This document shows positions 1 to 64,000 of a stretch of 64,000 nt of DNA, piece by piece. Under the pieces are notes generated by a model, which saw nothing but the letters and a program-made list of their open reading frames with translations, did not search any database and was not told the origin of the DNA. The DNA comes from Gammaproteobacteria bacterium. Lineage in GTDB: Bacteria; Pseudomonadota; Gammaproteobacteria; Pseudomonadales; Azotimanducaceae. The stretch spans positions 124,001 to 188,000 of the forward strand of contig VXNY01000029.1 of the NCBI GenBank assembly GCA_009840305.1, read 5' to 3'. Each line of letters opens with the position of its first letter. The stretch's first letter is position 1. The position numbers and the translations under genes are program-made.

Positions 1-1202
1 TGCCTACCACTCATGGACCATATTCCCTCGGTAACAGCGATCTCTCTGTATTCGACCGGAAGCACATCCAACTGTTCTAGCACTTCCATGGGTCTTCCAC
101 CGACCCAATATTTAATCACACGTTCTTCCAAACGTTTCCTAAGTCGATCGTCGGGGACGTTCGTCATCGCGTTCAGAGCGGCGAGTGGATCCTTGAAACA
201 CCATCTTCCAGCGAGTTCGAACAGAACCGTACGTGCAGTTTCGTGAAACAGTTGCAGTGCGTGTTCGAAGACGACACCAATTTCATCAGTATCCAATCGA
301 TCGGATAGAACTCGGCTAATCAGGCCAGTGCGAGTACGACGATCTTGAATCGAGTTAGCTAGTTCTGCAAACTTGGAGTATCCGTCCTTCTCAATTACTG
401 CCATCCCGATTTGCTGGAGCTGATATCGTTCGTCGTCGCCAACATTCTCAATGCTCAGCACTTCCTTCCATGCTTCGATCGGGTTATCGAGAGGTTTGTC
501 ATTCTCAATCTTTTCCAGCACGAAAGTCGAGGTGTAGGGATTCACTTGCAACCGTTCCGCTAATTGCAACTTCGCATCGTCAGAAAGCTCCCACGCGGCT
601 CGAAATATCTGTTCAATAACCGTTGATGTTCCCTCCCAACTGAGGCTAGGAACGTGTTGTTCACCAAAATTCAGCGCGTCATCAAGGTCAATCGCGGACC
701 ATTCACGATAAATCAGAGAAACGAAATGTTCATACAGACTTTTGGGAAATGACTCAGCGTAAGTGAGAGCTTGGATTGGATCAAGTGTGGCAAATTTGCG
801 AAAAATCTGAGTCTGCGTCGACTGCAACCGTTCAACACCTTGAAGATCGTGCGACTGGTCAAGTAAATCTATTAACATCGATACGTTTGCGTTGTTCAAC
901 AGATCGTCGAGCGCTAGGGAACTTTCAAAGTAAGTTTGCAACTTGAAAATCGATGCTAGATTGGACGACATCCTTGGTCCTTGATCAGATTCCCTGCTCT
1001 CAGTTTCGTCTACGGGTGCGACATGGTGAGGAGTATCTGACCCACTCTCGTCAGCGGTGGAATTCGTTTGCACACCTTCATCATGGAAGGGATTGAAGAG
1101 AATTAGAGCCCCAACGCACAGGACGACGGACAATCCTGTTCCAATCAGATAGGGTACAAGTTGAAAATGCAACCCAGAATTTCTACGGTCTTGATTAGTC
1201 AC
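1..1202 (-). CDS. Membrane-anchored helical-repeat protein, family member 1 (3' end cut by window edge)
   Basis: About 400 codons are visible and the reading frame is open to position 1, so the C-terminus lies outside the window. I chose the GTG at 1202 because an AGAGAG stretch sits about 8 nt upstream; an in-frame GTG at 1211 is possible and a stop closes the frame just above it. The protein starts with a short basic stretch (DRR), then a hydrophobic segment at about residues 15-36, then a polar acidic linker, then helical repeats with the family pattern of Trp/Ala followed by Asp-Pro and Ala (for example FATLDPIQAL, REWSAIDLDDAL). This predicts an N-in, C-out inner-membrane anchor with a periplasmic repeat domain. 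It is homologous to the gene just upstream (1294-3081), 91 nt away and in the same orientation. Function is unknown. Confidence 0.85.
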   Translation of the reverse strand, partial: MTNQDRRNSGLHFQLVPYLIGTGLSVVLCVGALILFNPFHDEGVQTNSTADESGSDTPHHVAPVDETESRESDQGPRMSSNLASIFKLQTYFESSLALDDLLNNANVSMLIDLLDQSHDLQGVERLQSTQTQIFRKFATLDPIQALTYAESFPKSLYEHFVSLIYREWSAIDLDDALNFGEQHVPSLSWEGTSTVIEQIFRAAWELSDDAKLQLAERLQVNPYTSTFVLEKIENDKPLDNPIEAWKEVLSIENVGDDERYQLQQIGMAVIEKDGYSKFAELANSIQDRRTRTGLISRVLSDRLDTDEIGVVFEHALQLFHETARTVLFELAGRWCFKDPLAALNAMTNVPDDRLRKRLEERVIKYWVGGRPMEVLEQLDVLPVEYREIAVTEGIWSMSGR

Positions 1203-1293
1203 AACACGCACTCTCTATCATGAAACAGAAACGTATGCGAACACTTAGAGCGCACTTTCTGAGGATCGTAGTGTGAGTTGAATAGCATTGAAC

Positions 1294-3081
1294 TTATTCG
1301 AAAGTTCGAATTTCTTCGAGTTGTTCATCGGTGAAGTATCGATGCGCATCTGCACCGAAGCCTGTGTCCCAAATCAGATATCTGGCAGCTTCTTGTTGAT
1401 ACTTGGGTTTAGGAAGGAGATCTAGAATTTCAGACAGTTCTACTCGATCTGTGTTATAGATTGCGTTGATTATTTCTCGGAAGTAGTCGTCCTGAAACGA
1501 CTCAGGTAATTCTGAGCCTAGTTCGATTGCGGCCGTTGAATCGTACTTATTCGCCAAAGCACGCCCTAGTTCAGAGTATGCTCTTTTCTTCGTGTCTTCG
1601 TGATCTCGGACATGAGGTAACATTTCGGTGGCTCGATGTACATCGGTCCGCGCTAGAATCCGAATGACTTCGTACTCCAATCCCAATTGACCTTCGGCAA
1701 TCGATTGATTCAATGCGGTGCTCAATGCTAAATCGGGATCCTTTTCCACGAGTGCCGGCATGACACTTTGCAATAACGCTGGATGTAGCGATTCTTCTTG
1801 CAAACCTATCCAATTGAGTGCTGCACGAGTATCTGAAGTAGCCCACTCTTCAACGAGAGCCCCACCCAGTTCTTCCACACCGTTCGGGACACTGTTCAGA
1901 AGGTCCACTGCATCTGCAGGGGACTTCCGAACAATTTGTTTCAAAGCGTTGCCCTGTATCCATTGAAGAGTAAAACCGGACAAATATTTGGACAGGTTTG
2001 GAAACGCCTCGTACGGCGCATTCTCAGCCCAGGCAAATCCGATGTTTTGCAGTAAGTTCTCTTTTATATACGTAGGACGAATATCAAATTCGGACACGGT
2101 GTCAAACGCTGTAGCTGGATCAGTTTCTGCCCACTCGCCCACGACTAGGAAAGCCGCGGCCTTGCGCGCATTTTCTTTAAACTCATTGACTAATTCGAAA
2201 GCTCGGCGTGGATCATCTTTAGCGATCGGTGTAAGAATTGGATCGAGAATGCCCATTGGAGAGTCCATCTCGGGTATCGAATCCATTGCTTCAAAAACGA
2301 CATCGAAACCTTCGCGGGCTACCCAAAGTTCGAGGACGGTGGCGAGGGAAGAAATTTGAAAATTATCAGGTTGGGCATCTTCCAGAAGAGCGTTCCAAGC
2401 AGATTCTGGATCGTTGAATGCACTATAGATTTGAACTTGCTCCAAGACGTCGCCACCAATGGATTCGTGTCCGAACTCAAGCGCGAGTTCCTGAATACGA
2501 TCTTCTGAAAAATCGTCGCGTATTCTTAGTATCGCGCCCAAAGCAGTGCGTTGGTCCGCGCTACCGAGAGTTTTCGAGTGTGCAATAGCTGTATCTACAT
2601 CGGCGGTTGCCCACTCAAGAAAGATTGCGTTAACAATCGGTGCGCGTCGATTCCATGCGATATCGAACGTGTGTTGCATCGCTGTCACGGGATTAATGAC
2701 AGCAAAACGACGGAAAATTTCGATTTGAGTACTTAGTCTTCGGTCATCGGGACGAATTGCCTTAGCTTGTTCGAGTAGTGAGATCACGTGTTGTTGATCC
2801 GCCGAAGACAGCAATGTACGAAGAGCTACCGCTCTTGTATAGTCATCGGTAAAGGTATCGAGGCTTTTAAGGTCTTTCGGACGAGGTGTCTTAGGTTCTG
2901 AACTTTCATCTGATTGAGATGGGAGTGCTGTCGGAGCAACGTTGTCTGGCGAATCTGCGGTGATTTGCTCATCGTCATTCGAGAGCAATCCGTAGGTCAA
3001 CAGACTGATTCCACACAACAATACTGGACCTAACAAGCCCACGCAAAACCAAGTAATGACGTGGAGGCGGCGACCTTCCAT
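1294..3081 (-). CDS. Membrane-anchored helical-repeat protein, family member 2
   Basis: 595 residues. A basic N-terminus (MEGRRLH) precedes one hydrophobic segment at about residues 8-32, then an acidic Ser/Pro-rich linker to about residue 75, then alpha-helical repeats to the C-terminus. Repeat units carry WA-x2-D/N-P-x2-A (WAETDPATAFDTV, WAENAPYEAF) and LP/VP turns. The C-terminal half holds the family block ALNWI, then EKDPDLAL, GLE, MLPHVRD and the terminal TDEQLEEI signature. The family is shared with the genes at 1, 7688, 16213, 18194, 50998 and 52794. It is followed by member 1 and probably co-transcribed with it. The repeats resemble TPR/HEAT-type solenoids, suggesting a protein-binding scaffold in the periplasm; that role is inference only. 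Confidence 0.9.
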   Translation of the reverse strand: MEGRRLHVITWFCVGLLGPVLLCGISLLTYGLLSNDDEQITADSPDNVAPTALPSQSDESSEPKTPRPKDLKSLDTFTDDYTRAVALRTLLSSADQQHVISLLEQAKAIRPDDRRLSTQIEIFRRFAVINPVTAMQHTFDIAWNRRAPIVNAIFLEWATADVDTAIAHSKTLGSADQRTALGAILRIRDDFSEDRIQELALEFGHESIGGDVLEQVQIYSAFNDPESAWNALLEDAQPDNFQISSLATVLELWVAREGFDVVFEAMDSIPEMDSPMGILDPILTPIAKDDPRRAFELVNEFKENARKAAAFLVVGEWAETDPATAFDTVSEFDIRPTYIKENLLQNIGFAWAENAPYEAFPNLSKYLSGFTLQWIQGNALKQIVRKSPADAVDLLNSVPNGVEELGGALVEEWATSDTRAALNWIGLQEESLHPALLQSVMPALVEKDPDLALSTALNQSIAEGQLGLEYEVIRILARTDVHRATEMLPHVRDHEDTKKRAYSELGRALANKYDSTAAIELGSELPESFQDDYFREIINAIYNTDRVELSEILDLLPKPKYQQEAARYLIWDTGFGADAHRYFTDEQLEEIRTFE

Positions 3082-3638
3082 ATGTGAGTACGGTTACTAC
3101 GGTTACAAATACCGTTTCTATTTTATAACAACATCGAAGCAAGTACGTTCGTAACAGAGCTGGAGGAGACTAATTGATGCTATCTGAGTTAATTATGGAT
3201 TGCTGGCTTAAATCTGGACGGACGGATCACTGGAAGTTGGAGAGTAACTATTACTACTCTACGAACTCCTGCATCTTCCCCTCGCACGTACAGATGGTAC
3301 AAGCTTGACTCTCCGAATACTCTTCTATTCACCAAAGTAACCAAAAGGTACGCTCAACAATCTCCTAGAGTATGTGCTTCGCTGAAACCCGATTCAAAGA
3401 AATAGAAAACACTCAATCAATCAAATCTTTTATTGGGTTCGACCAGACCGTATCTAGGATCCCAATTTTGTGTACTAGGACATGGCGACACATTTGATAT
3501 AGCACTTGAATGCGGGTTTAGAAAAGTACTTAGTCTTGGAAGACTGTCATCTGCTTGCGAGCGCGCACTGTTTTTGTGAAGAACCTTCCCATAGTGAGTT
3601 CTCGTTGTATCTAGCGAACTAGACATGGATATTGAGAT
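3082..3638. other. Intergenic region between divergent genes
   Basis: This 557-bp stretch separates the minus-strand repeat-protein pair from the plus-strand secreted protein, so it should hold two divergent promoters. I cannot place them with confidence. A short reading frame with a good Shine-Dalgarno sequence lies at 3177-3308 and is listed separately. A minus-strand frame at 3417-3626 (69 codons) has no recognisable domain, signal peptide or family resemblance and is not called. Confidence 0.4.
3177..3308 (+). CDS. Possible 43-residue small protein
   Basis: ATG at 3177 is preceded by CTGGAGGAG, a near-consensus Shine-Dalgarno sequence about 8 nt upstream. The frame encodes 43 residues (starting MLSELIMDCWLK) and ends in TGA at 3306. 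There is no membrane segment or recognisable domain. The only support is the ribosome-binding site and its position in an otherwise empty 557-bp gap, so it could be chance. Confidence 0.15.
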   Translation: MLSELIMDCWLKSGRTDHWKLESNYYYSTNSCIFPSHVQMVQA

Positions 3639-6023
3639 ATGAGATTTCGAATGACCCTAGTATTGACTCTAGTACTTTTGAGTTATGGATTGAGTGGAGC
3701 AGAGCCAAATATCTTGAAGGTGAGCGTCCACACTGAAAGTCTCGACGATAACGAGACTTGGGTAGGCGTGTTTGAAGAGGGCGTGACTCTCTCATCTGAT
3801 TCAATTTCTTGGAGTCGTGAGAGTACACCTGAATTCTTTGTTACCGTCTCAAGTGAACGCGACATCTCCTTAGTCTTTCTAAAGAAAAACTGCGTTCCCA
3901 TCGTTCAATCACTCACTTCAGAACTCTTGGAGGCAGGGCTTAATCTCAAATTCTCTAGAGGAGTCTCGATTTTTGGTGTGGTAACCATGGTATCTGGAGA
4001 AAGTCTACCTGAGGGTAGAGTATCAATCGATCGATTGCATGACGTTGAGTTCAACACACCCTATCCTGAGCTGTTGTCATGGGAAATCGAAGACGACGGT
4101 ACCTTCGAAATTCATGGATTGAGACCGAACTTCGAGTATCTGGTAACAGCTGACGCACCTGGCTTCATGCCGGCGATTGCCGAGACGACTCTCTCCACGG
4201 ACGAAACGCGCCGAGAAGTTAATTTTCAGCTAGCAGAGGCTACATTCATTACCGGTCACATTGTGGATCGCTTTGGAACCAAGATTCGCGTAGAGCTTGA
4301 TGCGGTAGTCTCTCCTTTGGAAAGCCAGACAACGGATGTACATACAGAGTTTGATGACGACGACGACTTTCGAATCGGTCCATTTGCCGAGGGTGCCGCC
4401 ATCGCGCTGACAGCACATGACGATCTTGATCGAAGGTCGAAAGTGGTTGAGGTACAAACTCCGACCGACAACGTAAAACTGTTAGTACTTCGCTGGATAC
4501 CGTTCTCTGGCACGGTGCAAAACGAGGAAACTGGCGAAGCCGTGGAGGAGTTTCAAATAATACGTCCAGATATCGAAGGTGGGAGTGGAATCAATATATC
4601 TGATCCAAACGGTCATTTTGAAATAGAGATCGACGAATTGGCCCCCGCAGTCTCGATTATCGCTACGGGTTTTTTATATTGGGAAAGCAGTCGTTACATG
4701 CAGCTCAAAGAACGCGATTCGTATGACTTAGGTATTGTTGAACTGAAACCAGCTCATACCATCCGCGGTCGAGTGTTGGACAGTACTTCGCGGTTGCCGA
4801 TTGAAGACGCTGTGTTAAGAAGAATCCAGCGTCAAGGAATAAATTTTTCCATTTGGATTTTCAACAATGTAATCACTACGACAGATTCTGATGGAGAGTT
4901 TGAACTGTCTGGCTTTTCCTCGGATGGGGACGAGCTTCGGGTAGGAGCAGACGGGTATCAGATAGCTTTCGTACCCTTAGATGACGTCGAGTCCTACTTA
5001 GAGATTGAATTGGAACCATCGAACGGGAGCATCTCTGGTCGCGTGGTGTCTGGTGATGGCACCCCGATCCATCCAGCGTGGGTGTCCATCGGTAGGCAGG
5101 GTTATCACAGAAACGAAGAAGACGGCACGTTTTCATTTATTTGGCTTAAGGGCACATATCAAGTTAGCGCGTCGGCCATTATCGGCGAATCTGACGTGTT
5201 AGAGGTGATAGTCGAGAACGAGCAGCATATTTCCGATATCGAGTTAGTGATCCACGAAAAGGGACGCGTCCATGGAACGGTGACAGGTCTGTTGGATGGG
5301 GAGAGCGCATCGGTAGGAGTCGCCGGTAGGTGGGGCGGCGTTCAGTCCGATGGAACGTACGAAGTTCACGGCGTTCCAATTGGAGAACATTTGGTCACAT
5401 GTGTAACAACTAAAGGCCGAAAGACATCTGCAACCGTAGAAATGAATGAGACGATGGAAGCTCAAATCGACTTTGTCTTTGAAGGAACGTCTTCAATCTC
5501 TGGGCGAGTTACATTAGCGGGTCAACCAGCTACTGAACTTGAAGTGCGGGCAACACCTATAGATGAGAATCACTCAGGTGGTCAGTCTGAAACTGTCGGA
5601 GACGGCACATATTTGATCGAGGGACTGGTTGAGGGTGACTATATGATCCATGTAATTTCGCGCGGTATTTCACAACAGGCGTTTGTATCGGGTGAGACAC
5701 AAGTCGATATTGATCTAGGATCTACCGAACTATCGGGGCGTATACAAGCTTCAGAGTCTGTGCGCGGCGTGCATGTATACCTGACAGGTTCTGGGGACGA
5801 AGGCAGATTCCAAATGCACACTACCGTCGATGAGAAGGGTTTCTATCGATTCTCGGGAATCGCAAGCGGAAGCTACGAAGTAACTGTATACCACGAGAAT
5901 TTCAAAACAGTAACACGTACTGTAGAAGTTGAATCCTCTGTGCAAGACGTCGATTTTCAGATTCAATCAAAAGATCAAAAAGACAAAGAAGTCTTGACCA
6001 AATTTGAGCAAAACGGTTTGTAA
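3639..6023 (+). CDS. Secreted protein of repeated carboxypeptidase-regulatory-like (beta-sandwich) modules
   Basis: 794 residues. An N-terminal signal peptide (MRFRMTLVLTLVLL, likely cleaved after LSGA) sends it to the periplasm or beyond. The rest is a string of about seven beta-sandwich modules of the CarboxypepD_reg / Cna-B-like type. Each is recognisable by a turn with D-G-x-F/Y, then a hydrophobic stretch, Gly, and often Y-x-V: EDDGTFEIHGL, DSDGEFELSGF, EEDGTFSFIWL, QSDGTYEVHGV, GDGTYLIEGL and EKGFYRFSGI. SGRV/RGRV motifs mark module starts. No peptidase catalytic domain, TonB-dependent barrel or C-terminal anchor is visible. Such arrays usually act as structural spacers or adhesion/carbohydrate-binding scaffolds; the role here is unknown. 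It is monocistronic, facing a minus-strand tRNA downstream. Confidence 0.8.
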   Translation: MRFRMTLVLTLVLLSYGLSGAEPNILKVSVHTESLDDNETWVGVFEEGVTLSSDSISWSRESTPEFFVTVSSERDISLVFLKKNCVPIVQSLTSELLEAGLNLKFSRGVSIFGVVTMVSGESLPEGRVSIDRLHDVEFNTPYPELLSWEIEDDGTFEIHGLRPNFEYLVTADAPGFMPAIAETTLSTDETRREVNFQLAEATFITGHIVDRFGTKIRVELDAVVSPLESQTTDVHTEFDDDDDFRIGPFAEGAAIALTAHDDLDRRSKVVEVQTPTDNVKLLVLRWIPFSGTVQNEETGEAVEEFQIIRPDIEGGSGINISDPNGHFEIEIDELAPAVSIIATGFLYWESSRYMQLKERDSYDLGIVELKPAHTIRGRVLDSTSRLPIEDAVLRRIQRQGINFSIWIFNNVITTTDSDGEFELSGFSSDGDELRVGADGYQIAFVPLDDVESYLEIELEPSNGSISGRVVSGDGTPIHPAWVSIGRQGYHRNEEDGTFSFIWLKGTYQVSASAIIGESDVLEVIVENEQHISDIELVIHEKGRVHGTVTGLLDGESASVGVAGRWGGVQSDGTYEVHGVPIGEHLVTCVTTKGRKTSATVEMNETMEAQIDFVFEGTSSISGRVTLAGQPATELEVRATPIDENHSGGQSETVGDGTYLIEGLVEGDYMIHVISRGISQQAFVSGETQVDIDLGSTELSGRIQASESVRGVHVYLTGSGDEGRFQMHTTVDEKGFYRFSGIASGSYEVTVYHENFKTVTRTVEVESSVQDVDFQIQSKDQKDKEVLTKFEQNGL

Positions 6024-6096
6024 CGAGCAAAATGAATCGCGTACGAGCTAAAGCAACAGAGTAATAGGTTCATACGCGAGTTTTGCGCTCGTAGCA

Positions 6097-6415
6097 TGGT
6101 GCCCGGGGCCGGAATCGAACCGGCACGGAGTTACCTCCGAGGGATTTTCGTACCACTACAACTTTCGTCGCGGATCGCGTTGATCGTTCGTGGTCTGGAC
6201 TTTCTCTTCACCTTCCTGATTGAATTTGAAAGAAGGGGGAGCCGTCAAGTCTCTACACTTTCAATAGCAAAAATAACCACTGCTTAGCTCGGGATTGCCA
6301 CAGTCTCACGGACTGAAGGTTCCCCGAATTTGACTCCATTCATGGTAGGCGTCGCCACCTACATGCTCAAATTTTCGGTTAAGTCCCTTGCGTCTACCTA
6401 TTTCGCCACCCGGGC
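6097..6415 (-). tRNA. tRNA-Leu(UAA) interrupted by a group I intron
   Basis: Read on the minus strand, the 5' exon (6415-6381) starts GCCCGGG and ends GGGACTT. The 3' exon (6148-6097) starts AAAATCCCT and ends CCCGGGCACCA with an encoded CCA. Joining them gives an 87-nt class II tRNA: a 7-bp acceptor stem, an AGGGA/TCCCT anticodon stem around the loop CUUAAAA, a long variable arm (GGAG-GTAA-CTCC) and a T arm with TTCGATT. The anticodon is UAA. The 232-nt insertion lies between U34 and A35, the same place as the cyanobacterial and plastid trnL-UAA intron. A second tRNA-Leu gene lies divergently about 190 bp away. Confidence 0.93.
6149..6380 (-). ncRNA. Group I intron (subgroup IC3-like) within tRNA-Leu(UAA)
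   Basis: The upstream exon ends in U and the intron ends in G (6149), as required for group I splicing. Core strands are visible on the minus strand in the right order: P (TCAAATTCGGGGAACC, about 6319-6334), Q (GGCAATCCCGAGC, 6287-6299), R (GTGTAGAGACTTGACGGC, 6241-6258) and S (AAGAGAAAGTCC, 6197-6208). P and Q can pair (CGGG/CCCG). R and S share the GACTT/AAGTC P7 pairing. The start AACCGAAAATTTGAGC also resembles the cyanobacterial tRNA-Leu intron. There is no room for a homing endonuclease at 232 nt, so the element is a minimal ribozyme. Confidence 0.9.
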
Positions 6416-6601
6416 AATGGGCTTTCGAATCAGGTCAATCTATTTTAAGAAAGGAACTCGGTTGAAAGTCTCAATCAAGCTTTATTCAGAACACTAGAAT
6501 ATTGCGGTTAGTTTGCATGTACGAAACTTACATTAAGCATAGCTGTGAAGACACAAAGCCTGTCTAGACATCATTTGATTTCTAATGACTTGTGAGTGGC
6601 C

Positions 6602-6686
6602 GCCCAGGTGTTGGAACTGGCAGACAAGCAGGATTTAGGTTCCTGTGCCTTCGGGCGTGAGGGTTCGACTCCCTCCCTGGGCACCA
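6602..6686 (+). tRNA. tRNA-Leu(UAG)
   Basis: An 85-nt class II tRNA with GCCCAGG/CCTGGGC acceptor stem and encoded CCA. The anticodon stem CAGGA/TCCTG encloses TTTAGGT, giving anticodon UAG (CUA/CUN leucine codons). A variable arm (GCCTTCGGGC) and T arm GAGGG-TTCGACT-CCCTC are clear. It lacks an intron, unlike the divergent tRNA-Leu(UAA). Confidence 0.95.
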
Positions 6687-6735
6687 ACAAACGTGGACCT
6701 TCATTCATCTATAACTCGTAACCGCATCTAAAGAA

Positions 6736-7404
6736 GTGCACATCATTTCTCCTGACCAAGTTGACTTGGGAAGTCTTAAGATTCCGGAGACCGATCGGCT
6801 AAGTCTTGTGGTCATCCGAGTAAAGGACTACACGAACTCGCTCTCGAAAGAGGAAAGATCTTACGCGAACACCGTGAATGAAGTCCGACGGAAACAGTAT
6901 TCATCGGGTCGGCGCGCTGTTCAGCTAGGTCTGAGTTCCCTCAATGTGACCGAGATTCCTATTCTCTTTGACGATCGTAAGCCAACTTGGCCGGTATCCA
7001 TAGTTGGAAGCATAGCTCATTCCCAAAGTCTTGCGGTCGCACTGGTCGGATTCAAACAGGACTTTCTCGGGGTGGGCATCGACATTCTACCGAAGCAAGC
7101 GGTTTCTGATAAAGTGCGAGAACGTATATTGCTTGACGAAGAACTAAAGACTGTGGCGGAGGGAAGTTGTAGAGATTGGCAAACGTTGTTTTTTTGCGCG
7201 AAAGAAGCCATTTACAAAGCTAGTAATCCAGAAACAGACGAATTTCTTGGATTTAAAGATGTTTGCGTACGCTTAAATCAGTTGGCCACTGAATACTCAG
7301 CGGAAACTGCACTACCCAAACGTTCTTCTGATATAGTCGCTAGCGGTCGAGGTTATGTGTTTTCCGTGGAAAACCACTGGTTTACGGTGTTTCTTATTCC
7401 ATAG
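6736..7404 (+). CDS. 4'-phosphopantetheinyl transferase (Sfp/EntD-type)
   Basis: 222 residues from a GTG at 6736. The family transfers 4'-phosphopantetheine from CoA to a serine of carrier proteins (ACP, PCP). Diagnostic features in order are RKQYSSGRRAVQLGL near residue 55, a P-x-WP and SIAHS motif (the H-S substrate-binding block) near residue 95, GVGIDI around residue 114 with the Mg-binding Asp, and FCAKEAIYKA around residue 155 with the second acidic site (W/F-x-x-KE-A-x-x-K). Length fits the Sfp class rather than the short AcpS class. No polyketide or peptide synthetase is visible in the window, so the carrier protein lies elsewhere. It starts about 50 nt after tRNA-Leu(UAG) and may share its promoter. 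Confidence 0.88.
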   Translation: MHIISPDQVDLGSLKIPETDRLSLVVIRVKDYTNSLSKEERSYANTVNEVRRKQYSSGRRAVQLGLSSLNVTEIPILFDDRKPTWPVSIVGSIAHSQSLAVALVGFKQDFLGVGIDILPKQAVSDKVRERILLDEELKTVAEGSCRDWQTLFFCAKEAIYKASNPETDEFLGFKDVCVRLNQLATEYSAETALPKRSSDIVASGRGYVFSVENHWFTVFLIP

Positions 7405-7586
7405 CGGCACGGTCGATGAACAATTGAGGACGCCGTTTAAACGGATTTGTAGTGCATACGGTCTCCGTTCCAATTTGACTCTTCGAGCTTGAGACGCAAA
7501 TTCTGTAAATTCTGGTGTACGAATTCACACGAGGTTGATTCTTCGACTACAGAAAAAATTTAAGAAAGCAAGCGAAAACTCGCTGA

Positions 7587-7620
7587 CAGTTGAATACGAA
7601 CAAGTTTTGTTCGACAACTG
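7587..7620. repeat. Inverted repeat upstream of a repeat-family gene
   Basis: CAGTTG and GAACAA are mirrored by TTGTTC and CAACTG, giving two 6-bp arms separated by a small internal loop and a 4-nt apical loop. It lies 68 bp before the ATG at 7688, in the 283-bp gap after the phosphopantetheinyl transferase. It could be an operator, an mRNA hairpin or a weak terminator; no T-run follows, so termination is less likely. Confidence 0.3.
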
Positions 7621-7687
7621 TTGAAACCTTTTAGTTTGATGGAGCATCTACTTCGTTTTTCATTGGGACTTTCACTAGGAGAGATGT

Positions 7688-9346
7688 ATGCGCGAGTTAT
7701 CAATGGGACGCTTTCGCGTGGTGGGCCTTATCGCACTTGGGCTGGTGGTTGGAGCGTCGATTTCAGCATTTGTTACGATTGCAATAACGAACGCTGTCAA
7801 TGAATCCACCGATGTGGTATATGAAACGAACAGTACTAAAACTGAGAATAACACGATTCAAAGTGAAATCTCAAGGCAAGAAGTAAACGAAAAACGTTCT
7901 AAGAAACCACAGAAAGACTCAGTCGTCTCCTCGTCTGTGGACGATCCCAGAGAGACATGGACCATATTGATCAACGACAATGTTGAAGATTTCGCACAGT
8001 TACGCACACTGTTAAGGGTAGCTGAAGAGTTGGTACAACAGGAAGGAATCAGAGTATTAGGTGGAATATATGATTCTGTCATGGATAGAAATGTCCGCGA
8101 CACCATCTTGAAATCTGTCGCCCAAAGTGCGGCGCTGGATGATCCCCAAAACGTCTTTCAAGACGCTATGTTGTTGCCGCGTGAGGTGCAAGACCTCCTA
8201 CTTCCGGAGATTGTAAAAGCATGGGCAGGAACGGATCCGTTGGTTGCTTTCGATGTCATTTCAAACCTTGACAAGAGCGGGTTGCGAGCGAGTTTACAAG
8301 AGACTCTGATCGGTGCATGGGCAGAGCACGACGCACAAGATATATTTAACAGCCTAGAACTCCTACCCCAGCGATTGCGGGCAAGAGCAGAAGAGTTGGC
8401 GATGCTCGCGGTTGCACGCTCTTCCCCGGCTGACGCAGTTCAGTTCTTAGAGAACTTGGACGACTCGAGTAAAAAACGCGAACTTGCAAAAACGATAGCC
8501 AAGAATTGGGCGAAGCGTGATGTTTACGGCGCACTAAACTGGGCAACCTCGTCTCAGTTAGCCGACGAACGAACTAAACAAGACATTCTCTCTATTGTTA
8601 TTAGGGAACTCGCCGTCAAAGATCCAGAGCTAGCGATGCAGACCGCTTTGAGCCACCCGCAGTACGAGTCTGCTTTTGGATTCAAAAGTGGGCTGGAGGA
8701 AATCGTCGTCGAACAAGTGGCTAAATATGACGTAGACAAAGCGATTGCAATGTTGTCGCAAGTACGAGCCGGCGATACAAGGATTGACGCGTACAAGTCT
8801 GTCGGTAGAGAACTGGTTTTAAACGCGGATTATGACCGCGCTCTCACACTCGGACAACAATTACCTGAAGAAGAAAGGAAGAAGTATTTGAACACCGTAC
8901 TGTCGTTGTGGGCTCAAGAAGACCCAGATTCCATGCTTGCATCAATCGATACTCTTATTGCAACACCGGAACTTAAGCAACAAGCTGCAGGAACCTTGTT
9001 AGCCCAAAATTTCCTTAATGGAGGCTCTGTTCTTTCTGAAGAGCAAGTCGAGCAACTGAGTGGTTATATGGTAGAAGGTGAACCCACAGTTGTGCGGATG
9101 GAGATGGGTGATCTCGACGATGACGGTTTTGTACAACGAGCAATCGAACAAGGTGGGAAGGTATTTTTCCCAACGCAGCGCACGATTACTTCATCTGAGA
9201 ATTTCGACCCAGAAGAAATGCAGAAAAACTTACAAAAGTCATTAGAAAATACTTTAGGGACGCTACTGAAAGATGTTAAGGCTGCGGGAGGCAATGTAGA
9301 GGTGAAGACGGAGGTGAAGAAAAACGATAAGGAAGATTCCGACTAA
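7688..9346 (+). CDS. Membrane-anchored helical-repeat protein, family member 3, with unique C-terminal extension
   Basis: 552 residues. A basic N-terminus (MGRFR) precedes a hydrophobic segment at about residues 10-32; Met6 at 7703 is an alternative start. A charged linker runs to about residue 85, then helical repeats follow: WAGTDPLVAF, WAEHDAQDIF, SSPADAVQFL, WAKRDVYGALNWA, VKDPELAMQTAL. The family's C-terminal signature is LSEEQVEQLSGYM at about residues 449-461. Unlike the others, about 90 residues follow it: an acidic patch (GDLDDDGF), then a likely amphipathic helix (PEEMQKNLQKSLENTL) and a Lys/Asp/Glu-rich tail. It stands alone rather than in a tandem pair, but a small membrane protein starts 57 nt downstream. 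Confidence 0.9.
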   Translation: MRELSMGRFRVVGLIALGLVVGASISAFVTIAITNAVNESTDVVYETNSTKTENNTIQSEISRQEVNEKRSKKPQKDSVVSSSVDDPRETWTILINDNVEDFAQLRTLLRVAEELVQQEGIRVLGGIYDSVMDRNVRDTILKSVAQSAALDDPQNVFQDAMLLPREVQDLLLPEIVKAWAGTDPLVAFDVISNLDKSGLRASLQETLIGAWAEHDAQDIFNSLELLPQRLRARAEELAMLAVARSSPADAVQFLENLDDSSKKRELAKTIAKNWAKRDVYGALNWATSSQLADERTKQDILSIVIRELAVKDPELAMQTALSHPQYESAFGFKSGLEEIVVEQVAKYDVDKAIAMLSQVRAGDTRIDAYKSVGRELVLNADYDRALTLGQQLPEEERKKYLNTVLSLWAQEDPDSMLASIDTLIATPELKQQAAGTLLAQNFLNGGSVLSEEQVEQLSGYMVEGEPTVVRMEMGDLDDDGFVQRAIEQGGKVFFPTQRTITSSENFDPEEMQKNLQKSLENTLGTLLKDVKAAGGNVEVKTEVKKNDKEDSD

Positions 9347-9403
9347 AATCGATTGATTTCAAAAGCCTTAGACTCACCCGGCAGGGTCGGAACTCTTTCA
9401 AAC

Positions 9404-9859
9404 ATGAAAAAAGCAGGAAAAATTCTCGCTGCTGTCTTCGCAGCTTTATGTCTAGTCTTGTCGCTTCTTGTCGTTGTTCTTGCACAAGTGACCAAATCTG
9501 CTCAAGCGGATCCCGAGGCATTTAAGAAAAGAATGGAAGAAGTGACGGCCGATGCTAATGTGCCTGAGGATGATGAAGAAGAGATCGCGACTTTCATGGA
9601 ATCCATCACCGATTTTTTTCTGGATTTGGACTTGAACTATGGGAAGGCGATGTCTCAGGGGGTGGTTGGGTCCATATTGTCACTCGTCGTTTTGATTGCC
9701 ATCTTGATAAATGTACCCAAGATGCCGATCAGTACACCGGTAATCGCCAGTATTGCAGCACTCGGCGGTGCAATTTATTGTTCGCTATTAATGTGGCTGA
9801 TGGTTATTGCACTTATCGGTTGCGTTCTAGTACTGGTGGCTAATCTGAGAGAATCCTAA
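9404..9859 (+). CDS. Small integral membrane protein of unknown function
   Basis: 151 residues from ATG 9404 (MKKAGK). An in-frame start at 9353 would add 17 residues that lack membrane character, so the shorter form is preferred. One hydrophobic helix lies at about residues 7-28, then a strongly acidic loop (PEDDEEE) of about 50 residues, then two or three helices between about residues 85 and 147. No family is recognised. It follows the repeat-family gene at 7688 by 57 nt in the same direction, so the two are probably co-transcribed and the products could interact at the inner membrane (inference). Confidence 0.65.
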   Translation: MKKAGKILAAVFAALCLVLSLLVVVLAQVTKSAQADPEAFKKRMEEVTADANVPEDDEEEIATFMESITDFFLDLDLNYGKAMSQGVVGSILSLVVLIAILINVPKMPISTPVIASIAALGGAIYCSLLMWLMVIALIGCVLVLVANLRES

Positions 9860-9972
9860 GCTAAATTCAAGAGACTTTGTAGGACGCACGCGCTGTCGCC
9901 CGACGGCAGAGTAAATGTACCTCTAAGACTCGCGGAGCGAATCACTCTACTGACAATCTGGGGTAAGTACAA

Positions 9973-11718
9973 CTAGACCAATTCGTTGAGAATACTCTTG
10001 CGAATAGCACGCTTATAGATCTTTTCGGATGCGGTTCTTGGTAGCCGCTCATTGCGTATCCAAAGGTGCTCCGGCACTTTAAACCTAGCAAGGTATTCTT
10101 GTGCCCATGCTTGAATGTCTTGCGCTGACAGGGTTGAATTTGGAGCTAAGCAGACGACGCAAGCAAGAGCTTCACCAAGTCTAGTATCTGGGATCCCAAA
10201 CACCGCACACTCAACGATATCCGGGTGCTCGTATAAAACCGCCTCGACCTCTTGACAGCTGATGTTTTCGCCGCCGCGTAGTACGATGTCTTTTTTACGA
10301 TCTGTAATGTACACAAATCCTTCGTCGTCAAGGTAGCCAACATCCCCGGTTTTGACCCATCCATTAGACATGGATGAGGCGGTAGTTTCGGGATCGTTCC
10401 AATACTCTAAACAGTTCATAATACCCCAAATACACAACTCTCCGGTTGCTCCTTGCGGTAAGTCTTGACCGTCTTCGTCTATAGTCTTGATTTTCGTTAT
10501 GGGGGGTATCGCTTGACCACAACTTTTTGGTCGCTGTTTAAAAGCATTTCCAGTGATATTGGTTGCAAATCCTTGCGTTTCCGTCATTCCCCAACCTGTG
10601 GATTGACCACCCCGAGCGAGTTTTCGATCGATTTGTTTGGAGTGTTCCGGAGCCATCGGAGCTCCACCTCCACCTGCAGTTTGTAACGTGCTCAGGTCAT
10701 ATTTATCTAAGTTTGGTGATTGTGTGAGCTCCCAAGACATGGTCGGTACGCCGTTGAACGCGGTGATTTTTTCGTCTTGAATAATCCGAAGTGCTTCTTC
10801 TACATCCCACTTGTACATGCCCACGAGCTTCCTTCCACCCCGAAAAGACGTGAGCATTTGCACGGCTAGTCCAGTAACGTGAAACAACGGCACGGTAAGA
10901 ATGCTCGCGGGTTTAATAGCCTCCTCTGAAGATGACCGTGCACCAAAGAACCGTTCTCGTGGATCAGGACCGCACGTACTGTCGCCTTGTCCTTGGTGTT
11001 CTCTCTTTATCTGTGCTGACCGCCAGTTGATAATGGCTCCTGCTTCCCATCCTAATAAAGCGTGTGTCATGGCTTGATGGCTTGATAGAACTCCTTTAGC
11101 TGTAGCAGTCGAACCTGAAGTGTAAAGTAATGTAGCGGGGAGCGCGGAAGGGACATGCAAGTTGGGCATTTCCTCGGACGCATGAGCGATCCAATCTTGC
11201 CACTCGATTCCGTTTGGTTGATCTCCCGCTCTTACGGTGATCACCGATAGTTCTAATTCATCGATGAAGTCTTTGATTCTGGTGTACCGCTCGCCATCGA
11301 CAATGAGGATTGACAAACCACTATCTTTAATCGCATGGCACATTTCGGTTGTAGTCCACCAAGCATTGAGGGCAGTAGCAACACCACCGACTGCGGTGAT
11401 TCCCATAAACGCCCAAATCCATTCCGGATAGTTTCGAAGTGAAATACCGACTCGATCTCCGAATTGAAATTCCGAATTCAATAGCGTGTTCGCTACCTTT
11501 GCGGCGATTCGCCAAGCTTCAGAATACGTGAATCTTTCCTTCTGATAGACGTAAAAGTCGTCGTGAGCGTGTTCTAATCCAAAACGGTAGATTTCCAATA
11601 GATTCTGCGGTGCATGTTTGAAGCCAATAAAATCAGTGCCACGAACTGTTATGGTCGTTGTCTCATAGGGTTCACCGGGTGCTGTAATTTCAGCGATAGC
11701 CGTTTCGTAATAGTTCAC
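9973..11718 (-). CDS. Acyl-CoA synthetase / AMP-dependent ligase
   Basis: About 581 residues from the GTG at 11718 (start of VNYYETAIAEI). The frame stays open upstream to 12036 but that extension is of unusual composition, overlaps the divergent gene at 11960 and is not family-like. The enzyme activates a carboxylic acid (likely a fatty acid) with ATP and transfers it to CoA. ANL-superfamily motifs are present in order: the P-loop LLYTSGSTATAKGV, GWGMTETQG, KTGDVGYLDDEGF, the hinge DRKKDIVLRGGENIS, and the C-terminal catalytic Lys region SEKIYKRAIRK. An insertion of polar sequence follows the P-loop region (after GAIINWRSAQ). The substrate cannot be read from sequence. It is divergent from the FAN1-like gene. 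Confidence 0.88.
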   Translation of the reverse strand: MNYYETAIAEITAPGEPYETTTITVRGTDFIGFKHAPQNLLEIYRFGLEHAHDDFYVYQKERFTYSEAWRIAAKVANTLLNSEFQFGDRVGISLRNYPEWIWAFMGITAVGGVATALNAWWTTTEMCHAIKDSGLSILIVDGERYTRIKDFIDELELSVITVRAGDQPNGIEWQDWIAHASEEMPNLHVPSALPATLLYTSGSTATAKGVLSSHQAMTHALLGWEAGAIINWRSAQIKREHQGQGDSTCGPDPRERFFGARSSSEEAIKPASILTVPLFHVTGLAVQMLTSFRGGRKLVGMYKWDVEEALRIIQDEKITAFNGVPTMSWELTQSPNLDKYDLSTLQTAGGGGAPMAPEHSKQIDRKLARGGQSTGWGMTETQGFATNITGNAFKQRPKSCGQAIPPITKIKTIDEDGQDLPQGATGELCIWGIMNCLEYWNDPETTASSMSNGWVKTGDVGYLDDEGFVYITDRKKDIVLRGGENISCQEVEAVLYEHPDIVECAVFGIPDTRLGEALACVVCLAPNSTLSAQDIQAWAQEYLARFKVPEHLWIRNERLPRTASEKIYKRAIRKSILNELV

Positions 11719-11959
11719 AGACTGGTCTCCATGGCACAAAATTTTACGAAGGAATACACGAAATTTGGGAGTACAAAAATCTCTCAATCGTATGTTGAAA
11801 AAGACGGTCTTATGGTTTTTGAACGACAGTTTGGAGAAATTTAATCTTGATGTTGAAAACGATATATCTGTTCTAATATACTGATATATATTGAAATAGA
11901 TCGAATATAAAGCAATCTTTAATACATGCCAAAAAAATAGAAGTGAAAGCAAATTTACC

Positions 11960-12643
11960 ATGGAGATGACTTCAACAGGCACGAAATCAAGCGACATTGA
12001 TTCCTCCCCGAAGGTTCCCCGAATTAATGAAGGCATACCCTCGGACGACTACTATGCGAACAACGTATGTAAGTTGTTGAGATTTGTCGTGGACCGTTAT
12101 AGAGATTTGCTCAATGAGGAAGAGCTGAAATTCTCAAGTTCTGTGTTGGAACTGTCAGCTGACGCACAACGGCTGTACGCACGCATTCTGAGCCGTCGCG
12201 GACCAATTTTTCTCTTAGCGCAATTCGTGTATCGCGAGGTGAAACATGCTGCGAGCGCTTTTGACGAGTTAGAACGAAACAAACTCATCAATCGTACCGC
12301 TGAAGTGCCAACCGAGTTGCTTTGTCAGAAATTAACACTCAGACAACTTAGAGAAGTCTTTGAACTCCAAGAATTCAAGGGATCTAAACTCGCGTTGGTA
12401 TCTGAGATTCAAGACACATATGCAGAAGAGAACATTCTTGAACGAATTCGTCAGAGACTTCCTTGGTTTGAATTAGATCAGACCGATCGAATCGCAACCT
12501 TCTCACTACTTTTTTTGGGGATCGTTACCAGAATCTCAGCACGTTCGTTGTCCATGACCTTGGGATCCTGCGCCTTGAACAATACACTCTTGACTCAGAG
12601 AATCGACAATTCAAGAGTAGACACGACATTGACTGTTACCTAG
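11960..12643 (+). CDS. FAN1-like nuclease, N-terminal part (reading frame broken at 12510-12517)
   Basis: 227 codons as read. Residues 1 to about 184 look like the N-terminal part of bacterial FAN1-type (KIAA1018) nucleases: a helical region with a SAP-like segment (LTLRQLREVFEL...GSKLALVSEI). After ATFSLLF the frame becomes nonsense-like (LGIVTRISARS). Shifting by -1 at a run of seven T restores the family consensus: LLFFGDRYQNLS, then FVVHDLGILRLE, leading straight into the frame of the gene at 12667. The two frames together encode about 552 residues, near the roughly 560 expected for bacterial FAN1. The interruption is therefore a frameshift inside one gene, not two genes. Programmed slippage, sequencing error and a decaying gene are all possible. 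Confidence 0.8.
   Translation: MEMTSTGTKSSDIDSSPKVPRINEGIPSDDYYANNVCKLLRFVVDRYRDLLNEEELKFSSSVLELSADAQRLYARILSRRGPIFLLAQFVYREVKHAASAFDELERNKLINRTAEVPTELLCQKLTLRQLREVFELQEFKGSKLALVSEIQDTYAEENILERIRQRLPWFELDQTDRIATFSLLFLGIVTRISARSLSMTLGSCALNNTLLTQRIDNSRVDTTLTVT
12510..12517 (+). other. Candidate -1 slippery site (T7-G) in the FAN1-like gene
   Basis: The zero frame reads CTT TTT TTG GGG. The heptamer T TTT TTG (12511-12517) has the X XXY YYZ layout of -1 ribosomal slippery sites, and a T7 tract also favours RNA polymerase slippage. A shift of -1, or one added T, yields LLFFGD, the family consensus. No obvious stimulatory pseudoknot was worked out downstream. Confidence 0.5.
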
Positions 12644-12666
12644 ATTGGTGGGCTCTCTCTGAACGC

Positions 12667-13617
12667 ATGAACGAGGAAGAATCTCTAGAAACTGAGCAAT
12701 TGCTTGAATCCATCCAGACTTTGAAGTCATCAAATACGAACCGAACTTTGGAGCGTCAAAGATCAAAGTTACTTAATAGGATTGGACGTGAGCTCGAAAG
12801 GCGAGGGGAGTTGTTGCATTCTCTTCTGGCTTACCGACACTCTTCTGTGCATCCTGCGCGAGAACGACAGATGCGTGTGTTTCATCGACTTGACCAAATC
12901 TTTGAAATGGAAGAACTTCGAATGGAGATAACCGAAAAGCCATGGACGATCGAAGAGAAGCTATTTGCGGAAAAATTCAAATGTAAATCAAGAGTAGATG
13001 TTAAATATAATACAAATGAACAGGTATTAACGGATCCTTCTACAGACAACATAGAAATTTTTGCATGTAGCGAATTTGAAGCTCGCGGTTGGGCTGCTTG
13101 GCATTTAGAAAATCATCTTCCCTCAGCCCTTTTTGGTCTGGCCTATTGGGATTGGGTCTATGCACCTATTCAAGAGGCGTTCGTGAACCCGTTTCAGATC
13201 GGACCACGAGATCTATATACACCAGAATTTTTTGCCGTTCGTCGTGAACTCTGTGTCGATCCGTTGATGGATTCGATGCCCTTAATCCAAAGACTGGAGC
13301 AGACATTTGAACAAAAATTTGGCATCTCAAATCCGTTGGTGAATTGGAAGATTTTCGATAAGTCTGTTTTAGAGACTATTGTTCGTTGTATGGGTGAAGA
13401 AGCGATCCGAAAACTCCTTCAGTTGATGTTACCTGATCTTAGACAAATGCGATCTGGCTTTCCTGACCTATTTGTAGTTATGCCTGACGATACTTTTGAG
13501 TTTATTGAGGTCAAGGGTCCGACAGATCAAGTGCGACCTAATCAACATATTTGGCTTCAAGCATTGGCTTCTATGGAACTACCGGTCAGCGTTCTGAAAT
13601 ATAAAGCCGTCGCGTGA
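12667..13617 (+). CDS. FAN1-like VRR-NUC nuclease, C-terminal catalytic part
   Basis: 316 codons from ATG 12667; the frame actually continues upstream to the T-run at 12510, so this Met is probably internal. FAN1 proteins are structure-specific nucleases in interstrand crosslink repair. Visible features: a TPR-like helical region with the conserved HPARER motif (residues 62-67), then a VRR-NUC PD-(D/E)xK domain with GFPDL (Asp267), EFIEVKGPTD (Glu281, Lys283) and Gln293 followed by W. All catalytic residues are intact, which argues that the frameshifted gene still makes active protein or broke very recently. Its stop overlaps the start of the helicase gene by 4 nt. Confidence 0.88.
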   Translation: MNEEESLETEQLLESIQTLKSSNTNRTLERQRSKLLNRIGRELERRGELLHSLLAYRHSSVHPARERQMRVFHRLDQIFEMEELRMEITEKPWTIEEKLFAEKFKCKSRVDVKYNTNEQVLTDPSTDNIEIFACSEFEARGWAAWHLENHLPSALFGLAYWDWVYAPIQEAFVNPFQIGPRDLYTPEFFAVRRELCVDPLMDSMPLIQRLEQTFEQKFGISNPLVNWKIFDKSVLETIVRCMGEEAIRKLLQLMLPDLRQMRSGFPDLFVVMPDDTFEFIEVKGPTDQVRPNQHIWLQALASMELPVSVLKYKAVA

Positions 13618-15935
13618 AACTTTCGATAGGGGTCTCAGAACTCGCGACATTCGTGCATCGTCGAGGTGATATCAACTATCGATTCGAAGATTCAACCCAG
13701 ATGCATGAAGGGATCAGAGCACAGCAGCAATATCAAGAGCAACAACTAAAAGAATTTCAGCACTATAGTCGGGAACACCGACTATCTCAACAATTCGTCT
13801 ACAAGGATCTGCAGTTAAATGTATCTGGTCGTGCTGACGGCATTCTTTTGAATCCAACAACTGTAGTAGAAGAGGTCAAAACCACACGTAAACACGTCGA
13901 AAACTTGTTTCAAAGTCGCGGTACCGAACATGTTGCACAAGCACGTCTGTACGCCGCGATGCTATTGACACAAGAAACAGAAGTCCAAGACTGCGAAGTT
14001 AAAGTGACTTACGTTCATCCTGACACACTATCGAGCAAGTCGTTTAAGGAGACAGTGGACAGAGATGAGTTGAAGAAATTTTTCTTAGATACTTGTACCC
14101 ATTTTGCGTCATTCATTCTTGCGGTAATGCAACGGATTGAACTTCGTAATACATTGGCTACAACGCAAGAAATTCCTTTCAAAACAGTTGCAGAAGAACA
14201 AAGAAACTTAGCCCGCCGCGTTTATATGTCAATTCGGGATCGCGAAGATCTCATGTTTGAAGCTCCCACAGGTACCGGTAAAACGGTCGCGACTCTATTT
14301 CCGGCAGTCAAAGCAATGGGTGCCAATTTAGTCGATAGGGTAATTTTCACGACTGCGCGTACAACCGGGCAACGCGTAGTGCACGACACTATGAAGGCGC
14401 TGAGTTTGAGTAATGAGCATGTACGGTCGATTGTGATCACGGCGAAAGACCGAATTTGCTTCACTCCTGGTGCGACTTGTGCTCCGGAAAATTGTGAGTT
14501 CGCTCGAGGACACTTCGACAGGATCCAAGCAGCTCGGAAGGATTTATTAGCCCATCCCAATGTCGATCAGAAACTTGTTGAACTTGTCGCACAATCACAC
14601 AAAGTTTGCCCATTTGAACTCTCCCTTGATACAGCGGAATGGTGCGATATTGTTGTGGGAGACTACAACTATGTGTTCGATCCGTTCGTCGCGCTCCAAC
14701 GACTACACTCACGGTTATTCAAGCGTGTAGGTGTACTCGTTGACGAAGCACATAGACTGGGTAGTCGTGTCGCTGATATGCTTTCCGCTGAATTAAGCTT
14801 AGAGCTCCTTAGAAGAGTAAATTCCGAGTGTCCATTACAGGATATTCGTTCGATTACCAAGAAACTGATTCAATGGTTCGAAACTGCAGCAAGCAACTCG
14901 CTATCGAACGAGGAAGAATTCGAGATATCGGTTCTGGACGAGAAATTCTGGCAGTTAATCGAAGCATTCATCGTAGCGTGCGAAGATGTCGACGTGGAGT
15001 CGACCAAAGAATCGGTATTTCGTTGTTGGTCCGCAATATTGCGCATGCATGATGCGAGAACCCGCTACGACTTTGAGTCCTATATCTGTTTGATGCGCCG
15101 TGAGGAAGAGGATTTGACCTTAGTCTTACGCTGCATTGCACCTGCATCGTGGATTCGAGCGACTCTAAAAGAGTATTCTGGCAGCGTTCGGTTCTCAGGT
15201 ACTCTGTCTCCTGCCAAGGTTTTTGAAGCAAGCCACGGAGTATCAGGACCATTTGTGCGGGCTCAGAGTAAACCAGACCCACACCGCTTTGGCGTGATGC
15301 TGGTACCAGATATCTCTACCTATTGGAATGATCGTGAGAGAAGTATCAATGAAATTGTTAGAGTGATAGAAGATATTAGATCTTCTACGACTGGAAACTG
15401 GCTCGTTGCTTACCCGTCGTTCGAGTACCTAGAACGTGTTTTTGATGTAATTGAAAATAGAGACGCTGAAGTACTGAAACAAAAAGCCAATATGACCGTC
15501 GAGGAGCGAGCCGAATTCATCGAATGGATGAACGAACCCAACGCACGAATTGGATTTACAGTGATGGGTGGTGTATTTACTGAATCAGTCGATTTTGAAC
15601 CTACAGCTCTAGCTGGTGTGGTCGTGGTCGGACCGAGTATCCCACCATCCTCATTAGAGTTAGACAAACTACGTAGTTCAACCGAACTTGGCTTTGAGCT
15701 TGCATACCGACAACCAGCAATGACACGCGTCGTGCAAGCAGCTGGGAGAGTCGTACGCCATGCAAATGATCGAGGAATAATCATCTTGATAGATCCTCGC
15801 TTTACGCGTACCGAATATCAACAATACTTTCCCATGCATTGGGACGCGCAATTTGTGAAAACTAGTCAGATTCGGAATGCTCTTGATCAGTTTTGGAAAG
15901 GCGAGTCGGTGTCAGCAACGTCGCACACTAAATGA
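13614..15935 (+). CDS. Fe-S XPD/DinG-like DNA helicase with N-terminal PD-(D/E)xK nuclease-like domain
   Basis: 773 residues from GTG 13614, whose GTGA overlaps the stop of the FAN1-like gene (translational coupling). Residues about 60-120 carry a RecB/Cas4-type nuclease pattern: SGRADGI (Asp75), VVEEVKTT (Glu87, Lys89) and HVAQARLY (Gln109, Tyr113). The SF2 helicase core follows: Walker A EAPTGTGKT (about 216-224), four cysteines at 282, 289, 294 and 332 fitting a 4Fe-4S cluster, DEAH (377-380), and the C-terminal motif VVQAAGRVVRH. The XPD/DinG group unwinds 5'-3'. Pairing with the FAN1-like nuclease suggests joint action on crosslinks or branched DNA. An adenine-rich or promoter signal of its own is not visible. 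Confidence 0.9.
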   Translation: MKLSIGVSELATFVHRRGDINYRFEDSTQMHEGIRAQQQYQEQQLKEFQHYSREHRLSQQFVYKDLQLNVSGRADGILLNPTTVVEEVKTTRKHVENLFQSRGTEHVAQARLYAAMLLTQETEVQDCEVKVTYVHPDTLSSKSFKETVDRDELKKFFLDTCTHFASFILAVMQRIELRNTLATTQEIPFKTVAEEQRNLARRVYMSIRDREDLMFEAPTGTGKTVATLFPAVKAMGANLVDRVIFTTARTTGQRVVHDTMKALSLSNEHVRSIVITAKDRICFTPGATCAPENCEFARGHFDRIQAARKDLLAHPNVDQKLVELVAQSHKVCPFELSLDTAEWCDIVVGDYNYVFDPFVALQRLHSRLFKRVGVLVDEAHRLGSRVADMLSAELSLELLRRVNSECPLQDIRSITKKLIQWFETAASNSLSNEEEFEISVLDEKFWQLIEAFIVACEDVDVESTKESVFRCWSAILRMHDARTRYDFESYICLMRREEEDLTLVLRCIAPASWIRATLKEYSGSVRFSGTLSPAKVFEASHGVSGPFVRAQSKPDPHRFGVMLVPDISTYWNDRERSINEIVRVIEDIRSSTTGNWLVAYPSFEYLERVFDVIENRDAEVLKQKANMTVEERAEFIEWMNEPNARIGFTVMGGVFTESVDFEPTALAGVVVVGPSIPPSSLELDKLRSSTELGFELAYRQPAMTRVVQAAGRVVRHANDRGIIILIDPRFTRTEYQQYFPMHWDAQFVKTSQIRNALDQFWKGESVSATSHTK

Positions 15936-16103
15936 GAAGTAAGTTTCGGTACGTTTGGATTGAACGTGAACTACAAGACTCGGTGTAGTACGTAACTCTA
16001 CTTCAAATTTTCGAGGTGCCTCAATCGTACCGGAGCGGTATGAGAGAGGGCTATTAACTAAAACACTTAAGAACAGTAGAAAATCGAGAACTCACGCAGA
16101 ACG

Positions 16104-16220
16104 ATGAATTCAAAATTTCTTGTAGAAATCGATCTTGAAGTAATTGCGTGCAAGACTGAGTGTTTCCCACTAGAATTATCTATTACTTCTGATATCAACG
16201 TTCCAGAGTCCAATGAATAG
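16104..16220 (+). CDS. Possible 38-residue leader peptide overlapping the next gene
   Basis: ATG 16104 opens a 38-residue frame (starting MNSKFLVEIDLEVIACK) whose TAG at 16218 overlaps the ATG of the repeat-family gene at 16213 by 8 nt. Such an arrangement could couple translation. There is no strong Shine-Dalgarno sequence and no known family, so chance is quite possible. The rest of the gap 15936-16103 shows nothing recognisable. Confidence 0.15.
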   Translation: MNSKFLVEIDLEVIACKTECFPLELSITSDINVPESNE

Positions 16221-18084
16221 TCAAATTGTTCGCATCGTAACCCTTATCGCAGGAATTCTCATTGGTTTCGGTATCGCATGGGGAATTCTTTTTCTGTCAA
16301 AGGAACGGGAGAGCACTGAGCCAATTCGGACAAACAACTTAGAAGAGTCCTCTTCCAATGACGTAAACGTAGAAAAGGAGAGTACCAGCAATTCAAAGCT
16401 GAGTGAACCTCTCGTGATCCCAGACGATATCACCCAACTCGATATACCTCAAGGTCTGTTCGATCAAAAGCACGCAATTGCGAACTGGGTGGCGTCTCTG
16501 GACGAAGATCAGATTCTGAACTGGCTAGAACAATCCACACAGCCAGAATGGAACGTATCAACGACGTTCCGTACGGAATTTCAAACCGCATTAGTCCAAA
16601 AACTGTCACAGAGTTCGCCGGAAAAAGCGCTCAAATTCGCGGCAGCGAGAATCGAACCTGTCCGAGCAAATTTAGGTTCAATTGTTATCTCTGAATGGGC
16701 GACAAGCGATCTAGACAGAGCGATCAATTACGTGAAAACTACGACATCGTTAACTTTGCTCGACAGGTCTTGGGTTTTGCACAGTATTCTGCAATCGCAA
16801 GTTGGTTTGACGTTGGAGCAACAAAAAGAAATTGCACGGGAGTTGGGAGATGAGGCATACGCTATTACGTTTTATTTTCAATCACTCCTCACTACCAAAA
16901 TTGACGACCCCGAGAAACTTTGGTATGAAATCGTGGAGCTTGCAGAATCGGAAAACCGTCAACACACTGACACCCTCGAAGCTGTGGCTCAGACGTGGAT
17001 AGAGCGAGATGGATTACAGATTCTTGATGAAGTTACAGCATCAATTACAGATAAACGCCTTCTTCAATCTGTAACTTTTGGAGTGTTGATGGATCACGCG
17101 GATGTCGAGGAACAAACTGAGGAAGCATTTGAATACACTTTCAAGCTTCACGACGACTTTCCGTGGAAAGGCTTCATTCTGCGCTCGATAATTAGCCAGT
17201 GGGCAAGATATGATCACATGGCTGTGTTGAATCGAGCGGAGACACTCCCGCCAAGTAGTTACCGACAAGACATGATTGAGGACGGCTATAGGGAAAAGGC
17301 GAGGATTGAACCGAAGCAAACACTTGAGAATCTAGATTCCTTACCGCCGGGGATTCTAGAGTCAATCAGTCAAACTGCAATACGAGAACTAACTAAAAAG
17401 TCACCAACCGACGCGGTAAGCGTAGTGCTAAGGATCGAAGACAAAAAATTACAGCAAGAGTTAGCTACAAGTCTCGTCTATACTTGGAGAAATGAAGATC
17501 TTGACGCAACGAAGAATTGGATACTGAGTCTACCTACCGATGAACCACTTCGTGATGCCTTGCTCGCGCCGCTCGCGAATTCTTTGACTGAGACTGATCC
17601 TCGGCTCGCCTTTGAGATAGCGCTCCAGCAATCTTTACAACAAAATGGAGAAAACTTGAGAGGACATGAGGCGAGCGTTGTTCGGCGGATTGCGCAAACC
17701 GATATCGACCTTGCAATCGAACTATTGCCAAACGTGCGAGAAGAATCGAGATTTTCAACTTACAGAGGGGTCACTGATACGTTGATTGGGAACGGTGATA
17801 GCAAAAAGGCGATAGGACTTGTTAACGATTTGACAACAGAAGAACAGAGTCAATTTGTTCGGGAATCACTTTGGAGTTGGATCCAAAAAGACGCTGAAGG
17901 ATTGAAGAATAGTATCGGTGACCTAGAACAGGAGGAGACACGCATGTTTTTCGTCCAGGCGATGATTGGATTGAATGACGAAACTAAAGCATACGACGCC
18001 AAGGATCTTCAAATCTTAGAGGAATACTTACCCGAGAGCGTCAGGGAAGCGATGAAACAATTCGAAGCGGAGTCCTCACAATAA
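16213..18084 (+). CDS. Membrane-anchored helical-repeat protein, family member 4
   Basis: 623 residues from ATG 16213. A hydrophobic segment spans about residues 5-26 (VRIVTLIAGILIGFGIAWGI), followed by KERE, an acidic Ser/Asn-rich linker, then helical repeats to the end. Units include SSPEKALKFA, WATSDLDRAINYV, WARYDHMAVLNRA, KSPTDAVSVV, WRNEDLDATKNWI and TETDPRLAFEIAL. The C-terminal signature is degenerate (DLQILEEYLPESV). One motif, ARELGDEAYA, matches LALEFGHESIG in member 2 and ALDLGSEQHA in member 5, so these three may form a subgroup. It is the first gene of a tandem pair with member 5. Confidence 0.9.
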   Translation: MNSQIVRIVTLIAGILIGFGIAWGILFLSKERESTEPIRTNNLEESSSNDVNVEKESTSNSKLSEPLVIPDDITQLDIPQGLFDQKHAIANWVASLDEDQILNWLEQSTQPEWNVSTTFRTEFQTALVQKLSQSSPEKALKFAAARIEPVRANLGSIVISEWATSDLDRAINYVKTTTSLTLLDRSWVLHSILQSQVGLTLEQQKEIARELGDEAYAITFYFQSLLTTKIDDPEKLWYEIVELAESENRQHTDTLEAVAQTWIERDGLQILDEVTASITDKRLLQSVTFGVLMDHADVEEQTEEAFEYTFKLHDDFPWKGFILRSIISQWARYDHMAVLNRAETLPPSSYRQDMIEDGYREKARIEPKQTLENLDSLPPGILESISQTAIRELTKKSPTDAVSVVLRIEDKKLQQELATSLVYTWRNEDLDATKNWILSLPTDEPLRDALLAPLANSLTETDPRLAFEIALQQSLQQNGENLRGHEASVVRRIAQTDIDLAIELLPNVREESRFSTYRGVTDTLIGNGDSKKAIGLVNDLTTEEQSQFVRESLWSWIQKDAEGLKNSIGDLEQEETRMFFVQAMIGLNDETKAYDAKDLQILEEYLPESVREAMKQFEAESSQ

Positions 18085-18193
18085 TGTCATACGACCGAAA
18101 CGACGACGCTTTCATTGCAGTTCTCAAGACCAGATCAACTTACAGTTTTCAAAAGTGGATAACCGTATCGCAAGAGGGGGCGAATTGACTTCA

Positions 18194-20128
18194 ATGAAAC
18201 GACCACCAATTATCGTTCAACTCCTGTTTCTTTCAGGAATCCTCTTAGGAGTGAGTGGTGCTTTTATGTTCGAGATCTTTACGTCGTCGAACAGTTCCGC
18301 TGAAGTTTCGTCGTTGAAAAACGGAAATTCACAACCGACGGAGATCGAACATTCGACCGGACTGGAATCTCAAGGAGACGCCAGTGTCCATGTGGAAAGA
18401 TTCGAGGAAATTTTGGCTGCATCCCATGACAAGAACTCGGTTGAACTCAAAGCGACTGTCCTTTCGTTTGTGGCAGACGCACCTCAAAGTAGTGTGGGTG
18501 CGCTTTTAGATCTGCTAACAGAAGAGTCTTTCGTACACTCGACACGCGTAAAGCAAGAGCTTCAGAGGGCACTCTTGGAAAAATTAGCTACAACTCATCC
18601 TCGAGAAGCATTAGGTTTCGCAGTGGAAAATGACGTCCCGCAACAACTGGGGACAATGTCATCCGTAGCTTCAACGTCGCTGTCTCTCAGATTCGCGTTG
18701 CCGCCTTCCGCTCCAGCTCCAGCTTCATTCGTAACAACGGTCTTCAATGTTTGGTCGTCTCGCGATCAAGAAGAAGCTATTGCGCGTGCTCACGAATTAG
18801 ATGAGCCAAATCGGAAGTTAGCACTCGCCGGCATTCTTAATGCTTACGCTGGAAGATCGTTTGAAGAGTTACGAAAAATCGCTTTAGACCTAGGAAGCGA
18901 ACAACACGCGACAGATGCATATCTAGCTTCTTTTAATACTGAACACTTGGCAGACCCTAGGACTGCTTGGACGAACGTGAATCCGCTTGCCAGTACTCGC
19001 AATCTCCCTCATGAATGGGTGTTGAAAAACGTTGCGTTACAGTGGTATGAGCGAGAAGGGGTAAGCATTGTGGACGAAATACAAGAGTCTGAAGCTTCGT
19101 CCAGTGTGAAATCAGAAACCACTAGACTTGTACTCTGGCACGCGGTAGAAGACACCCCGGAAGATGCCTTTAGACTAGCGCTCAAGATTCCTATTGATAT
19201 GCGCTTGGGTATGCCGTATGTTCACGATGTTGTTAGAGCGTGGGCTAACATTGACCCGCAAGCAGCGTATAACATTTTGGACGAAGTCGACGATCCTTTC
19301 TTGCTTGACATATTACCCAGAGCTGTAGTCAATACCTGGGCTTGGAATGATCCAAATTACGTTTTGGACAACATTAAGGACTTTCCACCCGATCTCCAGG
19401 ACACGGCAACGGCAAGCGCAATCGGATCAATCGCTGTGAATGCGCCGCTTGAAGGGGCTGAACGTGCTCTTGAAATTTCGAATCCAAACGCTCGATCTCG
19501 AGCACTTAGTCATGTGATCAGTATCTGGATACAGCAAGACGTAGACTCAGCTGTGAATTGGGTCGAGTCTGCAGAAACAACTGCTCGACAACGGTTCGAG
19601 TTAGTTGATAAGCTAACAAGTTGGCTTGTGTCGGACGATCCAATCCGAGCGTTTGATATCGCTCGAAAAGAGAGTGCATTAGGTTGGAATGACACGGGAC
19701 TAGAGTCAGATATAGTCCGTTCTATTGCTCAATACGAAGGAGTTGAGCTCGCCCTTGAAATACTCCCTCGGGTGCGTGAAGGAAAGACTCGAGCAGTAGC
19801 TTCAGCACATGTTGCCGAGACGATGATCAATAACGGAGACACTACTCGAGCACTAACCATTGGCCTCGATTTGCCGCCGTCAGAACAGGAAGTGTACTTT
19901 CCCAGCATTGCGGACACGTGGGTGGATGTAGACCCGGGTAGCTTGCTCGAAGCGATCGAGAAAATTCCTGCTACAGAGCTTCGTTCCAAAGTTGCTCTAA
20001 AACTATTCGAAGAGCAGCGAGTAAATAATTACACCGTAGCGCCAGTTGACAAGTTAACCTCGTCACAGGTTGAAATTCTTAAGCAGCATTTAACCGATGA
20101 GGATCGAGCTACGATAGACAAACAGTAA
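18194..20128 (+). CDS. Membrane-anchored helical-repeat protein, family member 5
   Basis: About 644 residues from ATG 18194 (MKRPPIIVQLL). Alternatives in frame are TTG 18185, which is close behind an AGAGGGGG sequence, and GTG 18155. A basic start and a hydrophobic segment (about residues 5-27) precede a Ser/Glu-rich linker and then the repeats: TTHPREALGFA, WSSRDQEEAIARA, WANIDPQAAYNIL, WAWNDPNYVLDNI, QQDVDSAVNWV, SDDPIRAFDIA. The C-terminal block has GLE, EILPRVREG, then LTSSQVEILKQHL. A low-complexity Pro/Ala stretch (PPSAPAPASF) near residue 180 is not shared with the others. It lies 109 nt behind member 4 and is likely co-transcribed. Confidence 0.9.
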   Translation: MKRPPIIVQLLFLSGILLGVSGAFMFEIFTSSNSSAEVSSLKNGNSQPTEIEHSTGLESQGDASVHVERFEEILAASHDKNSVELKATVLSFVADAPQSSVGALLDLLTEESFVHSTRVKQELQRALLEKLATTHPREALGFAVENDVPQQLGTMSSVASTSLSLRFALPPSAPAPASFVTTVFNVWSSRDQEEAIARAHELDEPNRKLALAGILNAYAGRSFEELRKIALDLGSEQHATDAYLASFNTEHLADPRTAWTNVNPLASTRNLPHEWVLKNVALQWYEREGVSIVDEIQESEASSSVKSETTRLVLWHAVEDTPEDAFRLALKIPIDMRLGMPYVHDVVRAWANIDPQAAYNILDEVDDPFLLDILPRAVVNTWAWNDPNYVLDNIKDFPPDLQDTATASAIGSIAVNAPLEGAERALEISNPNARSRALSHVISIWIQQDVDSAVNWVESAETTARQRFELVDKLTSWLVSDDPIRAFDIARKESALGWNDTGLESDIVRSIAQYEGVELALEILPRVREGKTRAVASAHVAETMINNGDTTRALTIGLDLPPSEQEVYFPSIADTWVDVDPGSLLEAIEKIPATELRSKVALKLFEEQRVNNYTVAPVDKLTSSQVEILKQHLTDEDRATIDKQ

Positions 20129-20297
20129 CTGTTTTCACTCGTTCGATTTAGTATTCGCTTAAACAGTTCACGAAAGCTAGAATTTCGTATCAAACAGTTT
20201 CCATCCGACAGAAGAGTTCTTTTCTGCCTAGCTGTGAATTCACTAAAAAAATTTGTAGACTTGATCCAAGGACTGTCAACTGACAAACATTTGAACG

Positions 20298-21707
20298 ATG
20301 ATTAGACGACGAACTAAGATTGTCTGTACCGTTGGACCTGCTTCCAACGATTGGGACACCATGCGCGCTATGCAGGAAGCGGGGATGGATGCTGTGCGAA
20401 TCAATATGTCGCATGCGACCCAAGAAGATGCCTCACGTTGTGTCGACATCGTCAACAGATTAAATCATGAGTTACGGTATCCAATACCAATCATGCTGGA
20501 CACCAATGGACCCGAAATTCGTACTGGTATGCTGTCCGAACCCTTACTGCTAAAACAAGGGCAGCTAGTCGTTGTGAGTGGATCCGAGAAACCGGAAGGA
20601 CTCGAAAATCTGCCTGTGATCCAAGTTGGATATCCGAGATTTGAAGGTACTGTACGAGTAGGCGACACGATTCGGTTCGACAACGGTCTGATTAATCTCA
20701 GAGTCAAAGATAAGACTGATCAAGGATTGATGTGTCGTGTCTTAGACGGCGGCAAATTAGGTAGTCGTAAACACGTAAATCTACCTGGTGTATTTGTGGA
20801 ATTACCGGCCATATCTGCAAAAGATGAAGAAGATGTCAAGTTTGCCAAGGAACACGATGTTAGTTTTATAGCCCAATCGTTCGTTCGCTCTCCTAGTGAC
20901 ATTCAAGCTATGCGGAGTCTTTTGGGAGAGTCGCATCAATGGGTGAAGGTAATTGCGAAAATCGAAAACCAAGAAGGGGTTCGAGAGGTTGAGTCGATTG
21001 CCTCGGCATCCGACGCGCTCATGGTTGCGCGCGGAGATCTCGGGATCGAAACCGACATTTCCGCGCTACCGCGCTTACAGCGAAACCTAGTTCAAACCAC
21101 ACTTAAACTAGGTCGCCGTTGCCTGATCGCGACACATTTATTAGAATCGATGGTCGAAAATCCAATCCCTACGCGAGCTGAGACAATCGATGTTGCGAAT
21201 GCTGTATATGAAGGCGTGGACGCGGTAATACTCTCAGCAGAAACCAGTGTTGGTCAACGACCGGCTGTGGCGGTTCAACAACTCCGACGGATTATTGAAG
21301 AGAGTGAACAAGCACCAGGGCTAGACTTCTCTCAAGCGTTGGTAACCAACGATGTAAAACAGAATGTCGCTTGGTCCGCGGTAGAGCTTGCAGAACGTAT
21401 TAACGCGTCTGGAATCATGGTGGTAACTCGTTCCGGTTACATGGCCGATCTGGTCACGAATTGCGCTCCTCTCCAGGTTCCTATTCTCGCGTTTAGCAAC
21501 TCGATGAAAACACGTACTAGACTGATGGTCAATCGAGGTGTATATACCCATAGCATTCCATTTGATTCAGATCCGGAAAAGACTATTCAGACTGCGTTGC
21601 AGGTGCTCGCGGAACGAGAAAAAGTACAACCGAGCGATCGCTTTGTTCTAGTTAGTGATGTATTGAGTCACTCTGGGGTCGAGTCGATCCAAATTCGACA
21701 GATTTGA
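20298..21707 (+). CDS. pyk: Pyruvate kinase
   Basis: 469 residues from ATG 20298. It converts phosphoenolpyruvate and ADP to pyruvate and ATP in glycolysis, in the cytoplasm. Family hallmarks in order: the N-terminal RRTKIVCTVGPAS, MLDTNGPEIRTG, the catalytic-site signature VIAKIENQEGV (Lys plus metal-binding Glu), MVARGDLGIE, and LESMVENPIPTRAE with the TRAE motif, then a C-terminal alpha/beta regulatory domain. Length is normal for a bacterial type I enzyme. It is convergent with the TauE/SafE gene, only 6 nt apart. Confidence 0.97.
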   Translation: MIRRRTKIVCTVGPASNDWDTMRAMQEAGMDAVRINMSHATQEDASRCVDIVNRLNHELRYPIPIMLDTNGPEIRTGMLSEPLLLKQGQLVVVSGSEKPEGLENLPVIQVGYPRFEGTVRVGDTIRFDNGLINLRVKDKTDQGLMCRVLDGGKLGSRKHVNLPGVFVELPAISAKDEEDVKFAKEHDVSFIAQSFVRSPSDIQAMRSLLGESHQWVKVIAKIENQEGVREVESIASASDALMVARGDLGIETDISALPRLQRNLVQTTLKLGRRCLIATHLLESMVENPIPTRAETIDVANAVYEGVDAVILSAETSVGQRPAVAVQQLRRIIEESEQAPGLDFSQALVTNDVKQNVAWSAVELAERINASGIMVVTRSGYMADLVTNCAPLQVPILAFSNSMKTRTRLMVNRGVYTHSIPFDSDPEKTIQTALQVLAEREKVQPSDRFVLVSDVLSHSGVESIQIRQI

Positions 21708-21713
21708 CCTCGG

Positions 21714-22547
21714 TTACGCAATCAGGATCGTGTAGTACAACCTCAACGATACGATCATCATAAGTACTCCAAAGATTCGCATAAACAACAATTTCGACAG
21801 TTTTTGACCGAGCCTAACTCCTAGGGGTGCGAAGACCGTACTCATGAGTACGATAGGGATGAGTGCTCGGAGATACACGTAACCGAATGAATTTGGTACA
21901 TTCAAGTGGAAACCTGTGATCACATAACCGGTTGTCGCAAACATAGACAAGAAAAACGCGCCTACGCTTGCTGTCGCAGTGGCTTGCGGGACCGGAGTTT
22001 TATACGTTAATAGTGAAGGGACCATCACAGGGCCACCTCCTAAGCCTGCGAGTCCGCACACTAGACCACCGCTCGAGGTCAAGGTGAAGGGAATCCATTT
22101 TTTGGGAGCAGCACTTTTAACTTTAGGCAACCTGTTTAAAAGCATGACAGTCGCTAGCACGAGGATTACAGTTGCTACAATTGATTTGAGGTATTGAACG
22201 GGAATGTACTGTGCAATGAGGCTCGCAACGAGCGCGCCGAGCACTAGGCACGGCACCCAAAGTTGTACTAAGCTCCAGTTGATCGTTCTACGGCGATAGT
22301 GTACAACCGCTGCGGTACCAGTTGTGAAGATAATAGAAGCCATAGAAGTACCTACCGCGAAGAGTACAAGGCTGTTACTGGGGAGTACAGGTTTATCAAA
22401 GACACGGAGCCCCTCAAAAACGAAGATGAGACCAGGTACTACAATCACTCCACCACCAACTCCTAGCATGCCCGCTAGCAAACCAGCGGAAGCACCAAGG
22501 AGGAGATAGATGAAGATTTCTATGAATGGATCCAAGAAGGACCTCAA
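21714..22547 (-). CDS. TauE/SafE (TSUP) family membrane permease
   Basis: 277 residues with about eight predicted membrane segments. The family exports or imports small organosulfur or organic acid anions such as sulfite, taurine derivatives or sulfoacetate. Two glycine-rich repeats characteristic of the two-fold fold are visible: LLAGMLGVGGGVIVVPGL in the first half and CGLAGLGGGPVMVPSLL in the second. The substrate cannot be predicted. It diverges from the MORN gene at 22583 with only 35 bp between them, so their promoters must overlap. Confidence 0.9.
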   Translation of the reverse strand: MRSFLDPFIEIFIYLLLGASAGLLAGMLGVGGGVIVVPGLIFVFEGLRVFDKPVLPSNSLVLFAVGTSMASIIFTTGTAAVVHYRRRTINWSLVQLWVPCLVLGALVASLIAQYIPVQYLKSIVATVILVLATVMLLNRLPKVKSAAPKKWIPFTLTSSGGLVCGLAGLGGGPVMVPSLLTYKTPVPQATATASVGAFFLSMFATTGYVITGFHLNVPNSFGYVYLRALIPIVLMSTVFAPLGVRLGQKLSKLLFMRIFGVLMMIVSLRLYYTILIA

Positions 22548-22582
22548 AGTGACAAAAAAAGAAGAAAGTTTACAGAAATAAG

Positions 22583-23467
22583 ATGATGGAGAGAATATTG
22601 TTGAAAAATAATCGACGGAAACGAACTCTTTCCGTGGTTTTAGTTGGCTCTTTGATACTGTTCGGAGTCTTGGTGATTGCGAGAACCATAGAGCGCGAAA
22701 TCATTGATGAAGAGGGAAACCGATATGTGGGCGATACTGTTGACGGGCAAATTCATGGAGAAGGACGATTTGAATGGGCTGACGGTTCGTCCTATGAAGG
22801 AGATTTCAAGAACGGAGAGGTACACGGGGAAGGAACGATGCTGTACGTTGACGGTTCGAAGTATTCAGGGACGTTCAATCGAGGCGAACGGCATGGCTAC
22901 GGTGTGCTAACGCTCAACGATGGCGATGTGTATGTAGGTACTTTCGTGTCGGACAAGATTTCAGGGGAGGGTGAATGGACATCGGAGTCAAAAGGGGAAT
23001 CGTACCGAGGATTGTGGAAAGACGGAAAACGACACGGTACGGGCGTACTGACGTGGGAGGACGGATCGCAATATACGGGATTTTTTTTGAATAATCAAAG
23101 ATTTGGATTTGGTGAACAAGTCAACACCGACGGGCAAAAGTATCTGGGCCACTTTAAATCCAATTTGAAACATGGCGATGGAATATTGGAAATAGATCAG
23201 CAAACGAAACGCTTTCAGTCGTGGGAACAGGGTCAGTTAATGGTCGATGAAGAAATAAAGGAAGTCGAAAACTGTGCATTAACAGTAGAAGGGAGTCCCT
23301 GGATGTTTGTTGGTGATGAGTGCGTAGATGGTCTCGCGCACGGGACTGGTCGCGCCGTCGCGCTTGATGGATCTGCGTATGTCAATCTCGGAACTTTCGT
23401 GCTCGGTAGCCTTATCAAGGGCGTAGTTCTACCGATGACATTGCCAGAAGAGTTTGATGATTCTTGA
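22583..23467 (+). CDS. MORN-repeat protein with N-terminal membrane anchor
   Basis: 294 residues. A basic start (KNNRRKR) precedes a hydrophobic segment at about residues 15-33. About seven MORN repeats follow, each near 23 residues with the pattern Y-x-G-x-F/W...G-x-G-x2-x-W/L-x-D-G: RFEWADGSSYEGDF, YVDGSKYSGTF, LNDGDVYVGTF, WEDGSQYTGFF. The last about 70 residues are a divergent domain with two cysteines. MORN repeats often bind lipids or proteins and act as membrane-associated scaffolds. The 3' end overlaps the kinase-like gene by 11 nt, so the two are translationally coupled and probably functionally linked. Confidence 0.85.
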   Translation: MMERILLKNNRRKRTLSVVLVGSLILFGVLVIARTIEREIIDEEGNRYVGDTVDGQIHGEGRFEWADGSSYEGDFKNGEVHGEGTMLYVDGSKYSGTFNRGERHGYGVLTLNDGDVYVGTFVSDKISGEGEWTSESKGESYRGLWKDGKRHGTGVLTWEDGSQYTGFFLNNQRFGFGEQVNTDGQKYLGHFKSNLKHGDGILEIDQQTKRFQSWEQGQLMVDEEIKEVENCALTVEGSPWMFVGDECVDGLAHGTGRAVALDGSAYVNLGTFVLGSLIKGVVLPMTLPEEFDDS

Positions 23468-25670
23468 CAGCTACGAAGAGCTAGAAGTTTACCGAGAGGT
23501 AAACGGTTGGATATGTGCGTTAGCACTCGACAAACAGCGACAACAGTCGGTTGCCGTAAATCGACTTTCCCTTGACGCTGAACTATCATCGGAAGCAATT
23601 CAAGAGTACCAAGAGTGTCTACAGCGGCTTCGTGATGATCCACACCCGAGTTTACTAACCGTACTCGAAGTCGGATGTGAAGACAATCAACTTATCGTTG
23701 TCACCGAGTGGTTAGAAGCTGAAGATTTGACAGCGCGTAAAGATCGAGGGATGTCCATCGATCAAATCGTCGCGATGAGTCAAGCAATCGCGAACGCATT
23801 ACAACACCTACACTCGCTTGGAATCGTACATCGAACCATTAGTCCTGAGAGTGTGTTGTTTGAGTCGGTGACGCAATCGGTGCGATTGGACGTGCCACTG
23901 TGGAATTTGAACCCTGCAGGGTCTACTTCTACTGTCGACCAAGCATACTCTGCACCCGAAGTGTTATCGGAGAAACAATTTAGCAACGCTAGTGATGTTT
24001 ATGCAGTTGGTATTTTGTTGTTTTCAACGATTGTTGGTAACTTTCCTTGGACAGACCAAAACGGTGTGCTGCGAATTAGAGCCGAGGAAGACATAGTACC
24101 GAGACTACCACTCTCCCAGCCGACATTACAGCAAGTAGTTGAAGAGATGTTGGCGTTTAAGCCAAGTGCGCGGGCGTTTTCGTATGAGAACTTGTTTGAA
24201 CGTAGCGGAGACGAAATCACCGATTCGATGACCGTTAATGACGTTAGATATCGATCTGGTACGATTGATATTTCGGAAATACAAAGGGTCGCGCGACCAC
24301 TTGACCAGCCAGTGTCCGGTTCCGGAGAGAATCCCTCTAAAAAGTCTCGATTTTGGTTGTACAGCACTGTGATGATTGTTGCTGTTGTGGGTGTTCTAGC
24401 GTCTGTGTACGCATACATTAACTTCGATGGGGTACGGATGCTCTTCTACGAAGTTGGCTTAGTCGATCACCCCGAGCTCAGCGAACGCTGGCGGGAAGCC
24501 GAATCGCTACGGCTAGAACAAACACACAGTCTGATCACTCTGATAGCAGCATACAACAGAGTGCTTGAACTTGATCCTACTCACAACGGCGCGCGTCAGG
24601 CTATCGACAACGAAAAAAGAGAACGGCGAGAAAGTATTGATTCATTGATTAAGGCTGATGAATTTACCGTTGCCCAAACAAAGTTGGATGAATATGTCAC
24701 TGCTGTTCCAGGAGATGCTGAAATAGCGACGCTCGTCACCGAACTAGAGACACGACAAAGACGAGATCGGCTGCTCGCCGATGCTCGTCCGTTGGTCGCA
24801 GCAGGTATGGAAGATCTCGCATCACTTCAGGCTGCGGTCCTTGCTTATCAAACCGTATTGAGATTGTTTCCCGATAGTGAAGAAGCACGGCGACATCTAC
24901 ACGACATAGCGGTCATGTACGCTGAAGCTGCGATTAAAGCAGCTAATGCGTCTGAAACTCAAGCTGCTCGAAATTTTTTCGAGAAAGCCCAGGAAGCGGA
25001 TCCAGACGCGCAGGAGCTAGAAGAAGCTCTTGAGTCGGTAGAACTCGCGGAGTCCTTGGAGACTGAAATCAATACTACGCTGCAACGGGCACATGCATTT
25101 TTTAAGGACGGACGTTTAATCACGCCACCGGACGAGGACAACGCGATGACGACCTATCGACAGGTTCTCGCTCTAGATCCTGACAATGAGGAAGCGCAGA
25201 GTCAAATGGTAGAGATTGAAAAACGATTGCTCGAGCAACATCAAGAGTTACTCGAAGAGAGAGAATTCGGTGCAGAAGCAAATGTAGTACGTGCCGCAGA
25301 ACGGGCTGGAGTCTCTGAAACTACACTTCAAGCCATGACAGATGCCCGAGAGAGTCTTCAGCTAGACATTCAGGACGCGGTAGAGTTATATCGTGAAGCA
25401 CAATCGCTTTTTCAACGTGGCTACATTTCAGAACCTGAGAACGACAACGCGATCGCGGTTCTGAGGAAGGCAGAAGCAAAAGATTCGAAGAATTCTGAGG
25501 TGCAAGCGCTGTTAGATCTGTGTGCGGAACGGACTGCCACCGTTGCACTAGAGGCTTTCAACGCGGGATTAGTAGATCGCGCTAAACAGTACATGGGACT
25601 TGCGCTCAACATCCAACCGATGAATGACGCTTGGTCTCGACAATACCAGCAGTGGATGCAACTTGACTAG
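23457..25670 (+). CDS. Kinase-like protein (probable pseudokinase) with membrane segment and TPR repeats
   Basis: About 737 residues from ATG 23457. The N-terminal 250 residues have a Ser/Thr kinase fold: VAVNRL in place of VAVK, LHSLGIVHRTISPESVLF where HRD-K-P-E-N is expected, DVP where DFG is expected, an intact APE (SAPEV) and the SDVYAVGILLFSTIVGNFPW helix. With the catalytic Lys, Asp and Asn altered it is probably inactive as a kinase. A membrane helix lies at about residues 300-322 (YSTVMIVAVVGVLASVYAYI). The remaining 400 residues are TPR-like repeats (YNRVLELDPTHNGA, YRQVLALDPDNEEA). It may be a scaffold with a cytoplasmic pseudokinase and a periplasmic TPR part. Confidence 0.85.
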   Translation: MILDSYEELEVYREVNGWICALALDKQRQQSVAVNRLSLDAELSSEAIQEYQECLQRLRDDPHPSLLTVLEVGCEDNQLIVVTEWLEAEDLTARKDRGMSIDQIVAMSQAIANALQHLHSLGIVHRTISPESVLFESVTQSVRLDVPLWNLNPAGSTSTVDQAYSAPEVLSEKQFSNASDVYAVGILLFSTIVGNFPWTDQNGVLRIRAEEDIVPRLPLSQPTLQQVVEEMLAFKPSARAFSYENLFERSGDEITDSMTVNDVRYRSGTIDISEIQRVARPLDQPVSGSGENPSKKSRFWLYSTVMIVAVVGVLASVYAYINFDGVRMLFYEVGLVDHPELSERWREAESLRLEQTHSLITLIAAYNRVLELDPTHNGARQAIDNEKRERRESIDSLIKADEFTVAQTKLDEYVTAVPGDAEIATLVTELETRQRRDRLLADARPLVAAGMEDLASLQAAVLAYQTVLRLFPDSEEARRHLHDIAVMYAEAAIKAANASETQAARNFFEKAQEADPDAQELEEALESVELAESLETEINTTLQRAHAFFKDGRLITPPDEDNAMTTYRQVLALDPDNEEAQSQMVEIEKRLLEQHQELLEEREFGAEANVVRAAERAGVSETTLQAMTDARESLQLDIQDAVELYREAQSLFQRGYISEPENDNAIAVLRKAEAKDSKNSEVQALLDLCAERTATVALEAFNAGLVDRAKQYMGLALNIQPMNDAWSRQYQQWMQLD

Positions 25671-25706
25671 TAGTATGCTTCGACACAAACCTCAATTAGT
25701 CTTTTT

Positions 25707-26606
25707 ATGTCGGTAGACATCCCATTTGTGCGGGACATGCAGTTTACCTACGGCGTGTCGCAACAAGTGTCACAAAGGATACGTAGGGTTATTGCTCACA
25801 ACCCGAGCCCGTTCACCTATTTTGGTACCGGTACCTATCTCGTTGGATCGGGTAGAGTCGCCGTCATTGATCCGGGTCCTGCTGATCCAGATCACATCGA
25901 CGCGATTCTGTTGGCAACACAGAACGAAGAAATCACACATCTCGTAGTCACGCACACCCATCTTGATCACTCTCCAGGTTGTGCGTTACTCAAAAAACAT
26001 TGCGTGGCAAAGACTTATGGTTACGGTCCACACGGAGCGAATACTAGCGACGATTGGTTTGTCGAAGAGGGATGCGATACAGAGTTTGATCCAGATGTTG
26101 CGGTGAGACATCACGACGTGATTAAGGGAGAGAACTGGAGTCTGACTTGTGTGTACACGCCGGGCCACACTTCAAATCACATGTGTTACATTTTGAACGA
26201 GGAAAAAGCATTGTTTTCAGGAGATCATGTAATGGGGTGGTCTACGAGTGTAATTTCGCCACCGGATGGAGACATGGAGAGTTATATGGCGAGTTTGCGA
26301 TTACTTTTGGAGTACGATCTCGATGTATATTGGCCCACTCACGGTCCACCGATTACCGAACCGATTCCGCACGTGGAAGCTTTCATTCAACATCGATTAC
26401 ACCGCGAGCGACAGATTGTTGAATGCTGTAAGAGAAACGATCAAACTATTTCAGAGCTAGTGCCGTTAATGTACGAAAATTTAGATCCCATCCTCTATCC
26501 TGCAGCACGGAGAAGTGTCTACGCAGCAGTGCGTTTCATGGTGAAAAGGGGGCTATTGCGAATGGACGGACCATTGAATGAAGATTCTCGATTGTCCGCC
26601 AACTAG
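25707..26606 (+). CDS. Metallo-beta-lactamase-fold hydrolase
   Basis: 299 residues, cytoplasmic (no signal peptide). It resembles the LACTB2-like branch of MBL-fold enzymes. The zinc-binding motif THTHLDHS (HxHxDH) lies near residue 82, a second His follows in YTPGHTSNH near residue 155, FSGDHVMG provides the bridging Asp near residue 173, and WPTHGPP the last His near residue 211. A C-terminal winged-helix-like segment (residues about 235-290) is also typical of the LACTB2/RNase-type branch. The substrate is unknown: thioester, nucleic acid or glutathione derivatives are all possible for this group. It is 36 nt downstream of the pseudokinase gene and convergent with the histidine kinase. Confidence 0.85.
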   Translation: MSVDIPFVRDMQFTYGVSQQVSQRIRRVIAHNPSPFTYFGTGTYLVGSGRVAVIDPGPADPDHIDAILLATQNEEITHLVVTHTHLDHSPGCALLKKHCVAKTYGYGPHGANTSDDWFVEEGCDTEFDPDVAVRHHDVIKGENWSLTCVYTPGHTSNHMCYILNEEKALFSGDHVMGWSTSVISPPDGDMESYMASLRLLLEYDLDVYWPTHGPPITEPIPHVEAFIQHRLHRERQIVECCKRNDQTISELVPLMYENLDPILYPAARRSVYAAVRFMVKRGLLRMDGPLNEDSRLSAN

Positions 26607-26644
26607 GTTGAAGCTGATTGATCAACTAATTTCGGATCTCGAGA

Positions 26645-28804
26645 TCAGTCGCTAGCTGGTTCAGCGGTATTCGGTTCGTTGGTTATACTTGACTTTTCCG
26701 GTGCAACGGTTGCTAACGGAAGATCCACGGTAATCGCTACCCCCGAATCATCTTCTAAGTTCACGGCTTGGACGCTGCCACCATGATATTCAACGATCAC
26801 ACGAACTACATACAACCCCAACCCAAAATGCATCGTACTTTGCGTACCGCGCATACTGACTAGAGAGTCAAACACCGCAGCAGTGTCCCCAATCAATGTT
26901 GGTCCGCGATTTGCTACCGTAATTCGTAATGAAGTAGAGCCGACTTGCAGCAGAATACTGATGGGGCTGTCATGACGGTGAAAGTCAATTGCATTGTCAA
27001 TGATTTTGTCAAGCATTTGTTCTATATGAAAATCAGAAACATTCGCAATTGCGGATTGTTCTTCACAGACAAGTACAAACTCAACATCCTTGTGGGTGTT
27101 CTCTAGATTAGACACATAGTTTTTCAACAGGCGCAACATTTCAACTCTTTCGAGTTCTTCGTTCTGTAGAGAGTCTTCCAAGCTTGCCGCGTCACTTAGG
27201 TTTTGTACGATTCGACCGATACGCGCAACTCCTCGTTGTGCACTTTGGAGATATCGTTGTTGTTCTTCGGGGTCGTTGGTGTTGCGGAGATTCTCCAAGG
27301 AAGTGCTCAATGTATTTAGAGGATTATTGATTTCATGACGTAGCGTTCGCGGCATGCGTTGGAGAAATGTCTGATGTTGGGTTAGTCGGCCTAACATTGA
27401 ATCAATGGACCGAGCGAGTTCACCAATTTCATCCCCGGTATTTCTTTCCACATTGAGTGAACTTTCCTTTATTCGACCATACTCATCGATCGCTCGCGCA
27501 GTGGTGCTGCGAAGCTTCTGAATACGATAAGCAAGACGTATTGAGTATCCTAACAACGCGATCGTGAGAATCGCAAATATAACCAGCGAAACGACGACAA
27601 TCGTTCGTAGGGTGCCAGCTAGTAGTTTCAAGATGTCTTCGACATTCTGTTGAACTACAGCTACACCAATGACTTCTCCCGGAGCACGAATGGGGTAAGC
27701 AGCAATGATGGCTGGTGTACCGGATAGGGACAGAATCTTGTCTTTCGTTGGTTCGTTGTTTAATGCACTGTTAACTACTTCGATGGTTCGTTGTTCGGTA
27801 TCTTCGAGCGAAAGATCGCGGAAGGCTTGACCAGAATAAAAACGGCGAAAGAAGCCTCCAATTCTTTGAAAGAAGTTTTTGGATTGATCCTCGTTACCGA
27901 AGAAATTTTCCTCAGTCGCACCAAGCATCGACTCACCTCGTTTTCGGCCCATAGTATCGAAGATCATGACCTGAGTGTTTTCGAAACCAAGGCTCTCAAT
28001 CTTTTCGATGATCGGCGCTGATCTGTATACGACCAATTCAAAGTACTCTTGGTCGATGGCTGGCTGTGTGGAGATTCGTTGACTATTCGCTGTGGGGTGA
28101 ATGTCGACGTCAACGTAGGTAACTGCGAAAATTTCCAGACTTCCGAAGATCTCCATTGGAATACTGAATTCGATATTCACACCGTTCGGGGTTTCAGCTA
28201 GAAACGCACGGACTTCTGTATCTGGCACTAGATCGCCGTCTTCTTGATTAGCAAGGTAGGTATACGCTGAGGCAACGCCAGGTCTGGAGAAGGTAAAAGC
28301 AATTTCTGCTTGTGCGCCTGCCTGATTTAAGTATGTCACACGAAGGTGATCGGAAGACCCAAGGCTGATGATCGTTGGATCTCTGGGGACGAAATCAGCA
28401 TCCTCGACTTCGAGAAACCCGTGAATCTGGTTGATTGATTCCCCTAAGCGAATAGTGAATGAACCGTCTTCCGAACCAAATTTTCTTAAAACTAGGTCCT
28501 CGGTAGCTTTCCAGTCTAACACTTTTCCGTCCAACAATACGCTACCAACAAGTGGCTGGGCGATTAAGTCCTTGGAGTCATCGATTTCAGCAGGCAAGTC
28601 TTCGAAAAGCGACTTCTGGTTATTAAACAGAATCGCGACACTATTCGCGAGACTGATCTGGTTATTCATCTGCGCGTCAACCAGTAAAGTCTCGACTTCG
28701 ACAAGCAAGGTATAAAACAAAAACGGAGCGAACAGCAAAATTGCTGCAAGGAGCAAAAGTTTGGTACGAAGTTTCGGACCTCGAATCCGCGAACGAATTC
28801 TCAT
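26645..28804 (-). CDS. Sensor histidine kinase resembling the proteobacterial dedicated sortase system kinase (PdsS-like)
   Basis: 719 residues. Membrane helix 1 lies at about residues 14-36 and helix 2 at about 400-423, enclosing a large periplasmic domain of about 360 residues. Residues about 90-230 have a beta-rich, carbohydrate-binding-like look. HAMP-like sequence follows helix 2, then the H-box LRHEINNPLNTL (His490), an N-box DKIIDNAIDF and a G-box FGLGLYVV in the HATPase domain. Size, layout and the partner regulator recall TIGR03785, the histidine kinase that usually accompanies a variant sortase; that assignment is from memory of the family. It lies 9 nt behind its regulator in one operon. 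No sortase gene is in the window. Confidence 0.85.
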   Translation of the reverse strand: MRIRSRIRGPKLRTKLLLLAAILLFAPFLFYTLLVEVETLLVDAQMNNQISLANSVAILFNNQKSLFEDLPAEIDDSKDLIAQPLVGSVLLDGKVLDWKATEDLVLRKFGSEDGSFTIRLGESINQIHGFLEVEDADFVPRDPTIISLGSSDHLRVTYLNQAGAQAEIAFTFSRPGVASAYTYLANQEDGDLVPDTEVRAFLAETPNGVNIEFSIPMEIFGSLEIFAVTYVDVDIHPTANSQRISTQPAIDQEYFELVVYRSAPIIEKIESLGFENTQVMIFDTMGRKRGESMLGATEENFFGNEDQSKNFFQRIGGFFRRFYSGQAFRDLSLEDTEQRTIEVVNSALNNEPTKDKILSLSGTPAIIAAYPIRAPGEVIGVAVVQQNVEDILKLLAGTLRTIVVVSLVIFAILTIALLGYSIRLAYRIQKLRSTTARAIDEYGRIKESSLNVERNTGDEIGELARSIDSMLGRLTQHQTFLQRMPRTLRHEINNPLNTLSTSLENLRNTNDPEEQQRYLQSAQRGVARIGRIVQNLSDAASLEDSLQNEELERVEMLRLLKNYVSNLENTHKDVEFVLVCEEQSAIANVSDFHIEQMLDKIIDNAIDFHRHDSPISILLQVGSTSLRITVANRGPTLIGDTAAVFDSLVSMRGTQSTMHFGLGLYVVRVIVEYHGGSVQAVNLEDDSGVAITVDLPLATVAPEKSSITNEPNTAEPASD

Positions 28805-28813
28805 AGGCTTAGT

Positions 28814-29518
28814 CTATGCGTCAAGAATCCATCGGTAGCCAAACCCGTATTCGCTTTTGATCGCTTCAAACTCAGCGTCAACATGTTCAAACTTTTTCCG
28901 TAAATTGCGAACGTGCGTATTAATCGTATTGTTTGACACAAAACTCTGGTTTGTGGTTTCCATAAGAGCTTCGTAGCTCACCGCATGTCCAGGAGATCTG
29001 ACTAGTCGAGCGAGCATTTTGAATTCTGTTTGCGATAAATCGATACGGTGTTCTTTCCAAGAAACGAGCAAAGCATCTTGATCTAACTGTAGTTCACCAA
29101 CTTCAACAATGCTCGTACGGTTGGTGTCGTCTGAACTAGACCGGACTTGTTCGATCCGTAGCAATGAAGCGATACGCTCGGCAAGGTAGTCGAGGGAAAT
29201 GGGTTTCGGTAAGTAGTCCCAAGCGCCCAAACGAAGACCGGAAATCTTGTCAATTTCGTCAATTCGTTCGGTAAGAAATATCACTGGTAGATCGGGCGAG
29301 CGCGCCAACAACTCTCGGCAGAGTTCAAATCCAGCATCCATTTCATCACCTAGTATGATGTCAAGAATAGCTAAGTCTGGCATGGCGTGTCGAAACCCGG
29401 CTAGTGCTGACACGCGGTCTGCAAATGCTACAACTTCATAGCCTTTCTTTCGAATAGCGTCTTTGTAATTCGCACGTTGATCGGGATCATCTTCGACTAT
29501 CGCGATTCGCTTGGGCAT
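28814..29518 (-). CDS. OmpR-type response regulator resembling PdsR
   Basis: 234 residues. The receiver domain (1-120) has the acidic pair Asp10/Asp11, phosphoacceptor Asp53 (DLAILDIILGDE), Thr83 and Lys105 (DYLPKPISL). The winged-helix DNA-binding domain of the OmpR/PhoB type occupies about residues 135-232, with SQTEFKMLARLVRSPG and NTHVRNLRKKFE. The start MPKRIAIVEDDPDQR and the block SGLRLGAWDYLPKPISLDYL look like the TIGR03787 marine sortase regulator. It is the first gene of the operon with the histidine kinase, and its promoter should lie in the gap to 29868, which also holds a parS-like site. Confidence 0.87.
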   Translation of the reverse strand: MPKRIAIVEDDPDQRANYKDAIRKKGYEVVAFADRVSALAGFRHAMPDLAILDIILGDEMDAGFELCRELLARSPDLPVIFLTERIDEIDKISGLRLGAWDYLPKPISLDYLAERIASLLRIEQVRSSSDDTNRTSIVEVGELQLDQDALLVSWKEHRIDLSQTEFKMLARLVRSPGHAVSYEALMETTNQSFVSNNTINTHVRNLRKKFEHVDAEFEAIKSEYGFGYRWILDA

Positions 29519-29867
29519 CGTGGTAAACTCTTACAAGAATTAGATAACAAGATTGGAGACACATTGTACCCGTTGTGCTCCTTGCGTATAGGTGGTCAAA
29601 TTGCTGCTTCAACCAAAACGAAAAGTTCTTTAAACGGGTTGAAGTACAGCGATTTCAATTTTTAGAACGTCTGCGTTGGCCAGCAATAATATGTACATAT
29701 GTTCCACGTGGAACATCTATTACTGTTCTTTCTCTCTGTTTTTAATCGAAATATTTGTGCGGTGGGACGATGATCGTTGCGGGAAATCGTTCATCCCTAA
29801 TATTGTTTGTTCTGAGGTTTTACGCCACAGGATTCCGATAGTGTCGTTTCACGTCTAAAAAATACTT
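29519..29867. other. Intergenic region between divergent genes, carrying a parS-like site
   Basis: This 349-bp gap lies between the response regulator (minus) and the nucleoside permease (plus) and should hold promoters for both. The only clear element is the 16-bp palindrome at 29700-29715, described separately. The DNA around it is AT-rich. No gene was found in it. Confidence 0.5.
29700..29715. promoter_or_regulatory. parS-like ParB-binding site
   Basis: TGTTCCACGTGGAACA is a perfect 16-bp palindrome that fits the widely conserved parS consensus TGTTNCACGTGNAACA. Chromosomal ParB loads at such sites, which cluster near the replication origin. It is intergenic, as is often but not always the case. 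I found no second copy in the window. Confidence 0.85.
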
Positions 29868-31112
29868 ATGCACGCACTGTTAGGCATTGCTTTAGTCATT
29901 GTGATTGCATGGCTCTTGAGTGAGAGCAAGGGGCAAGTACGATGGCTCCCAGTTGGCATTACTCTGGGTGTCCAAATACTTCTTGCAGCGATTCTGTTGC
30001 AGTTACCGGTGGTGTCTACAGCACTCTCTTCTCTAAATGTTGTTGTCGGCGCAATCACTGATGCAACTGGACAAGGTACTGCCTTTGTCTTCAGTTATTT
30101 AGGTGGAGGGGAACTACCATTTGCTCTCACTGCAGAGAGTCCGCCGTTTATCTTTGCGACGCAACTCTTACCACAGATCATTGTGTTTGCGGTATTGGTC
30201 GCTTTATTGTGGTACTGGCGTGTTTTGCCGTTGATCATACAGGGAATCTCATGGGCGTTGCAAAAGACCCTTCGCATTGGAGGTGCGGTAGCCGTTGCCG
30301 CCGCCGCGAGCGTGTTCGTAGGAATGGTAGAAGCACCTATGATGATTCGTGGCTATCTCAAATCGATTACTCGATCTGAATTCTTTGTGGTGATCACTTG
30401 TGGTATGGCCACAGTAGCGGGTTCGATGATGATCTTATACGTTACTGTGGTTGGCGATGTCCTGACCAACACGATTGCACACGTTATCACCGCATCGTTG
30501 CTCAACGTTTTGGGAGGAATTTTGATTGCGAGAATCATGATTCCCGATGATCACGTGACTGGAGAAACCGATGTCGAGGATGCGTTTCAGTACCAGAGTT
30601 CTTTCGATGCACTAACCCGCGGTGCGATGGACGGGACAAAAATTGTGATCAACATCATCGCTATGTTGATCGTGCTAGTCAGTTTGGTCGCGCTCATCAA
30701 TCATGTGATGTCCTTTTTGGTAATTGGAGGTAGCCCAGTTACCTTAGAACGGATCGCGTCGTGGTTGTTCCATCCGCTTACTTGGTGTATGGGACTACCT
30801 TGGACCGATGTTGCGATCGGTAGCAAGCTCATGGGCATCAAATTGATGATTAACGAACTGGTCGCGTTTCAACAGCTGGGACAAGACGGTATTTGGTTAT
30901 CCGATCGATCTAACTTGATCATGACCTACGCGTTGTGCGGATTTACAAACTTGGGATCTGCCGGAATACTCGTCGGCGGGGTGAGCGCTTTGGTTCCGGA
31001 GCGACGAGAAGACTTGCTCTCACTGGCCCCAAGGACCCTTGTATCTGGAACTCTGGTTGCGTTTCTTACGGGGTCAATTGTGGGGGTAGTCTCGGCATTC
31101 GGACCGAGCTAA
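29868..31112 (+). CDS. Concentrative nucleoside transporter (CNT/NupC family)
   Basis: 414 residues, about ten membrane segments. CNT proteins import nucleosides with H+ or Na+. The order of features fits the family: three N-terminal helices, then FVFSYLGGGELPF, FATQLLPQIIVFAVLVALLWY, the VGMVEAPMMIRGYL motif of the transport core, TCGMATVAGSMMILYV, then LMGIKLMINELVAF and YALCGFTNLGSAGILVGG. Length agrees with bacterial NupC-like proteins (about 400). Cation specificity is not resolved. It is transcribed alone, divergent from the two-component operon and convergent with the ExbD-like gene. Confidence 0.92.
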   Translation: MHALLGIALVIVIAWLLSESKGQVRWLPVGITLGVQILLAAILLQLPVVSTALSSLNVVVGAITDATGQGTAFVFSYLGGGELPFALTAESPPFIFATQLLPQIIVFAVLVALLWYWRVLPLIIQGISWALQKTLRIGGAVAVAAAASVFVGMVEAPMMIRGYLKSITRSEFFVVITCGMATVAGSMMILYVTVVGDVLTNTIAHVITASLLNVLGGILIARIMIPDDHVTGETDVEDAFQYQSSFDALTRGAMDGTKIVINIIAMLIVLVSLVALINHVMSFLVIGGSPVTLERIASWLFHPLTWCMGLPWTDVAIGSKLMGIKLMINELVAFQQLGQDGIWLSDRSNLIMTYALCGFTNLGSAGILVGGVSALVPERREDLLSLAPRTLVSGTLVAFLTGSIVGVVSAFGPS

Positions 31113-31160
31113 CAAGTACAGTTAGCGTGCTGTACGAAGAAGCTGAATAAACGTAAACCG

Positions 31161-31565
31161 TTAGTCAGCAGCCATCTGTACGGTTTCTACACCAGCAAGA
31201 TTGGCAGCGTCCCAAATACGCACAAAGACATCAGCACTCGAATCAGCATGAGGATTTATGATCACTGGGGCTTCTGGATTTTCTGCGGCAAGTCGTTCAA
31301 TGTTTGCTCGTACCGCGGTCACATCCACGGTTCTACCACCGATTTGAATTTGGTCTCGAGCTGAGACTACGATCACAATAGACTTCTTTTCAGGATCAAC
31401 GGTCTGAGGCTGATCTTCTTCAGGCGGAGTCACATCAATACCAATTTCCTTGACGAAAGTTGCGGTAACGATGAAAAAAATCAACATGATGAACACTACA
31501 TCCAACATGGGCGTAAGATTAATTTTTTGTTCTTCTTCTAGTGCGCCGCGAGCTCGGTTTCTCAC
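31161..31565 (-). CDS. ExbD/TolR family biopolymer transport protein
   Basis: 134 residues with one N-terminal membrane helix at about residues 20-40 (LDVVFIMLIFFIVTATF). The helix carries the essential Asp of the family (INLTPMLDVVF) that couples the proton gradient to TonB or Tol-Pal-type machines, and a small periplasmic domain with the STIVV-like beta strand pattern follows (KKSIVIVV, GGRTVDV). ExbD works with an ExbB/TolQ proton channel, but no such gene is adjacent here. It is therefore a lone copy or the end of a split operon. The 5' side is the long gap before hemF. Confidence 0.9.
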   Translation of the reverse strand: MRNRARGALEEEQKINLTPMLDVVFIMLIFFIVTATFVKEIGIDVTPPEEDQPQTVDPEKKSIVIVVSARDQIQIGGRTVDVTAVRANIERLAAENPEAPVIINPHADSSADVFVRIWDAANLAGVETVQMAAD

Positions 31566-31940
31566 TATGTATTCCTCTGTTGATCAAAAGAGATGACTTA
31601 CTAAAGACCGAAGAAGTCTGAAGTACAACACTATTTTATTCAAGAATGTAGCATAAATTTCTGGCTAAATGAACTCAGTTTTTGAACTATATTCGGTGCC
31701 TGATGAAACGTAGAGTGTTCATGTCAGACTTAAAGGATTCTCCAAAGATTGTTGGAACTTATCCACAATGCAATGAATATCACTGGTGACAATGTACTTT
31801 TAGAAAATTGTTAAATAACGGCGAGAATTGTAGAAAAATACAGTGTATTTCACTCATTTCTTGAAATTCACGGATAACAATTCTTCAGAGTGGGGAGTTG
31901 TACCTCAGCAGTTCAACTTTTATCCACTGAGTTATCCACA
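31566..31940. other. AT-rich region with clustered DnaA boxes: possible oriC
   Basis: The gap 31566-31912 between the ExbD-like gene and hemF has no gene. It holds a perfect DnaA box TTATCCACA at 31759-31767. Two more boxes follow at the 3' end of hemF: TTATCCACT at 31920-31928 and TTATCCACA at 31932-31940, all in the same orientation. An AT-rich segment lies between them (about 31798-31868). A parS-like site is 2 kb away. hemF lies near the origin in Pseudomonas. dnaA, dnaN, gidA and parAB are not in the window, so the assignment is tentative; a DnaA titration or regulatory cluster is the alternative. Confidence 0.4.
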
Positions 31941-32866
31941 ATTCCTAACCAGTCGATACCGCGTTGCAACTTACTTGTTAAGTTTGCAAATTTCGCACTC
32001 ACTAACAAATCGTGCTGATAAGGCCAAAGTACGCGTGGAGGTAAAGACGCTAATACGGACTCAATGCGTCGTCCAGATTGCATACCATATTTAGTTCCGC
32101 GGTCAATCGCAAGGTTGAATTCCGCGTAACGACCACGACGCATAAGCATCCATTCTTCTTCTTCGGACGTCCAACTTAAGTGCGCACGACGGTGTACTAT
32201 AGTCGTATAAGCATGTAGAAAAGTTTCGCCCACGATCTTGACAAATTTGAAACAATCGTCAAATCCATTTGTGTTGAAGTCGTCAAAAAATATGCCCCCC
32301 ACACCTCGTGTCTCGTCTCGATGTGGAAGGTAAAAGTACTGGTCACAGTTTTCCTTCAGTTCAACATATCGTGCATCGCTACCACAAGCCGCGCGCGCCT
32401 GTTCATGCCAGAAGCTAATGTCTTCCTCAAACAAGATGTAGGGCGTGAGATCGAATCCGCCACCAAAAAACCACACCAGTTCTTGAGCTTCAACAAGAAA
32501 CATCCGCAAGTTCAAATGAGTAGTAGGTACATTTGGATTGCGTGGATGAACAATGACGGAAATCGCGGTCGCACGAAACGGACAGTTCGCTAAATTTGGA
32601 TACCGCTCGGTTGCCGCACTGGGAAGACGATCACCCACACTGTAGGAGAATTGCACCGCGGCTTTTTCAAACAGGTCTCCGTTTGTTAATACACGCGGTT
32701 GTGCAACCCCACCGTTTGGTGAGTCAAATGACTCTTTGAGAAACTTTCCCCCACCGTCAAGTTCCTCAATAGTGCCAACAATGCGGTCTTGAAGATCAAT
32801 GAAGAACTTTTTGACAACTTCAATCGATACTTCTGTCATCCGTTCTAGCAAAAATTTGGGAGTCAA
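31913..32866 (-). CDS. hemF: Coproporphyrinogen III oxidase, aerobic
   Basis: 317 residues, cytoplasmic. HemF uses O2 to convert coproporphyrinogen III to protoporphyrinogen IX in heme synthesis. Conserved blocks visible: RPLAT-like [13 protein letters not shown] region with HLN(LR)[34 protein letters not shown] and the C-terminal [19 protein letters not shown]. Length is normal (about 300). The 3' end overlaps two putative DnaA boxes. Transcription is away from tRNA-Gly, and its presence implies an aerobic or facultative organism. Confidence 0.96.
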
Positions 32867-32952
32867 CGCTCAGCACACTAGCGTTTCGCACAAATGAAGT
32901 CAATGGGTAGTTGTGAATTGGTAAGAACAGGGTTCGAGGATGAAGGAAAAAA

Positions 32953-33027
32953 TGGAGCGGGAAACGGGGGTTGAACCCGCGACCCCAACCTTGGCAAGGT
33001 TGTGCTCTACCACTGAGCTATTCCCGC
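32953..33027 (-). tRNA. tRNA-Gly(GCC)
   Basis: A 75-nt gene on the minus strand with acceptor stem GCGGGAA/TTCCCGC, T discriminator and encoded CCA. The D arm has AGCTCAGTGGTAGAGC, the anticodon stem CAACC/GGTTG encloses TTGCCAA (anticodon GCC), and the T arm is GCGGG-TTCAACC-CCCGT. A T6 run directly follows the CCA end and may aid termination. Confidence 0.95.
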
Positions 33028-33217
33028 TCGTATCTGATCTATTGGAGAGGCTAATTTTATTGATGGTATGGAGCTACGATTTAGACATACGAACTTCGGT
33101 TTTAAGATGTCACCTAGGCGGCATTGCGACACTCAGCATCTACAGATATGGTTGTGGAAACAATCCAGTCTGGATCAAGAATCTCACGACGTACGCTGAA
33201 TTCATTGAGCCATTTTT

Positions 33218-33445
33218 TTAGAAGAGCAAGGACCAAAAAAACTTTATCCCCCACCAACCAGCCCAAAAGAGCAGGATTCCTATGATAGCTCCGAGACCAG
33301 CACCGTAAATTTGCGCCGCTTTTTCTTTTCTGGTCATGTCGTTCCATTTTGTGTTTCCTACCGCAAAGAAGAGAAAGAAGAGAGAAGGTGTGTTCCGTGT
33401 CTTCTCGAGCAGCTTAGAACGATAGGGATTCTTCTCGTCTGTCAA
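33218..33445 (-). CDS. Small membrane protein, second copy of a tandem duplication
   Basis: About 75 residues if it starts at TTG 33445, which overlaps the upstream stop as TTGA; GTG 33460 would give 80. It is homologous to the gene before it: FAVGNTKWNDMTRKEKAAQIYG matches YLVFRTKWEDRSRREKAHVIYG, and both end in a C-terminal hydrophobic helix closing with W-[SA]-L-x-F. The shape is a charged cytoplasmic N-terminus, a conserved KW-x-D-x-[ST]-R-[KR]-EKA-x2-IYG motif and one or two C-terminal membrane helices. No known family is recognised. Duplication plus overlap supports both being real genes. Confidence 0.6.
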   Translation of the reverse strand: MTDEKNPYRSKLLEKTRNTPSLFFLFFAVGNTKWNDMTRKEKAAQIYGAGLGAIIGILLFWAGWWGIKFFWSLLF

Positions 33446-33663
33446 AACACCAACGCCCACAGGTAGTCAAAACCCCATATTCCTGGAACCACCAAGAGTC
33501 CTGCAGCGATCCCAGCGCTAAATCCATAGATTACGTGTGCCTTTTCCCGGCGGCTTCTATCTTCCCACTTCGTGCGGAAGACTAAATAGACGAAAGAGGA
33601 GCCTCTTCTTTCTTTTGCTTCAATTTCTTTAAGTGTCCGATACCGAAACGGATTCAATCTCAT
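33442..33663 (-). CDS. Small membrane protein, first copy of a tandem duplication
   Basis: 73 residues from ATG 33663 (MRLNPFRYRTLKEIEAKE). It carries the TKWEDRSRREKAHVIYG motif shared with its downstream copy, followed by a hydrophobic stretch (residues about 48-73) ending in WALVF. The basic N-terminal half should be cytoplasmic. The function is unknown. It shares a short overlap with the second copy, so the two are translated from one mRNA. Confidence 0.6.
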   Translation of the reverse strand: MRLNPFRYRTLKEIEAKERRGSSFVYLVFRTKWEDRSRREKAHVIYGFSAGIAAGLLVVPGIWGFDYLWALVF

Positions 33664-34062
33664 CGTAGCGGAACGTCTACCTCAACACAACGTCGAATAT
33701 GTGTCATTTTAAGAGTGCTAATCTGTATGGGAAGCGACACTCGATCTTGATTGTGAACAAACCTCAGATTTTTGAATTTCCTAAAGGGTCTTTCAGAATG
33801 GCACCGCTCAAAGTATTCTGGGAATGTCCATAGAAGATAGCATCAGATTCCTAACTCTAGTGCTAAACAACAAGCCCTAACATTCCAACGTGTTCACCCA
33901 ACTTTCTGACCTTGGTCTACTCTGCCTGGTGTGCGTCAATACAAGATATGACAGAGTCGTTTTCTGAGCTTGTCGAACCCGACTGAATAATTGCAGCGCA
34001 TTCTAAGAAGTCGACAAAAATGACTTCCTATAATTCGCACCCTCAAAACATAGGAAAGAGAG
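33664..34062. other. Intergenic region upstream of icd
   Basis: This 399-bp gap separates the minus-strand small-protein pair from icd. A TATAAT hexamer at 34029-34034 could be the icd -10 box, but no good -35 element sits at 16-18 bp. AGGAAAGAG just before the icd start is a plausible ribosome-binding site. No RNA gene, repeat or reading frame of interest was seen. Confidence 0.4.
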
Positions 34063-35319
34063 TTGACGTACCAAAAAATACAGATCCCAAGTCAAGGTGA
34101 CCCTATTCGAGCGGGAACTAACGGCGCATTGGAAGTTCCAGCAAAACCTATCATCCCCTTCATTGAAGGTGACGGTATCGGTATCGACATTACCCCGGTA
34201 ATGCGTAAGGTAGTGGATGTAGCCGTCGAACAGGCTTACGGGGACGGCCGGCAGATTCAATGGATGGAAGTGTTCGCGGGAGAAAAGTCATTACGAGTCT
34301 ATGGAGACAACGAATGGCTCCCCGATGAAACGATTGACGCGCTCCGTGAGTTTAAAGTCAGTATTAAGGGTCCAATGACTACGCCTGTGGGTGGTGGAAT
34401 TCGCTCACTAAATGTCGCGATTCGTCAAATTCTCGACCTGTATGTGTGTCTGCGCCCCATCCGCTGGTTTCCAGGTGTACCCAGTCCGGTAGTAGCCCCA
34501 GAGAAAACAAACATGGTTATTTTCCGGGAAAATACGGAAGACATTTACAGCGGTGTTGAATGGGAAGCTGACTCTACTGAAGCAAATCAGCTATTGAGTT
34601 TTCTACAGAACGAATTGAGTGTGTCGAAGATTCGGTTTCCAGACCACTGCGGTGTAGGAATCAAACCTATATCAATAGCAGGTACGGAGCGATTGGTGCG
34701 TCAAGCGATGCAGTACGCCATTGCTAACGACCGCAGTTCCGTTACGTTTGTCCACAAGGGCAACATCATGAAGTACACTGAGGGAGCGTTCAAAGACTGG
34801 GGGTATCGTTTGGTTGCGAGAGAGTTTGGTGCGACACCCCTAGGTGGCGGACCTTGGCACGTATTGACCAATCCCGATACTGGCAAAGAAATCGTGATCA
34901 AAGATGTCATTACCGATTCAATGCTGCAGCAGATTCTTCTCCGACCTAGCGAGTATGACGTGATTGCCACTATGAATCTCAACGGTGATTTCTTGTCTGA
35001 TGCTTTAGCCGCTCAGGTAGGGGGAATCGGCATAGCTCCGGGCGCAAATATTGGAGACGAGGTAGCAGTTTTTGAAGCGACTCACGGCACAGCTCCGAAA
35101 TACGCCGGTCAGGACAAAGTGAATCCAGGATCGCTCATATTGTCTGCAGAAATGATGCTCAGACATCTTGGTTGGAAGGAAGCCGCAGACCGCATTATTA
35201 AAGGTATTGAAGGCGCTATTGCCGATCATACTGTCACTTATGACTTTGAGAGGTTGATGGACGGCGCGACACTGCTGAAATGTTCAGAATTTGGTGATGC
35301 GATCATATCTCAGATGTGA
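34063..35319 (+). CDS. icd: Isocitrate dehydrogenase (NADP-dependent)
   Basis: 418 residues from TTG 34063 ([12 protein letters not shown]), with AGGAAAGAG about 6 nt upstream. It oxidises isocitrate to 2-oxoglutarate in the TCA cycle, in the cytoplasm. Key features: [15 protein letters not shown] near the N-terminus, [20 protein letters not shown] with the phosphorylatable Ser region, [17 protein letters not shown], the [18 protein letters not shown] motif, [16 protein letters not shown], and [26 protein letters not shown]. Length and motifs match the E. coli homodimeric type. It is followed by clpS-clpA. Confidence 0.97.
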
Positions 35320-35414
35320 GTGCTGGGTCGACCGCGACCTAAAGTCGTGTAACATTTACGTCAGGTAACTAATTTGCTCAATTCTTCATCGGACGCCGAA
35401 TCGATTACTTTAGT

Positions 35415-35744
35415 TTGAACGATTCCACTTTCAGCGAACCCGATCATCAAGAGGATCTTGCTGTTGAAGAACTTGAAGAGCAAGTTAAACCACCACCGCT
35501 ATATCGCGTTGTAATTATGAACGACGACTATACTCCGATGGAGTTTGTGGTTCATGTTTTGGAGACTTTTTTCGGGATGGATTTCGACAAGGCTTATCGC
35601 ATTATGATGACGGTACACACCACGGGGAAGGGTGTGGTAGGTATGTACCCAAAGGATATTGCGGAAACTAAGAGCGAACAAGTAAACTCTTACGCACGGC
35701 AAAACGGACATCCCCTTCTTACCACTGTAGAGAAAACGGAGTAA
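35415..35744 (+). CDS. clpS: ATP-dependent Clp protease adaptor ClpS
   Basis: 109 residues from TTG 35415; the start is uncertain as no clear ribosome-binding site precedes it. ClpS binds proteins with destabilising N-terminal residues and delivers them to ClpAP. Family motifs present: [20 protein letters not shown] with the N-degron pocket Asn-Asp-Asp, and the [19 protein letters not shown] stretch with His that lines the pocket. An acidic N-terminal extension of about 25 residues enters the ClpA interaction. It ends 5 nt before clpA and is co-transcribed with it. Confidence 0.96.
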
Positions 35745-35749
35745 GGCCC

Positions 35750-38077
35750 ATGTTCACCCCAGATTTATTGCTTACATTGGATCAAGCATTTGATCGTGCG
35801 CGAGTGGGTCGTCATGAATTTGTTACTGTCGAACATTTGCTCTTAGCTTTACTGGACAACCCTGATGCACGTGAAGTCTTAGAGAACGTCGCCATCAATC
35901 CGGAATTGCTCCGAGGCGATTTGGAGAAGTATTTAGAGAAGTTCATGCCAGTCGTCCCCGCTGGCTTTAAACGCAAAGTAGAACAGTCCGGGGCTTTTTC
36001 ACGTGTGATTTCACGCGCGGTGTTTCATGCCCAGAGTACACCGACGAAAGCGGACGTACGCGCTCGCGACGTACTGGTCGCGCTGTTCAATGAAACGGAG
36101 TCACAAGCCGTGTACTTCTTGTCCAAGCAGGAAGTCAAGCGCGTCGACGTGGTTCAGTACATCGCGCATGGAATTTCTAAAACGTCGCCGGAGAAGGAAA
36201 TAGAGGAAACTGGCGACCCAACTCTGGGCGATGAACGTAAACCTCGAGAAAAACCTAGCGCGCTAGGATCGTTCACGACAAATCTCAATGACGCTGCAAG
36301 AGAAGGTCTGGTCGACCCACTAATTGGACGCGAGCAAGAACTTCAAAGAACTATCCAAATTCTGTGCCGTCGCCGCAAAAACAATCCACTGCTGGTGGGT
36401 GAATCGGGTGTCGGCAAGACTGCAATTGCTGAAGGATTGGCGAAGAAGATCGTAGACGGTGAGGTACCAGATGTAGTGAAAGAGTGTAGCGTCTATACGC
36501 TTGACCTCGGTACGCTACTTGCCGGTACGAAGTATCGAGGCGATTTTGAAAAGCGGTTTAAAGCGCTCTTAAAAGAACTCTCCGGCAAACCTCATTCCAT
36601 TCTCTTTATCGACGAGATTCACATGATTATCGGCGCGGGCGCAGCATCGGGCGGAGTCATGGATGCATCAAACTTGCTCAAACCGATGTTAGCATCGGGC
36701 GAGATTAGATGTATCGGTTCGACTACATTCGCTGAGTATCGCGGAGTCTTTGATAAGGATCGAGCACTATCGCGACGATTCCAAAAGATCGATATTCCGG
36801 AACCTTCTGTCGAAGACACCTACAAGATTTTGAAAGGATTGAAACTACGTTATGAAGATCACTATCAGTTGCGTTTCACAGATCGTGCATTGAGAACTGC
36901 GGCAGAACTATCAGCGCGCTACATCACCGATAGATTTATGCCAGACAAAGCAATCGATGTCATTGACGAAGCTGGCGCAGCTCAACAGTTAGTTGCTGAA
37001 AAGAAAAGGAAGAAGACTATTGGTGCTCCAGATGTCGAACGCGTGGTCGCGAACATCGCGCGCATACCGTCCTCGCAGGTGTCCGTCTCAGACAAAGAAG
37101 CGCTACGAACCCTTGATCACCGACTGAAACTTACCGTATTCGGTCAAGAAGAAGCCATTGACACGCTGACGTCCGCGATTAGACTGTCGCGGGCGGGTCT
37201 AAAAGCGGAACAAAAACCTATTGGGTCTTTCCTCTTTACCGGTCCAACCGGTGTAGGGAAAACGGAAGTTTGTCGTCAACTCGCGCTCATCATGGGAGTT
37301 GAACTGCTGCGCTTTGACATGTCCGAATACATGGAACGACACAATGTTTCAAGATTGATTGGAGCACCTCCTGGATATGTCGGCTTCGATCAAGGCGGAC
37401 AGCTCACCGACGCCGTTACTAAACACCCACATAGTGTGATCCTGCTTGATGAAATTGAAAAGGCTCACCCTGAAGTCTTTAATCTCTTGTTACAAATAAT
37501 GGATCATGGCACGCTCACGGACAACAATGGGCGAAAGGCGGATTTCCGCAACGCAGTGCTCATCATGACTACTAATGCTGGAGCTAGAGAGGCTTCGAGG
37601 GTTTCGATTGGCTTTGAAGAACAAGATCACTCTGCGGATGTTATGGAAACTCTGAAGAAGTACTTTTCACCAGAATTTCGAAATCGACTAGACGCAATCA
37701 TTCGATTCAATGCACTTGGTATGGAAATCATTCACTCGGTGGTCGACAAATTCCTTACAGAGTTACAAGCACAGTTAGATTCGAAGAAAGTTGAACTACA
37801 GGTCGACGAGAGTGCACGCCATTGGATCGCGGTCGAAGGCTATGACGACAAGATGGGAGCTAGGCCGATGCAACGTTTAATACAAGACGAGATTAAACGA
37901 CCCCTCGCGGAAATGATCCTGTTTGGTACCCTTGCAGACGCTGGTGGAATAGCGGAAGTGTCAGTGGACGACGATGGGATCAAAATCAATGCGATCCCTA
38001 AGACATCGGAACCAAAACGACTAGATCATCCGCAAAATGAAGCCGACAAGAGCGAGGAAGAAACCGTAACCGACTAG
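35750..38077 (+). CDS. clpA: ATP-dependent Clp protease ATP-binding subunit ClpA
   Basis: 775 residues. ClpA is the AAA+ unfoldase that feeds ClpP. An N-terminal Clp-N domain (residues 1-145, ClpS docking) is followed by two AAA modules: Walker A GESGVGKT near residue 219 with Walker B ILFIDEIH, and Walker A GPTGVGKT near residue 500 with [16 protein letters not shown] arginine and sensor motifs such as [15 protein letters not shown] close the second module. An acidic C-terminal tail is typical. The stop overlaps that of infA by 4 bp in a tail-to-tail arrangement. No clpP gene is in the window. Confidence 0.97.
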
Positions 38078-38292
38078 CGTTCTCGGTATGTGATTCGTCC
38101 TTTGGTCAAGTCATAGGGGGTAAGTTCGACCTTTACTCGGTCGCCGGTAGAAATTCGAATGTAGTTTTTTCGCATTTTCCCGGAGATGTGCGCAGTGATT
38201 TCGTAGCCGTTATCCAGTTTGACTTTGAACGTAGTGTTGGGTAGCGTGTTGGTTACAACGCCTTCCATCTCAATCTGTTCTTCTTTAGGCAC
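38074..38292 (-). CDS. infA: Translation initiation factor IF-1
   Basis: 72 residues from GTG 38292 ([13 protein letters not shown]). IF-1 is an OB-fold protein that binds the A site of the 30S subunit. The body ([45 protein letters not shown]) is nearly identical to that of other gammaproteobacteria. The frame stays open upstream to 38478 but that part overlaps aat and is not IF-1, so the 72-residue form is right. It is convergent with clpA and lies 49 bp behind aat, in the same direction. Confidence 0.97.
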
Positions 38293-38341
38293 TAAAGCTC
38301 CAAGGCTAATTGCGACTGTACTTGAAAAAGTTGAAGTCATT

Positions 38342-39073
38342 TTAGAGATTGAGGTTCCACGGACTGGTGTAAGAACTCCAAATTTCCGATTGATTCCATG
38401 TCGTGGGTCTGTCTTGTAGTCTCTTGTTTTCTTCGATGTAGCGTAGAAATTCTGGTCGCGGTAGTGCGATAGCTCCAAGGGACGTAAGGTGTCTGGTCAT
38501 CAATTGGCAGTCAAGGAACGTAAAGTTTTCGTGATGGAGAATTTGGCATAACGCAAGCAAGGCTACTTTGGAACCGTTAGTTTTACTAGAGAACATCGAT
38601 TCGCCGTAGAAATGCTTGCCCAAACCAACGCCGTATATGCCGCCTATGAGATAGTCTTCGTACCACACTTCAACGGAATGTGCAAAGCCTTGATCATGTA
38701 GCATACGATATGCTTGATCAATCTTAGGAGTGATCCAAGTAACCTCACAACCTTGCCTCGGTTGAGCACATCGGGTGATAACTTCTGTGAAATATTGGTC
38801 GACAGTTATCGTACACTGGTGTTGTCGCAACCATTTCTTCAAACTCCTGGACACATGAAAGCAATCTGGGTAAAGGATAGCGCGAGGCGAAGGCGACCAC
38901 CAGTAAATAGGCATATTGTCATTGCTAAACCAAGGGAATATCCCCTTCGAGTAAGCATCAATAAGCAAACGTGCGCTTAGTTCACCTCCCAGCGCTACAG
39001 GTCCGGCTTCAGGTCCTTGGTGCGGTATGTGGAAGGAGTCATTAGCAGTCAGAATCTGAATATGGGCAGCCAT
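38342..39073 (-). CDS. aat: Leucyl/phenylalanyl-tRNA--protein transferase
   Basis: 243 residues, cytoplasmic. Aat adds Leu or Phe to N-terminal Lys or Arg, creating primary destabilising residues recognised by ClpS. Family motifs seen: [20 protein letters not shown], the GIFPWF and [11 protein letters not shown] blocks, [20 protein letters not shown], and FYGESMFSS, plus [15 protein letters not shown]. Length matches the usual 230-245. Together with clpS and clpA it makes a complete N-degron branch in one locus. The order aat-infA next to clpA is conserved in gammaproteobacteria. Confidence 0.97.
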
Positions 39074-39097
39074 GTTCCTCTACCTTGAACATCCCAA

Positions 39098-40093
<996 letters not shown>

Positions 40094-40178
40094 TCAAGGA
40101 CATCAAGAAAATCGCATATTGTAAAGTGAAAGTTGATTAAAGCATGCGATTTCTTCAACGTAGGGGACTGAGTGAGAG

Positions 40179-40988
40179 TTAGTCTTCCTTTGGTTGAAGC
40201 ACGCGTTTAAAAAACTCTGCTAGTCTCCCCCAAGCATGTTCTGCTGGTTCTTTATTGGTTTTCGCGTCGCGTTCGACGTATAGCCAAAATCCGTGTGCGA
40301 CGGGATCATAGACGTGAATGTCGTTTGGGATTCCAGCCTCACGCAGAGCTTCTGTAAATTTTTCGACACTCTCAACAGGGATACCGCGATCCTGTCCAGC
40401 GAAAGTACCATGAATTTCATGGTGAATATGGGAAAGCTTCTCTGGATCTTCTATCAATGAACCGTAAAAGATCGCAGTGCCTTCATGATTTTCTCCACCC
40501 ATTGCAAAAGTAAGAGCTACGCCTCCGCCAAAACACCAACCTATCGTCGCGACAGTACCGTTGGAGTCGTCACGATCTCTTAGATACTGCACGGCGGCGT
40601 TTAGATTTGAAACGATCTTTTCTTCGTCCTCACGGGCTTTTCTCATGAGCGCGAGATTCTCCTCTCTATTCGATCCAGTCTCACCTTCGTAAAGATCTGC
40701 TGCTAAAGCAATATAGCCTTCTTTAGCCAAGGCATCCGCGACTTGTTTGATACGTTCGACAACGCCATTCCATTCGTGAATCAAGATTATCGCGCCGAAT
40801 GGACCCTCTCCTTCGGGTTCTGCTAAGTACCCGTTCGCGCCTTCAAAGTACTCTAATAGCTGGCCGCTCGGTGGAGCTCCTTTTCCCTCGATTGTATCAA
40901 GAATAACCGACTCTCCCTGAGCTAGTAAGTGTCCTGACAAAAAGACGGCAAACAGAAAACACATGAGTGGTAAACGTCTGGTATTCAT
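40179..40988 (-). CDS. Secreted dienelactone hydrolase family protein
   Basis: 269 residues from ATG 40988 (MNTRRLPLMCFLF), chosen because a clean signal peptide follows, ending near LLAQG. An upstream in-frame extension to 41084 would bury it. The alpha/beta hydrolase fold shows LIHEWNGV, the nucleophile elbow GWCFGGG (Cys as in DLH) near residue 157, and the His-containing AHGFWLYVERD near the C-terminus. The natural substrate is unknown; DLH homologues cleave dienelactones and other esters. It sits between trxB and ftsK, which in relatives are usually adjacent. Confidence 0.85.
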   Translation of the reverse strand: MNTRRLPLMCFLFAVFLSGHLLAQGESVILDTIEGKGAPPSGQLLEYFEGANGYLAEPEGEGPFGAIILIHEWNGVVERIKQVADALAKEGYIALAADLYEGETGSNREENLALMRKAREDEEKIVSNLNAAVQYLRDRDDSNGTVATIGWCFGGGVALTFAMGGENHEGTAIFYGSLIEDPEKLSHIHHEIHGTFAGQDRGIPVESVEKFTEALREAGIPNDIHVYDPVAHGFWLYVERDAKTNKEPAEHAWGRLAEFFKRVLQPKED

Positions 40989-41126
40989 GCGATCTAAACC
41001 TCCCAAGGGTGTAAACAACAGTGCGGCTAGATAGTAACGATGGTTCGTAAACAATTGCTTTGAAACATACTTATGTGGTATCATACATGTATATAGTTCA
41101 AGGATGGACGTCTTTCCCCTACTAGC

Positions 41127-43415
41127 ATGAAGCTACTTGACATTGCTTTGCGGGCTCGGGTACGCAACTCTGTGCTACTGTGTCTGTTAGCGCTGTTTAC
41201 CTTTCTGGTACTAATTTCCTACAAGCCGCTTGACCCAGCATGGCATTTTGCGGTCAACAATGTTGTAATTCGCAATCTACTTGGGAGCGTGGGTGCGACC
41301 TGCGCCGATCTGTTAATTAATGTGTTCGGATATGTGGCATTTTTGATTCCCGTGCTGATCGTCGCGAAAGTTGGCGGTGTTTTAGTTGATGCGAGTCCAT
41401 TAAAGTGGTGGCATGGTGCACTAGCTGGTTTTGGATTTCTCGTGATTCTCTGTGGTGCTTGCGTGTTGAATGGATTATGGAATGGTGGTTATCTTGATGA
41501 TCTCCAAGCAACATCGGGATATTTAGGACAATACTTAATCCAATTCACCTATGGTTGGCTCGGTACCTATTTATTGGTACTGTTTGCCTTGGTGTTCGTA
41601 CTCGTAGGACTCTGGCTATTGCTACGATTCCGAGTATCTCCAGTACTAGAAAGCGTCGGCGTTGGGGTTCTAGGCGTAGTACGTCTTGTCGCGTTACCTG
41701 TTAAACATTTGCTAAGTTCAGATGCCATGTCGCGTAGCGAAAAACTAGCAGTTGAACAAGCGATGGGCGAGACAACCATTGCATCAAAATCACTGGCGAA
41801 ACGAGAACGCAAACCTCGTCGATCACGCACCCAGAGGAAAGAAAGGGTGCAACCCACGGTCGGTTCCGATAGACCGACATCTCGTCCAACTCAAGCCCGC
41901 GCCACTGGTCGGTCTAGTCTTGCCGGGAGGACGCGAAGCACGGCGATTCCATCGGTCCAATTACTACAGGAACAACGGCAAGAGCTTGTATCCAGTCGAG
42001 CAGCCGAGTCGATAAATCGAATAGCTGATGAACTTAGCAGTAAACTCGCGGATTTCGGTGTTGATGCAGAAGTGGTATCGGTTATGACTGGACCCGTGGT
42101 CACTCGATTTGAGATTCAACCCGCTCCGGGTATTAAGGTCAGCAAGATTTCTGCACTAGTAAAGGATCTCGCCCGGTCATTGGCAGTAGTCAGTGTTCGC
42201 GTCGTCGAAGTCATCCCAGGGAAGTCGGTCGTAGGTATAGAAATACCCAACGATGATCGCTCAATCGTCTTTTTACGTCAAGTATTAGAGTCGCGTGATC
42301 CGATGAGTTTGCGCACACCACTAAGCTTAGCTTTGGGTCGAGATGTCGCTGGTAGTGCGGTGTTCGTCGATATCGAAAAAATGCCGCATCTCCTAGTCGC
42401 AGGTACTACAGGATCTGGAAAGTCCGTCTGTCTCAATGGAATGCTCGTGAGTCTCTTACTGAACACGACACCCGAACAGGTTCGAATCATTCTTATCGAC
42501 CCCAAGATGTTAGAGCTTTCCGTGTATGAGGACATTCCCCACCTCTTGACGCCGGTGGTAACGGATATGCAAGAAGCGGCGCACTCGCTCAACTGGTGCA
42601 TCGCGGAGATGGAACGAAGATATCAGCTAATGGCTTCGCTCAATGTTCGAAATATCTCGGGTCTGAACTCAAAGATCGACGAAGCCGAGGCGCGCGGCGA
42701 GAGTATTCCTGATCCGTTACGCCCCTTCGATATGCTGGACGAATCGATGGCTTTAGCCAAGTTACCGTTAATTGTGGTAATCGTTGATGAGTTTGCGGAC
42801 ATGATGATGATCGTTGGTAAAAAAGTTGAGCAACTCATCGCTCGGCTTGCACAAAAGGCGAGGGCGGCAGGAATCCATTTGATATTAGCAACTCAACGGC
42901 CATCTGTCGATGTGATTACCGGTCTCATTAAAGCGAATATTCCGGCCCGGATCAGTTTTCAAGTGTCCAGTCAGATAGATTCCCGTACGATTCTTGACCA
43001 AGGCGGGGCAGAACAATTGTTGGGTCATGGTGACATGTTGTATTTACCGCCTGGACATGCAGTACCCATTCGCGTACATGGGGCGTATGTTTCCGATACT
43101 GATGTGCTGAACATAGCAGACTCCTGGCGCGCGAGACAAGAACCTGATTATCAAACCGAAATTACTCAAGGTACCGTCGAACCCTCCGCAGGATCCGTAT
43201 TTTCTACGGATAATATGGACGATACGGATGAGCTATATGATGAAGCGGTTAGATTTGTCGTCGAAAAACAAAAAGTTTCAATTTCCTCAATTCAAAGACG
43301 CTTTCGGATTGGGTATAACCGCGCGGCGCGCATCGTTGAGTGCATGGAAGAAGCAGGTATCACAACTGCACCGGATGAATCGGGCAACCGCAGTGTTCTC
43401 GTTAACGCGGCTTAA
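41127..43415 (+). CDS. ftsK: DNA translocase FtsK
   Basis: 762 residues. FtsK anchors at the division septum and pumps chromosome ends toward dif for XerCD resolution. The N-terminal 200 residues hold about four membrane helices. A short basic, Arg/Thr-rich linker (residues about 215-275) follows, then the alpha/beta motor: VAGTTGSGKSVCLNGML (Walker A), LPLIVVIVDEFADMMM (Walker B) and IHLILATQRPSVDVITG. The C-terminal gamma winged helix (DEAVRFVVEKQKVSISSIQRRFRIGYNRAARI) recognises KOPS. It is shorter than E. coli FtsK because of the compact linker. Its 3' end overlaps lolA by 41 nt. Confidence 0.96.
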   Translation: MKLLDIALRARVRNSVLLCLLALFTFLVLISYKPLDPAWHFAVNNVVIRNLLGSVGATCADLLINVFGYVAFLIPVLIVAKVGGVLVDASPLKWWHGALAGFGFLVILCGACVLNGLWNGGYLDDLQATSGYLGQYLIQFTYGWLGTYLLVLFALVFVLVGLWLLLRFRVSPVLESVGVGVLGVVRLVALPVKHLLSSDAMSRSEKLAVEQAMGETTIASKSLAKRERKPRRSRTQRKERVQPTVGSDRPTSRPTQARATGRSSLAGRTRSTAIPSVQLLQEQRQELVSSRAAESINRIADELSSKLADFGVDAEVVSVMTGPVVTRFEIQPAPGIKVSKISALVKDLARSLAVVSVRVVEVIPGKSVVGIEIPNDDRSIVFLRQVLESRDPMSLRTPLSLALGRDVAGSAVFVDIEKMPHLLVAGTTGSGKSVCLNGMLVSLLLNTTPEQVRIILIDPKMLELSVYEDIPHLLTPVVTDMQEAAHSLNWCIAEMERRYQLMASLNVRNISGLNSKIDEAEARGESIPDPLRPFDMLDESMALAKLPLIVVIVDEFADMMMIVGKKVEQLIARLAQKARAAGIHLILATQRPSVDVITGLIKANIPARISFQVSSQIDSRTILDQGGAEQLLGHGDMLYLPPGHAVPIRVHGAYVSDTDVLNIADSWRARQEPDYQTEITQGTVEPSAGSVFSTDNMDDTDELYDEAVRFVVEKQKVSISSIQRRFRIGYNRAARIVECMEEAGITTAPDESGNRSVLVNAA

Positions 43416-44073
43416 ACAGTGTGCCTTTAGTTTCGCGCTCGTACTGTTCGCTCCGCTAGGCTGGATTGCTCAACAAGAGGATGATGTAAACTCGTTTCAC
43501 GCTGAGTTGGCGAAAAAGCTGCTAGCGATTGAGACGTTTCAAGCGGAGTTCGTACAAATCGCGCTCACTGAGCGTGGTGAAACAGAGCTCAGCCAATCCG
43601 GGCGGATTTTGTTTGACCGAAGTGGAAAATTCTTGTGGGAAGTTACGCAACCTTTTGAGCAGTATATCTTAGTGACAGAAGATTCCATGCGCGTCTATGA
43701 CCCGGATTTAGAGCAACTGACGATTTCTACTTTTGAAACGGATAGTCAAGCATCTTTTGCCAGCTTAATTCTGACTTCCTCAACTGAGATTCTCGATGAT
43801 TTTGACATTCAGTTTGCAGACAACGAATACACGTTGCTGCCTATCAAGCAAGGACAAGACTTCGCTCGACTCAAAATTGTTTTCGAAAACGACACTTTGG
43901 GTGTGATTGAGATTCTCGATCACTTTGACACGGTGAATCAGTTTAAGTTTACGAGTGTCGAAACCAATAAACCAATAGCTAGCGAAGAGTTTGAGTTGGA
44001 CGTCCCAGAAGATACGGAGATCGTGGACCAGCGACCAAAACCGCACTACGAAGACACCGACCAAGATGAGTGA
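43375..44073 (+). CDS. lolA: Outer-membrane lipoprotein carrier protein LolA
   Basis: 232 residues from ATG 43375 inside the end of ftsK. Upstream starts are possible but give a longer, non-hydrophobic leader. A signal sequence (about residues 8-32, QCAFSFALVLFAPLGWIA) directs it to the periplasm, where LolA carries lipoproteins from LolCDE to LolB. The mature part fits the LolA half-barrel: TFQAEFVQIALT, GRILFDRSGKFLWEVTQPFEQYIL, then FDIQFADNEYTLLPI. An acidic C-terminal tail (PHYEDTDQDE) is somewhat unusual. It overlaps rarA by 8 nt. Confidence 0.93.
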   Translation: MNRATAVFSLTRLKQCAFSFALVLFAPLGWIAQQEDDVNSFHAELAKKLLAIETFQAEFVQIALTERGETELSQSGRILFDRSGKFLWEVTQPFEQYILVTEDSMRVYDPDLEQLTISTFETDSQASFASLILTSSTEILDDFDIQFADNEYTLLPIKQGQDFARLKIVFENDTLGVIEILDHFDTVNQFKFTSVETNKPIASEEFELDVPEDTEIVDQRPKPHYEDTDQDE

Positions 44074-45334
44074 TTCTTCACATAGTCCCCTAGCAGCGCG
44101 CGTGCGTCCCACGAGCCTCAATGAATTCGTCGGGCAACTGCATCTTCTTGGTCCCGAGAAGCCTTTACAGTTGTTAGCTCAGAGCAAACAAATTCACTCG
44201 ATGATTTTGTGGGGACCACCAGGATCTGGGAAAACAACTCTCGCGCGAAATTTAGTGAATAATGCCGACGCTCAGTTGTTGGAAATGTCTGCAGTCTCGT
44301 CCGGATTGAAGGATGTGCGAGCCGCACTCGAGACTGCACGCAATTCAATGCCCACTCGGACCGTCGTATTTATCGATGAAGTGCATCGATTCAACAAGGC
44401 TCAGCAGGATGCCTTTTTACCACATGTTGAAGATGGCACGATTACGTTTATTGGCGCGACCACCGAAAACCCATCGTTTGAAGTGATTTCACCACTGTTA
44501 TCGCGAACTCGGGTGTTTGTGTTGAAGAAACTGACGGTCGAAGATCTTAGAACTCTTGTAAAACGCGCGGTTTCATTGGAATACTCTGACGTTGACATCG
44601 ACGACGAGTGTATTGAATTAATGAGTCATTACGCTGATGGTGATGCGCGCCGGGTTTTGAGCTTGCTTGAATTTAGCATTCAAATCGCTTCAGAAAATGT
44701 CATCACCGCAAGTCATCTTGAAACGGTCATGGGTCAAACCTATCGAAACTTTGACAAGCGGGGCGAGCACTTCTACGATCAAATATCTGCGTTGCACAAA
44801 GCTTTGCGAGGTAGCGATCCGGACGCATCCTTGTATTGGTTCATGCGGATGCTCGACGGCGGTTGCGATCCGCTGTACATCGCCCGCAGGCTCGTTCGCT
44901 TTGCATCGGAAGATATAGGTCTTGCCGATAATCGCGCACTGTCTCTCGCGTTGGACGCATGGGACACGTATTCACGCTTGGGGAGCCCCGAAGGAGAGTT
45001 GTCTCTGGCTCAAGCGGTCCTTTACCTAGCTTCAGTTCCAAAAAGCAATGCCACTTATACCGCTTTCAAAGAGGTTCGAACACTGGTAAACGAGAGCCCC
45101 GCTTGGCCGGTCCCTCTTCGGTTTCGAAACGCGCCGACTCAGCTGATGGCAGAGTTAGATTATGGAAAAGGGTATCGATACGCTCACAACGAAGCCGAGG
45201 CTTTTGTTCCGGACGAACATTATTTCCCAGACGAAATGCCAGACACTCAGTTCTATCGTCCAACCGATCGCGGCTTAGAAAAGAAGATAGGCGAACATCT
45301 GGTTCGTTTACGGGAACTAAAACAATCTTCCTAG
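44066..45334 (+). CDS. rarA: Replication-associated recombination protein RarA (MgsA)
   Basis: 422 residues from ATG 44066, which overlaps the lolA stop. RarA is an AAA+ ATPase of the WHIP/clamp-loader type acting at stalled forks. Motifs: RPTSLNEFVGQ, Walker A GPPGSGKTTLARNL near residue 55, Walker B VVFIDEVHRFNKAQQDAFLPHVEDG, sensor 1 GATTENPSFEVISPLLSR, and the C-terminal MgsA domain with GYRYAHNEAEAFVPDEHYFPD. Length is normal (about 440). The tight ftsK-lolA-rarA overlap indicates one mRNA, with serS 82 nt further on. Confidence 0.96.
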   Translation: MSDSSHSPLAARVRPTSLNEFVGQLHLLGPEKPLQLLAQSKQIHSMILWGPPGSGKTTLARNLVNNADAQLLEMSAVSSGLKDVRAALETARNSMPTRTVVFIDEVHRFNKAQQDAFLPHVEDGTITFIGATTENPSFEVISPLLSRTRVFVLKKLTVEDLRTLVKRAVSLEYSDVDIDDECIELMSHYADGDARRVLSLLEFSIQIASENVITASHLETVMGQTYRNFDKRGEHFYDQISALHKALRGSDPDASLYWFMRMLDGGCDPLYIARRLVRFASEDIGLADNRALSLALDAWDTYSRLGSPEGELSLAQAVLYLASVPKSNATYTAFKEVRTLVNESPAWPVPLRFRNAPTQLMAELDYGKGYRYAHNEAEAFVPDEHYFPDEMPDTQFYRPTDRGLEKKIGEHLVRLRELKQSS

Positions 45335-45416
45335 TGTCAATTAAGATTTTCTCAACCGGACGACCGAAAAAATGGGCTGTCCACTTTATCTGTACCTCTA
45401 GACAAGGAGTTTGATC

Positions 45417-46688
45417 GTGCTCGATCCAAGAAGATTTCGACAAGATCCAGAAGCCATTGCCGAAGCGTTGAAACTTCGCGGTTTCGAATTAGATCTTGCG
45501 ACTTACCACGATCTGGAATCCGCTCGGCACAAACTACAGACCGAAGTCGAAGCGCTGCAACACGAACGCAACGTTAAGTCCAAACACATCGGAGTCGCGA
45601 AGCAGAAAGGCGAGGACATTAATCCTTTGGTCGCTGAGGTTGGAGACTTAGGCGCGCGTCTCGACGAACTAAGTGGCGAATTTCATCGCGTTCAAGATGC
45701 GTTACACGACTTTTTACTTCATGTTCCAAATCTACCTGATTCGAGCGTCCCTCCTGGGGAAAGTGAAGAAGAAAACGAGCAATTGCGAGTTTGGGGTGAT
45801 CGTCCAGTTTTTGACTTTAAGCCTAAGGATCACGTAGAAATCGCAGATACTTCGCTGGATTTTGAAGCTTCGGTAAGGATCTCGGGAAGTCGATTTTCGG
45901 TATTGAAAGGCGAATTGGCGAAATTGCATCGCTGTTTGATTCAATTTATGTTGGACGTACACATATCGGAACACGGTTATGAAGAACTCTACGTGCCATT
46001 TATCGTGAATCGCGAGACGATGACTGCGACTGGACAACTACCAAAATTTGAAGACGATGTGTTCTTTGTTCGCGGTGAAATCGATCGATTCTTGATTCCT
46101 ACTGCGGAAGTTCCAATTACGAACATGGTCCGAGATCAGATTCTTGATGCTTCGGATCTACCGATTCGGTATGTAAGTCATACTCCGTGTTTTCGTCGTG
46201 AATCAGGGAGCCACGGGAAGGATACAAGAGGTCTTATTCGAGTTCATCAATTTGAGAAGGTGGAACTTGTTCATATCACACATCCTGATGCTTCGTGGGA
46301 AGCGCTTGAAGATCTGACTAGTCATGCTGAAACAATACTTCAACGCTTAGAACTACCTTATCGGGCGGTAGTTCTATGTGGAGGGGATTTGGGCTTTGCC
46401 GCAGCCAAGACTATCGATTTAGAAGTGTGGTTGCCAGGATTTGATCGGTACCGAGAAGTGTCGTCGTGTAGCAACTTCATAGACTTTCAGGCTAGGCGAG
46501 CTCAGGCGAGATTTCGACCCAATCCTACAGCAAGTACCGAGTTGGTGCACACATTAAATGGTTCAGGTTTAGCGATAGGTCGGACACTACTTGCTATTTT
46601 GGAGAACCACCAACAAGAAGACGGGACAGTAAGGTTACCTGAAGTTTTGGTGCCCTACATGGGTGGGGTCGAGGTTTTACGGTTCTAG
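45417..46688 (+). CDS. serS: Seryl-tRNA synthetase
   Basis: 423 residues. The GTG at 45417 ([13 protein letters not shown]) has AAGGAG 7 nt upstream; a TTG at 45411 lies too close to it. The N-terminal long coiled-coil arm (residues about 30-100) grips tRNA-Ser, and the class II core shows motif 2 [17 protein letters not shown] and motif 3 [24 protein letters not shown] and [11 protein letters not shown] bind Ser-AMP and ATP. The tRNA-Ser(UGA) gene lies about 4 kb away at 50672. Confidence 0.97.
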
Positions 46689-46736
46689 TGTGGCCAGTCC
46701 TGGGTACTGCTCTGCAAGAATTCTCGGACTTTTAGC

Positions 46737-47783
46737 TCAAAAGTCGTACTGCAAACTGAATGTCACTTCAGTATCTCGGGTATTGGAGATTTCGGCACCT
46801 CTGAAAGGACTATCGGTATTCCAGTAGTTCCAACCTAAATTCGCTGACAGCCCTCTGGCTACATCGTATTGAACGCCGATTGAGGCAGAAATCTCGCGCT
46901 CGCCGTCGAGTCTCCCGATGTAAGTTTCGAAGGAAGCACTGAACATTCCGCGCTTTGTAAGGATTCCTTGAGAAAGAAACGCACGCGTCTTGGCACTTGC
47001 ACCGCCCAACTGCGCGGTTATGGGAGTAAGCTCTTCATAACCGAAGGAGATGTCAAAAATCGTACTACCGTAGATTACTTCCCCTACAGTAATAATGCCG
47101 TGTGAGGCATATACATCGGCTTTAGCTGAAGGTTGATAGGTACCCTTCATCGAGCGTAGAGTAAACCGAAAATCTTTATTACCAATCGGGCGTTGCGATA
47201 CCATGCCCCATTCGAAATCGCTGTCCTGATCAAAGACTGCTGAAACGATCCAAGGTCCGTAACGACCACGATAGCCCCCGTTTCTTTGCTCTAGTCTTCC
47301 TAGAAAGTTGTCAAAGTAGAGAAAGGCGTCACCAGCATTGGAGACTCGACGCGTATCACCTTGTATGAGCTGGTGGAGGTCACCCATCAAAAACCTACCC
47401 CATGTACCTGAAACAAAGAGAGCTAAGCGTTTTACGTAGTCAAAGTCGTCGATAATGCGTCGAGGATTAGAAGCTGTTGATACTTCGCCCAGAACTAATC
47501 CTTGCACGCGCCAACGATTGGGAAGTTGTGTGTTAAAGCTTAGTTCAACAGTACTGAAGAGATTATTCATCGTCGCGTCATCGTTGATCCGCGTTTGCGA
47601 TTCCAAATCTATTGAACCGGATAGTCTAAAGGTGATATCACCAATTTCCAGAGCAATCGGCCCTTCAATCGCCGACAGTCGATCGTAGTTCAGACTAAAT
47701 CGTTGCTCAGCCAAAGTAGTCATCGAACTCAAGGTCAATCCCGCGCCGATCAGGAAGAGTACCCATTTTTTTCGGTGATTCAT
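46737..47783 (-). CDS. Outer-membrane beta-barrel (porin-like) protein
   Basis: 348 residues from ATG 47783 (MNHRKKWVLFLIGAG); a TTG at 47798 is an alternative. A signal peptide ends near TLA-EQ. The rest is alternating strands with aromatic girdle residues, and it ends in Phe (SLQYDF), the classic OMP C-terminus read by BamA. About 16 strands are plausible. It lacks lysine-rich OmpA or TonB-box features and most resembles general porins. It follows the haloperoxidase-like gene by 11 nt, so the two are an operon; the porin could admit the enzyme's substrates (inference). Confidence 0.75.
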   Translation of the reverse strand: MNHRKKWVLFLIGAGLTLSSMTTLAEQRFSLNYDRLSAIEGPIALEIGDITFRLSGSIDLESQTRINDDATMNNLFSTVELSFNTQLPNRWRVQGLVLGEVSTASNPRRIIDDFDYVKRLALFVSGTWGRFLMGDLHQLIQGDTRRVSNAGDAFLYFDNFLGRLEQRNGGYRGRYGPWIVSAVFDQDSDFEWGMVSQRPIGNKDFRFTLRSMKGTYQPSAKADVYASHGIITVGEVIYGSTIFDISFGYEELTPITAQLGGASAKTRAFLSQGILTKRGMFSASFETYIGRLDGEREISASIGVQYDVARGLSANLGWNYWNTDSPFRGAEISNTRDTEVTFSLQYDF

Positions 47784-47794
47784 AAGCCTACAAC

Positions 47795-49186
47795 TCAAAC
47801 TTTTGGTAGGAACATCGTTTCAATAGCATGACGTGCTAGCAGTCGCCCAGCTTTTAAGGCTTCGGTATTATCTAGGCTCCAGTGGACTCCACCATAGATG
47901 CGACTCATGCCATTTTCTTCGGCCATCTGAGTAAAGCTATTCCAGTGGCGAGACACGTCTTCCAATTGCGGCCAAAGAACTTGGTCCGGTGAATAGCCCG
48001 AAAAGGTTACGTCGTCGCGCCCGCAAACGAATTTGAGTACCTCGGAGGCTGCACCGCCAAACGTTGAGTGCCCTGAAGTATAAGACGGAAATTCTGGAGT
48101 TGGGATGAAACTGTGCCAATCACGCTGATTTCGAACTCGAGGATCCGTATTGCCTAGGCTATTTGCACGAACTCGAATCGCGGTCTCGGGACGGAGGATG
48201 TCGTAATGGTATTTGTTGTCCCAAGCGTTGATCGATGCATCACATTGGGTCATTCCGAGTAGCGCAAAAGCTTTGGCTAAGTCGACAAAATTCAGTTCTT
48301 GATGCTGAAGAACCTGAATTGCGATGTACATGAAATGTCCGGGGACCGTCGCCCCCCACGGACCGTTTTCCCAAAACAGCGCTATTTCTGATTCTTCTTC
48401 AGTTCGTACTGTACTATCGGTACCACCTAGTTCTTTGATAAGTTGGAACGCTTCCGCAAATTCTGGGCTTTTTGGGTCGTAAAAGTCACTCGACCTGAAC
48501 TGGGATCCGTGGGTCATCGTCCATGGCTTGATCATTCCCTGACCTGGGTACAGAGGACGATCGAAGGATTCAAACGCTGGACCTGGACGCGCACCATAGA
48601 ACGGACCAGTAGGACTCCATTGCAACGCATCGCCCCGGCGTTTGTATCGGTTCAAATAATAGTTCACTTCACTATCTTCAGAACCGTCATTGGTTCGAAG
48701 CTTCAGTAACTTTCTGGCTACGTGATTTCCCCAGCGAACCGCATTTGTCTTCGCGCTACTACCAGGATATTGGGCAAGGAATTTGCGCCTTTCGAACACA
48801 AGTGGCTGTTGTAATACTTCGGAAGCGGCGATTGCAAATGCCACACCGTAAGCGATTTCTTCATCGGCATCTGTAGGACCCGTGCCCATGTCAAAGGGTT
48901 CTTGGTACGACTGAGTGATGCCGTTGGCAGCTAGAAAACCAGCAGTATTCGTTAACCCAAAAATGTAGGCAGCACGAGGTGTGAAGAGTCTTTGATCTCG
49001 GATCTGCTGCATAACAACGTCGATCCAATAGTAGAGGGCATTCTGGTTTTTCGGTTCAAGAATCTTGGTGAGGTACGAACCTTTGTTCCCAAAACTAGCG
49101 GAGAACGGGCTAACGCAACTATGTAACAACGGGAAAGTTGCTATTGCACCCGCACCCAGAAGACAGCTCCTACGAGAAATATTCAA
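47795..49186 (-). CDS. Vanadium-dependent haloperoxidase / PAP2-type phosphatase-like protein (Tat or lipoprotein signal)
   Basis: 463 residues. The N-terminus NISRRSCLLGAGAIATFPL has a twin-arginine look and could also end as a lipoprotein at LLHSC. The domain matches the vHPO/PAP2 superfamily: the first motif is KYHYDILRPETAIR, the second PSYTSGHSTFGGAASE (Ser-Gly-His) and the third SRIYGGVHWSLDNTEA with Arg, His and Asp. The binding pocket for vanadate or phosphate is thus complete. Whether it halogenates or dephosphorylates cannot be decided; the long linker and secreted location favour haloperoxidase. It lies upstream of the porin in an operon. Confidence 0.85.
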   Translation of the reverse strand: MNISRRSCLLGAGAIATFPLLHSCVSPFSASFGNKGSYLTKILEPKNQNALYYWIDVVMQQIRDQRLFTPRAAYIFGLTNTAGFLAANGITQSYQEPFDMGTGPTDADEEIAYGVAFAIAASEVLQQPLVFERRKFLAQYPGSSAKTNAVRWGNHVARKLLKLRTNDGSEDSEVNYYLNRYKRRGDALQWSPTGPFYGARPGPAFESFDRPLYPGQGMIKPWTMTHGSQFRSSDFYDPKSPEFAEAFQLIKELGGTDSTVRTEEESEIALFWENGPWGATVPGHFMYIAIQVLQHQELNFVDLAKAFALLGMTQCDASINAWDNKYHYDILRPETAIRVRANSLGNTDPRVRNQRDWHSFIPTPEFPSYTSGHSTFGGAASEVLKFVCGRDDVTFSGYSPDQVLWPQLEDVSRHWNSFTQMAEENGMSRIYGGVHWSLDNTEALKAGRLLARHAIETMFLPKV

Positions 49187-49366
49187 TGGTATGAGATTCT
49201 CAAATTCCGAATGTTTGGATCACTAAGGACACGTTAATTAATAGACCATTTCCGTCGCTGAAAATTCTAGGCGTATAAGTCGTAGATACCTTGATTTACA
49301 AAACACTTATGAACTCCGTCTTGGCGTAAATTGCCCGTATGGACGCCTTGAGTACCGCGCGTCGAG

Positions 49367-49678
49367 CTAGAGGCAATCTGACGGCTTTGGTAAACCGCTT
49401 ATTTGAGCGACGAGTCGAGTCACTTGAGGCGTGAATAGTTGTGCTAGAGTTATTGAATCTGCAATCGACGCATCTTCCCTTTCTACTATCTTGATTAGAG
49501 GACGCATGGACGGGCTAATCCCTGTCTTGGCATAGAAGGATCGTGCTGCATCAATGACTGTCCAATGGGCGTCCGAGAGCTCGATGTCGTTTTCTTTTGC
49601 TATGTTGGTCGCGAGTTCGCTGTCCCACTGACTGGGTACCCTAAGGAATCCTTCATCGTCAAACTCGATCACGTCCAA
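49367..49678 (-). CDS. tusE: Sulfur relay protein TusE (DsrC family)
   Basis: 103 residues. TusE receives persulfide sulfur from TusBCD and passes it to MnmA for 2-thiolation of U34 in tRNA. The C-terminal arm GLPKPSDCL has the penultimate Cys, but the second Cys of true DsrC (about 10 residues before it) is absent, here Gln/Ala; hence TusE rather than sulfite-reducing DsrC. Upstream blocks DAHWTVIDAARSFY and ISPSMRPLIKIV are typical. It is the last gene of the tus operon and overlaps tusB by 10 nt. Confidence 0.9.
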   Translation of the reverse strand: MDVIEFDDEGFLRVPSQWDSELATNIAKENDIELSDAHWTVIDAARSFYAKTGISPSMRPLIKIVEREDASIADSITLAQLFTPQVTRLVAQISGLPKPSDCL

Positions 49679-49920
49679 GTCACCGAACTGGTCGTGGAGA
49701 TTACAAGCTGAACGAAGTCATCGTAATCGATGCCTTTAACTCCTGCGCACAAAGAAAGACCCCGAGCTTTCACATCTTGTAGTATGGCATACGTTTGCTC
49801 ACAAGCTGTTTCTTCCGCGACGTAAACTCCGTTGCCGAGAAAGAGTACATTGTCATCAGGAAGCAGGCTGCGCTTACATGCCGAATATCCTTTAGAGTTG
49901 GAGACTAGATGCAGCATCAA
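49669..49920 (-). CDS. tusB: Sulfur relay protein TusB (DsrH family)
   Basis: 83 residues, one of three subunits of the TusBCD sulfur-transfer complex. The length (about 90 expected) and the order tusD-tusC-tusB fit. Visible features are the small alpha/beta DsrE-like fold, NVLFLGNGVYVA, and YDDFVQLVI near the C-terminus. Identification leans on operon position as the sequence is weakly conserved. It overlaps tusC by 4 nt and tusE by 10 nt. Confidence 0.85.
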   Translation of the reverse strand: MMLHLVSNSKGYSACKRSLLPDDNVLFLGNGVYVAEETACEQTYAILQDVKARGLSLCAGVKGIDYDDFVQLVISTTSSVTWT

Positions 49921-50264
49921 TCGCTGATAACAAAATGAGCCGAGTGTAATTGGCGCTGTAATTCGGACAAGTCTATTGGCTTAACCCAATCGGGCAATTG
50001 AGATGAATCAATTGTCCGCTCGCGGAGACTGTCTTGTAATGCATAGACTTGCTCGACACCATAGGTTGGAAGTGCCGACCACTTCATTTTCGTGTCTTTA
50101 ATGTTGATGGTTTCAAGATCACAAACAAGTTGATACACTCCGTCATCAAGAAATACGACCGATGTCGGTTGTTCCATTATTCCGCTGACCAGAACTGCAT
50201 CGATGGTCTCGTTGGCTAGGATGCCCGGTTTTTCTCGAACCGTGAACAGAACTGATTTCGTCAT
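49917..50264 (-). CDS. tusC: Sulfur relay protein TusC (DsrF family)
   Basis: 115 residues. TusC forms the heterohexamer with TusB and TusD and lacks a catalytic Cys in most organisms. The start TKSVLFTVREKPG and the block VVFLDDGVYQLV, then YGVEQVYALQDSLRER, fit the family. It overlaps tusD by 4 nt at its start and tusB by 4 nt at its end, so translation of all three is coupled. Confidence 0.87.
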   Translation of the reverse strand: MTKSVLFTVREKPGILANETIDAVLVSGIMEQPTSVVFLDDGVYQLVCDLETINIKDTKMKWSALPTYGVEQVYALQDSLRERTIDSSQLPDWVKPIDLSELQRQLHSAHFVISD

Positions 50265-50635
50265 TGAAACGTCACCAAACGATCCGATTCGAACATAGCT
50301 TCGGTCAGCTGGCCCAGACCCACGATCTTAAAGCTATCGCTTGAATCTGTTCGCTGTTGATTGTGGATTCCTCGTCGTTCGCAAGCACCTACACAAACAC
50401 AGAGTTGAATGCTCTGTTGTGATGCGAATTCAATCCACTCCCTTTGAATGTTTCGTTCGTCGGAAGGGACGTTGTGGGATTTGTTCGCTATCAATACTGC
50501 ATCTTTATAGAAAAAGACACGGTAGAGTCTGTGCTGGTTACGAACAGTGGCCTTAGCAAACTCCAGCGCCTGTTCGCACGCGTTTGAACTGAAAGGACTA
50601 CCGTGAACGAGTAGACTGATTGTTGTTGTGTTCAA
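50261..50635 (-). CDS. tusD: Sulfur relay protein TusD (DsrE family)
   Basis: 124 residues. TusD takes sulfur from TusA on its conserved Cys, visible as IQLCVCVGACERRGI near residue 80, as in E. coli TusD. The fold's other marks are VHGSPFSSNACEQALEFAKAT and HRLYRVFFYKDAVLIAN. It is the first gene of the tusDCB-tusE operon. Just upstream lies tRNA-Ser(UGA) on the same strand. Confidence 0.92.
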   Translation of the reverse strand: MNTTTISLLVHGSPFSSNACEQALEFAKATVRNQHRLYRVFFYKDAVLIANKSHNVPSDERNIQREWIEFASQQSIQLCVCVGACERRGIHNQQRTDSSDSFKIVGLGQLTEAMFESDRLVTFQ

Positions 50636-50671
50636 TTTTCTGGTCGTGTGATTAGGTGTACGATTCGAAAG

Positions 50672-50760
50672 TGGCGGAGGGGCGGGGATTCGAACCCCGG
50701 GAGGTAGTTAACCTCGCTGGTTTTCAAAACCAGTGCTTTCGTCCACTCAGCCACCCCTCC
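50672..50760 (-). tRNA. tRNA-Ser(UGA)
   Basis: An 89-nt class II tRNA with acceptor stem GGAGGGG/CCCCTCC, G discriminator and encoded CCA. The anticodon stem CTGGT/ACCAG encloses TTTGAAA-type loop with anticodon TGA. A long variable arm (GAGGTTAACTACCTC) and T arm CGGGG-TTCGAAT-CCCCG are clear. The tus genes follow in the same direction and may be co-transcribed. Confidence 0.95.
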
Positions 50761-50935
50761 AATGCGATGGCTTTAGTAAAAACGTAGTTTCAGCAAACAA
50801 ATTTTAAGTAGAGTTTGGAAGTCATTCGAAGCTATCTAGGGTGTATACGAATATCTCGAAAACCCTTCTCATAACATAAGCATCTTATACGTATATATCA
50901 GACGTGAAACGAACTTTAAGGTTCAATACTTATGG

Positions 50936-50965
50936 TTGAGACCAAAAACTCGACAAAACGATAAA
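50936..50965 (+). promoter_or_regulatory. Possible sigma-70 promoter for the repeat-family pair
   Basis: TTGAGA (50936-50941) and GATAAA (50960-50965) are separated by 18 bp and lie about 32 bp before the ATG at 50998. This fits a vegetative promoter. The gap 50761-50997 shows nothing else. Confidence 0.3.
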
Positions 50966-50997
50966 ATCAATTTGATCAGAATTTGATAGGTGAACCG

Positions 50998-52797
50998 ATG
51001 AATAAATCCCTTCAATTCCTCGGCAGTATGATCATCGGGGTGTTCCTCGCGATGGCAGTCTTTTTCTTGGTGTATAGCTTCTGGCCTACCAAATCACAGG
51101 ATATTGCTGTTGTTACGCCTGACGACAACGGTCCAATTCACGAGCCGATGTCAACTGCTGAAATTAGCCGAATCTACGATTCCATTGATTCTCCCGAAAC
51201 GCAAAGTCCTACTTCTCTAATCGTCCAACTATTGCCTAGTGTCGAACGAATGGACCAACAATCATTGGAAGAACTGTTTGAACACATCTCGTCGAAGAGC
51301 ACGAATCGACAACATCAGACCTTAGAACAAATAGTCATCTATCGTCTTGCAGAACTCGAACCGCAGATCGCCTTCGAGACGGTCAGTAGCCTCGATTATT
51401 TCAAACAGGAACAACTAATTCCCACCTTGATGTCACGATGGGCTATAGAGAGTTTAGAAGATGCGTTGTCTGCTGTTTCAACACTAAAGGGAGATTTAAG
51501 GATGTTAGCACTAACTAGTGCGCTTTCAGAATTAAACAATGCAGCCCACCAACAAGCACTTGAGTTCGCGAAAGGTTTAGCCATTGAGCCAAAAGTCAAA
51601 CAAGCGTTGAGTGAAGTGAGAATTCGAAGAGCGATGCACAACCCACGGGAAGCATTCGAAATCACCTTGACAGATGATGTTCCGGACGAAGATCAGCTGG
51701 ATCTGTTTGATGAAGTTACGGAACTTTGGCTCAACACAGAGGGTACGGACGCTTTCCCACGGTTATTAGAAATTCTTCAAACCAGTCATGACCCTGGAGG
51801 TATGAGCAATTGGCGGTATTTTTACAACCTCGTGGATCATTTAGCCAAATTTGACCCACCTTTCATGTGGGAATTGGTGGAGAATGAATATCAGGATCTG
51901 CGTGACTCACTACGAGTGTCCATTCTTGGTCGTTGGGTGCAAATTGACGTCGATGGAGCACAAGCTGCTCTTCAGAAATTGGATCAGGATGAGTATGTCG
52001 AAGATCTATATCGAGACATGATTTGGCATGGGATGTCGGATGATCCTATACATCTAATAAGGCAGGTAGACAGATTTCCTCAAGGTCATCGTGGATATTT
52101 GTTGTCCCAAGCTATTTTTAGACTTGCACTGGATGGCGATATCGACGCTGCTTTTGATGTTCTACAACAGTTGGAAGGGTTAGAGGTGAACACGAACAGT
52201 GCCATAGAAATGCTAGTGATGGGATGGAATAATCATGACCTGTTGGCAGCCTTGGATTGGGTGCTAGAAAACACCGAAAAGGGTAGTGACCTTCAACGTT
52301 CACTTCTCAGATCTAGCATTCGAGACTTGGCAGAGACTGATCCCAAACGAGCCATCGCCTTAGCGATTGAATACGACGATCCTCAGAATGTAGGTACTTG
52401 GAGTTCCCTACCGATTGTTGTCATTGATAGGGTCGCTCTCAAAGGTGACTTTGAGACCGCACGCGACCTGTTGACGCAACTTGGCGAACCCCAAACCCAC
52501 TTAGGACACTCTGAAATAGGCGAACAATTGGTTCGAAATAACCGAATTGATGAAGCCATCGATCTAGGAAGAGAATTACCTAACGCTCTACAGGTTCAAT
52601 ACTTTGACAACATAGCATATCAATGGGTTTTGGTCGATGCCGACGATTTCTTAGATAGATTCTCAACTTTCTCTAACGAGCTTGTACAATCGGCAATGGC
52701 GAATCAGGCATTGGGTAGGAATAATCTCAGAAAGTTGCTGTCGGTTGAAGAAATCGCATACTTGGAACAATTCTCGACGACGGAGGAAGAAGAATGA
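50998..52797 (+). CDS. Membrane-anchored helical-repeat protein, family member 6
   Basis: 599 residues from ATG 50998, with AGGTGA about 6 nt upstream; a TTG at 50983 would add five residues. One hydrophobic segment spans about residues 5-27 (LQFLGSMIIGVFLAMAVFFLVYSF), then an acidic linker, then helical repeats: SRWAIESLEDALSAV, HNPREAFEITL, WNNHDLLAALDWV and AETDPKRAIALAI. The C-terminal block has LGHSEIGEQLVRNNRIDEAIDLGRELP and the signature SVEEIAYLEQF, ending in an acidic tail. Its stop (TGA) overlaps the ATG of member 7 by 4 nt, so the two are translationally coupled and may form a hetero-oligomer (inference). Confidence 0.9.
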   Translation: MNKSLQFLGSMIIGVFLAMAVFFLVYSFWPTKSQDIAVVTPDDNGPIHEPMSTAEISRIYDSIDSPETQSPTSLIVQLLPSVERMDQQSLEELFEHISSKSTNRQHQTLEQIVIYRLAELEPQIAFETVSSLDYFKQEQLIPTLMSRWAIESLEDALSAVSTLKGDLRMLALTSALSELNNAAHQQALEFAKGLAIEPKVKQALSEVRIRRAMHNPREAFEITLTDDVPDEDQLDLFDEVTELWLNTEGTDAFPRLLEILQTSHDPGGMSNWRYFYNLVDHLAKFDPPFMWELVENEYQDLRDSLRVSILGRWVQIDVDGAQAALQKLDQDEYVEDLYRDMIWHGMSDDPIHLIRQVDRFPQGHRGYLLSQAIFRLALDGDIDAAFDVLQQLEGLEVNTNSAIEMLVMGWNNHDLLAALDWVLENTEKGSDLQRSLLRSSIRDLAETDPKRAIALAIEYDDPQNVGTWSSLPIVVIDRVALKGDFETARDLLTQLGEPQTHLGHSEIGEQLVRNNRIDEAIDLGRELPNALQVQYFDNIAYQWVLVDADDFLDRFSTFSNELVQSAMANQALGRNNLRKLLSVEEIAYLEQFSTTEEEE

Positions 52798-54611
52798 GTC
52801 AGCATGGTAAAGACCCAAACTTCAATGCGCAAATTACATTACGCAAACAGCTTGTCATGGTCGGTATCGTTTTGGGAATTGCCATTGGCTCCCTAGGTAG
52901 TCTTGCTTTTGTAATTTGGTCGGATGGTGATAGATCTAAAAGTACTCTCTCCGACTCTATTGCTGCGAATCAAGAACCGAATGCAACCCGAGAAACAACG
53001 GTTCAGAACGAACTCTCCCCCGAGCTATCGAAACTATCTAAAGTGGACTCCATGATTGAGATTGTGTCGGAATTCGATCGATTGAGCACTGAACAGATGG
53101 CTGCACTAGCCCAACAAACTACAAATCTCGAGCCGCGATCGAAACGTAGTACTATTCAGACCCTCCTCATTGGCGAATTATCAAGAAGGGATCCAAAACA
53201 TGCTTTGGAACAGGTGTGGAAGATGCCAAGATCTCAATGGACGGAGCTCGTCCCCGTCGTGTTCAGTGAGTGGTCACTCATCAATATTGAAGATTCCTTC
53301 GCAACGAGTATGGAACTTCACGCAGCACTACGCGAAACCGCAATTCGTTCGCTGTTGAATACACGAACCGAATTATCGAATAATCGTTGGTTGACATTAG
53401 CAGCTGAACACGATTTTGAAGAATCAATACTCACTTTGCTTCGAGAACGTGAAGCGATCGCACTTCTAGATTCGCCTTTGGATGCGTTTCAATTAGTTAT
53501 TCAGGACGACGTTGATGACCAGTTGCAACGTGATTTAATTCAGAAGATTGCGAGGACAATGGTTCAGCAGAACGGGTATGAGAGTTTCGATCCTTTGATC
53601 GAATACAGTATTTGGTGGTTCAGCGACCTCTTGTTGGAGGAAGCGGAATCAAACCCGATAGAATTCTTTTCCGTGATTAAATCGTTACCGACAGAGTCAC
53701 GAAATTCGGTTATCTATCCGCTGGTGAAGGCTTGGGTTCCTTTAGATCCCAGCACTGCTTACGAATCGATATCAAGTCTTGAAGAGTTCAAAGATAAGTT
53801 CTACTATCACAACATTTTTAGGATATGGGCCGAGGTTGATCTTGAGGGATTGTTCACGCGTGTAGAGTCCTTTCCTCGAAGTGAACGAGCATGGGCAGCT
53901 TATTCAGCACTTCTTGAATTAGTCAAAAAATCGCCAGAAGAAGCGTTGAATAGAACGTTTGATTATGAGTCGATAGTAGGGGTCGATGTCTTGGACTTAC
54001 AAGAAAGTTTGATCAGTGAATGGGCTGCCAGCGATCCAAAAGCAGCGGTGAATTGGGTTACAGCAAACACCACTGAGGACACGTGGGATCAAGCATGGTT
54101 GCTCTGGATGGGATTACGGGAGTTCGTCAAGATCGATCCAGAAGCGGCGTTAGAGTTTGCTTTGTCTCAAGCGCCGGAGTCCGTTTATGTGGAGCGGGGG
54201 TTCGCCGATCGTGTAATAGACGATGTAGTGGACGGGGGTGAATTGGAATTAGCTATGGCTGCATTGGATCGACTTCCGGAAAATGCGCGGATAGATTCCT
54301 TTACTTCGGTAGGAACAGCACTCGCGCTCGAACATCGATGGCAAGAGGTGGTTGAACTGATAGAAGGTTTTTCTGACGAAGAGCAGGTTAGGTATTTCAA
54401 CACCGTGACTTATTTCGCGATGAGAGATGATCTCTTTAAGTTACTCGAGACGGTACCAAAATTGCCTTCAGAAAAGGCTCGGCGACTGGTAGCTCAAGGA
54501 ATGTTAAGGAATCATGAACGATACGGTGGAAGCTTAACTACAGATCAAGTCAATTACCTGCAGCAATTTGTTGACCAAAACGACGATTCTAACGAGAATC
54601 ATTTGAACTAG
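52794..54611 (+). CDS. Membrane-anchored helical-repeat protein, family member 7
   Basis: 605 residues from ATG 52794 (ATGA overlap with member 6). A hydrophobic segment lies at about residues 20-42 (VMVGIVLGIAIGSLGSLAFVIW), after a longer polar N-terminus than in other members. A Thr/Asn-rich linker precedes the repeats: SRRDPKHALEQV, SEWSLINIEDSF, WVPLDPSTAYESI, KSPEEALNRTF, WAASDPKAAVNWV and KIDPEAALEFAL. The C-terminal signature LTTDQVNYLQQF is followed by a short acidic tail. Members 6 and 7 are the most tightly linked pair in the window. Confidence 0.9.
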   Translation: MSQHGKDPNFNAQITLRKQLVMVGIVLGIAIGSLGSLAFVIWSDGDRSKSTLSDSIAANQEPNATRETTVQNELSPELSKLSKVDSMIEIVSEFDRLSTEQMAALAQQTTNLEPRSKRSTIQTLLIGELSRRDPKHALEQVWKMPRSQWTELVPVVFSEWSLINIEDSFATSMELHAALRETAIRSLLNTRTELSNNRWLTLAAEHDFEESILTLLREREAIALLDSPLDAFQLVIQDDVDDQLQRDLIQKIARTMVQQNGYESFDPLIEYSIWWFSDLLLEEAESNPIEFFSVIKSLPTESRNSVIYPLVKAWVPLDPSTAYESISSLEEFKDKFYYHNIFRIWAEVDLEGLFTRVESFPRSERAWAAYSALLELVKKSPEEALNRTFDYESIVGVDVLDLQESLISEWAASDPKAAVNWVTANTTEDTWDQAWLLWMGLREFVKIDPEAALEFALSQAPESVYVERGFADRVIDDVVDGGELELAMAALDRLPENARIDSFTSVGTALALEHRWQEVVELIEGFSDEEQVRYFNTVTYFAMRDDLFKLLETVPKLPSEKARRLVAQGMLRNHERYGGSLTTDQVNYLQQFVDQNDDSNENHLN

Positions 54612-54795
54612 TTCAAGTATGGGCACATTCGAGTGCTTGAAAAAGAGCTTCAGTCCTAACTAATGCGTTCTAGGTTGGGCTATTGCCGATTATCGAGGAT
54701 GTGTCGGGTACGGCCTAGAATTCCCTGGTCCACTTTTGTCGGCGATATTCTCTTCCAATCATTTTGAAATATCAATTGTCTTAGATGAGGTTAGG

Positions 54796-55068
54796 ATGGC
54801 TTTGCAAAACAAATTGAACCCAGTTCAACCTGGGGAGGTCTTAGCGGAGGAATTGCAAGTAAGAGGTCTTTCTGTTACCGAGTTAGCGATCGCTCTGAAT
54901 GTTTCAGTAAATCGTATTGAGTCCATAGTAAGCGAACGAAGAAACGTTGCTCCGGAAATAGCTTTCCCTCTTTCGAAATTTTTCAAAACTTCGCCCAAAT
55001 TTTGGTTGAACTTACAACAAACCTGGAGTTTAAAGCAAGTCGAGGAGAGGTCGAGTCTCGAAAAGTGA
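54796..55068 (+). CDS. HigA-like XRE-family antitoxin, without an adjacent toxin gene
   Basis: 90 residues from ATG 54796, with GAGGTTAGG just upstream. It has the HigA family pattern: NPVQPGEVLAEELQVRGLSVTELAIALNVS (helix-turn-helix entry), VNRIESIVSERRNV, then SKFFKTSPKFWLNLQQTWSL. The 184-bp gap before it and the 115-bp gap after it show no HigB-like toxin or remnant. It may act as a free regulator or be an orphan from a lost toxin-antitoxin pair. The start at 54736 would add 20 residues outside the domain. Confidence 0.85.
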   Translation: MALQNKLNPVQPGEVLAEELQVRGLSVTELAIALNVSVNRIESIVSERRNVAPEIAFPLSKFFKTSPKFWLNLQQTWSLKQVEERSSLEK

Positions 55069-55183
55069 AACTTTCTTCACGCTCGAATCTAGAACAAAAT
55101 TTGTAAAGAACCGTCGCAAGCTACAACAGAGTTTTCGAGTTCCAACTCGAGATCAACTTCGAGATCTACCTACGAACAAATTC

Positions 55184-56467
55184 TCATAGTCGAGAAGTTA
55201 CTCGATCGGGGGGAAGGACATGTTTTATGTCGTACACTACGCAATCGCTCGTACCGTATCCTATTAGGGTATCAGCATTTGATTCCTTGAAAACATCATG
55301 CGCGACGGCGAGAATCACTGCATCGTAAGTACCAAGTTTTGGGTGAGAGGTTAACTGAATGTCGTCCTCGATATTGCTCATGTACGCGTATGCAACGGGA
55401 TCATAAACGTCTACAGTAGCTAATTCAGCTCGTAACAAGGAGACGAGTTCCACTGCCTTACTGTTCCGTGTGTCAGGACAATTTTCTTTAAAAGTAATCC
55501 CGCACACTAGTGCAGTACACGCTTTTGGTTCTTTGTCGCGCTCTGAGAGCATTTGGATTATCTTTTGCGAAATCCATGCCGGCATCGAGTTATTGATTTT
55601 TCGACCCGCGAGAATAACGTCTGGGTGAAACCCAATCTCCCGAGCTTTGTGGGTCAGATAGTAGGGATCGACACCGATGCAATGACCGCCGACAAGACCC
55701 GGTTGAAATTGCATGAAATTCCATTTTGTTCCCGCCGCTGCAAGCACTTCACCTGTGTCGATATCAAGGGCGTCGAATAGCTGTGCTAATTCATTGACAA
55801 AAGCAATATTCAGGTCGCGTTGTATATTTTCGATGACCTTTGCCGCTTCAGCAACACGTATCGAAGGGGCGCGGTAGGTGCCAGCTTGAACAAACGATTT
55901 GTAGAACGAATCAATGAAATCTCCGGCTTGTTCGTTAGACCCCGATGTAACTTTGGTTACATTTACCAGTCGATGTCCTTTATCCCCAGGATTTACTCGT
56001 TCGGGACTGTAACCGACCCAGTAGTCGATGTTTAAGGTCAATCCTGAAACGCGTTCAATAATCGGAACACAAAATTCTTCTGTTGCGCCGGGGAACACCG
56101 TAGATTCATACACGACGACATTTCCTCTTTTCAATACTTTACCGACAGACTCGCTAGCAGTGATCAGCATGGAGAGATCGGGCTCATTATTCGCATCGAT
56201 TGGAGTGGGCACCGTGACGATGAAGATGTCACAGTCGTGGCCGTCCTCAAGTGAGTTGGTGTACTCTAATTGATCGTTAGTTATTTCGCCGGACTCGACT
56301 TCCCCAGTGTTGTCGACCCCTGTCTTTAACGTAGCAATTCGTTTTGACGATGTATCGAACCCAATGGTTGGATAGATCTTACTGCACGTAATTGCCATTG
56401 GAAGACCGACATACCCTAGGCCGATCACGCAAATCTTTAAGTCAGACGAAAGTTCGGGTGGGGTCAT
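55184..56467 (-). CDS. tviB: UDP-N-acetyl-hexosamine 6-dehydrogenase (TviB/WbpO-like)
   Basis: 427 residues, cytoplasmic. The family oxidises UDP-GlcNAc or UDP-GalNAc to the uronic acid for capsule or O-antigen. An NAD-binding VIGLGYVGLPMAI lies at the start. YESTVFPGATEE, GYSPERVNPGDKGH and KVIENIQRDLNIAF follow, with the catalytic Cys in GGHCIGVDPYYLTH near residue 265 and a C-terminal nucleotide-binding domain with CGITFKENCPDTRNSK. The last block and overall pattern fit the TviB/WbpO branch rather than UDP-glucose dehydrogenase. It follows the MFS gene by 15 nt on the same strand. The exact sugar is inferred. Confidence 0.9.
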   Translation of the reverse strand: MTPPELSSDLKICVIGLGYVGLPMAITCSKIYPTIGFDTSSKRIATLKTGVDNTGEVESGEITNDQLEYTNSLEDGHDCDIFIVTVPTPIDANNEPDLSMLITASESVGKVLKRGNVVVYESTVFPGATEEFCVPIIERVSGLTLNIDYWVGYSPERVNPGDKGHRLVNVTKVTSGSNEQAGDFIDSFYKSFVQAGTYRAPSIRVAEAAKVIENIQRDLNIAFVNELAQLFDALDIDTGEVLAAAGTKWNFMQFQPGLVGGHCIGVDPYYLTHKAREIGFHPDVILAGRKINNSMPAWISQKIIQMLSERDKEPKACTALVCGITFKENCPDTRNSKAVELVSLLRAELATVDVYDPVAYAYMSNIEDDIQLTSHPKLGTYDAVILAVAHDVFKESNADTLIGYGTSDCVVYDIKHVLPPDRVTSRL

Positions 56468-56482
56468 TAGGTAAAACGATTT

Positions 56483-57898
56483 CTACTTTGTAGTCGGAGT
56501 TGTAAGAGGTTCTGGCCAGTCTTCCTCTTCCGGAGGTTGAGAAGACCTAACCACTGTTGAATGATCCTTGTGTCCGCGCCTAATTTTTGCGACTTCAGGA
56601 GCAACAACGTGGGTACAGACTATGCCCAAAAACATCAATCCCGAACAAGACAGATACGCAGTCTGCAGTCCGATTTTTTCCGCTAAAAATCCTAAGGGGA
56701 TCATACCAATCGGCATCAAACCAAAGCATGCCCAAGTTATCGCCATGATTCTGCTCCTCATTTTTGCTGAAACGATCAGTTGCAGAACGCTCATATTGAG
56801 TGAGGATAACCCAGCACTACTCGCCCCTACTAAAGCGAGCACAACAAGAGCAGCCCAATAGTTTGTGCTCAGTGCTAAGAGTGCCAAGAAGAACGCCCAC
56901 AACAATGCCAAGAAGTACATTAACCTTCCTTTTTTGTCGATTTCACCATATCGTGCTATCGTCAGAGAACCCAACACAGCGCCTACACCTAACGCTACCA
57001 GCAGACCACTCAACGTTTCACTTTTACCATCGAATAGTTCACCATTAAACGCTGGCAGCAGAAACTGCGCGCTAAAACCAAACATCGTCGGGATCAATCC
57101 CATTAGAAGCAAGCCGACAACAATTCGAGAATTTCGTACATAGGCGACACCTTCCCAGAAATCTCGAGCCAAGGACTTTTTGTGTATTCGTGTGGGGTTG
57201 CCCTGGTAGTGAATTAGCGATGTACCAATAATTGAAGTACCGTACAAAGTGGCGATACACAAAAACAACAAACCGACACTAATCGCGGGTGAAAAGAATG
57301 GTAAGAAAACCGAAGACAATAGGAGTCCACCTAAAGCAATACCAACTACACGAGAGAGATTAAAAGTAGACCCCGAGAGCGATAAAGCATTTGTCAAGTG
57401 TCTTGGAGCGACAAGGTCGGGCATCACCGCGGTTCGTGTCGGCATGCTCAACGCCAAGATCGTACCGTTAAAGAATCCGAAAACGATGAAATACCAAAAG
57501 TGTACATCTCCGATCAGAATCAGAGTACCAAATGTCAATGCCGACAGCATGCTCGCTATCGGAGCGAAAACCATGATCGTTTTCTTTCGCATGCGATCGG
57601 CGAGTGCACCCCCGAAGAACGAAAACACTGAAGATGGAATCCAAAATGAAAGCATCACCCAGGTGAGAGCAACTGACGAATCGGTTATGTCGTAAATTAA
57701 CCATCCACGAGCATAGATTTGAATTTGGATTGCAAGCGAAGATGCAAGGCTAGCAAACCAAAGTAATCGAAAGTCTCGGTACGCCAAAGACTCAAACGTG
57801 CGAGCGACGGAGGTACCAACTTTGGCAAGTCGTTGTGAGAGGGATAGGGCGGAAGTCAATTGGAATCCTTGCAAGGATTTGATATTATGGTGATTCAA
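56483..57898 (-). CDS. Major facilitator superfamily exporter (EntS-like, MFS_3 branch)
   Basis: 471 residues with about 12 membrane helices. The family is marked by the loop GGALADRMRKKTIM after helix 2 (MFS motif A), RGWLIYDITDSSVALTWVM in helix 1 and PTRTAVMPDLVAPRHLTNALS after helix 4. These features recall EntS-type exporters of siderophores and other small molecules. The C-terminal tail is polar (RGHKDHSTVVRSSQ). The N-terminal 40 residues are poorly conserved, so the true start may be later, near VARTFESLAYRDF. It shares a 15-nt gap with the TviB-like gene, so an operon is likely. Confidence 0.88.
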   Translation of the reverse strand: MNHHNIKSLQGFQLTSALSLSQRLAKVGTSVARTFESLAYRDFRLLWFASLASSLAIQIQIYARGWLIYDITDSSVALTWVMLSFWIPSSVFSFFGGALADRMRKKTIMVFAPIASMLSALTFGTLILIGDVHFWYFIVFGFFNGTILALSMPTRTAVMPDLVAPRHLTNALSLSGSTFNLSRVVGIALGGLLLSSVFLPFFSPAISVGLLFLCIATLYGTSIIGTSLIHYQGNPTRIHKKSLARDFWEGVAYVRNSRIVVGLLLMGLIPTMFGFSAQFLLPAFNGELFDGKSETLSGLLVALGVGAVLGSLTIARYGEIDKKGRLMYFLALLWAFFLALLALSTNYWAALVVLALVGASSAGLSSLNMSVLQLIVSAKMRSRIMAITWACFGLMPIGMIPLGFLAEKIGLQTAYLSCSGLMFLGIVCTHVVAPEVAKIRRGHKDHSTVVRSSQPPEEEDWPEPLTTPTTK

Positions 57899-57963
57899 GA
57901 AACAGCGTTAGACTCTAGGATCTTAGAATTGTTCTTTAATTTAACGCATTTTTTACCAAGAAT

Positions 57964-58587
57964 ATGAACTCAGCTTCACCTCAAGACTACACGCCGGAGC
58001 AGGTGCTGGATTACTGGTTTGACGGCGCAGAACAGGATATTGAACAGCTTCATGCTCGAGGTAAGGTTTGGTACAGTATCTCGACCGAGAGAGACGAAGA
58101 AATCAAGAGAGAGTTTGGGGCATTGCTTCGCGAGATCGCGACTGGAAAACGTCAGGATTGGTCGGAAACAAGTTCTGGTGTACTTGCTTTAGTTTTAGTA
58201 CTAGACCAGTTTGCACGCCAAATCTTTAGGAAAACACCTCAAGCATTCGCACATGATGAGCAGGCAATAGCGATCACATACTCTGGGATTAGCCGCGGAT
58301 TGGATCAAGGGATGTCCGTACCGGGTAGATTGTTCTTTTACCACCCTTTTCAACACAGTGAGAAGCTCAAAGACCAAGAGTTTGGTGTTCAAATAGTCCG
58401 AAATCTACGAAGTCACTGCGACGAAAATTGGCATGAATACGTTGACGAAAGTTTGCGCTATTTTGAAGAACATTATGACATTGTCCGCCGCTTTGGTCGA
58501 TTTCCTCATAGAAACGAAGTACTAAACCGTCCTTCGACTCCAGAAGAGCTCGAATTTTTGCGTACTGCATCGAGATATGGTCAGTAA
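57964..58587 (+). CDS. DUF924 family protein
   Basis: 207 residues, cytoplasmic. Members share a helical, TPR-like fold. Visible signatures are VLDYWFDGAEQD near the start, then WYSISTERDEEIKREFGALL, LALVLVLDQFARQIFRKTPQAFAHD, FFYHPFQHSEKLKDQE, and the C-terminal RFGRFPHRNEVLNRPSTPEELEFL. Length agrees with the family (about 180-210). No biochemical function is known to me. It diverges from the MFS gene and precedes the glycosyltransferase by 30 nt. Confidence 0.88.
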   Translation: MNSASPQDYTPEQVLDYWFDGAEQDIEQLHARGKVWYSISTERDEEIKREFGALLREIATGKRQDWSETSSGVLALVLVLDQFARQIFRKTPQAFAHDEQAIAITYSGISRGLDQGMSVPGRLFFYHPFQHSEKLKDQEFGVQIVRNLRSHCDENWHEYVDESLRYFEEHYDIVRRFGRFPHRNEVLNRPSTPEELEFLRTASRYGQ

Positions 58588-58617
58588 CAGTCATGGCGTA
58601 CCAAGCATAAATTTTTT

Positions 58618-59724
58618 GTGAAAGTTGTACAAGTAATTCCACGGCTACACGGTGGTGGCGTGGAACGTGGGACGATAGAGATTGCCGGTTATCTCAAGCA
58701 GTTGGGACATGAGGCGATTGTGATATCAGAGGGTGGTCCCCTCGTGAAAGAACTGACCGCGCTCGGCGTTGTTCATGTTACGAAATCGGTGGGTTCGAAA
58801 TCTTTACGAGCCGTTTTCGGGCTGTGGGAGTTACGGAACTATTTCAAGACCACACGTCCAGATATAGTGCATAGTCGCTCACGGTTGCCAGGTTGGCTGT
58901 GTTTCCTAGCCATAAAGTTGCTTCCTCAGGAAATTAGACCTCACTTTGTAACTTCTGTGCACGGACTACATTCGGTTTCAAGATATAGCGCGATCATCGC
59001 TAAAGGGGAACGAATTGAGGCGGTGTCAACTACTGCGAAGCGTTACCTCCTCGACAACTACAAAACGGTCGACCACGAGCGCATTCGATTAATCCATCGG
59101 GGTGTAGACCCAACGAAATTCAATTCGAGGGTTGAGCCTAGTTCGGAATGGTTGCAAGATTGGAATCGGTGGTGTCAAGAACATCAATCCAATGGTGCTC
59201 CTATCGTCTCATTAGTGGGAAGAATATCTCGGTTGAAAGGGCATCACGAATTTTTGGAAATTATTGAATTGTTGCATGAGAAGAGTATTCCCGCTGTCGG
59301 ACTGATCGTTGGAGGTGTATCCAAAGAACACAACAAACTACATCAAGAACTTCAGAGAAAAGTTCAAGAATCTGAAACGCTGCGGTCTTCCGTGCATTTT
59401 CTTGGTCATCGATCTGATGTTCGGGAGTTAATGTCTGTGAGCGATATCGTTGTCTCGCTCTCGGCTACCCCCGAGGCATTTGGTCGTACCGTCCTCGAAG
59501 CACTGTCGTTAGGTGTAGCCGTCGTTGGTTACGACTATGGAGGTGTCGGAGAACTTCTAAGAACACTGTTTCCAGCCGGCGCGGTGCCAGTAGGCAATGT
59601 TCAAGTAGCGGCGGATCGAATCAAAGATCTTCTTTCTCGGAAACATCCTATTGAGTCTCATGAAATGACATTGCAGTCAATGCGGGACAAGACCATCGCG
59701 ATGTACGAGGAACTGTTATGTTGA
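58618..59724 (+). CDS. Glycosyltransferase family 4
   Basis: 368 residues from GTG 58618 (MKVVQVIPRLHGGGVERG). It has a GT-B fold: the N-terminal GGGVERGTIEIAGYLKQLGH, HSRSRLPGW, VTSVHGLHSVSRYSAI, and a C-terminal half with VSLVGRISRLKGHHEFLEII and the E-x7-E motif in EAFGRTVLEALSLG, then GYDYGGVGELL. It transfers a sugar from a nucleotide donor, probably in lipopolysaccharide or another surface glycan. The acceptor and sugar cannot be read. Its 3' end overlaps the deacetylase by 7 nt. Confidence 0.9.
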   Translation: MKVVQVIPRLHGGGVERGTIEIAGYLKQLGHEAIVISEGGPLVKELTALGVVHVTKSVGSKSLRAVFGLWELRNYFKTTRPDIVHSRSRLPGWLCFLAIKLLPQEIRPHFVTSVHGLHSVSRYSAIIAKGERIEAVSTTAKRYLLDNYKTVDHERIRLIHRGVDPTKFNSRVEPSSEWLQDWNRWCQEHQSNGAPIVSLVGRISRLKGHHEFLEIIELLHEKSIPAVGLIVGGVSKEHNKLHQELQRKVQESETLRSSVHFLGHRSDVRELMSVSDIVVSLSATPEAFGRTVLEALSLGVAVVGYDYGGVGELLRTLFPAGAVPVGNVQVAADRIKDLLSRKHPIESHEMTLQSMRDKTIAMYEELLC

Positions 59725-60536
59725 CTTTGGTGTTTTGCTGTGCCATCGGCATCGTCACATTGCTCTACATAAATTTTCAATTTGCTTGGTGGCGGTCAAC
59801 AATTCCGTACAAACATCCTCGCGTGCTGATGTATCACATGATCAGTCATCAAAAAAGAAAAGCGAAATACAACAAGCTTCGCGTTGACCCTATCGAGTTT
59901 GACCGCCAAGTAAATTGGCTGCAAGCGAATGGATGGGAATTTGTCTTTGTCTCAGAATTGGAAAACGAACCAGCACGGAAACAAGTAGCCATAACGTTTG
60001 ATGATGGATATCGCGACAACTATTTAACGGCCGACCCAATCTTGAAGAAATACGGCGCGAAAGCTACTTTGTACTTAGTCACAGATCGACATGACCGAGA
60101 TTGGTCTTCAAGTAAGAAAGAACATCATGATGATGGAGAACTCATGGCCGAGCCGAAATTGCTTGACGAAGATGTTGCCAAAATGGTAGGTTCACAGCGT
60201 TGGGAACTCGGAAGCCATACAGTGACTCACGCGAACTTGCTACGGTTAGACAATAACCAGTGTAATATCGAGATACAGCAATGTCGCACCGAACTAGAGG
60301 AGACATTCGGTACCCGCGCGACATCTTTTGCTTATCCGTTCGGATTATTTGAAGACCGCCACGTGGAGTTGGTGAAAACGTTAGGTTTTCAATTCGCGGT
60401 TACTACAGAGCAAGGAATCAGTTTAGACTTAGATGCCGAGCGATTGAAACTGAAACGCGTGAAGGTGAGCGGTCGCGATGGGCTCGCCAGCTTTCGACTT
60501 CGAATGCGTACAGGGAAGTGTCGTTTTAGAGACTAG
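59718..60536 (+). CDS. Polysaccharide deacetylase (NodB homology domain)
   Basis: 272 residues. An N-terminal membrane helix (residues about 2-22) anchors it. The NodB fold has its motif 1 in VAITFDDGYRDNY (Asp-Asp) near residue 92, motif 2 in LGSHTVTHANL (His-x3-His) near residue 161, and motif 3 SFAYPFGLFED near residue 201. Carbohydrate esterase family 4 removes N- or O-acetyl groups from sugars. With the preceding glycosyltransferase it forms a two-gene unit for surface polysaccharide. Confidence 0.88.
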   Translation: MLTLVFCCAIGIVTLLYINFQFAWWRSTIPYKHPRVLMYHMISHQKRKAKYNKLRVDPIEFDRQVNWLQANGWEFVFVSELENEPARKQVAITFDDGYRDNYLTADPILKKYGAKATLYLVTDRHDRDWSSSKKEHHDDGELMAEPKLLDEDVAKMVGSQRWELGSHTVTHANLLRLDNNQCNIEIQQCRTELEETFGTRATSFAYPFGLFEDRHVELVKTLGFQFAVTTEQGISLDLDAERLKLKRVKVSGRDGLASFRLRMRTGKCRFRD

Positions 60537-60560
60537 TGAGAGCGCACTCTTAGTCGAGCG

Positions 60561-61211
60561 TTACGAATCTTCTGGGTCTTCTGTCGTGTCTACTTCCGCT
60601 TCTACGTCTAAATCTATGTCTACGTCTGGATCTATTTCGGTTTCCACTTCTATTTCTTCTTCGTCTGTCGCTGGCGGACGGCTATATACTCGGACGTAGG
60701 TTTGTGAGACCCCATTTTTCGGTCTTATTCTCACTTTAGCAACGAGATTGCCGTCTTTGTCGACCCTAATGTCATGCTTGACTGAGCGGCTCGTTGAACT
60801 ATACGACTCCGTTAGGATATTACGTCGAAAACGGGTTATTCGACCGTGTATGTTGCCGATCAAGAACTCTCGAGTTACTCCACTTGCACACGAGGCTTTG
60901 ACGGCTTCTTCGTCTACTTCAAACGAAATTTCTTCACACTCTAAGACTTCGGGAAACTTTAATGTAGAATTTGGTCCGGACGGTCCACTGTTGCCGGGCG
61001 ATGGAATCCCTAAAACGGTCGGACCGCTGCCGAGAGCGGGGTTTGTCGAGCTTGATCTACGTACTTTATTCTGAAGAGTCTCTGTTGCTTCCTCGTTGAC
61101 TATCCAAGTGCCCGTAATACTCTTGTCCGAATTTGCAAACGTCGTTGTGGCGAAAGACAATCCTAACAAGGTACTCAAACAAAGAAATGTCGTTAGCAGT
61201 GTTTTTCTCAT
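60561..61211 (-). CDS. Secreted protein with acidic repetitive tail, function unknown
   Basis: About 216 residues from ATG 61211 (MRKTLLTTFLCL); ATG 61226 adds five. A signal peptide ends near TTTFANS. The body (residues about 30-185) holds GTWIVNEEATE, a Ser/Pro/Gly-rich linker, and a beta-rich part with two Cys (LECEEISFEV, KASCASGV). The final about 35 residues are alternating acidic and hydrophobic (EIEVETEIDPDVDIDLDVEA), which gives the DNA a quasi-periodic appearance near 60580-60660. No family is recognised. It is convergent with the deacetylase, 24 bp apart. Confidence 0.7.
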   Translation of the reverse strand: MRKTLLTTFLCLSTLLGLSFATTTFANSDKSITGTWIVNEEATETLQNKVRRSSSTNPALGSGPTVLGIPSPGNSGPSGPNSTLKFPEVLECEEISFEVDEEAVKASCASGVTREFLIGNIHGRITRFRRNILTESYSSTSRSVKHDIRVDKDGNLVAKVRIRPKNGVSQTYVRVYSRPPATDEEEIEVETEIDPDVDIDLDVEAEVDTTEDPEDS

Positions 61212-61244
61212 TTCGTTAGACAACATAAGGTTTCACAAGTACAA

Positions 61245-61544
61245 ATGATATTCCATTTGGGTCAAATTGTTAAACATGTTCGGTTCGGTTATCGCGGGGT
61301 AGTTTACCATTGCGACGCAGAATTTTCGTTGACTGACGAATGGTACGACGAAATGGCAAAGTCGAAGCCACCAAAAGACAAACCTTGGTACGGAGTTCTA
61401 GTCCACGGAAGTAAAAGTGCGACATACGTCGCTCAGCGGCACCTTGTGCTCAGCCAGAACAAGAGCAAGATTGATCATCCGGACATCGTTTATTACTTTG
61501 ACGAATTTGACGGTTTTGAATATCGCCCTCGTCAACTGAACTAG
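61245..61544 (+). CDS. hspQ: Heat shock protein HspQ (YccV-like)
   Basis: 99 residues. HspQ binds hemimethylated DNA near oriC and modulates Lon degradation in E. coli. The features are the start FHLGQIVKHVRFGYRGVV, a YDEMAKSKP linker and KPWYGVLVHG-SKSATYVAQRHL, then IDHPDIVYYF. Length is normal (about 100). It lies divergent from the secreted acidic protein and convergent with kdsD. Its stop codon falls inside a perfect hairpin. Confidence 0.88.
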   Translation: MIFHLGQIVKHVRFGYRGVVYHCDAEFSLTDEWYDEMAKSKPPKDKPWYGVLVHGSKSATYVAQRHLVLSQNKSKIDHPDIVYYFDEFDGFEYRPRQLN

Positions 61545-61556
61545 CTGAGAGCTAGT
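61540..61556. terminator. Hairpin between convergent hspQ and kdsD
   Basis: ACTAGCT-GAG-AGCTAGT is a perfect 7-bp stem with a 3-nt loop covering the hspQ stop codon. No U-tract follows on either strand, so it would be a weak terminator at best. Confidence 0.25.
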
Positions 61557-61568
61557 ACCGTCCGGCGA

Positions 61569-62600
61569 CTATAGCCCCGCTGCTATGAGGTCTTGTAACC
61601 GGATGATTCCAATGGGTTTCTCCCCTTGAAGTACCACCAACGAAGTGATCCTGTCCACTTGCATTTGTTGAAGACAATCAATCGCTTTTGTTTCCGGTGT
61701 GGTAGTACCATGTGTTACTTGAGGTAAATCTACACCGCGTCGACTAAGTTGAAAACATTCTTGTGCGTTGAGTTTGGTTACGTCCTCGTTTCGTTCCAGT
61801 AGTCGTCGAATGTCTCCATCAGTAATCATTCCGAAGAAATTTGAGTCAGTATTCACGAGGATTACAGCACCGAGACCTTTAGAGGAAATTTCGTAAAGAA
61901 TCTCTGAAAAACTGGCGTGAATGGATTGCAGGGGTAAGGCATCGCCGGACACCATGAAATCTTGAACATGCAGAAGTAACCGTTTCCCTAACGTTCCGTG
62001 TGGATGAAATTGGGCAAAGTGTTCCGCGGTTAGTCCCCGTCGCTGTTGAACACAAATCGCTAGTACGTCGCACAAGCTCAGCGTGGTTAGGGTACTGGTG
62101 GTTGGTGCTAAGTCCCATTCGTCAATCTCGGGTAGCTTAGGGATGTGAAGTGCAATATCACCAAACGACTCGAGATTGGAATTGGGTTCCGTGAGCGTTA
62201 TCACGGGCCCGTGCGCGACCGATTTAAACTGCCTTGCGAACTCAATCGTCTCAGCGTTGCCACCACCTTTAGAGATCGCTAGTAATGCTGCGTCTGGTTC
62301 GATAACGCCGGAGTCTCCGTGGAGTGCTTCTACTGGGTGAACAAAGACCGCTCGCGTACCAGTGCTAGAAAAGGTCGCTGCAGCTTTTTGTCCAATGAGA
62401 CCACTTTTGCCCAATCCTGTGAGGACTAATAGGGCATCAAGTTGCACAAGAACGTCCACGGCGCGTTGAAAGTTTGCATCCAATAACTCTGCGGTTTCTT
62501 GGATCGCTTGAGTGTAATGCGCTAACTTTGCTCGTGCGCGGTTGATGTCGTCAGTCACGGAGTTTAGAATTTGTTGTAAAGTTAGTTGCTGAAGACACAA
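61569..62600 (-). CDS. kdsD: Arabinose-5-phosphate isomerase (KDO synthesis)
   Basis: 343 residues as read from TTG 62600; the start is uncertain and no good ribosome-binding site was seen. KdsD converts ribulose-5-phosphate to arabinose-5-phosphate for KDO of lipopolysaccharide. The SIS domain has LVLTGLGKSGLIGQKAAATF, the STGTRAVFVHPVEALHGDSG block and AISKGGGNAET; two CBS domains (about residues 210-343) follow, with DFMVSGDALPL and GMITDGDIRRLLE. Length matches (about 328). It supports a Gram-negative with LPS. Confidence 0.93.
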   Translation of the reverse strand: MCLQQLTLQQILNSVTDDINRARAKLAHYTQAIQETAELLDANFQRAVDVLVQLDALLVLTGLGKSGLIGQKAAATFSSTGTRAVFVHPVEALHGDSGVIEPDAALLAISKGGGNAETIEFARQFKSVAHGPVITLTEPNSNLESFGDIALHIPKLPEIDEWDLAPTTSTLTTLSLCDVLAICVQQRRGLTAEHFAQFHPHGTLGKRLLLHVQDFMVSGDALPLQSIHASFSEILYEISSKGLGAVILVNTDSNFFGMITDGDIRRLLERNEDVTKLNAQECFQLSRRGVDLPQVTHGTTTPETKAIDCLQQMQVDRITSLVVLQGEKPIGIIRLQDLIAAGL

Positions 62601-62644
62601 ACTTCATGAAACCGTTTCGGAAACCGAAACCGTAAATCGAGAGG

Positions 62645-63046
62645 ATGACGATGGCGCAAGAAGCTGATGGACAAACCATGTCCGTGGTACCATTACTATG
62701 GGTAAAAAACATCGAAAGATCAATTCGATTCTATGAAAAAATTGGATTCAAAATTTCGGAAACCTGGAAACCCCTGGCAAGAACTCAGTGGTGTCGTGTC
62801 GAACTTCACGGAGCAGCGTTAATGTTACAGCAATCCGACGATTTAGAATCTCAATACCCAATTGGCCAAGACAATGGGATTCAGTTGTACTTCATCACTG
62901 ACGATGTCGATGTTATATATCACCAAATGCGAGCCCGTGGAATTGAAGTGTCTGCACCCAAGATAGAATTTTATGGGATGAAGCAAGTATTCTTGACAGA
63001 CCCGGATGGTCGAACTCTGTGTTTTGAATCGTTACAACCCGAGTGA
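62645..63046 (+). CDS. VOC-family (glyoxalase/bleomycin-resistance-like) protein
   Basis: 133 residues from ATG 62645. The VOC fold appears as beta-alpha-beta-beta-beta units: PLLWVKNIERSIRFYEKIGF near the start, HGAALMLQQS in the middle and FLTDPDGRTLCFESL at the end. Metal-ligand positions are incomplete to my eye. The reaction cannot be assigned; family members include lactoylglutathione lyases, dioxygenases and drug-binding proteins. It is divergent from kdsD and convergent with another VOC gene. Confidence 0.85.
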   Translation: MTMAQEADGQTMSVVPLLWVKNIERSIRFYEKIGFKISETWKPLARTQWCRVELHGAALMLQQSDDLESQYPIGQDNGIQLYFITDDVDVIYHQMRARGIEVSAPKIEFYGMKQVFLTDPDGRTLCFESLQPE

Positions 63047-63074
63047 AAGTCTCAATGTCTCGGAAGCGAACCAA

Positions 63075-63470
63075 TTACTCTGGATGTTCGATTGTTTCAG
63101 CAAAAATGATCCGATGACCCTCTGGGTCCACTAGTTCAAACTCTCGATTTCCGTAGAAGCGATTTTCGACAGTACCAACGGGGTACTCTTTCGCGACAAT
63201 TTCCTCGCGTAACTCCGACAGTGTATTTACGTCAACATAAAGAACGACTTGGTTAAGTACCGATTCATCATCGGCTGGAGCGGGAATGTAGGATGGACTC
63301 GCAAGCATGAGTTCAAAGTTATCTCGAGCTATAGCGGCCCAACCGCTTAAGCCTACGTCATCCATTCGGTCGACAATTCGAAAGTTCAGAGTTTCAACAT
63401 AAAACCGAATCATCGCTTGCACGTCGCGACAAATCAAAATTGGTCTGAGTCGCGCAAATTTGACACTCAT
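63075..63470 (-). CDS. VOC-family (glyoxalase-like) protein
   Basis: 131 residues. The pattern PILICRDVQAMIRFYVETLNFRIVD, then NFELMLASPSYI and the closing REFELVDPEGHRIIFAE matches the VOC fold. It resembles its convergent neighbour in design but the sequence identity is low, so recent duplication is unlikely. The substrate is unknown. It stands alone on the minus strand. Confidence 0.85.
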   Translation of the reverse strand: MSVKFARLRPILICRDVQAMIRFYVETLNFRIVDRMDDVGLSGWAAIARDNFELMLASPSYIPAPADDESVLNQVVLYVDVNTLSELREEIVAKEYPVGTVENRFYGNREFELVDPEGHRIIFAETIEHPE

Positions 63471-63674
63471 TGCTGTGTTGTGCCGCCGCCTGAATTCGAA
63501 TTCATTTCTCTACTCACTCAGAAATCGTTGAATTCTAAACTTAAGCCTCCCATTTGACCGTAAATGTCGCGTAAACCAAATCATTCCCAAAAAGCCCTTA
63601 TGTATTTGTTCTTGAGATTTGACCTTCGTTGATCCCCATTACTTTTGTAAGAAGTAACAAAGAGGGGAACTAGA

Positions 63675-63914
63675 ATGAAGTATCGTCTTAAGGTGCAACT
63701 ATTGAATGGGGAGGAGTTGGTTGTTGGGTGGGCACCGCTTGGAACAGGAGTTGTCTCACGGTTGTCTGAGTATTTCCCGCTCTCACTAAACAAGATCAGT
63801 TCTTCGTGGTTTCACTCGCTAAAATTTGTTGAGTTCTTACTCAACATTTCGTTCGCCCTTATATCCAACAGCGTAGGTGGTTCAAATGCACGATCTTCTC
63901 AGAGTCTTTATTGA
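63675..63914 (+). CDS. Doubtful 79-residue reading frame
   Basis: ATG 63675 has AGAGGGG about 8 nt upstream, and the first 25 residues (KYRLKVQLLNGEELVVGW) look protein-like. Beyond that the composition is unremarkable. Its 3' end overlaps a better candidate frame at 63886. It may be real but has no family resemblance. Confidence 0.25.
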   Translation: MKYRLKVQLLNGEELVVGWAPLGTGVVSRLSEYFPLSLNKISSSWFHSLKFVEFLLNISFALISNSVGGSNARSSQSLY

Positions 63915-64000
63915 TCCCGGAACAGTTTTTAGTTCTATGAAGGATGACATAAAAGGCGTTCAGCCACTATTAGTATTGTTGTTGTGCGTTGTAGTATTTA
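63886..64000 (+). CDS. Membrane protein, possibly YIP1-like, cut by the window end
   Basis: ATG 63886 opens a frame of 38 codons that runs past position 64000. It begins MHDLLRVFIDPGTVFSSM, then KGVQPLLVLLLCVVVF, the start of a membrane helix. The opening of the form F-x-D-P-x-x-x-F followed by a PLL-rich helix is common in bacterial YIP1-domain proteins. Only the first 38 residues can be seen, so the family call is weak. Confidence 0.45.
   Translation, partial: MHDLLRVFIDPGTVFSSMKDDIKGVQPLLVLLLCVVVF

What the first reader, a model, noticed from the sequence alone, without database searches (positions are those of the whole stretch)
1..54611. Seven-member family of membrane-anchored helical-repeat proteins at four loci
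Genes at 1, 1294, 7688, 16213, 18194, 50998 and 52794 share one plan: a basic start, one membrane helix, a polar acidic linker, then repeats with WA-x2-DP-x2-A and LP turns, a conserved block (A[LV]NW, DP, GLE, LP-x-VR) and a terminal [ST]-x-EQV-x-L signature. Seven paralogs in 64 kb is extraordinary for an ordinary chromosomal region. I do not recognise a characterised family. Similar WA-x-x-DP repeats are common in Verrucomicrobia, to my recollection. They may be a periplasmic scaffold or a set of variable binding partners.
Basis: partly seen in the sequence, partly recalled or inferred. Interest (0 to 1): 0.85.

Follow-up and report, generated by a model that had tools for sequence, protein, structure and literature searches.

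The report
Huge family of paired periplasmic solenoids
A bacterium with a small genome carries about 75 copies of one unnamed, membrane-tethered, coil-shaped protein, most of them in two-gene pairs that duplicate, and seem to be swapped between related species, as a unit, which suggests a large and unstudied repertoire of paired binding proteins just outside the cell's inner membrane.

Summary
All seven ORFs exist and share one plan, but the whole 2.62 Mb genome holds 75 copies (135 kb, about 5%). Ten of 18 genomes of the genus have 38 or more matches and eight have 0-6; one relative has 114. No Pfam or NCBIfam model claims the family. AlphaFold gives one membrane helix, a disordered linker and an all-helical solenoid (pLDDT 92.5). 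Charges, signal-peptide-like variants and scarcity of cysteine place the solenoid in the periplasm.

The new finding: 66 of 75 genes form 33 tandem co-oriented pairs. Their trees mirror each other (r 0.94). Pairs with both orthologues found stay adjacent in relatives (24/24, 18/18). Synonymous divergence matches within pairs but differs between neighbouring pairs. One window pair looks swapped as a cassette. A chain read through one pair folds with pTM 0.79, as an A-B complex would. I propose heteromeric periplasmic clamps, each for its own client. Pairing and topology are well supported by computation; the client is inferred and no function is shown.

The parts
1..1211 (-). B-type member of pair 1 (first 403 of 631 aa; runs off the window)
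   Evidence: full gene at G000:C34:123319-125214
1294..3081 (-). A-type member of pair 1 (595 aa), directly upstream of the B gene
7688..9346 (+). Unpaired member (552 aa) with a divergent charged C-terminal tail
   Evidence: orthologue in G008
16213..18084 (+). A-type member of pair 2 (623 aa); the first AlphaFold target
16222..16314 (+). Predicted membrane helix of the pair 2 A protein (residues 4-34)
   Evidence: charge bias of the family
16315..16425 (+). Linker of the pair 2 A protein (residues 35-71), largely low confidence; part of the fastest-changing stretch of the family
16426..18081 (+). Alpha-solenoid of the pair 2 A protein (residues 72-623)
18194..20128 (+). B-type member of pair 2 (644 aa)
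50998..52797 (+). A-type member of pair 3 (599 aa); overlaps the next gene by 4 bases
52794..54611 (+). B-type member of pair 3 (605 aa)
51000..54599 (+). Stretch 91-99% identical to relative G008 (300-base windows) between flanks that average 86% (range 74-91%); the same stretch is 72-89% to G013 and 76-90% to G005. Strongest from 52200 on

Best explanation
The family is a set of inner-membrane-tethered, cysteine-poor periplasmic alpha-solenoids, most of which work as co-encoded heteromers. An upstream A protein and a downstream B protein, themselves paralogues, are made together, are anchored by N-terminal helices (or exported by a cleaved signal where the plain anchor is lost), and dock through their solenoids into a two-armed clamp on the outer side of the inner membrane. 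Each of about 33 pairs holds its own client or class of clients, most likely exported or envelope proteins, so the genome carries a repertoire of clamps. Because cognate A and B fit each other best, the pair is the unit that is duplicated, kept and exchanged between related species. Shown by computation: the family, copy number, fold, pair organisation and co-divergence. Indicated: periplasmic side and A-B contact. Inferred: client binding and what the clients are.
For: 75 genes. Fold: pLDDT 92.5 for one member; Foldseek lists only generic solenoids, TM-score at most 0.38 in the 50 rows shown. Topology: net charge before the helix positive in 67, zero in 8, negative in 0 of 75; the 20 residues after it negative in 55, zero in 14, positive in 6; several members have a signal-peptide-like start, read by eye; Cys 31 of 39,158 residues beyond residue 80 against 118 of 12,355 in 28 other window proteins. 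Pairs: 33 pairs; distance matrices of A and B genes correlate at 0.941, none of 2000 permutations above 0.216; pairs whose two members both have reciprocal best hits are adjacent in G008 (24 of 24) and G013 (18 of 18); dS of A and B correlate at 0.94 (24 pairs) and 0.88 (13 pairs) while dS ranges 0.05-2.2 across pairs of the same two genomes; within pairs the dS ratio is near 1 (median |ln| 0.11, n=14) but less so between adjacent genes of neighbouring pairs (0.79, n=10; p 0.004). Contact: a chain read through A and B gives pTM 0.79 in spite of a low-confidence joint of about 80 residues; two halves of unknown relative position should give about 0.5 (my estimate).
Against: No client, ligand or phenotype is known. 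Nine of 75 genes are outside the 33 pairs and the nine loci read from other genera hold one unpaired member each, so pairing is not needed for every member. Mirrored trees are also what plain block duplication would give, and 4 of the 10 between-pair dS ratios are as small as those within pairs (0.02-0.29). A genes are not one clade (AU p 1e-36), so pairing seems to have arisen several times, though long branches or conversion between pair-mates could mislead that test. No conserved neighbour that would name a client was found for the pairs.
Confidence: 0.5

Rival explanations
1. Recognition repertoire: the pairs face a fast-changing partner (animal host, neighbouring cells or phage) and are kept diverse by exchange of alleles between species, like a polymorphic envelope locus.
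For: Pair 3 is 91-99% identical to G008 between 86% flanks, but 72-89% (G013) and 76-90% (G005) in the same place; dN/dS 0.25 against 0.106 for 13 other genes; copy number runs from 0 to 114 in one genus; one group is expanded in G008 and G013 but single in the window's genome. The isolate names of relatives suggest sponge or coral surveys to me (recalled, not verified).
Against: Most copies are old and shared: 56 of 75 have reciprocal best hits in the G008 regions fetched. No hypervariable surface seen. Purifying selection. PADLOC: five families touched by 1-3 of 74 members, best E 1.8e-4. One query each found nothing in viral contigs, plasmids and phages.
Confidence: 0.25
2. Assembly scaffolds of an envelope structure: all pairs build one large lattice or sheath, and copy number reflects dosage rather than specificity.
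For: Common architecture, tens of copies, acidic cysteine-poor composition.
Against: Members differ strongly (median pairwise identity 21%), unlike subunits of a repeated lattice; relatives of the same genus have 0-6 copies.
Confidence: 0.1
3. Duplication-prone tandem genes without strong function: largely neutral expansion.
For: Tandem runs; many split frames in relative G013.
Against: dN/dS median 0.25, maximum 0.50 over 55 orthologues; 70 of 75 copies are over 510 aa; pairs kept across species.
Confidence: 0.05

Closest known systems
YfgM-PpiD of E. coli
   Same: [quoted passage not shown] That YfgM is a TPR-like solenoid is recalled.
   Different: There the partners are unrelated to each other, single-copy (recalled) and bind the Sec translocon; here they are paralogues in tens of pairs. 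No member matched a Pfam model for either.
LapB/YciM
   Same: Membrane helix plus TPR solenoid (recalled); LapB structures are among the weak profile hits (9up5, E 0.0016)
   Different: LapB faces the cytoplasm and carries a cysteine-rich metal site (recalled); this family is nearly free of cysteine.
TPR, PPR and HEAT solenoids
   Same: Helical-hairpin repeats; the profile hits designed PPR proteins (E 4e-23, helped by their repeats); 4 of 74 members touch TPR_19 (best E 1.6e-4) and 2 HEAT_2
   Different: Long-short helix pairs with WA-x2-DP junctions; no member reaches 1e-5 for any Pfam model listed; no TM-score above 0.38 in the 50 PDB rows shown.
Eukaryotic-like repeat proteins of sponge and coral symbionts
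   Same: Abundant solenoid repeat proteins in reef-associated bacteria (passages of PMC9868349 and PMC8163846)
   Different: Those surveys count Pfam hits, in one with a 1e-5 limit, which this family would not pass; the window's host is not established.
SusC/SusD paired repertoires of Bacteroidota (recalled)
   Same: Tens of paired genes per genome, one partner with a TPR-like fold
   Different: No barrel partner here; both partners are the same family. A SusD-like chain is only a weak profile hit (E 0.027).

Membership tests
TPR / PPR / HEAT repeat families (Pfam) | Clear match to a model of the family | tested here: not met
   74 members scanned; best TPR_19 1.6e-4 (4 members), HEAT_2 1.9e-4 (2), PPR 0.0071 (1)
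TPR / PPR / HEAT repeat families (Pfam) | All-helical superhelical repeat fold | tested here: met
   AlphaFold helix list and pLDDT of one member; generic solenoid matches
YfgM/PpiD-like membrane-tethered periplasmic pair | N-terminal membrane helix, C-terminal domain in the periplasm | tested here: met
   By prediction only:
YfgM/PpiD-like membrane-tethered periplasmic pair | Stable heterodimer | tested here: inconclusive
   Fused-chain pTM 0.79 without a non-cognate control; co-divergence
YfgM/PpiD-like membrane-tethered periplasmic pair | Association with the Sec translocon | not testable with these tools
   No interaction data
Anti-phage defence systems (PADLOC) | Match to a defence family | tested here: not met
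   5 families touched by 1-3 of 74 members, best E 1.8e-4 (OloA); PHROGs: nothing for six members
Eukaryotic-like proteins of animal symbionts | Hit to a repeat Pfam at the limit used in such surveys (1e-5 in PMC9868349) | tested here: not met
   against the limit quoted
Eukaryotic-like proteins of animal symbionts | Carried by an animal-associated bacterium | tested here: inconclusive
   Three named relatives; their hosts were not confirmed in the paper searches
Verrucomicrobial WA-x2-DP repeats | Sequence homologues in Verrucomicrobia | not tested
   Beyond its own family only the window's class was sampled

The most novel reading that the evidence does not exclude
A bacterial paired-receptor repertoire: some 20 to 50 heteromeric periplasmic clamps per cell, each an A-B pair of paralogous solenoids with its own specificity, with whole pairs traded between species by recombination, that sets which envelope clients, partners or invaders the cell recognises. 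Heteromers would have evolved repeatedly from a single-gene, probably self-pairing ancestor that still stands alone in related genera.
Probability: 0.2. Interest if true: 0.9.

Novelty: new variant of a known kind. Interest (0 to 1): 0.7.

Why it matters
A 2.6 Mb genome spends about 5% of its DNA on one unnamed protein family, and relative G008 roughly 7-8% if each of its 114 matches is a gene (my arithmetic). Surveys of repeat proteins that rely on Pfam would not see it. The pairs offer a natural experiment: many cognate A-B couples in one cell, apparently arisen several times, in which partner specificity, the evolution of heteromers and the exchange of protein complexes between species can be tested directly.

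Tried and rejected
Neighbour genes as clients. Exported thioredoxin/AhpC-TSA-like proteins lie beside four family clusters, but the genome has 28 matches to that family, fragments included, so I take this as little above chance; I ran no formal test. CarboxypepD_reg: five genes pass the cut-off; three lie within about 0.6 kb of a family gene (window 3639, C28:1293, C11:131579, the last with a TonB plug) and C33:90728 about 4 kb from a pair. The window 3639 and C28 proteins have no homologue in the fetched G008 and G013 family regions. Dropped as a partner, kept as a lead.

PhyH dioxygenase. An ORF of one PhyH-like cluster (8 ORFs) adjoins the family gene at 7 of the 16 low-copy or other-genus loci, in three genera; the five that I scanned are PhyH. 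None of the G000, G008 or G013 family regions fell in that cluster, so it does not explain the expanded pairs. Not pursued.

Mixing single proteins with read-through pairs in one alignment put most single rows on the wrong half, so the fused fold used read-through pairs only: 28 of the 56 in-frame neighbours, chosen by me as A followed by B; all 28 cover both halves. Out-of-frame pairs could not be used.

Hypervariable binding face: not seen. Long helices vary slightly more than short ones (12 repeats, p 0.007), a weak signal that rests on one model.

Other collections: viral contigs with A3, plasmids and phages with P0004 gave no relative. Papers: ten searches listed no description of this family; that covers only the held open-licence library and those terms. 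I saw listings, and passages of two papers.

Limits of counts. G008 and G013 comparisons used the regions fetched: 102 and 80 family ORFs, of which 98 and 72 over 150 aa entered the reciprocal searches, against 114 and 97 matches in the genomes. dN/dS used 55 of 56 and 35 of 42 reciprocal hits (length filter). The dS comparison used 24 of 24 and 13 of 18 pairs. The non-family comparison used 13 of 28 window genes, those with an orthologue in three fetched G008 regions. Match counts in relatives include fragments; one search is capped at about 74 per genome. The 74-row alignment leaves out one 203-aa fragment. The pair list and the start codons are mine.
Full report
What is there. The seven ORFs are real and align as one family. 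A profile of them finds 77 matches in the window's genome. After fetching the regions and translating them, these are 75 genes, median 610 aa, 135,474 bases of a 2,621,006-base assembly, about 5.2%. Seventy of the 75 are over 510 aa; the other five have 203, 430, 463, 465 and 508 aa. Median pairwise identity is 21% and 11 of 2701 compared pairs exceed 50%, so most copies are old.

Known families. Pfam and NCBIfam do not claim any of the seven. Of 74 members none reaches E 1e-5 in Pfam; TPR_19 (4 members) and HEAT_2 (2 members) come nearest. Against PDB sequences the profile hits mainly designed and natural PPR proteins, and LapB and a SusD-like protein weakly. PADLOC (74 members) and PHROGs (six members) give nothing convincing.

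Fold and place. The protein of 16213 was folded with a 74-row alignment: pLDDT 92.5, a helix at 4-34, low confidence at 34-63, then helices to the end with one small hairpin. Foldseek against the PDB gives generic solenoids with TM-scores of at most 0.38 in the 50 rows shown. The stretch before the membrane helix is net positive in 67 of 75 members and negative in none; the 20 residues after it are net negative in 55, neutral in 14 and positive in 6. Several members (for example C13:59301, C13:61347, C34:261433, C34:418440, C27:506831) have what I read as a cleavable signal instead of a plain anchor; I had no predictor. Beyond residue 80 the family has 31 cysteines in 39,158 residues, against 118 in 12,355 for 28 other window proteins. 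In the 12 loci from other genomes printed, 18 of 19 members have no cysteine beyond residue 70 and one has one. All this fits export to the periplasm.

Distribution. Among 18 genomes of the genus, 10 have 38 or more matches and 8 have 0-6 at E 1e-20 (capped at about 74 per genome). With all candidates scored, G008 has 114, G013 97 and G007 77 matches at E 1e-10. In the wider family 58 of 206 genomes, in 18 of 37 genera, have a match at 1e-10; beyond it 3 of 368 other genomes of the class, one of which shows the same plan (L151). The nine loci read from other genera hold one member each. The 17 rows from low-copy genomes of the genus form one clade (support 0.94), apart from the expanded set; the outgroup rows did not root that tree cleanly. 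My reading is that a single gene became a large family within one genus.

Pairs. Along the genome, 66 of 75 genes form 33 tandem, co-oriented couples, with gaps from -8 to 265 bases by my start codons. In the tree the upstream (A) and downstream (B) genes form mirrored clades; the distance matrices correlate at 0.941 (best of 2000 permutations 0.216), and A and B share the same nearest pair in 22 of 33 cases. Block duplication alone would give that, so I looked for independent signs. First, of the pairs whose two members both have reciprocal best hits, all are adjacent in G008 (24 of 24) and G013 (18 of 18). Second, dS between G000 and G008 ranges from 0.05 to 2.2 among pairs, yet A and B of a pair agree (Spearman 0.94 for 24 pairs; 0.88 for 13 pairs with G013). 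Third, linkage alone does not explain it: adjacent genes of neighbouring pairs differ more than pair-mates (median |ln ratio| 0.79, n=10, against 0.11, n=14; p 0.004), although 4 of those 10 values are small. Fourth, at window 51000-54599 identity to G008 is 91-99% in 300-base windows while the flanks average 86%; the rise covers the pair at 50998/52794 and is strongest from 52200 on. The same stretch is 72-89% to G013 and 76-90% to G005, on the whole lower than its flanks. The simplest reading is exchange of the pair by homologous recombination. Hidden paralogy could explain some high dS values but not the low ones.

Do A and B touch? Two fold jobs were allowed. For the second I used a pair whose two frames are separated by a single stop codon (L050), read through it, and aligned 28 such in-frame pairs from G000, G008 and G013. 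The 1182-residue model has pLDDT 82.1 and pTM 0.79 although the joint (577-655) is below pLDDT 50. By my estimate, two halves of about 0.48 and 0.45 of the length with unknown relative position would give a pTM near 0.5. This points to a confident A-B placement. There is no non-cognate control, and I saw no coordinates or PAE.

Origin of the couples. Labelled A or B, the tree needs 8 changes, at least 6 of them forced by well-supported branches, and one clade of all A genes is rejected (AU p 1e-36). One couple (C28:44022/41957) are sister genes. Couples thus seem to have arisen several times, as expected if a self-pairing ancestor repeatedly split into two specialised partners. Long branches and conversion between pair-mates are caveats.

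Selection. dN/dS has median 0.25 (maximum 0.50) over 55 orthologues with G008 and median 0.25 with G013, against 0.106 for 13 non-family genes of the window. Change is highest in the linker; the helix at 463-471 changes least. This is a constrained, fairly fast family, not a hypervariable one.

What it does. I propose paired clamps for clients in the periplasm. The closest working analogue is YfgM-PpiD, two tethered periplasmic proteins that act as a heterodimer (title and start of abstract of PMC9643414). The number of couples suggests one client class per couple. A recognition repertoire under outside pressure remains open: cassette exchange favours it, the age and constraint of the copies speak against it. 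Neighbour genes did not name a client; a PhyH dioxygenase adjoins the low-copy and single members at 7 of 16 loci and may point to the ancestral setting.

Setting. I recall such isolate names from sponge and coral surveys, but paper searches did not confirm it. If the hosts are animals, Pfam-based counts of repeat proteins, as described in passages of PMC9868349 and PMC8163846, would have missed this family.

Verdict. The family, its size, its fold and its couples are solid. The A-B complex is likely. The function is an inference.

Noticed in passing
window 3639-6023 (+): Exported-looking 794-aa protein with CarboxypepD_reg repeats (5 stretches) between two family loci; a relative lies directly upstream of the pair at C28:3199. 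No homologue in the fetched G008 and G013 family regions.
   Followed up: partly
L048:7255-9129, L057:10011-11501, L042:5294-7000, L055:2-1366: AhpC/TSA-thioredoxin proteins with a long N-terminal part; 28 matches in the genome, fragments included, four genes beside family clusters.
   Followed up: partly
L097, L098, L100, L101, L102, L105, L106: A PhyH-type dioxygenase adjoins the family gene at these 7 of 16 low-copy or other-genus loci, in three genera; five of the eight ORFs scanned, all PhyH.
   Followed up: partly
window 22583-25670 (+): A MORN-repeat protein next to a protein kinase with TPR-like repeats; the MORN gene is also in four fetched regions of relatives, the kinase in two.
   Followed up: no
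G013 loci L133-L147: Many family frames are split in G013, either pseudogenes or assembly errors.
   Followed up: no
L117, L118 (G008:C1:99814-122121) and L137, L138 (G013:C43): A large run related to the single gene C34:412976 of the window's genome, expanded in these two relatives.
   Followed up: no
L052, L053, L054, L098: AAA_14/DUF4143-type ATPase genes recur near family members (cluster of 5 ORFs at 4 loci; three scanned).
   Followed up: no
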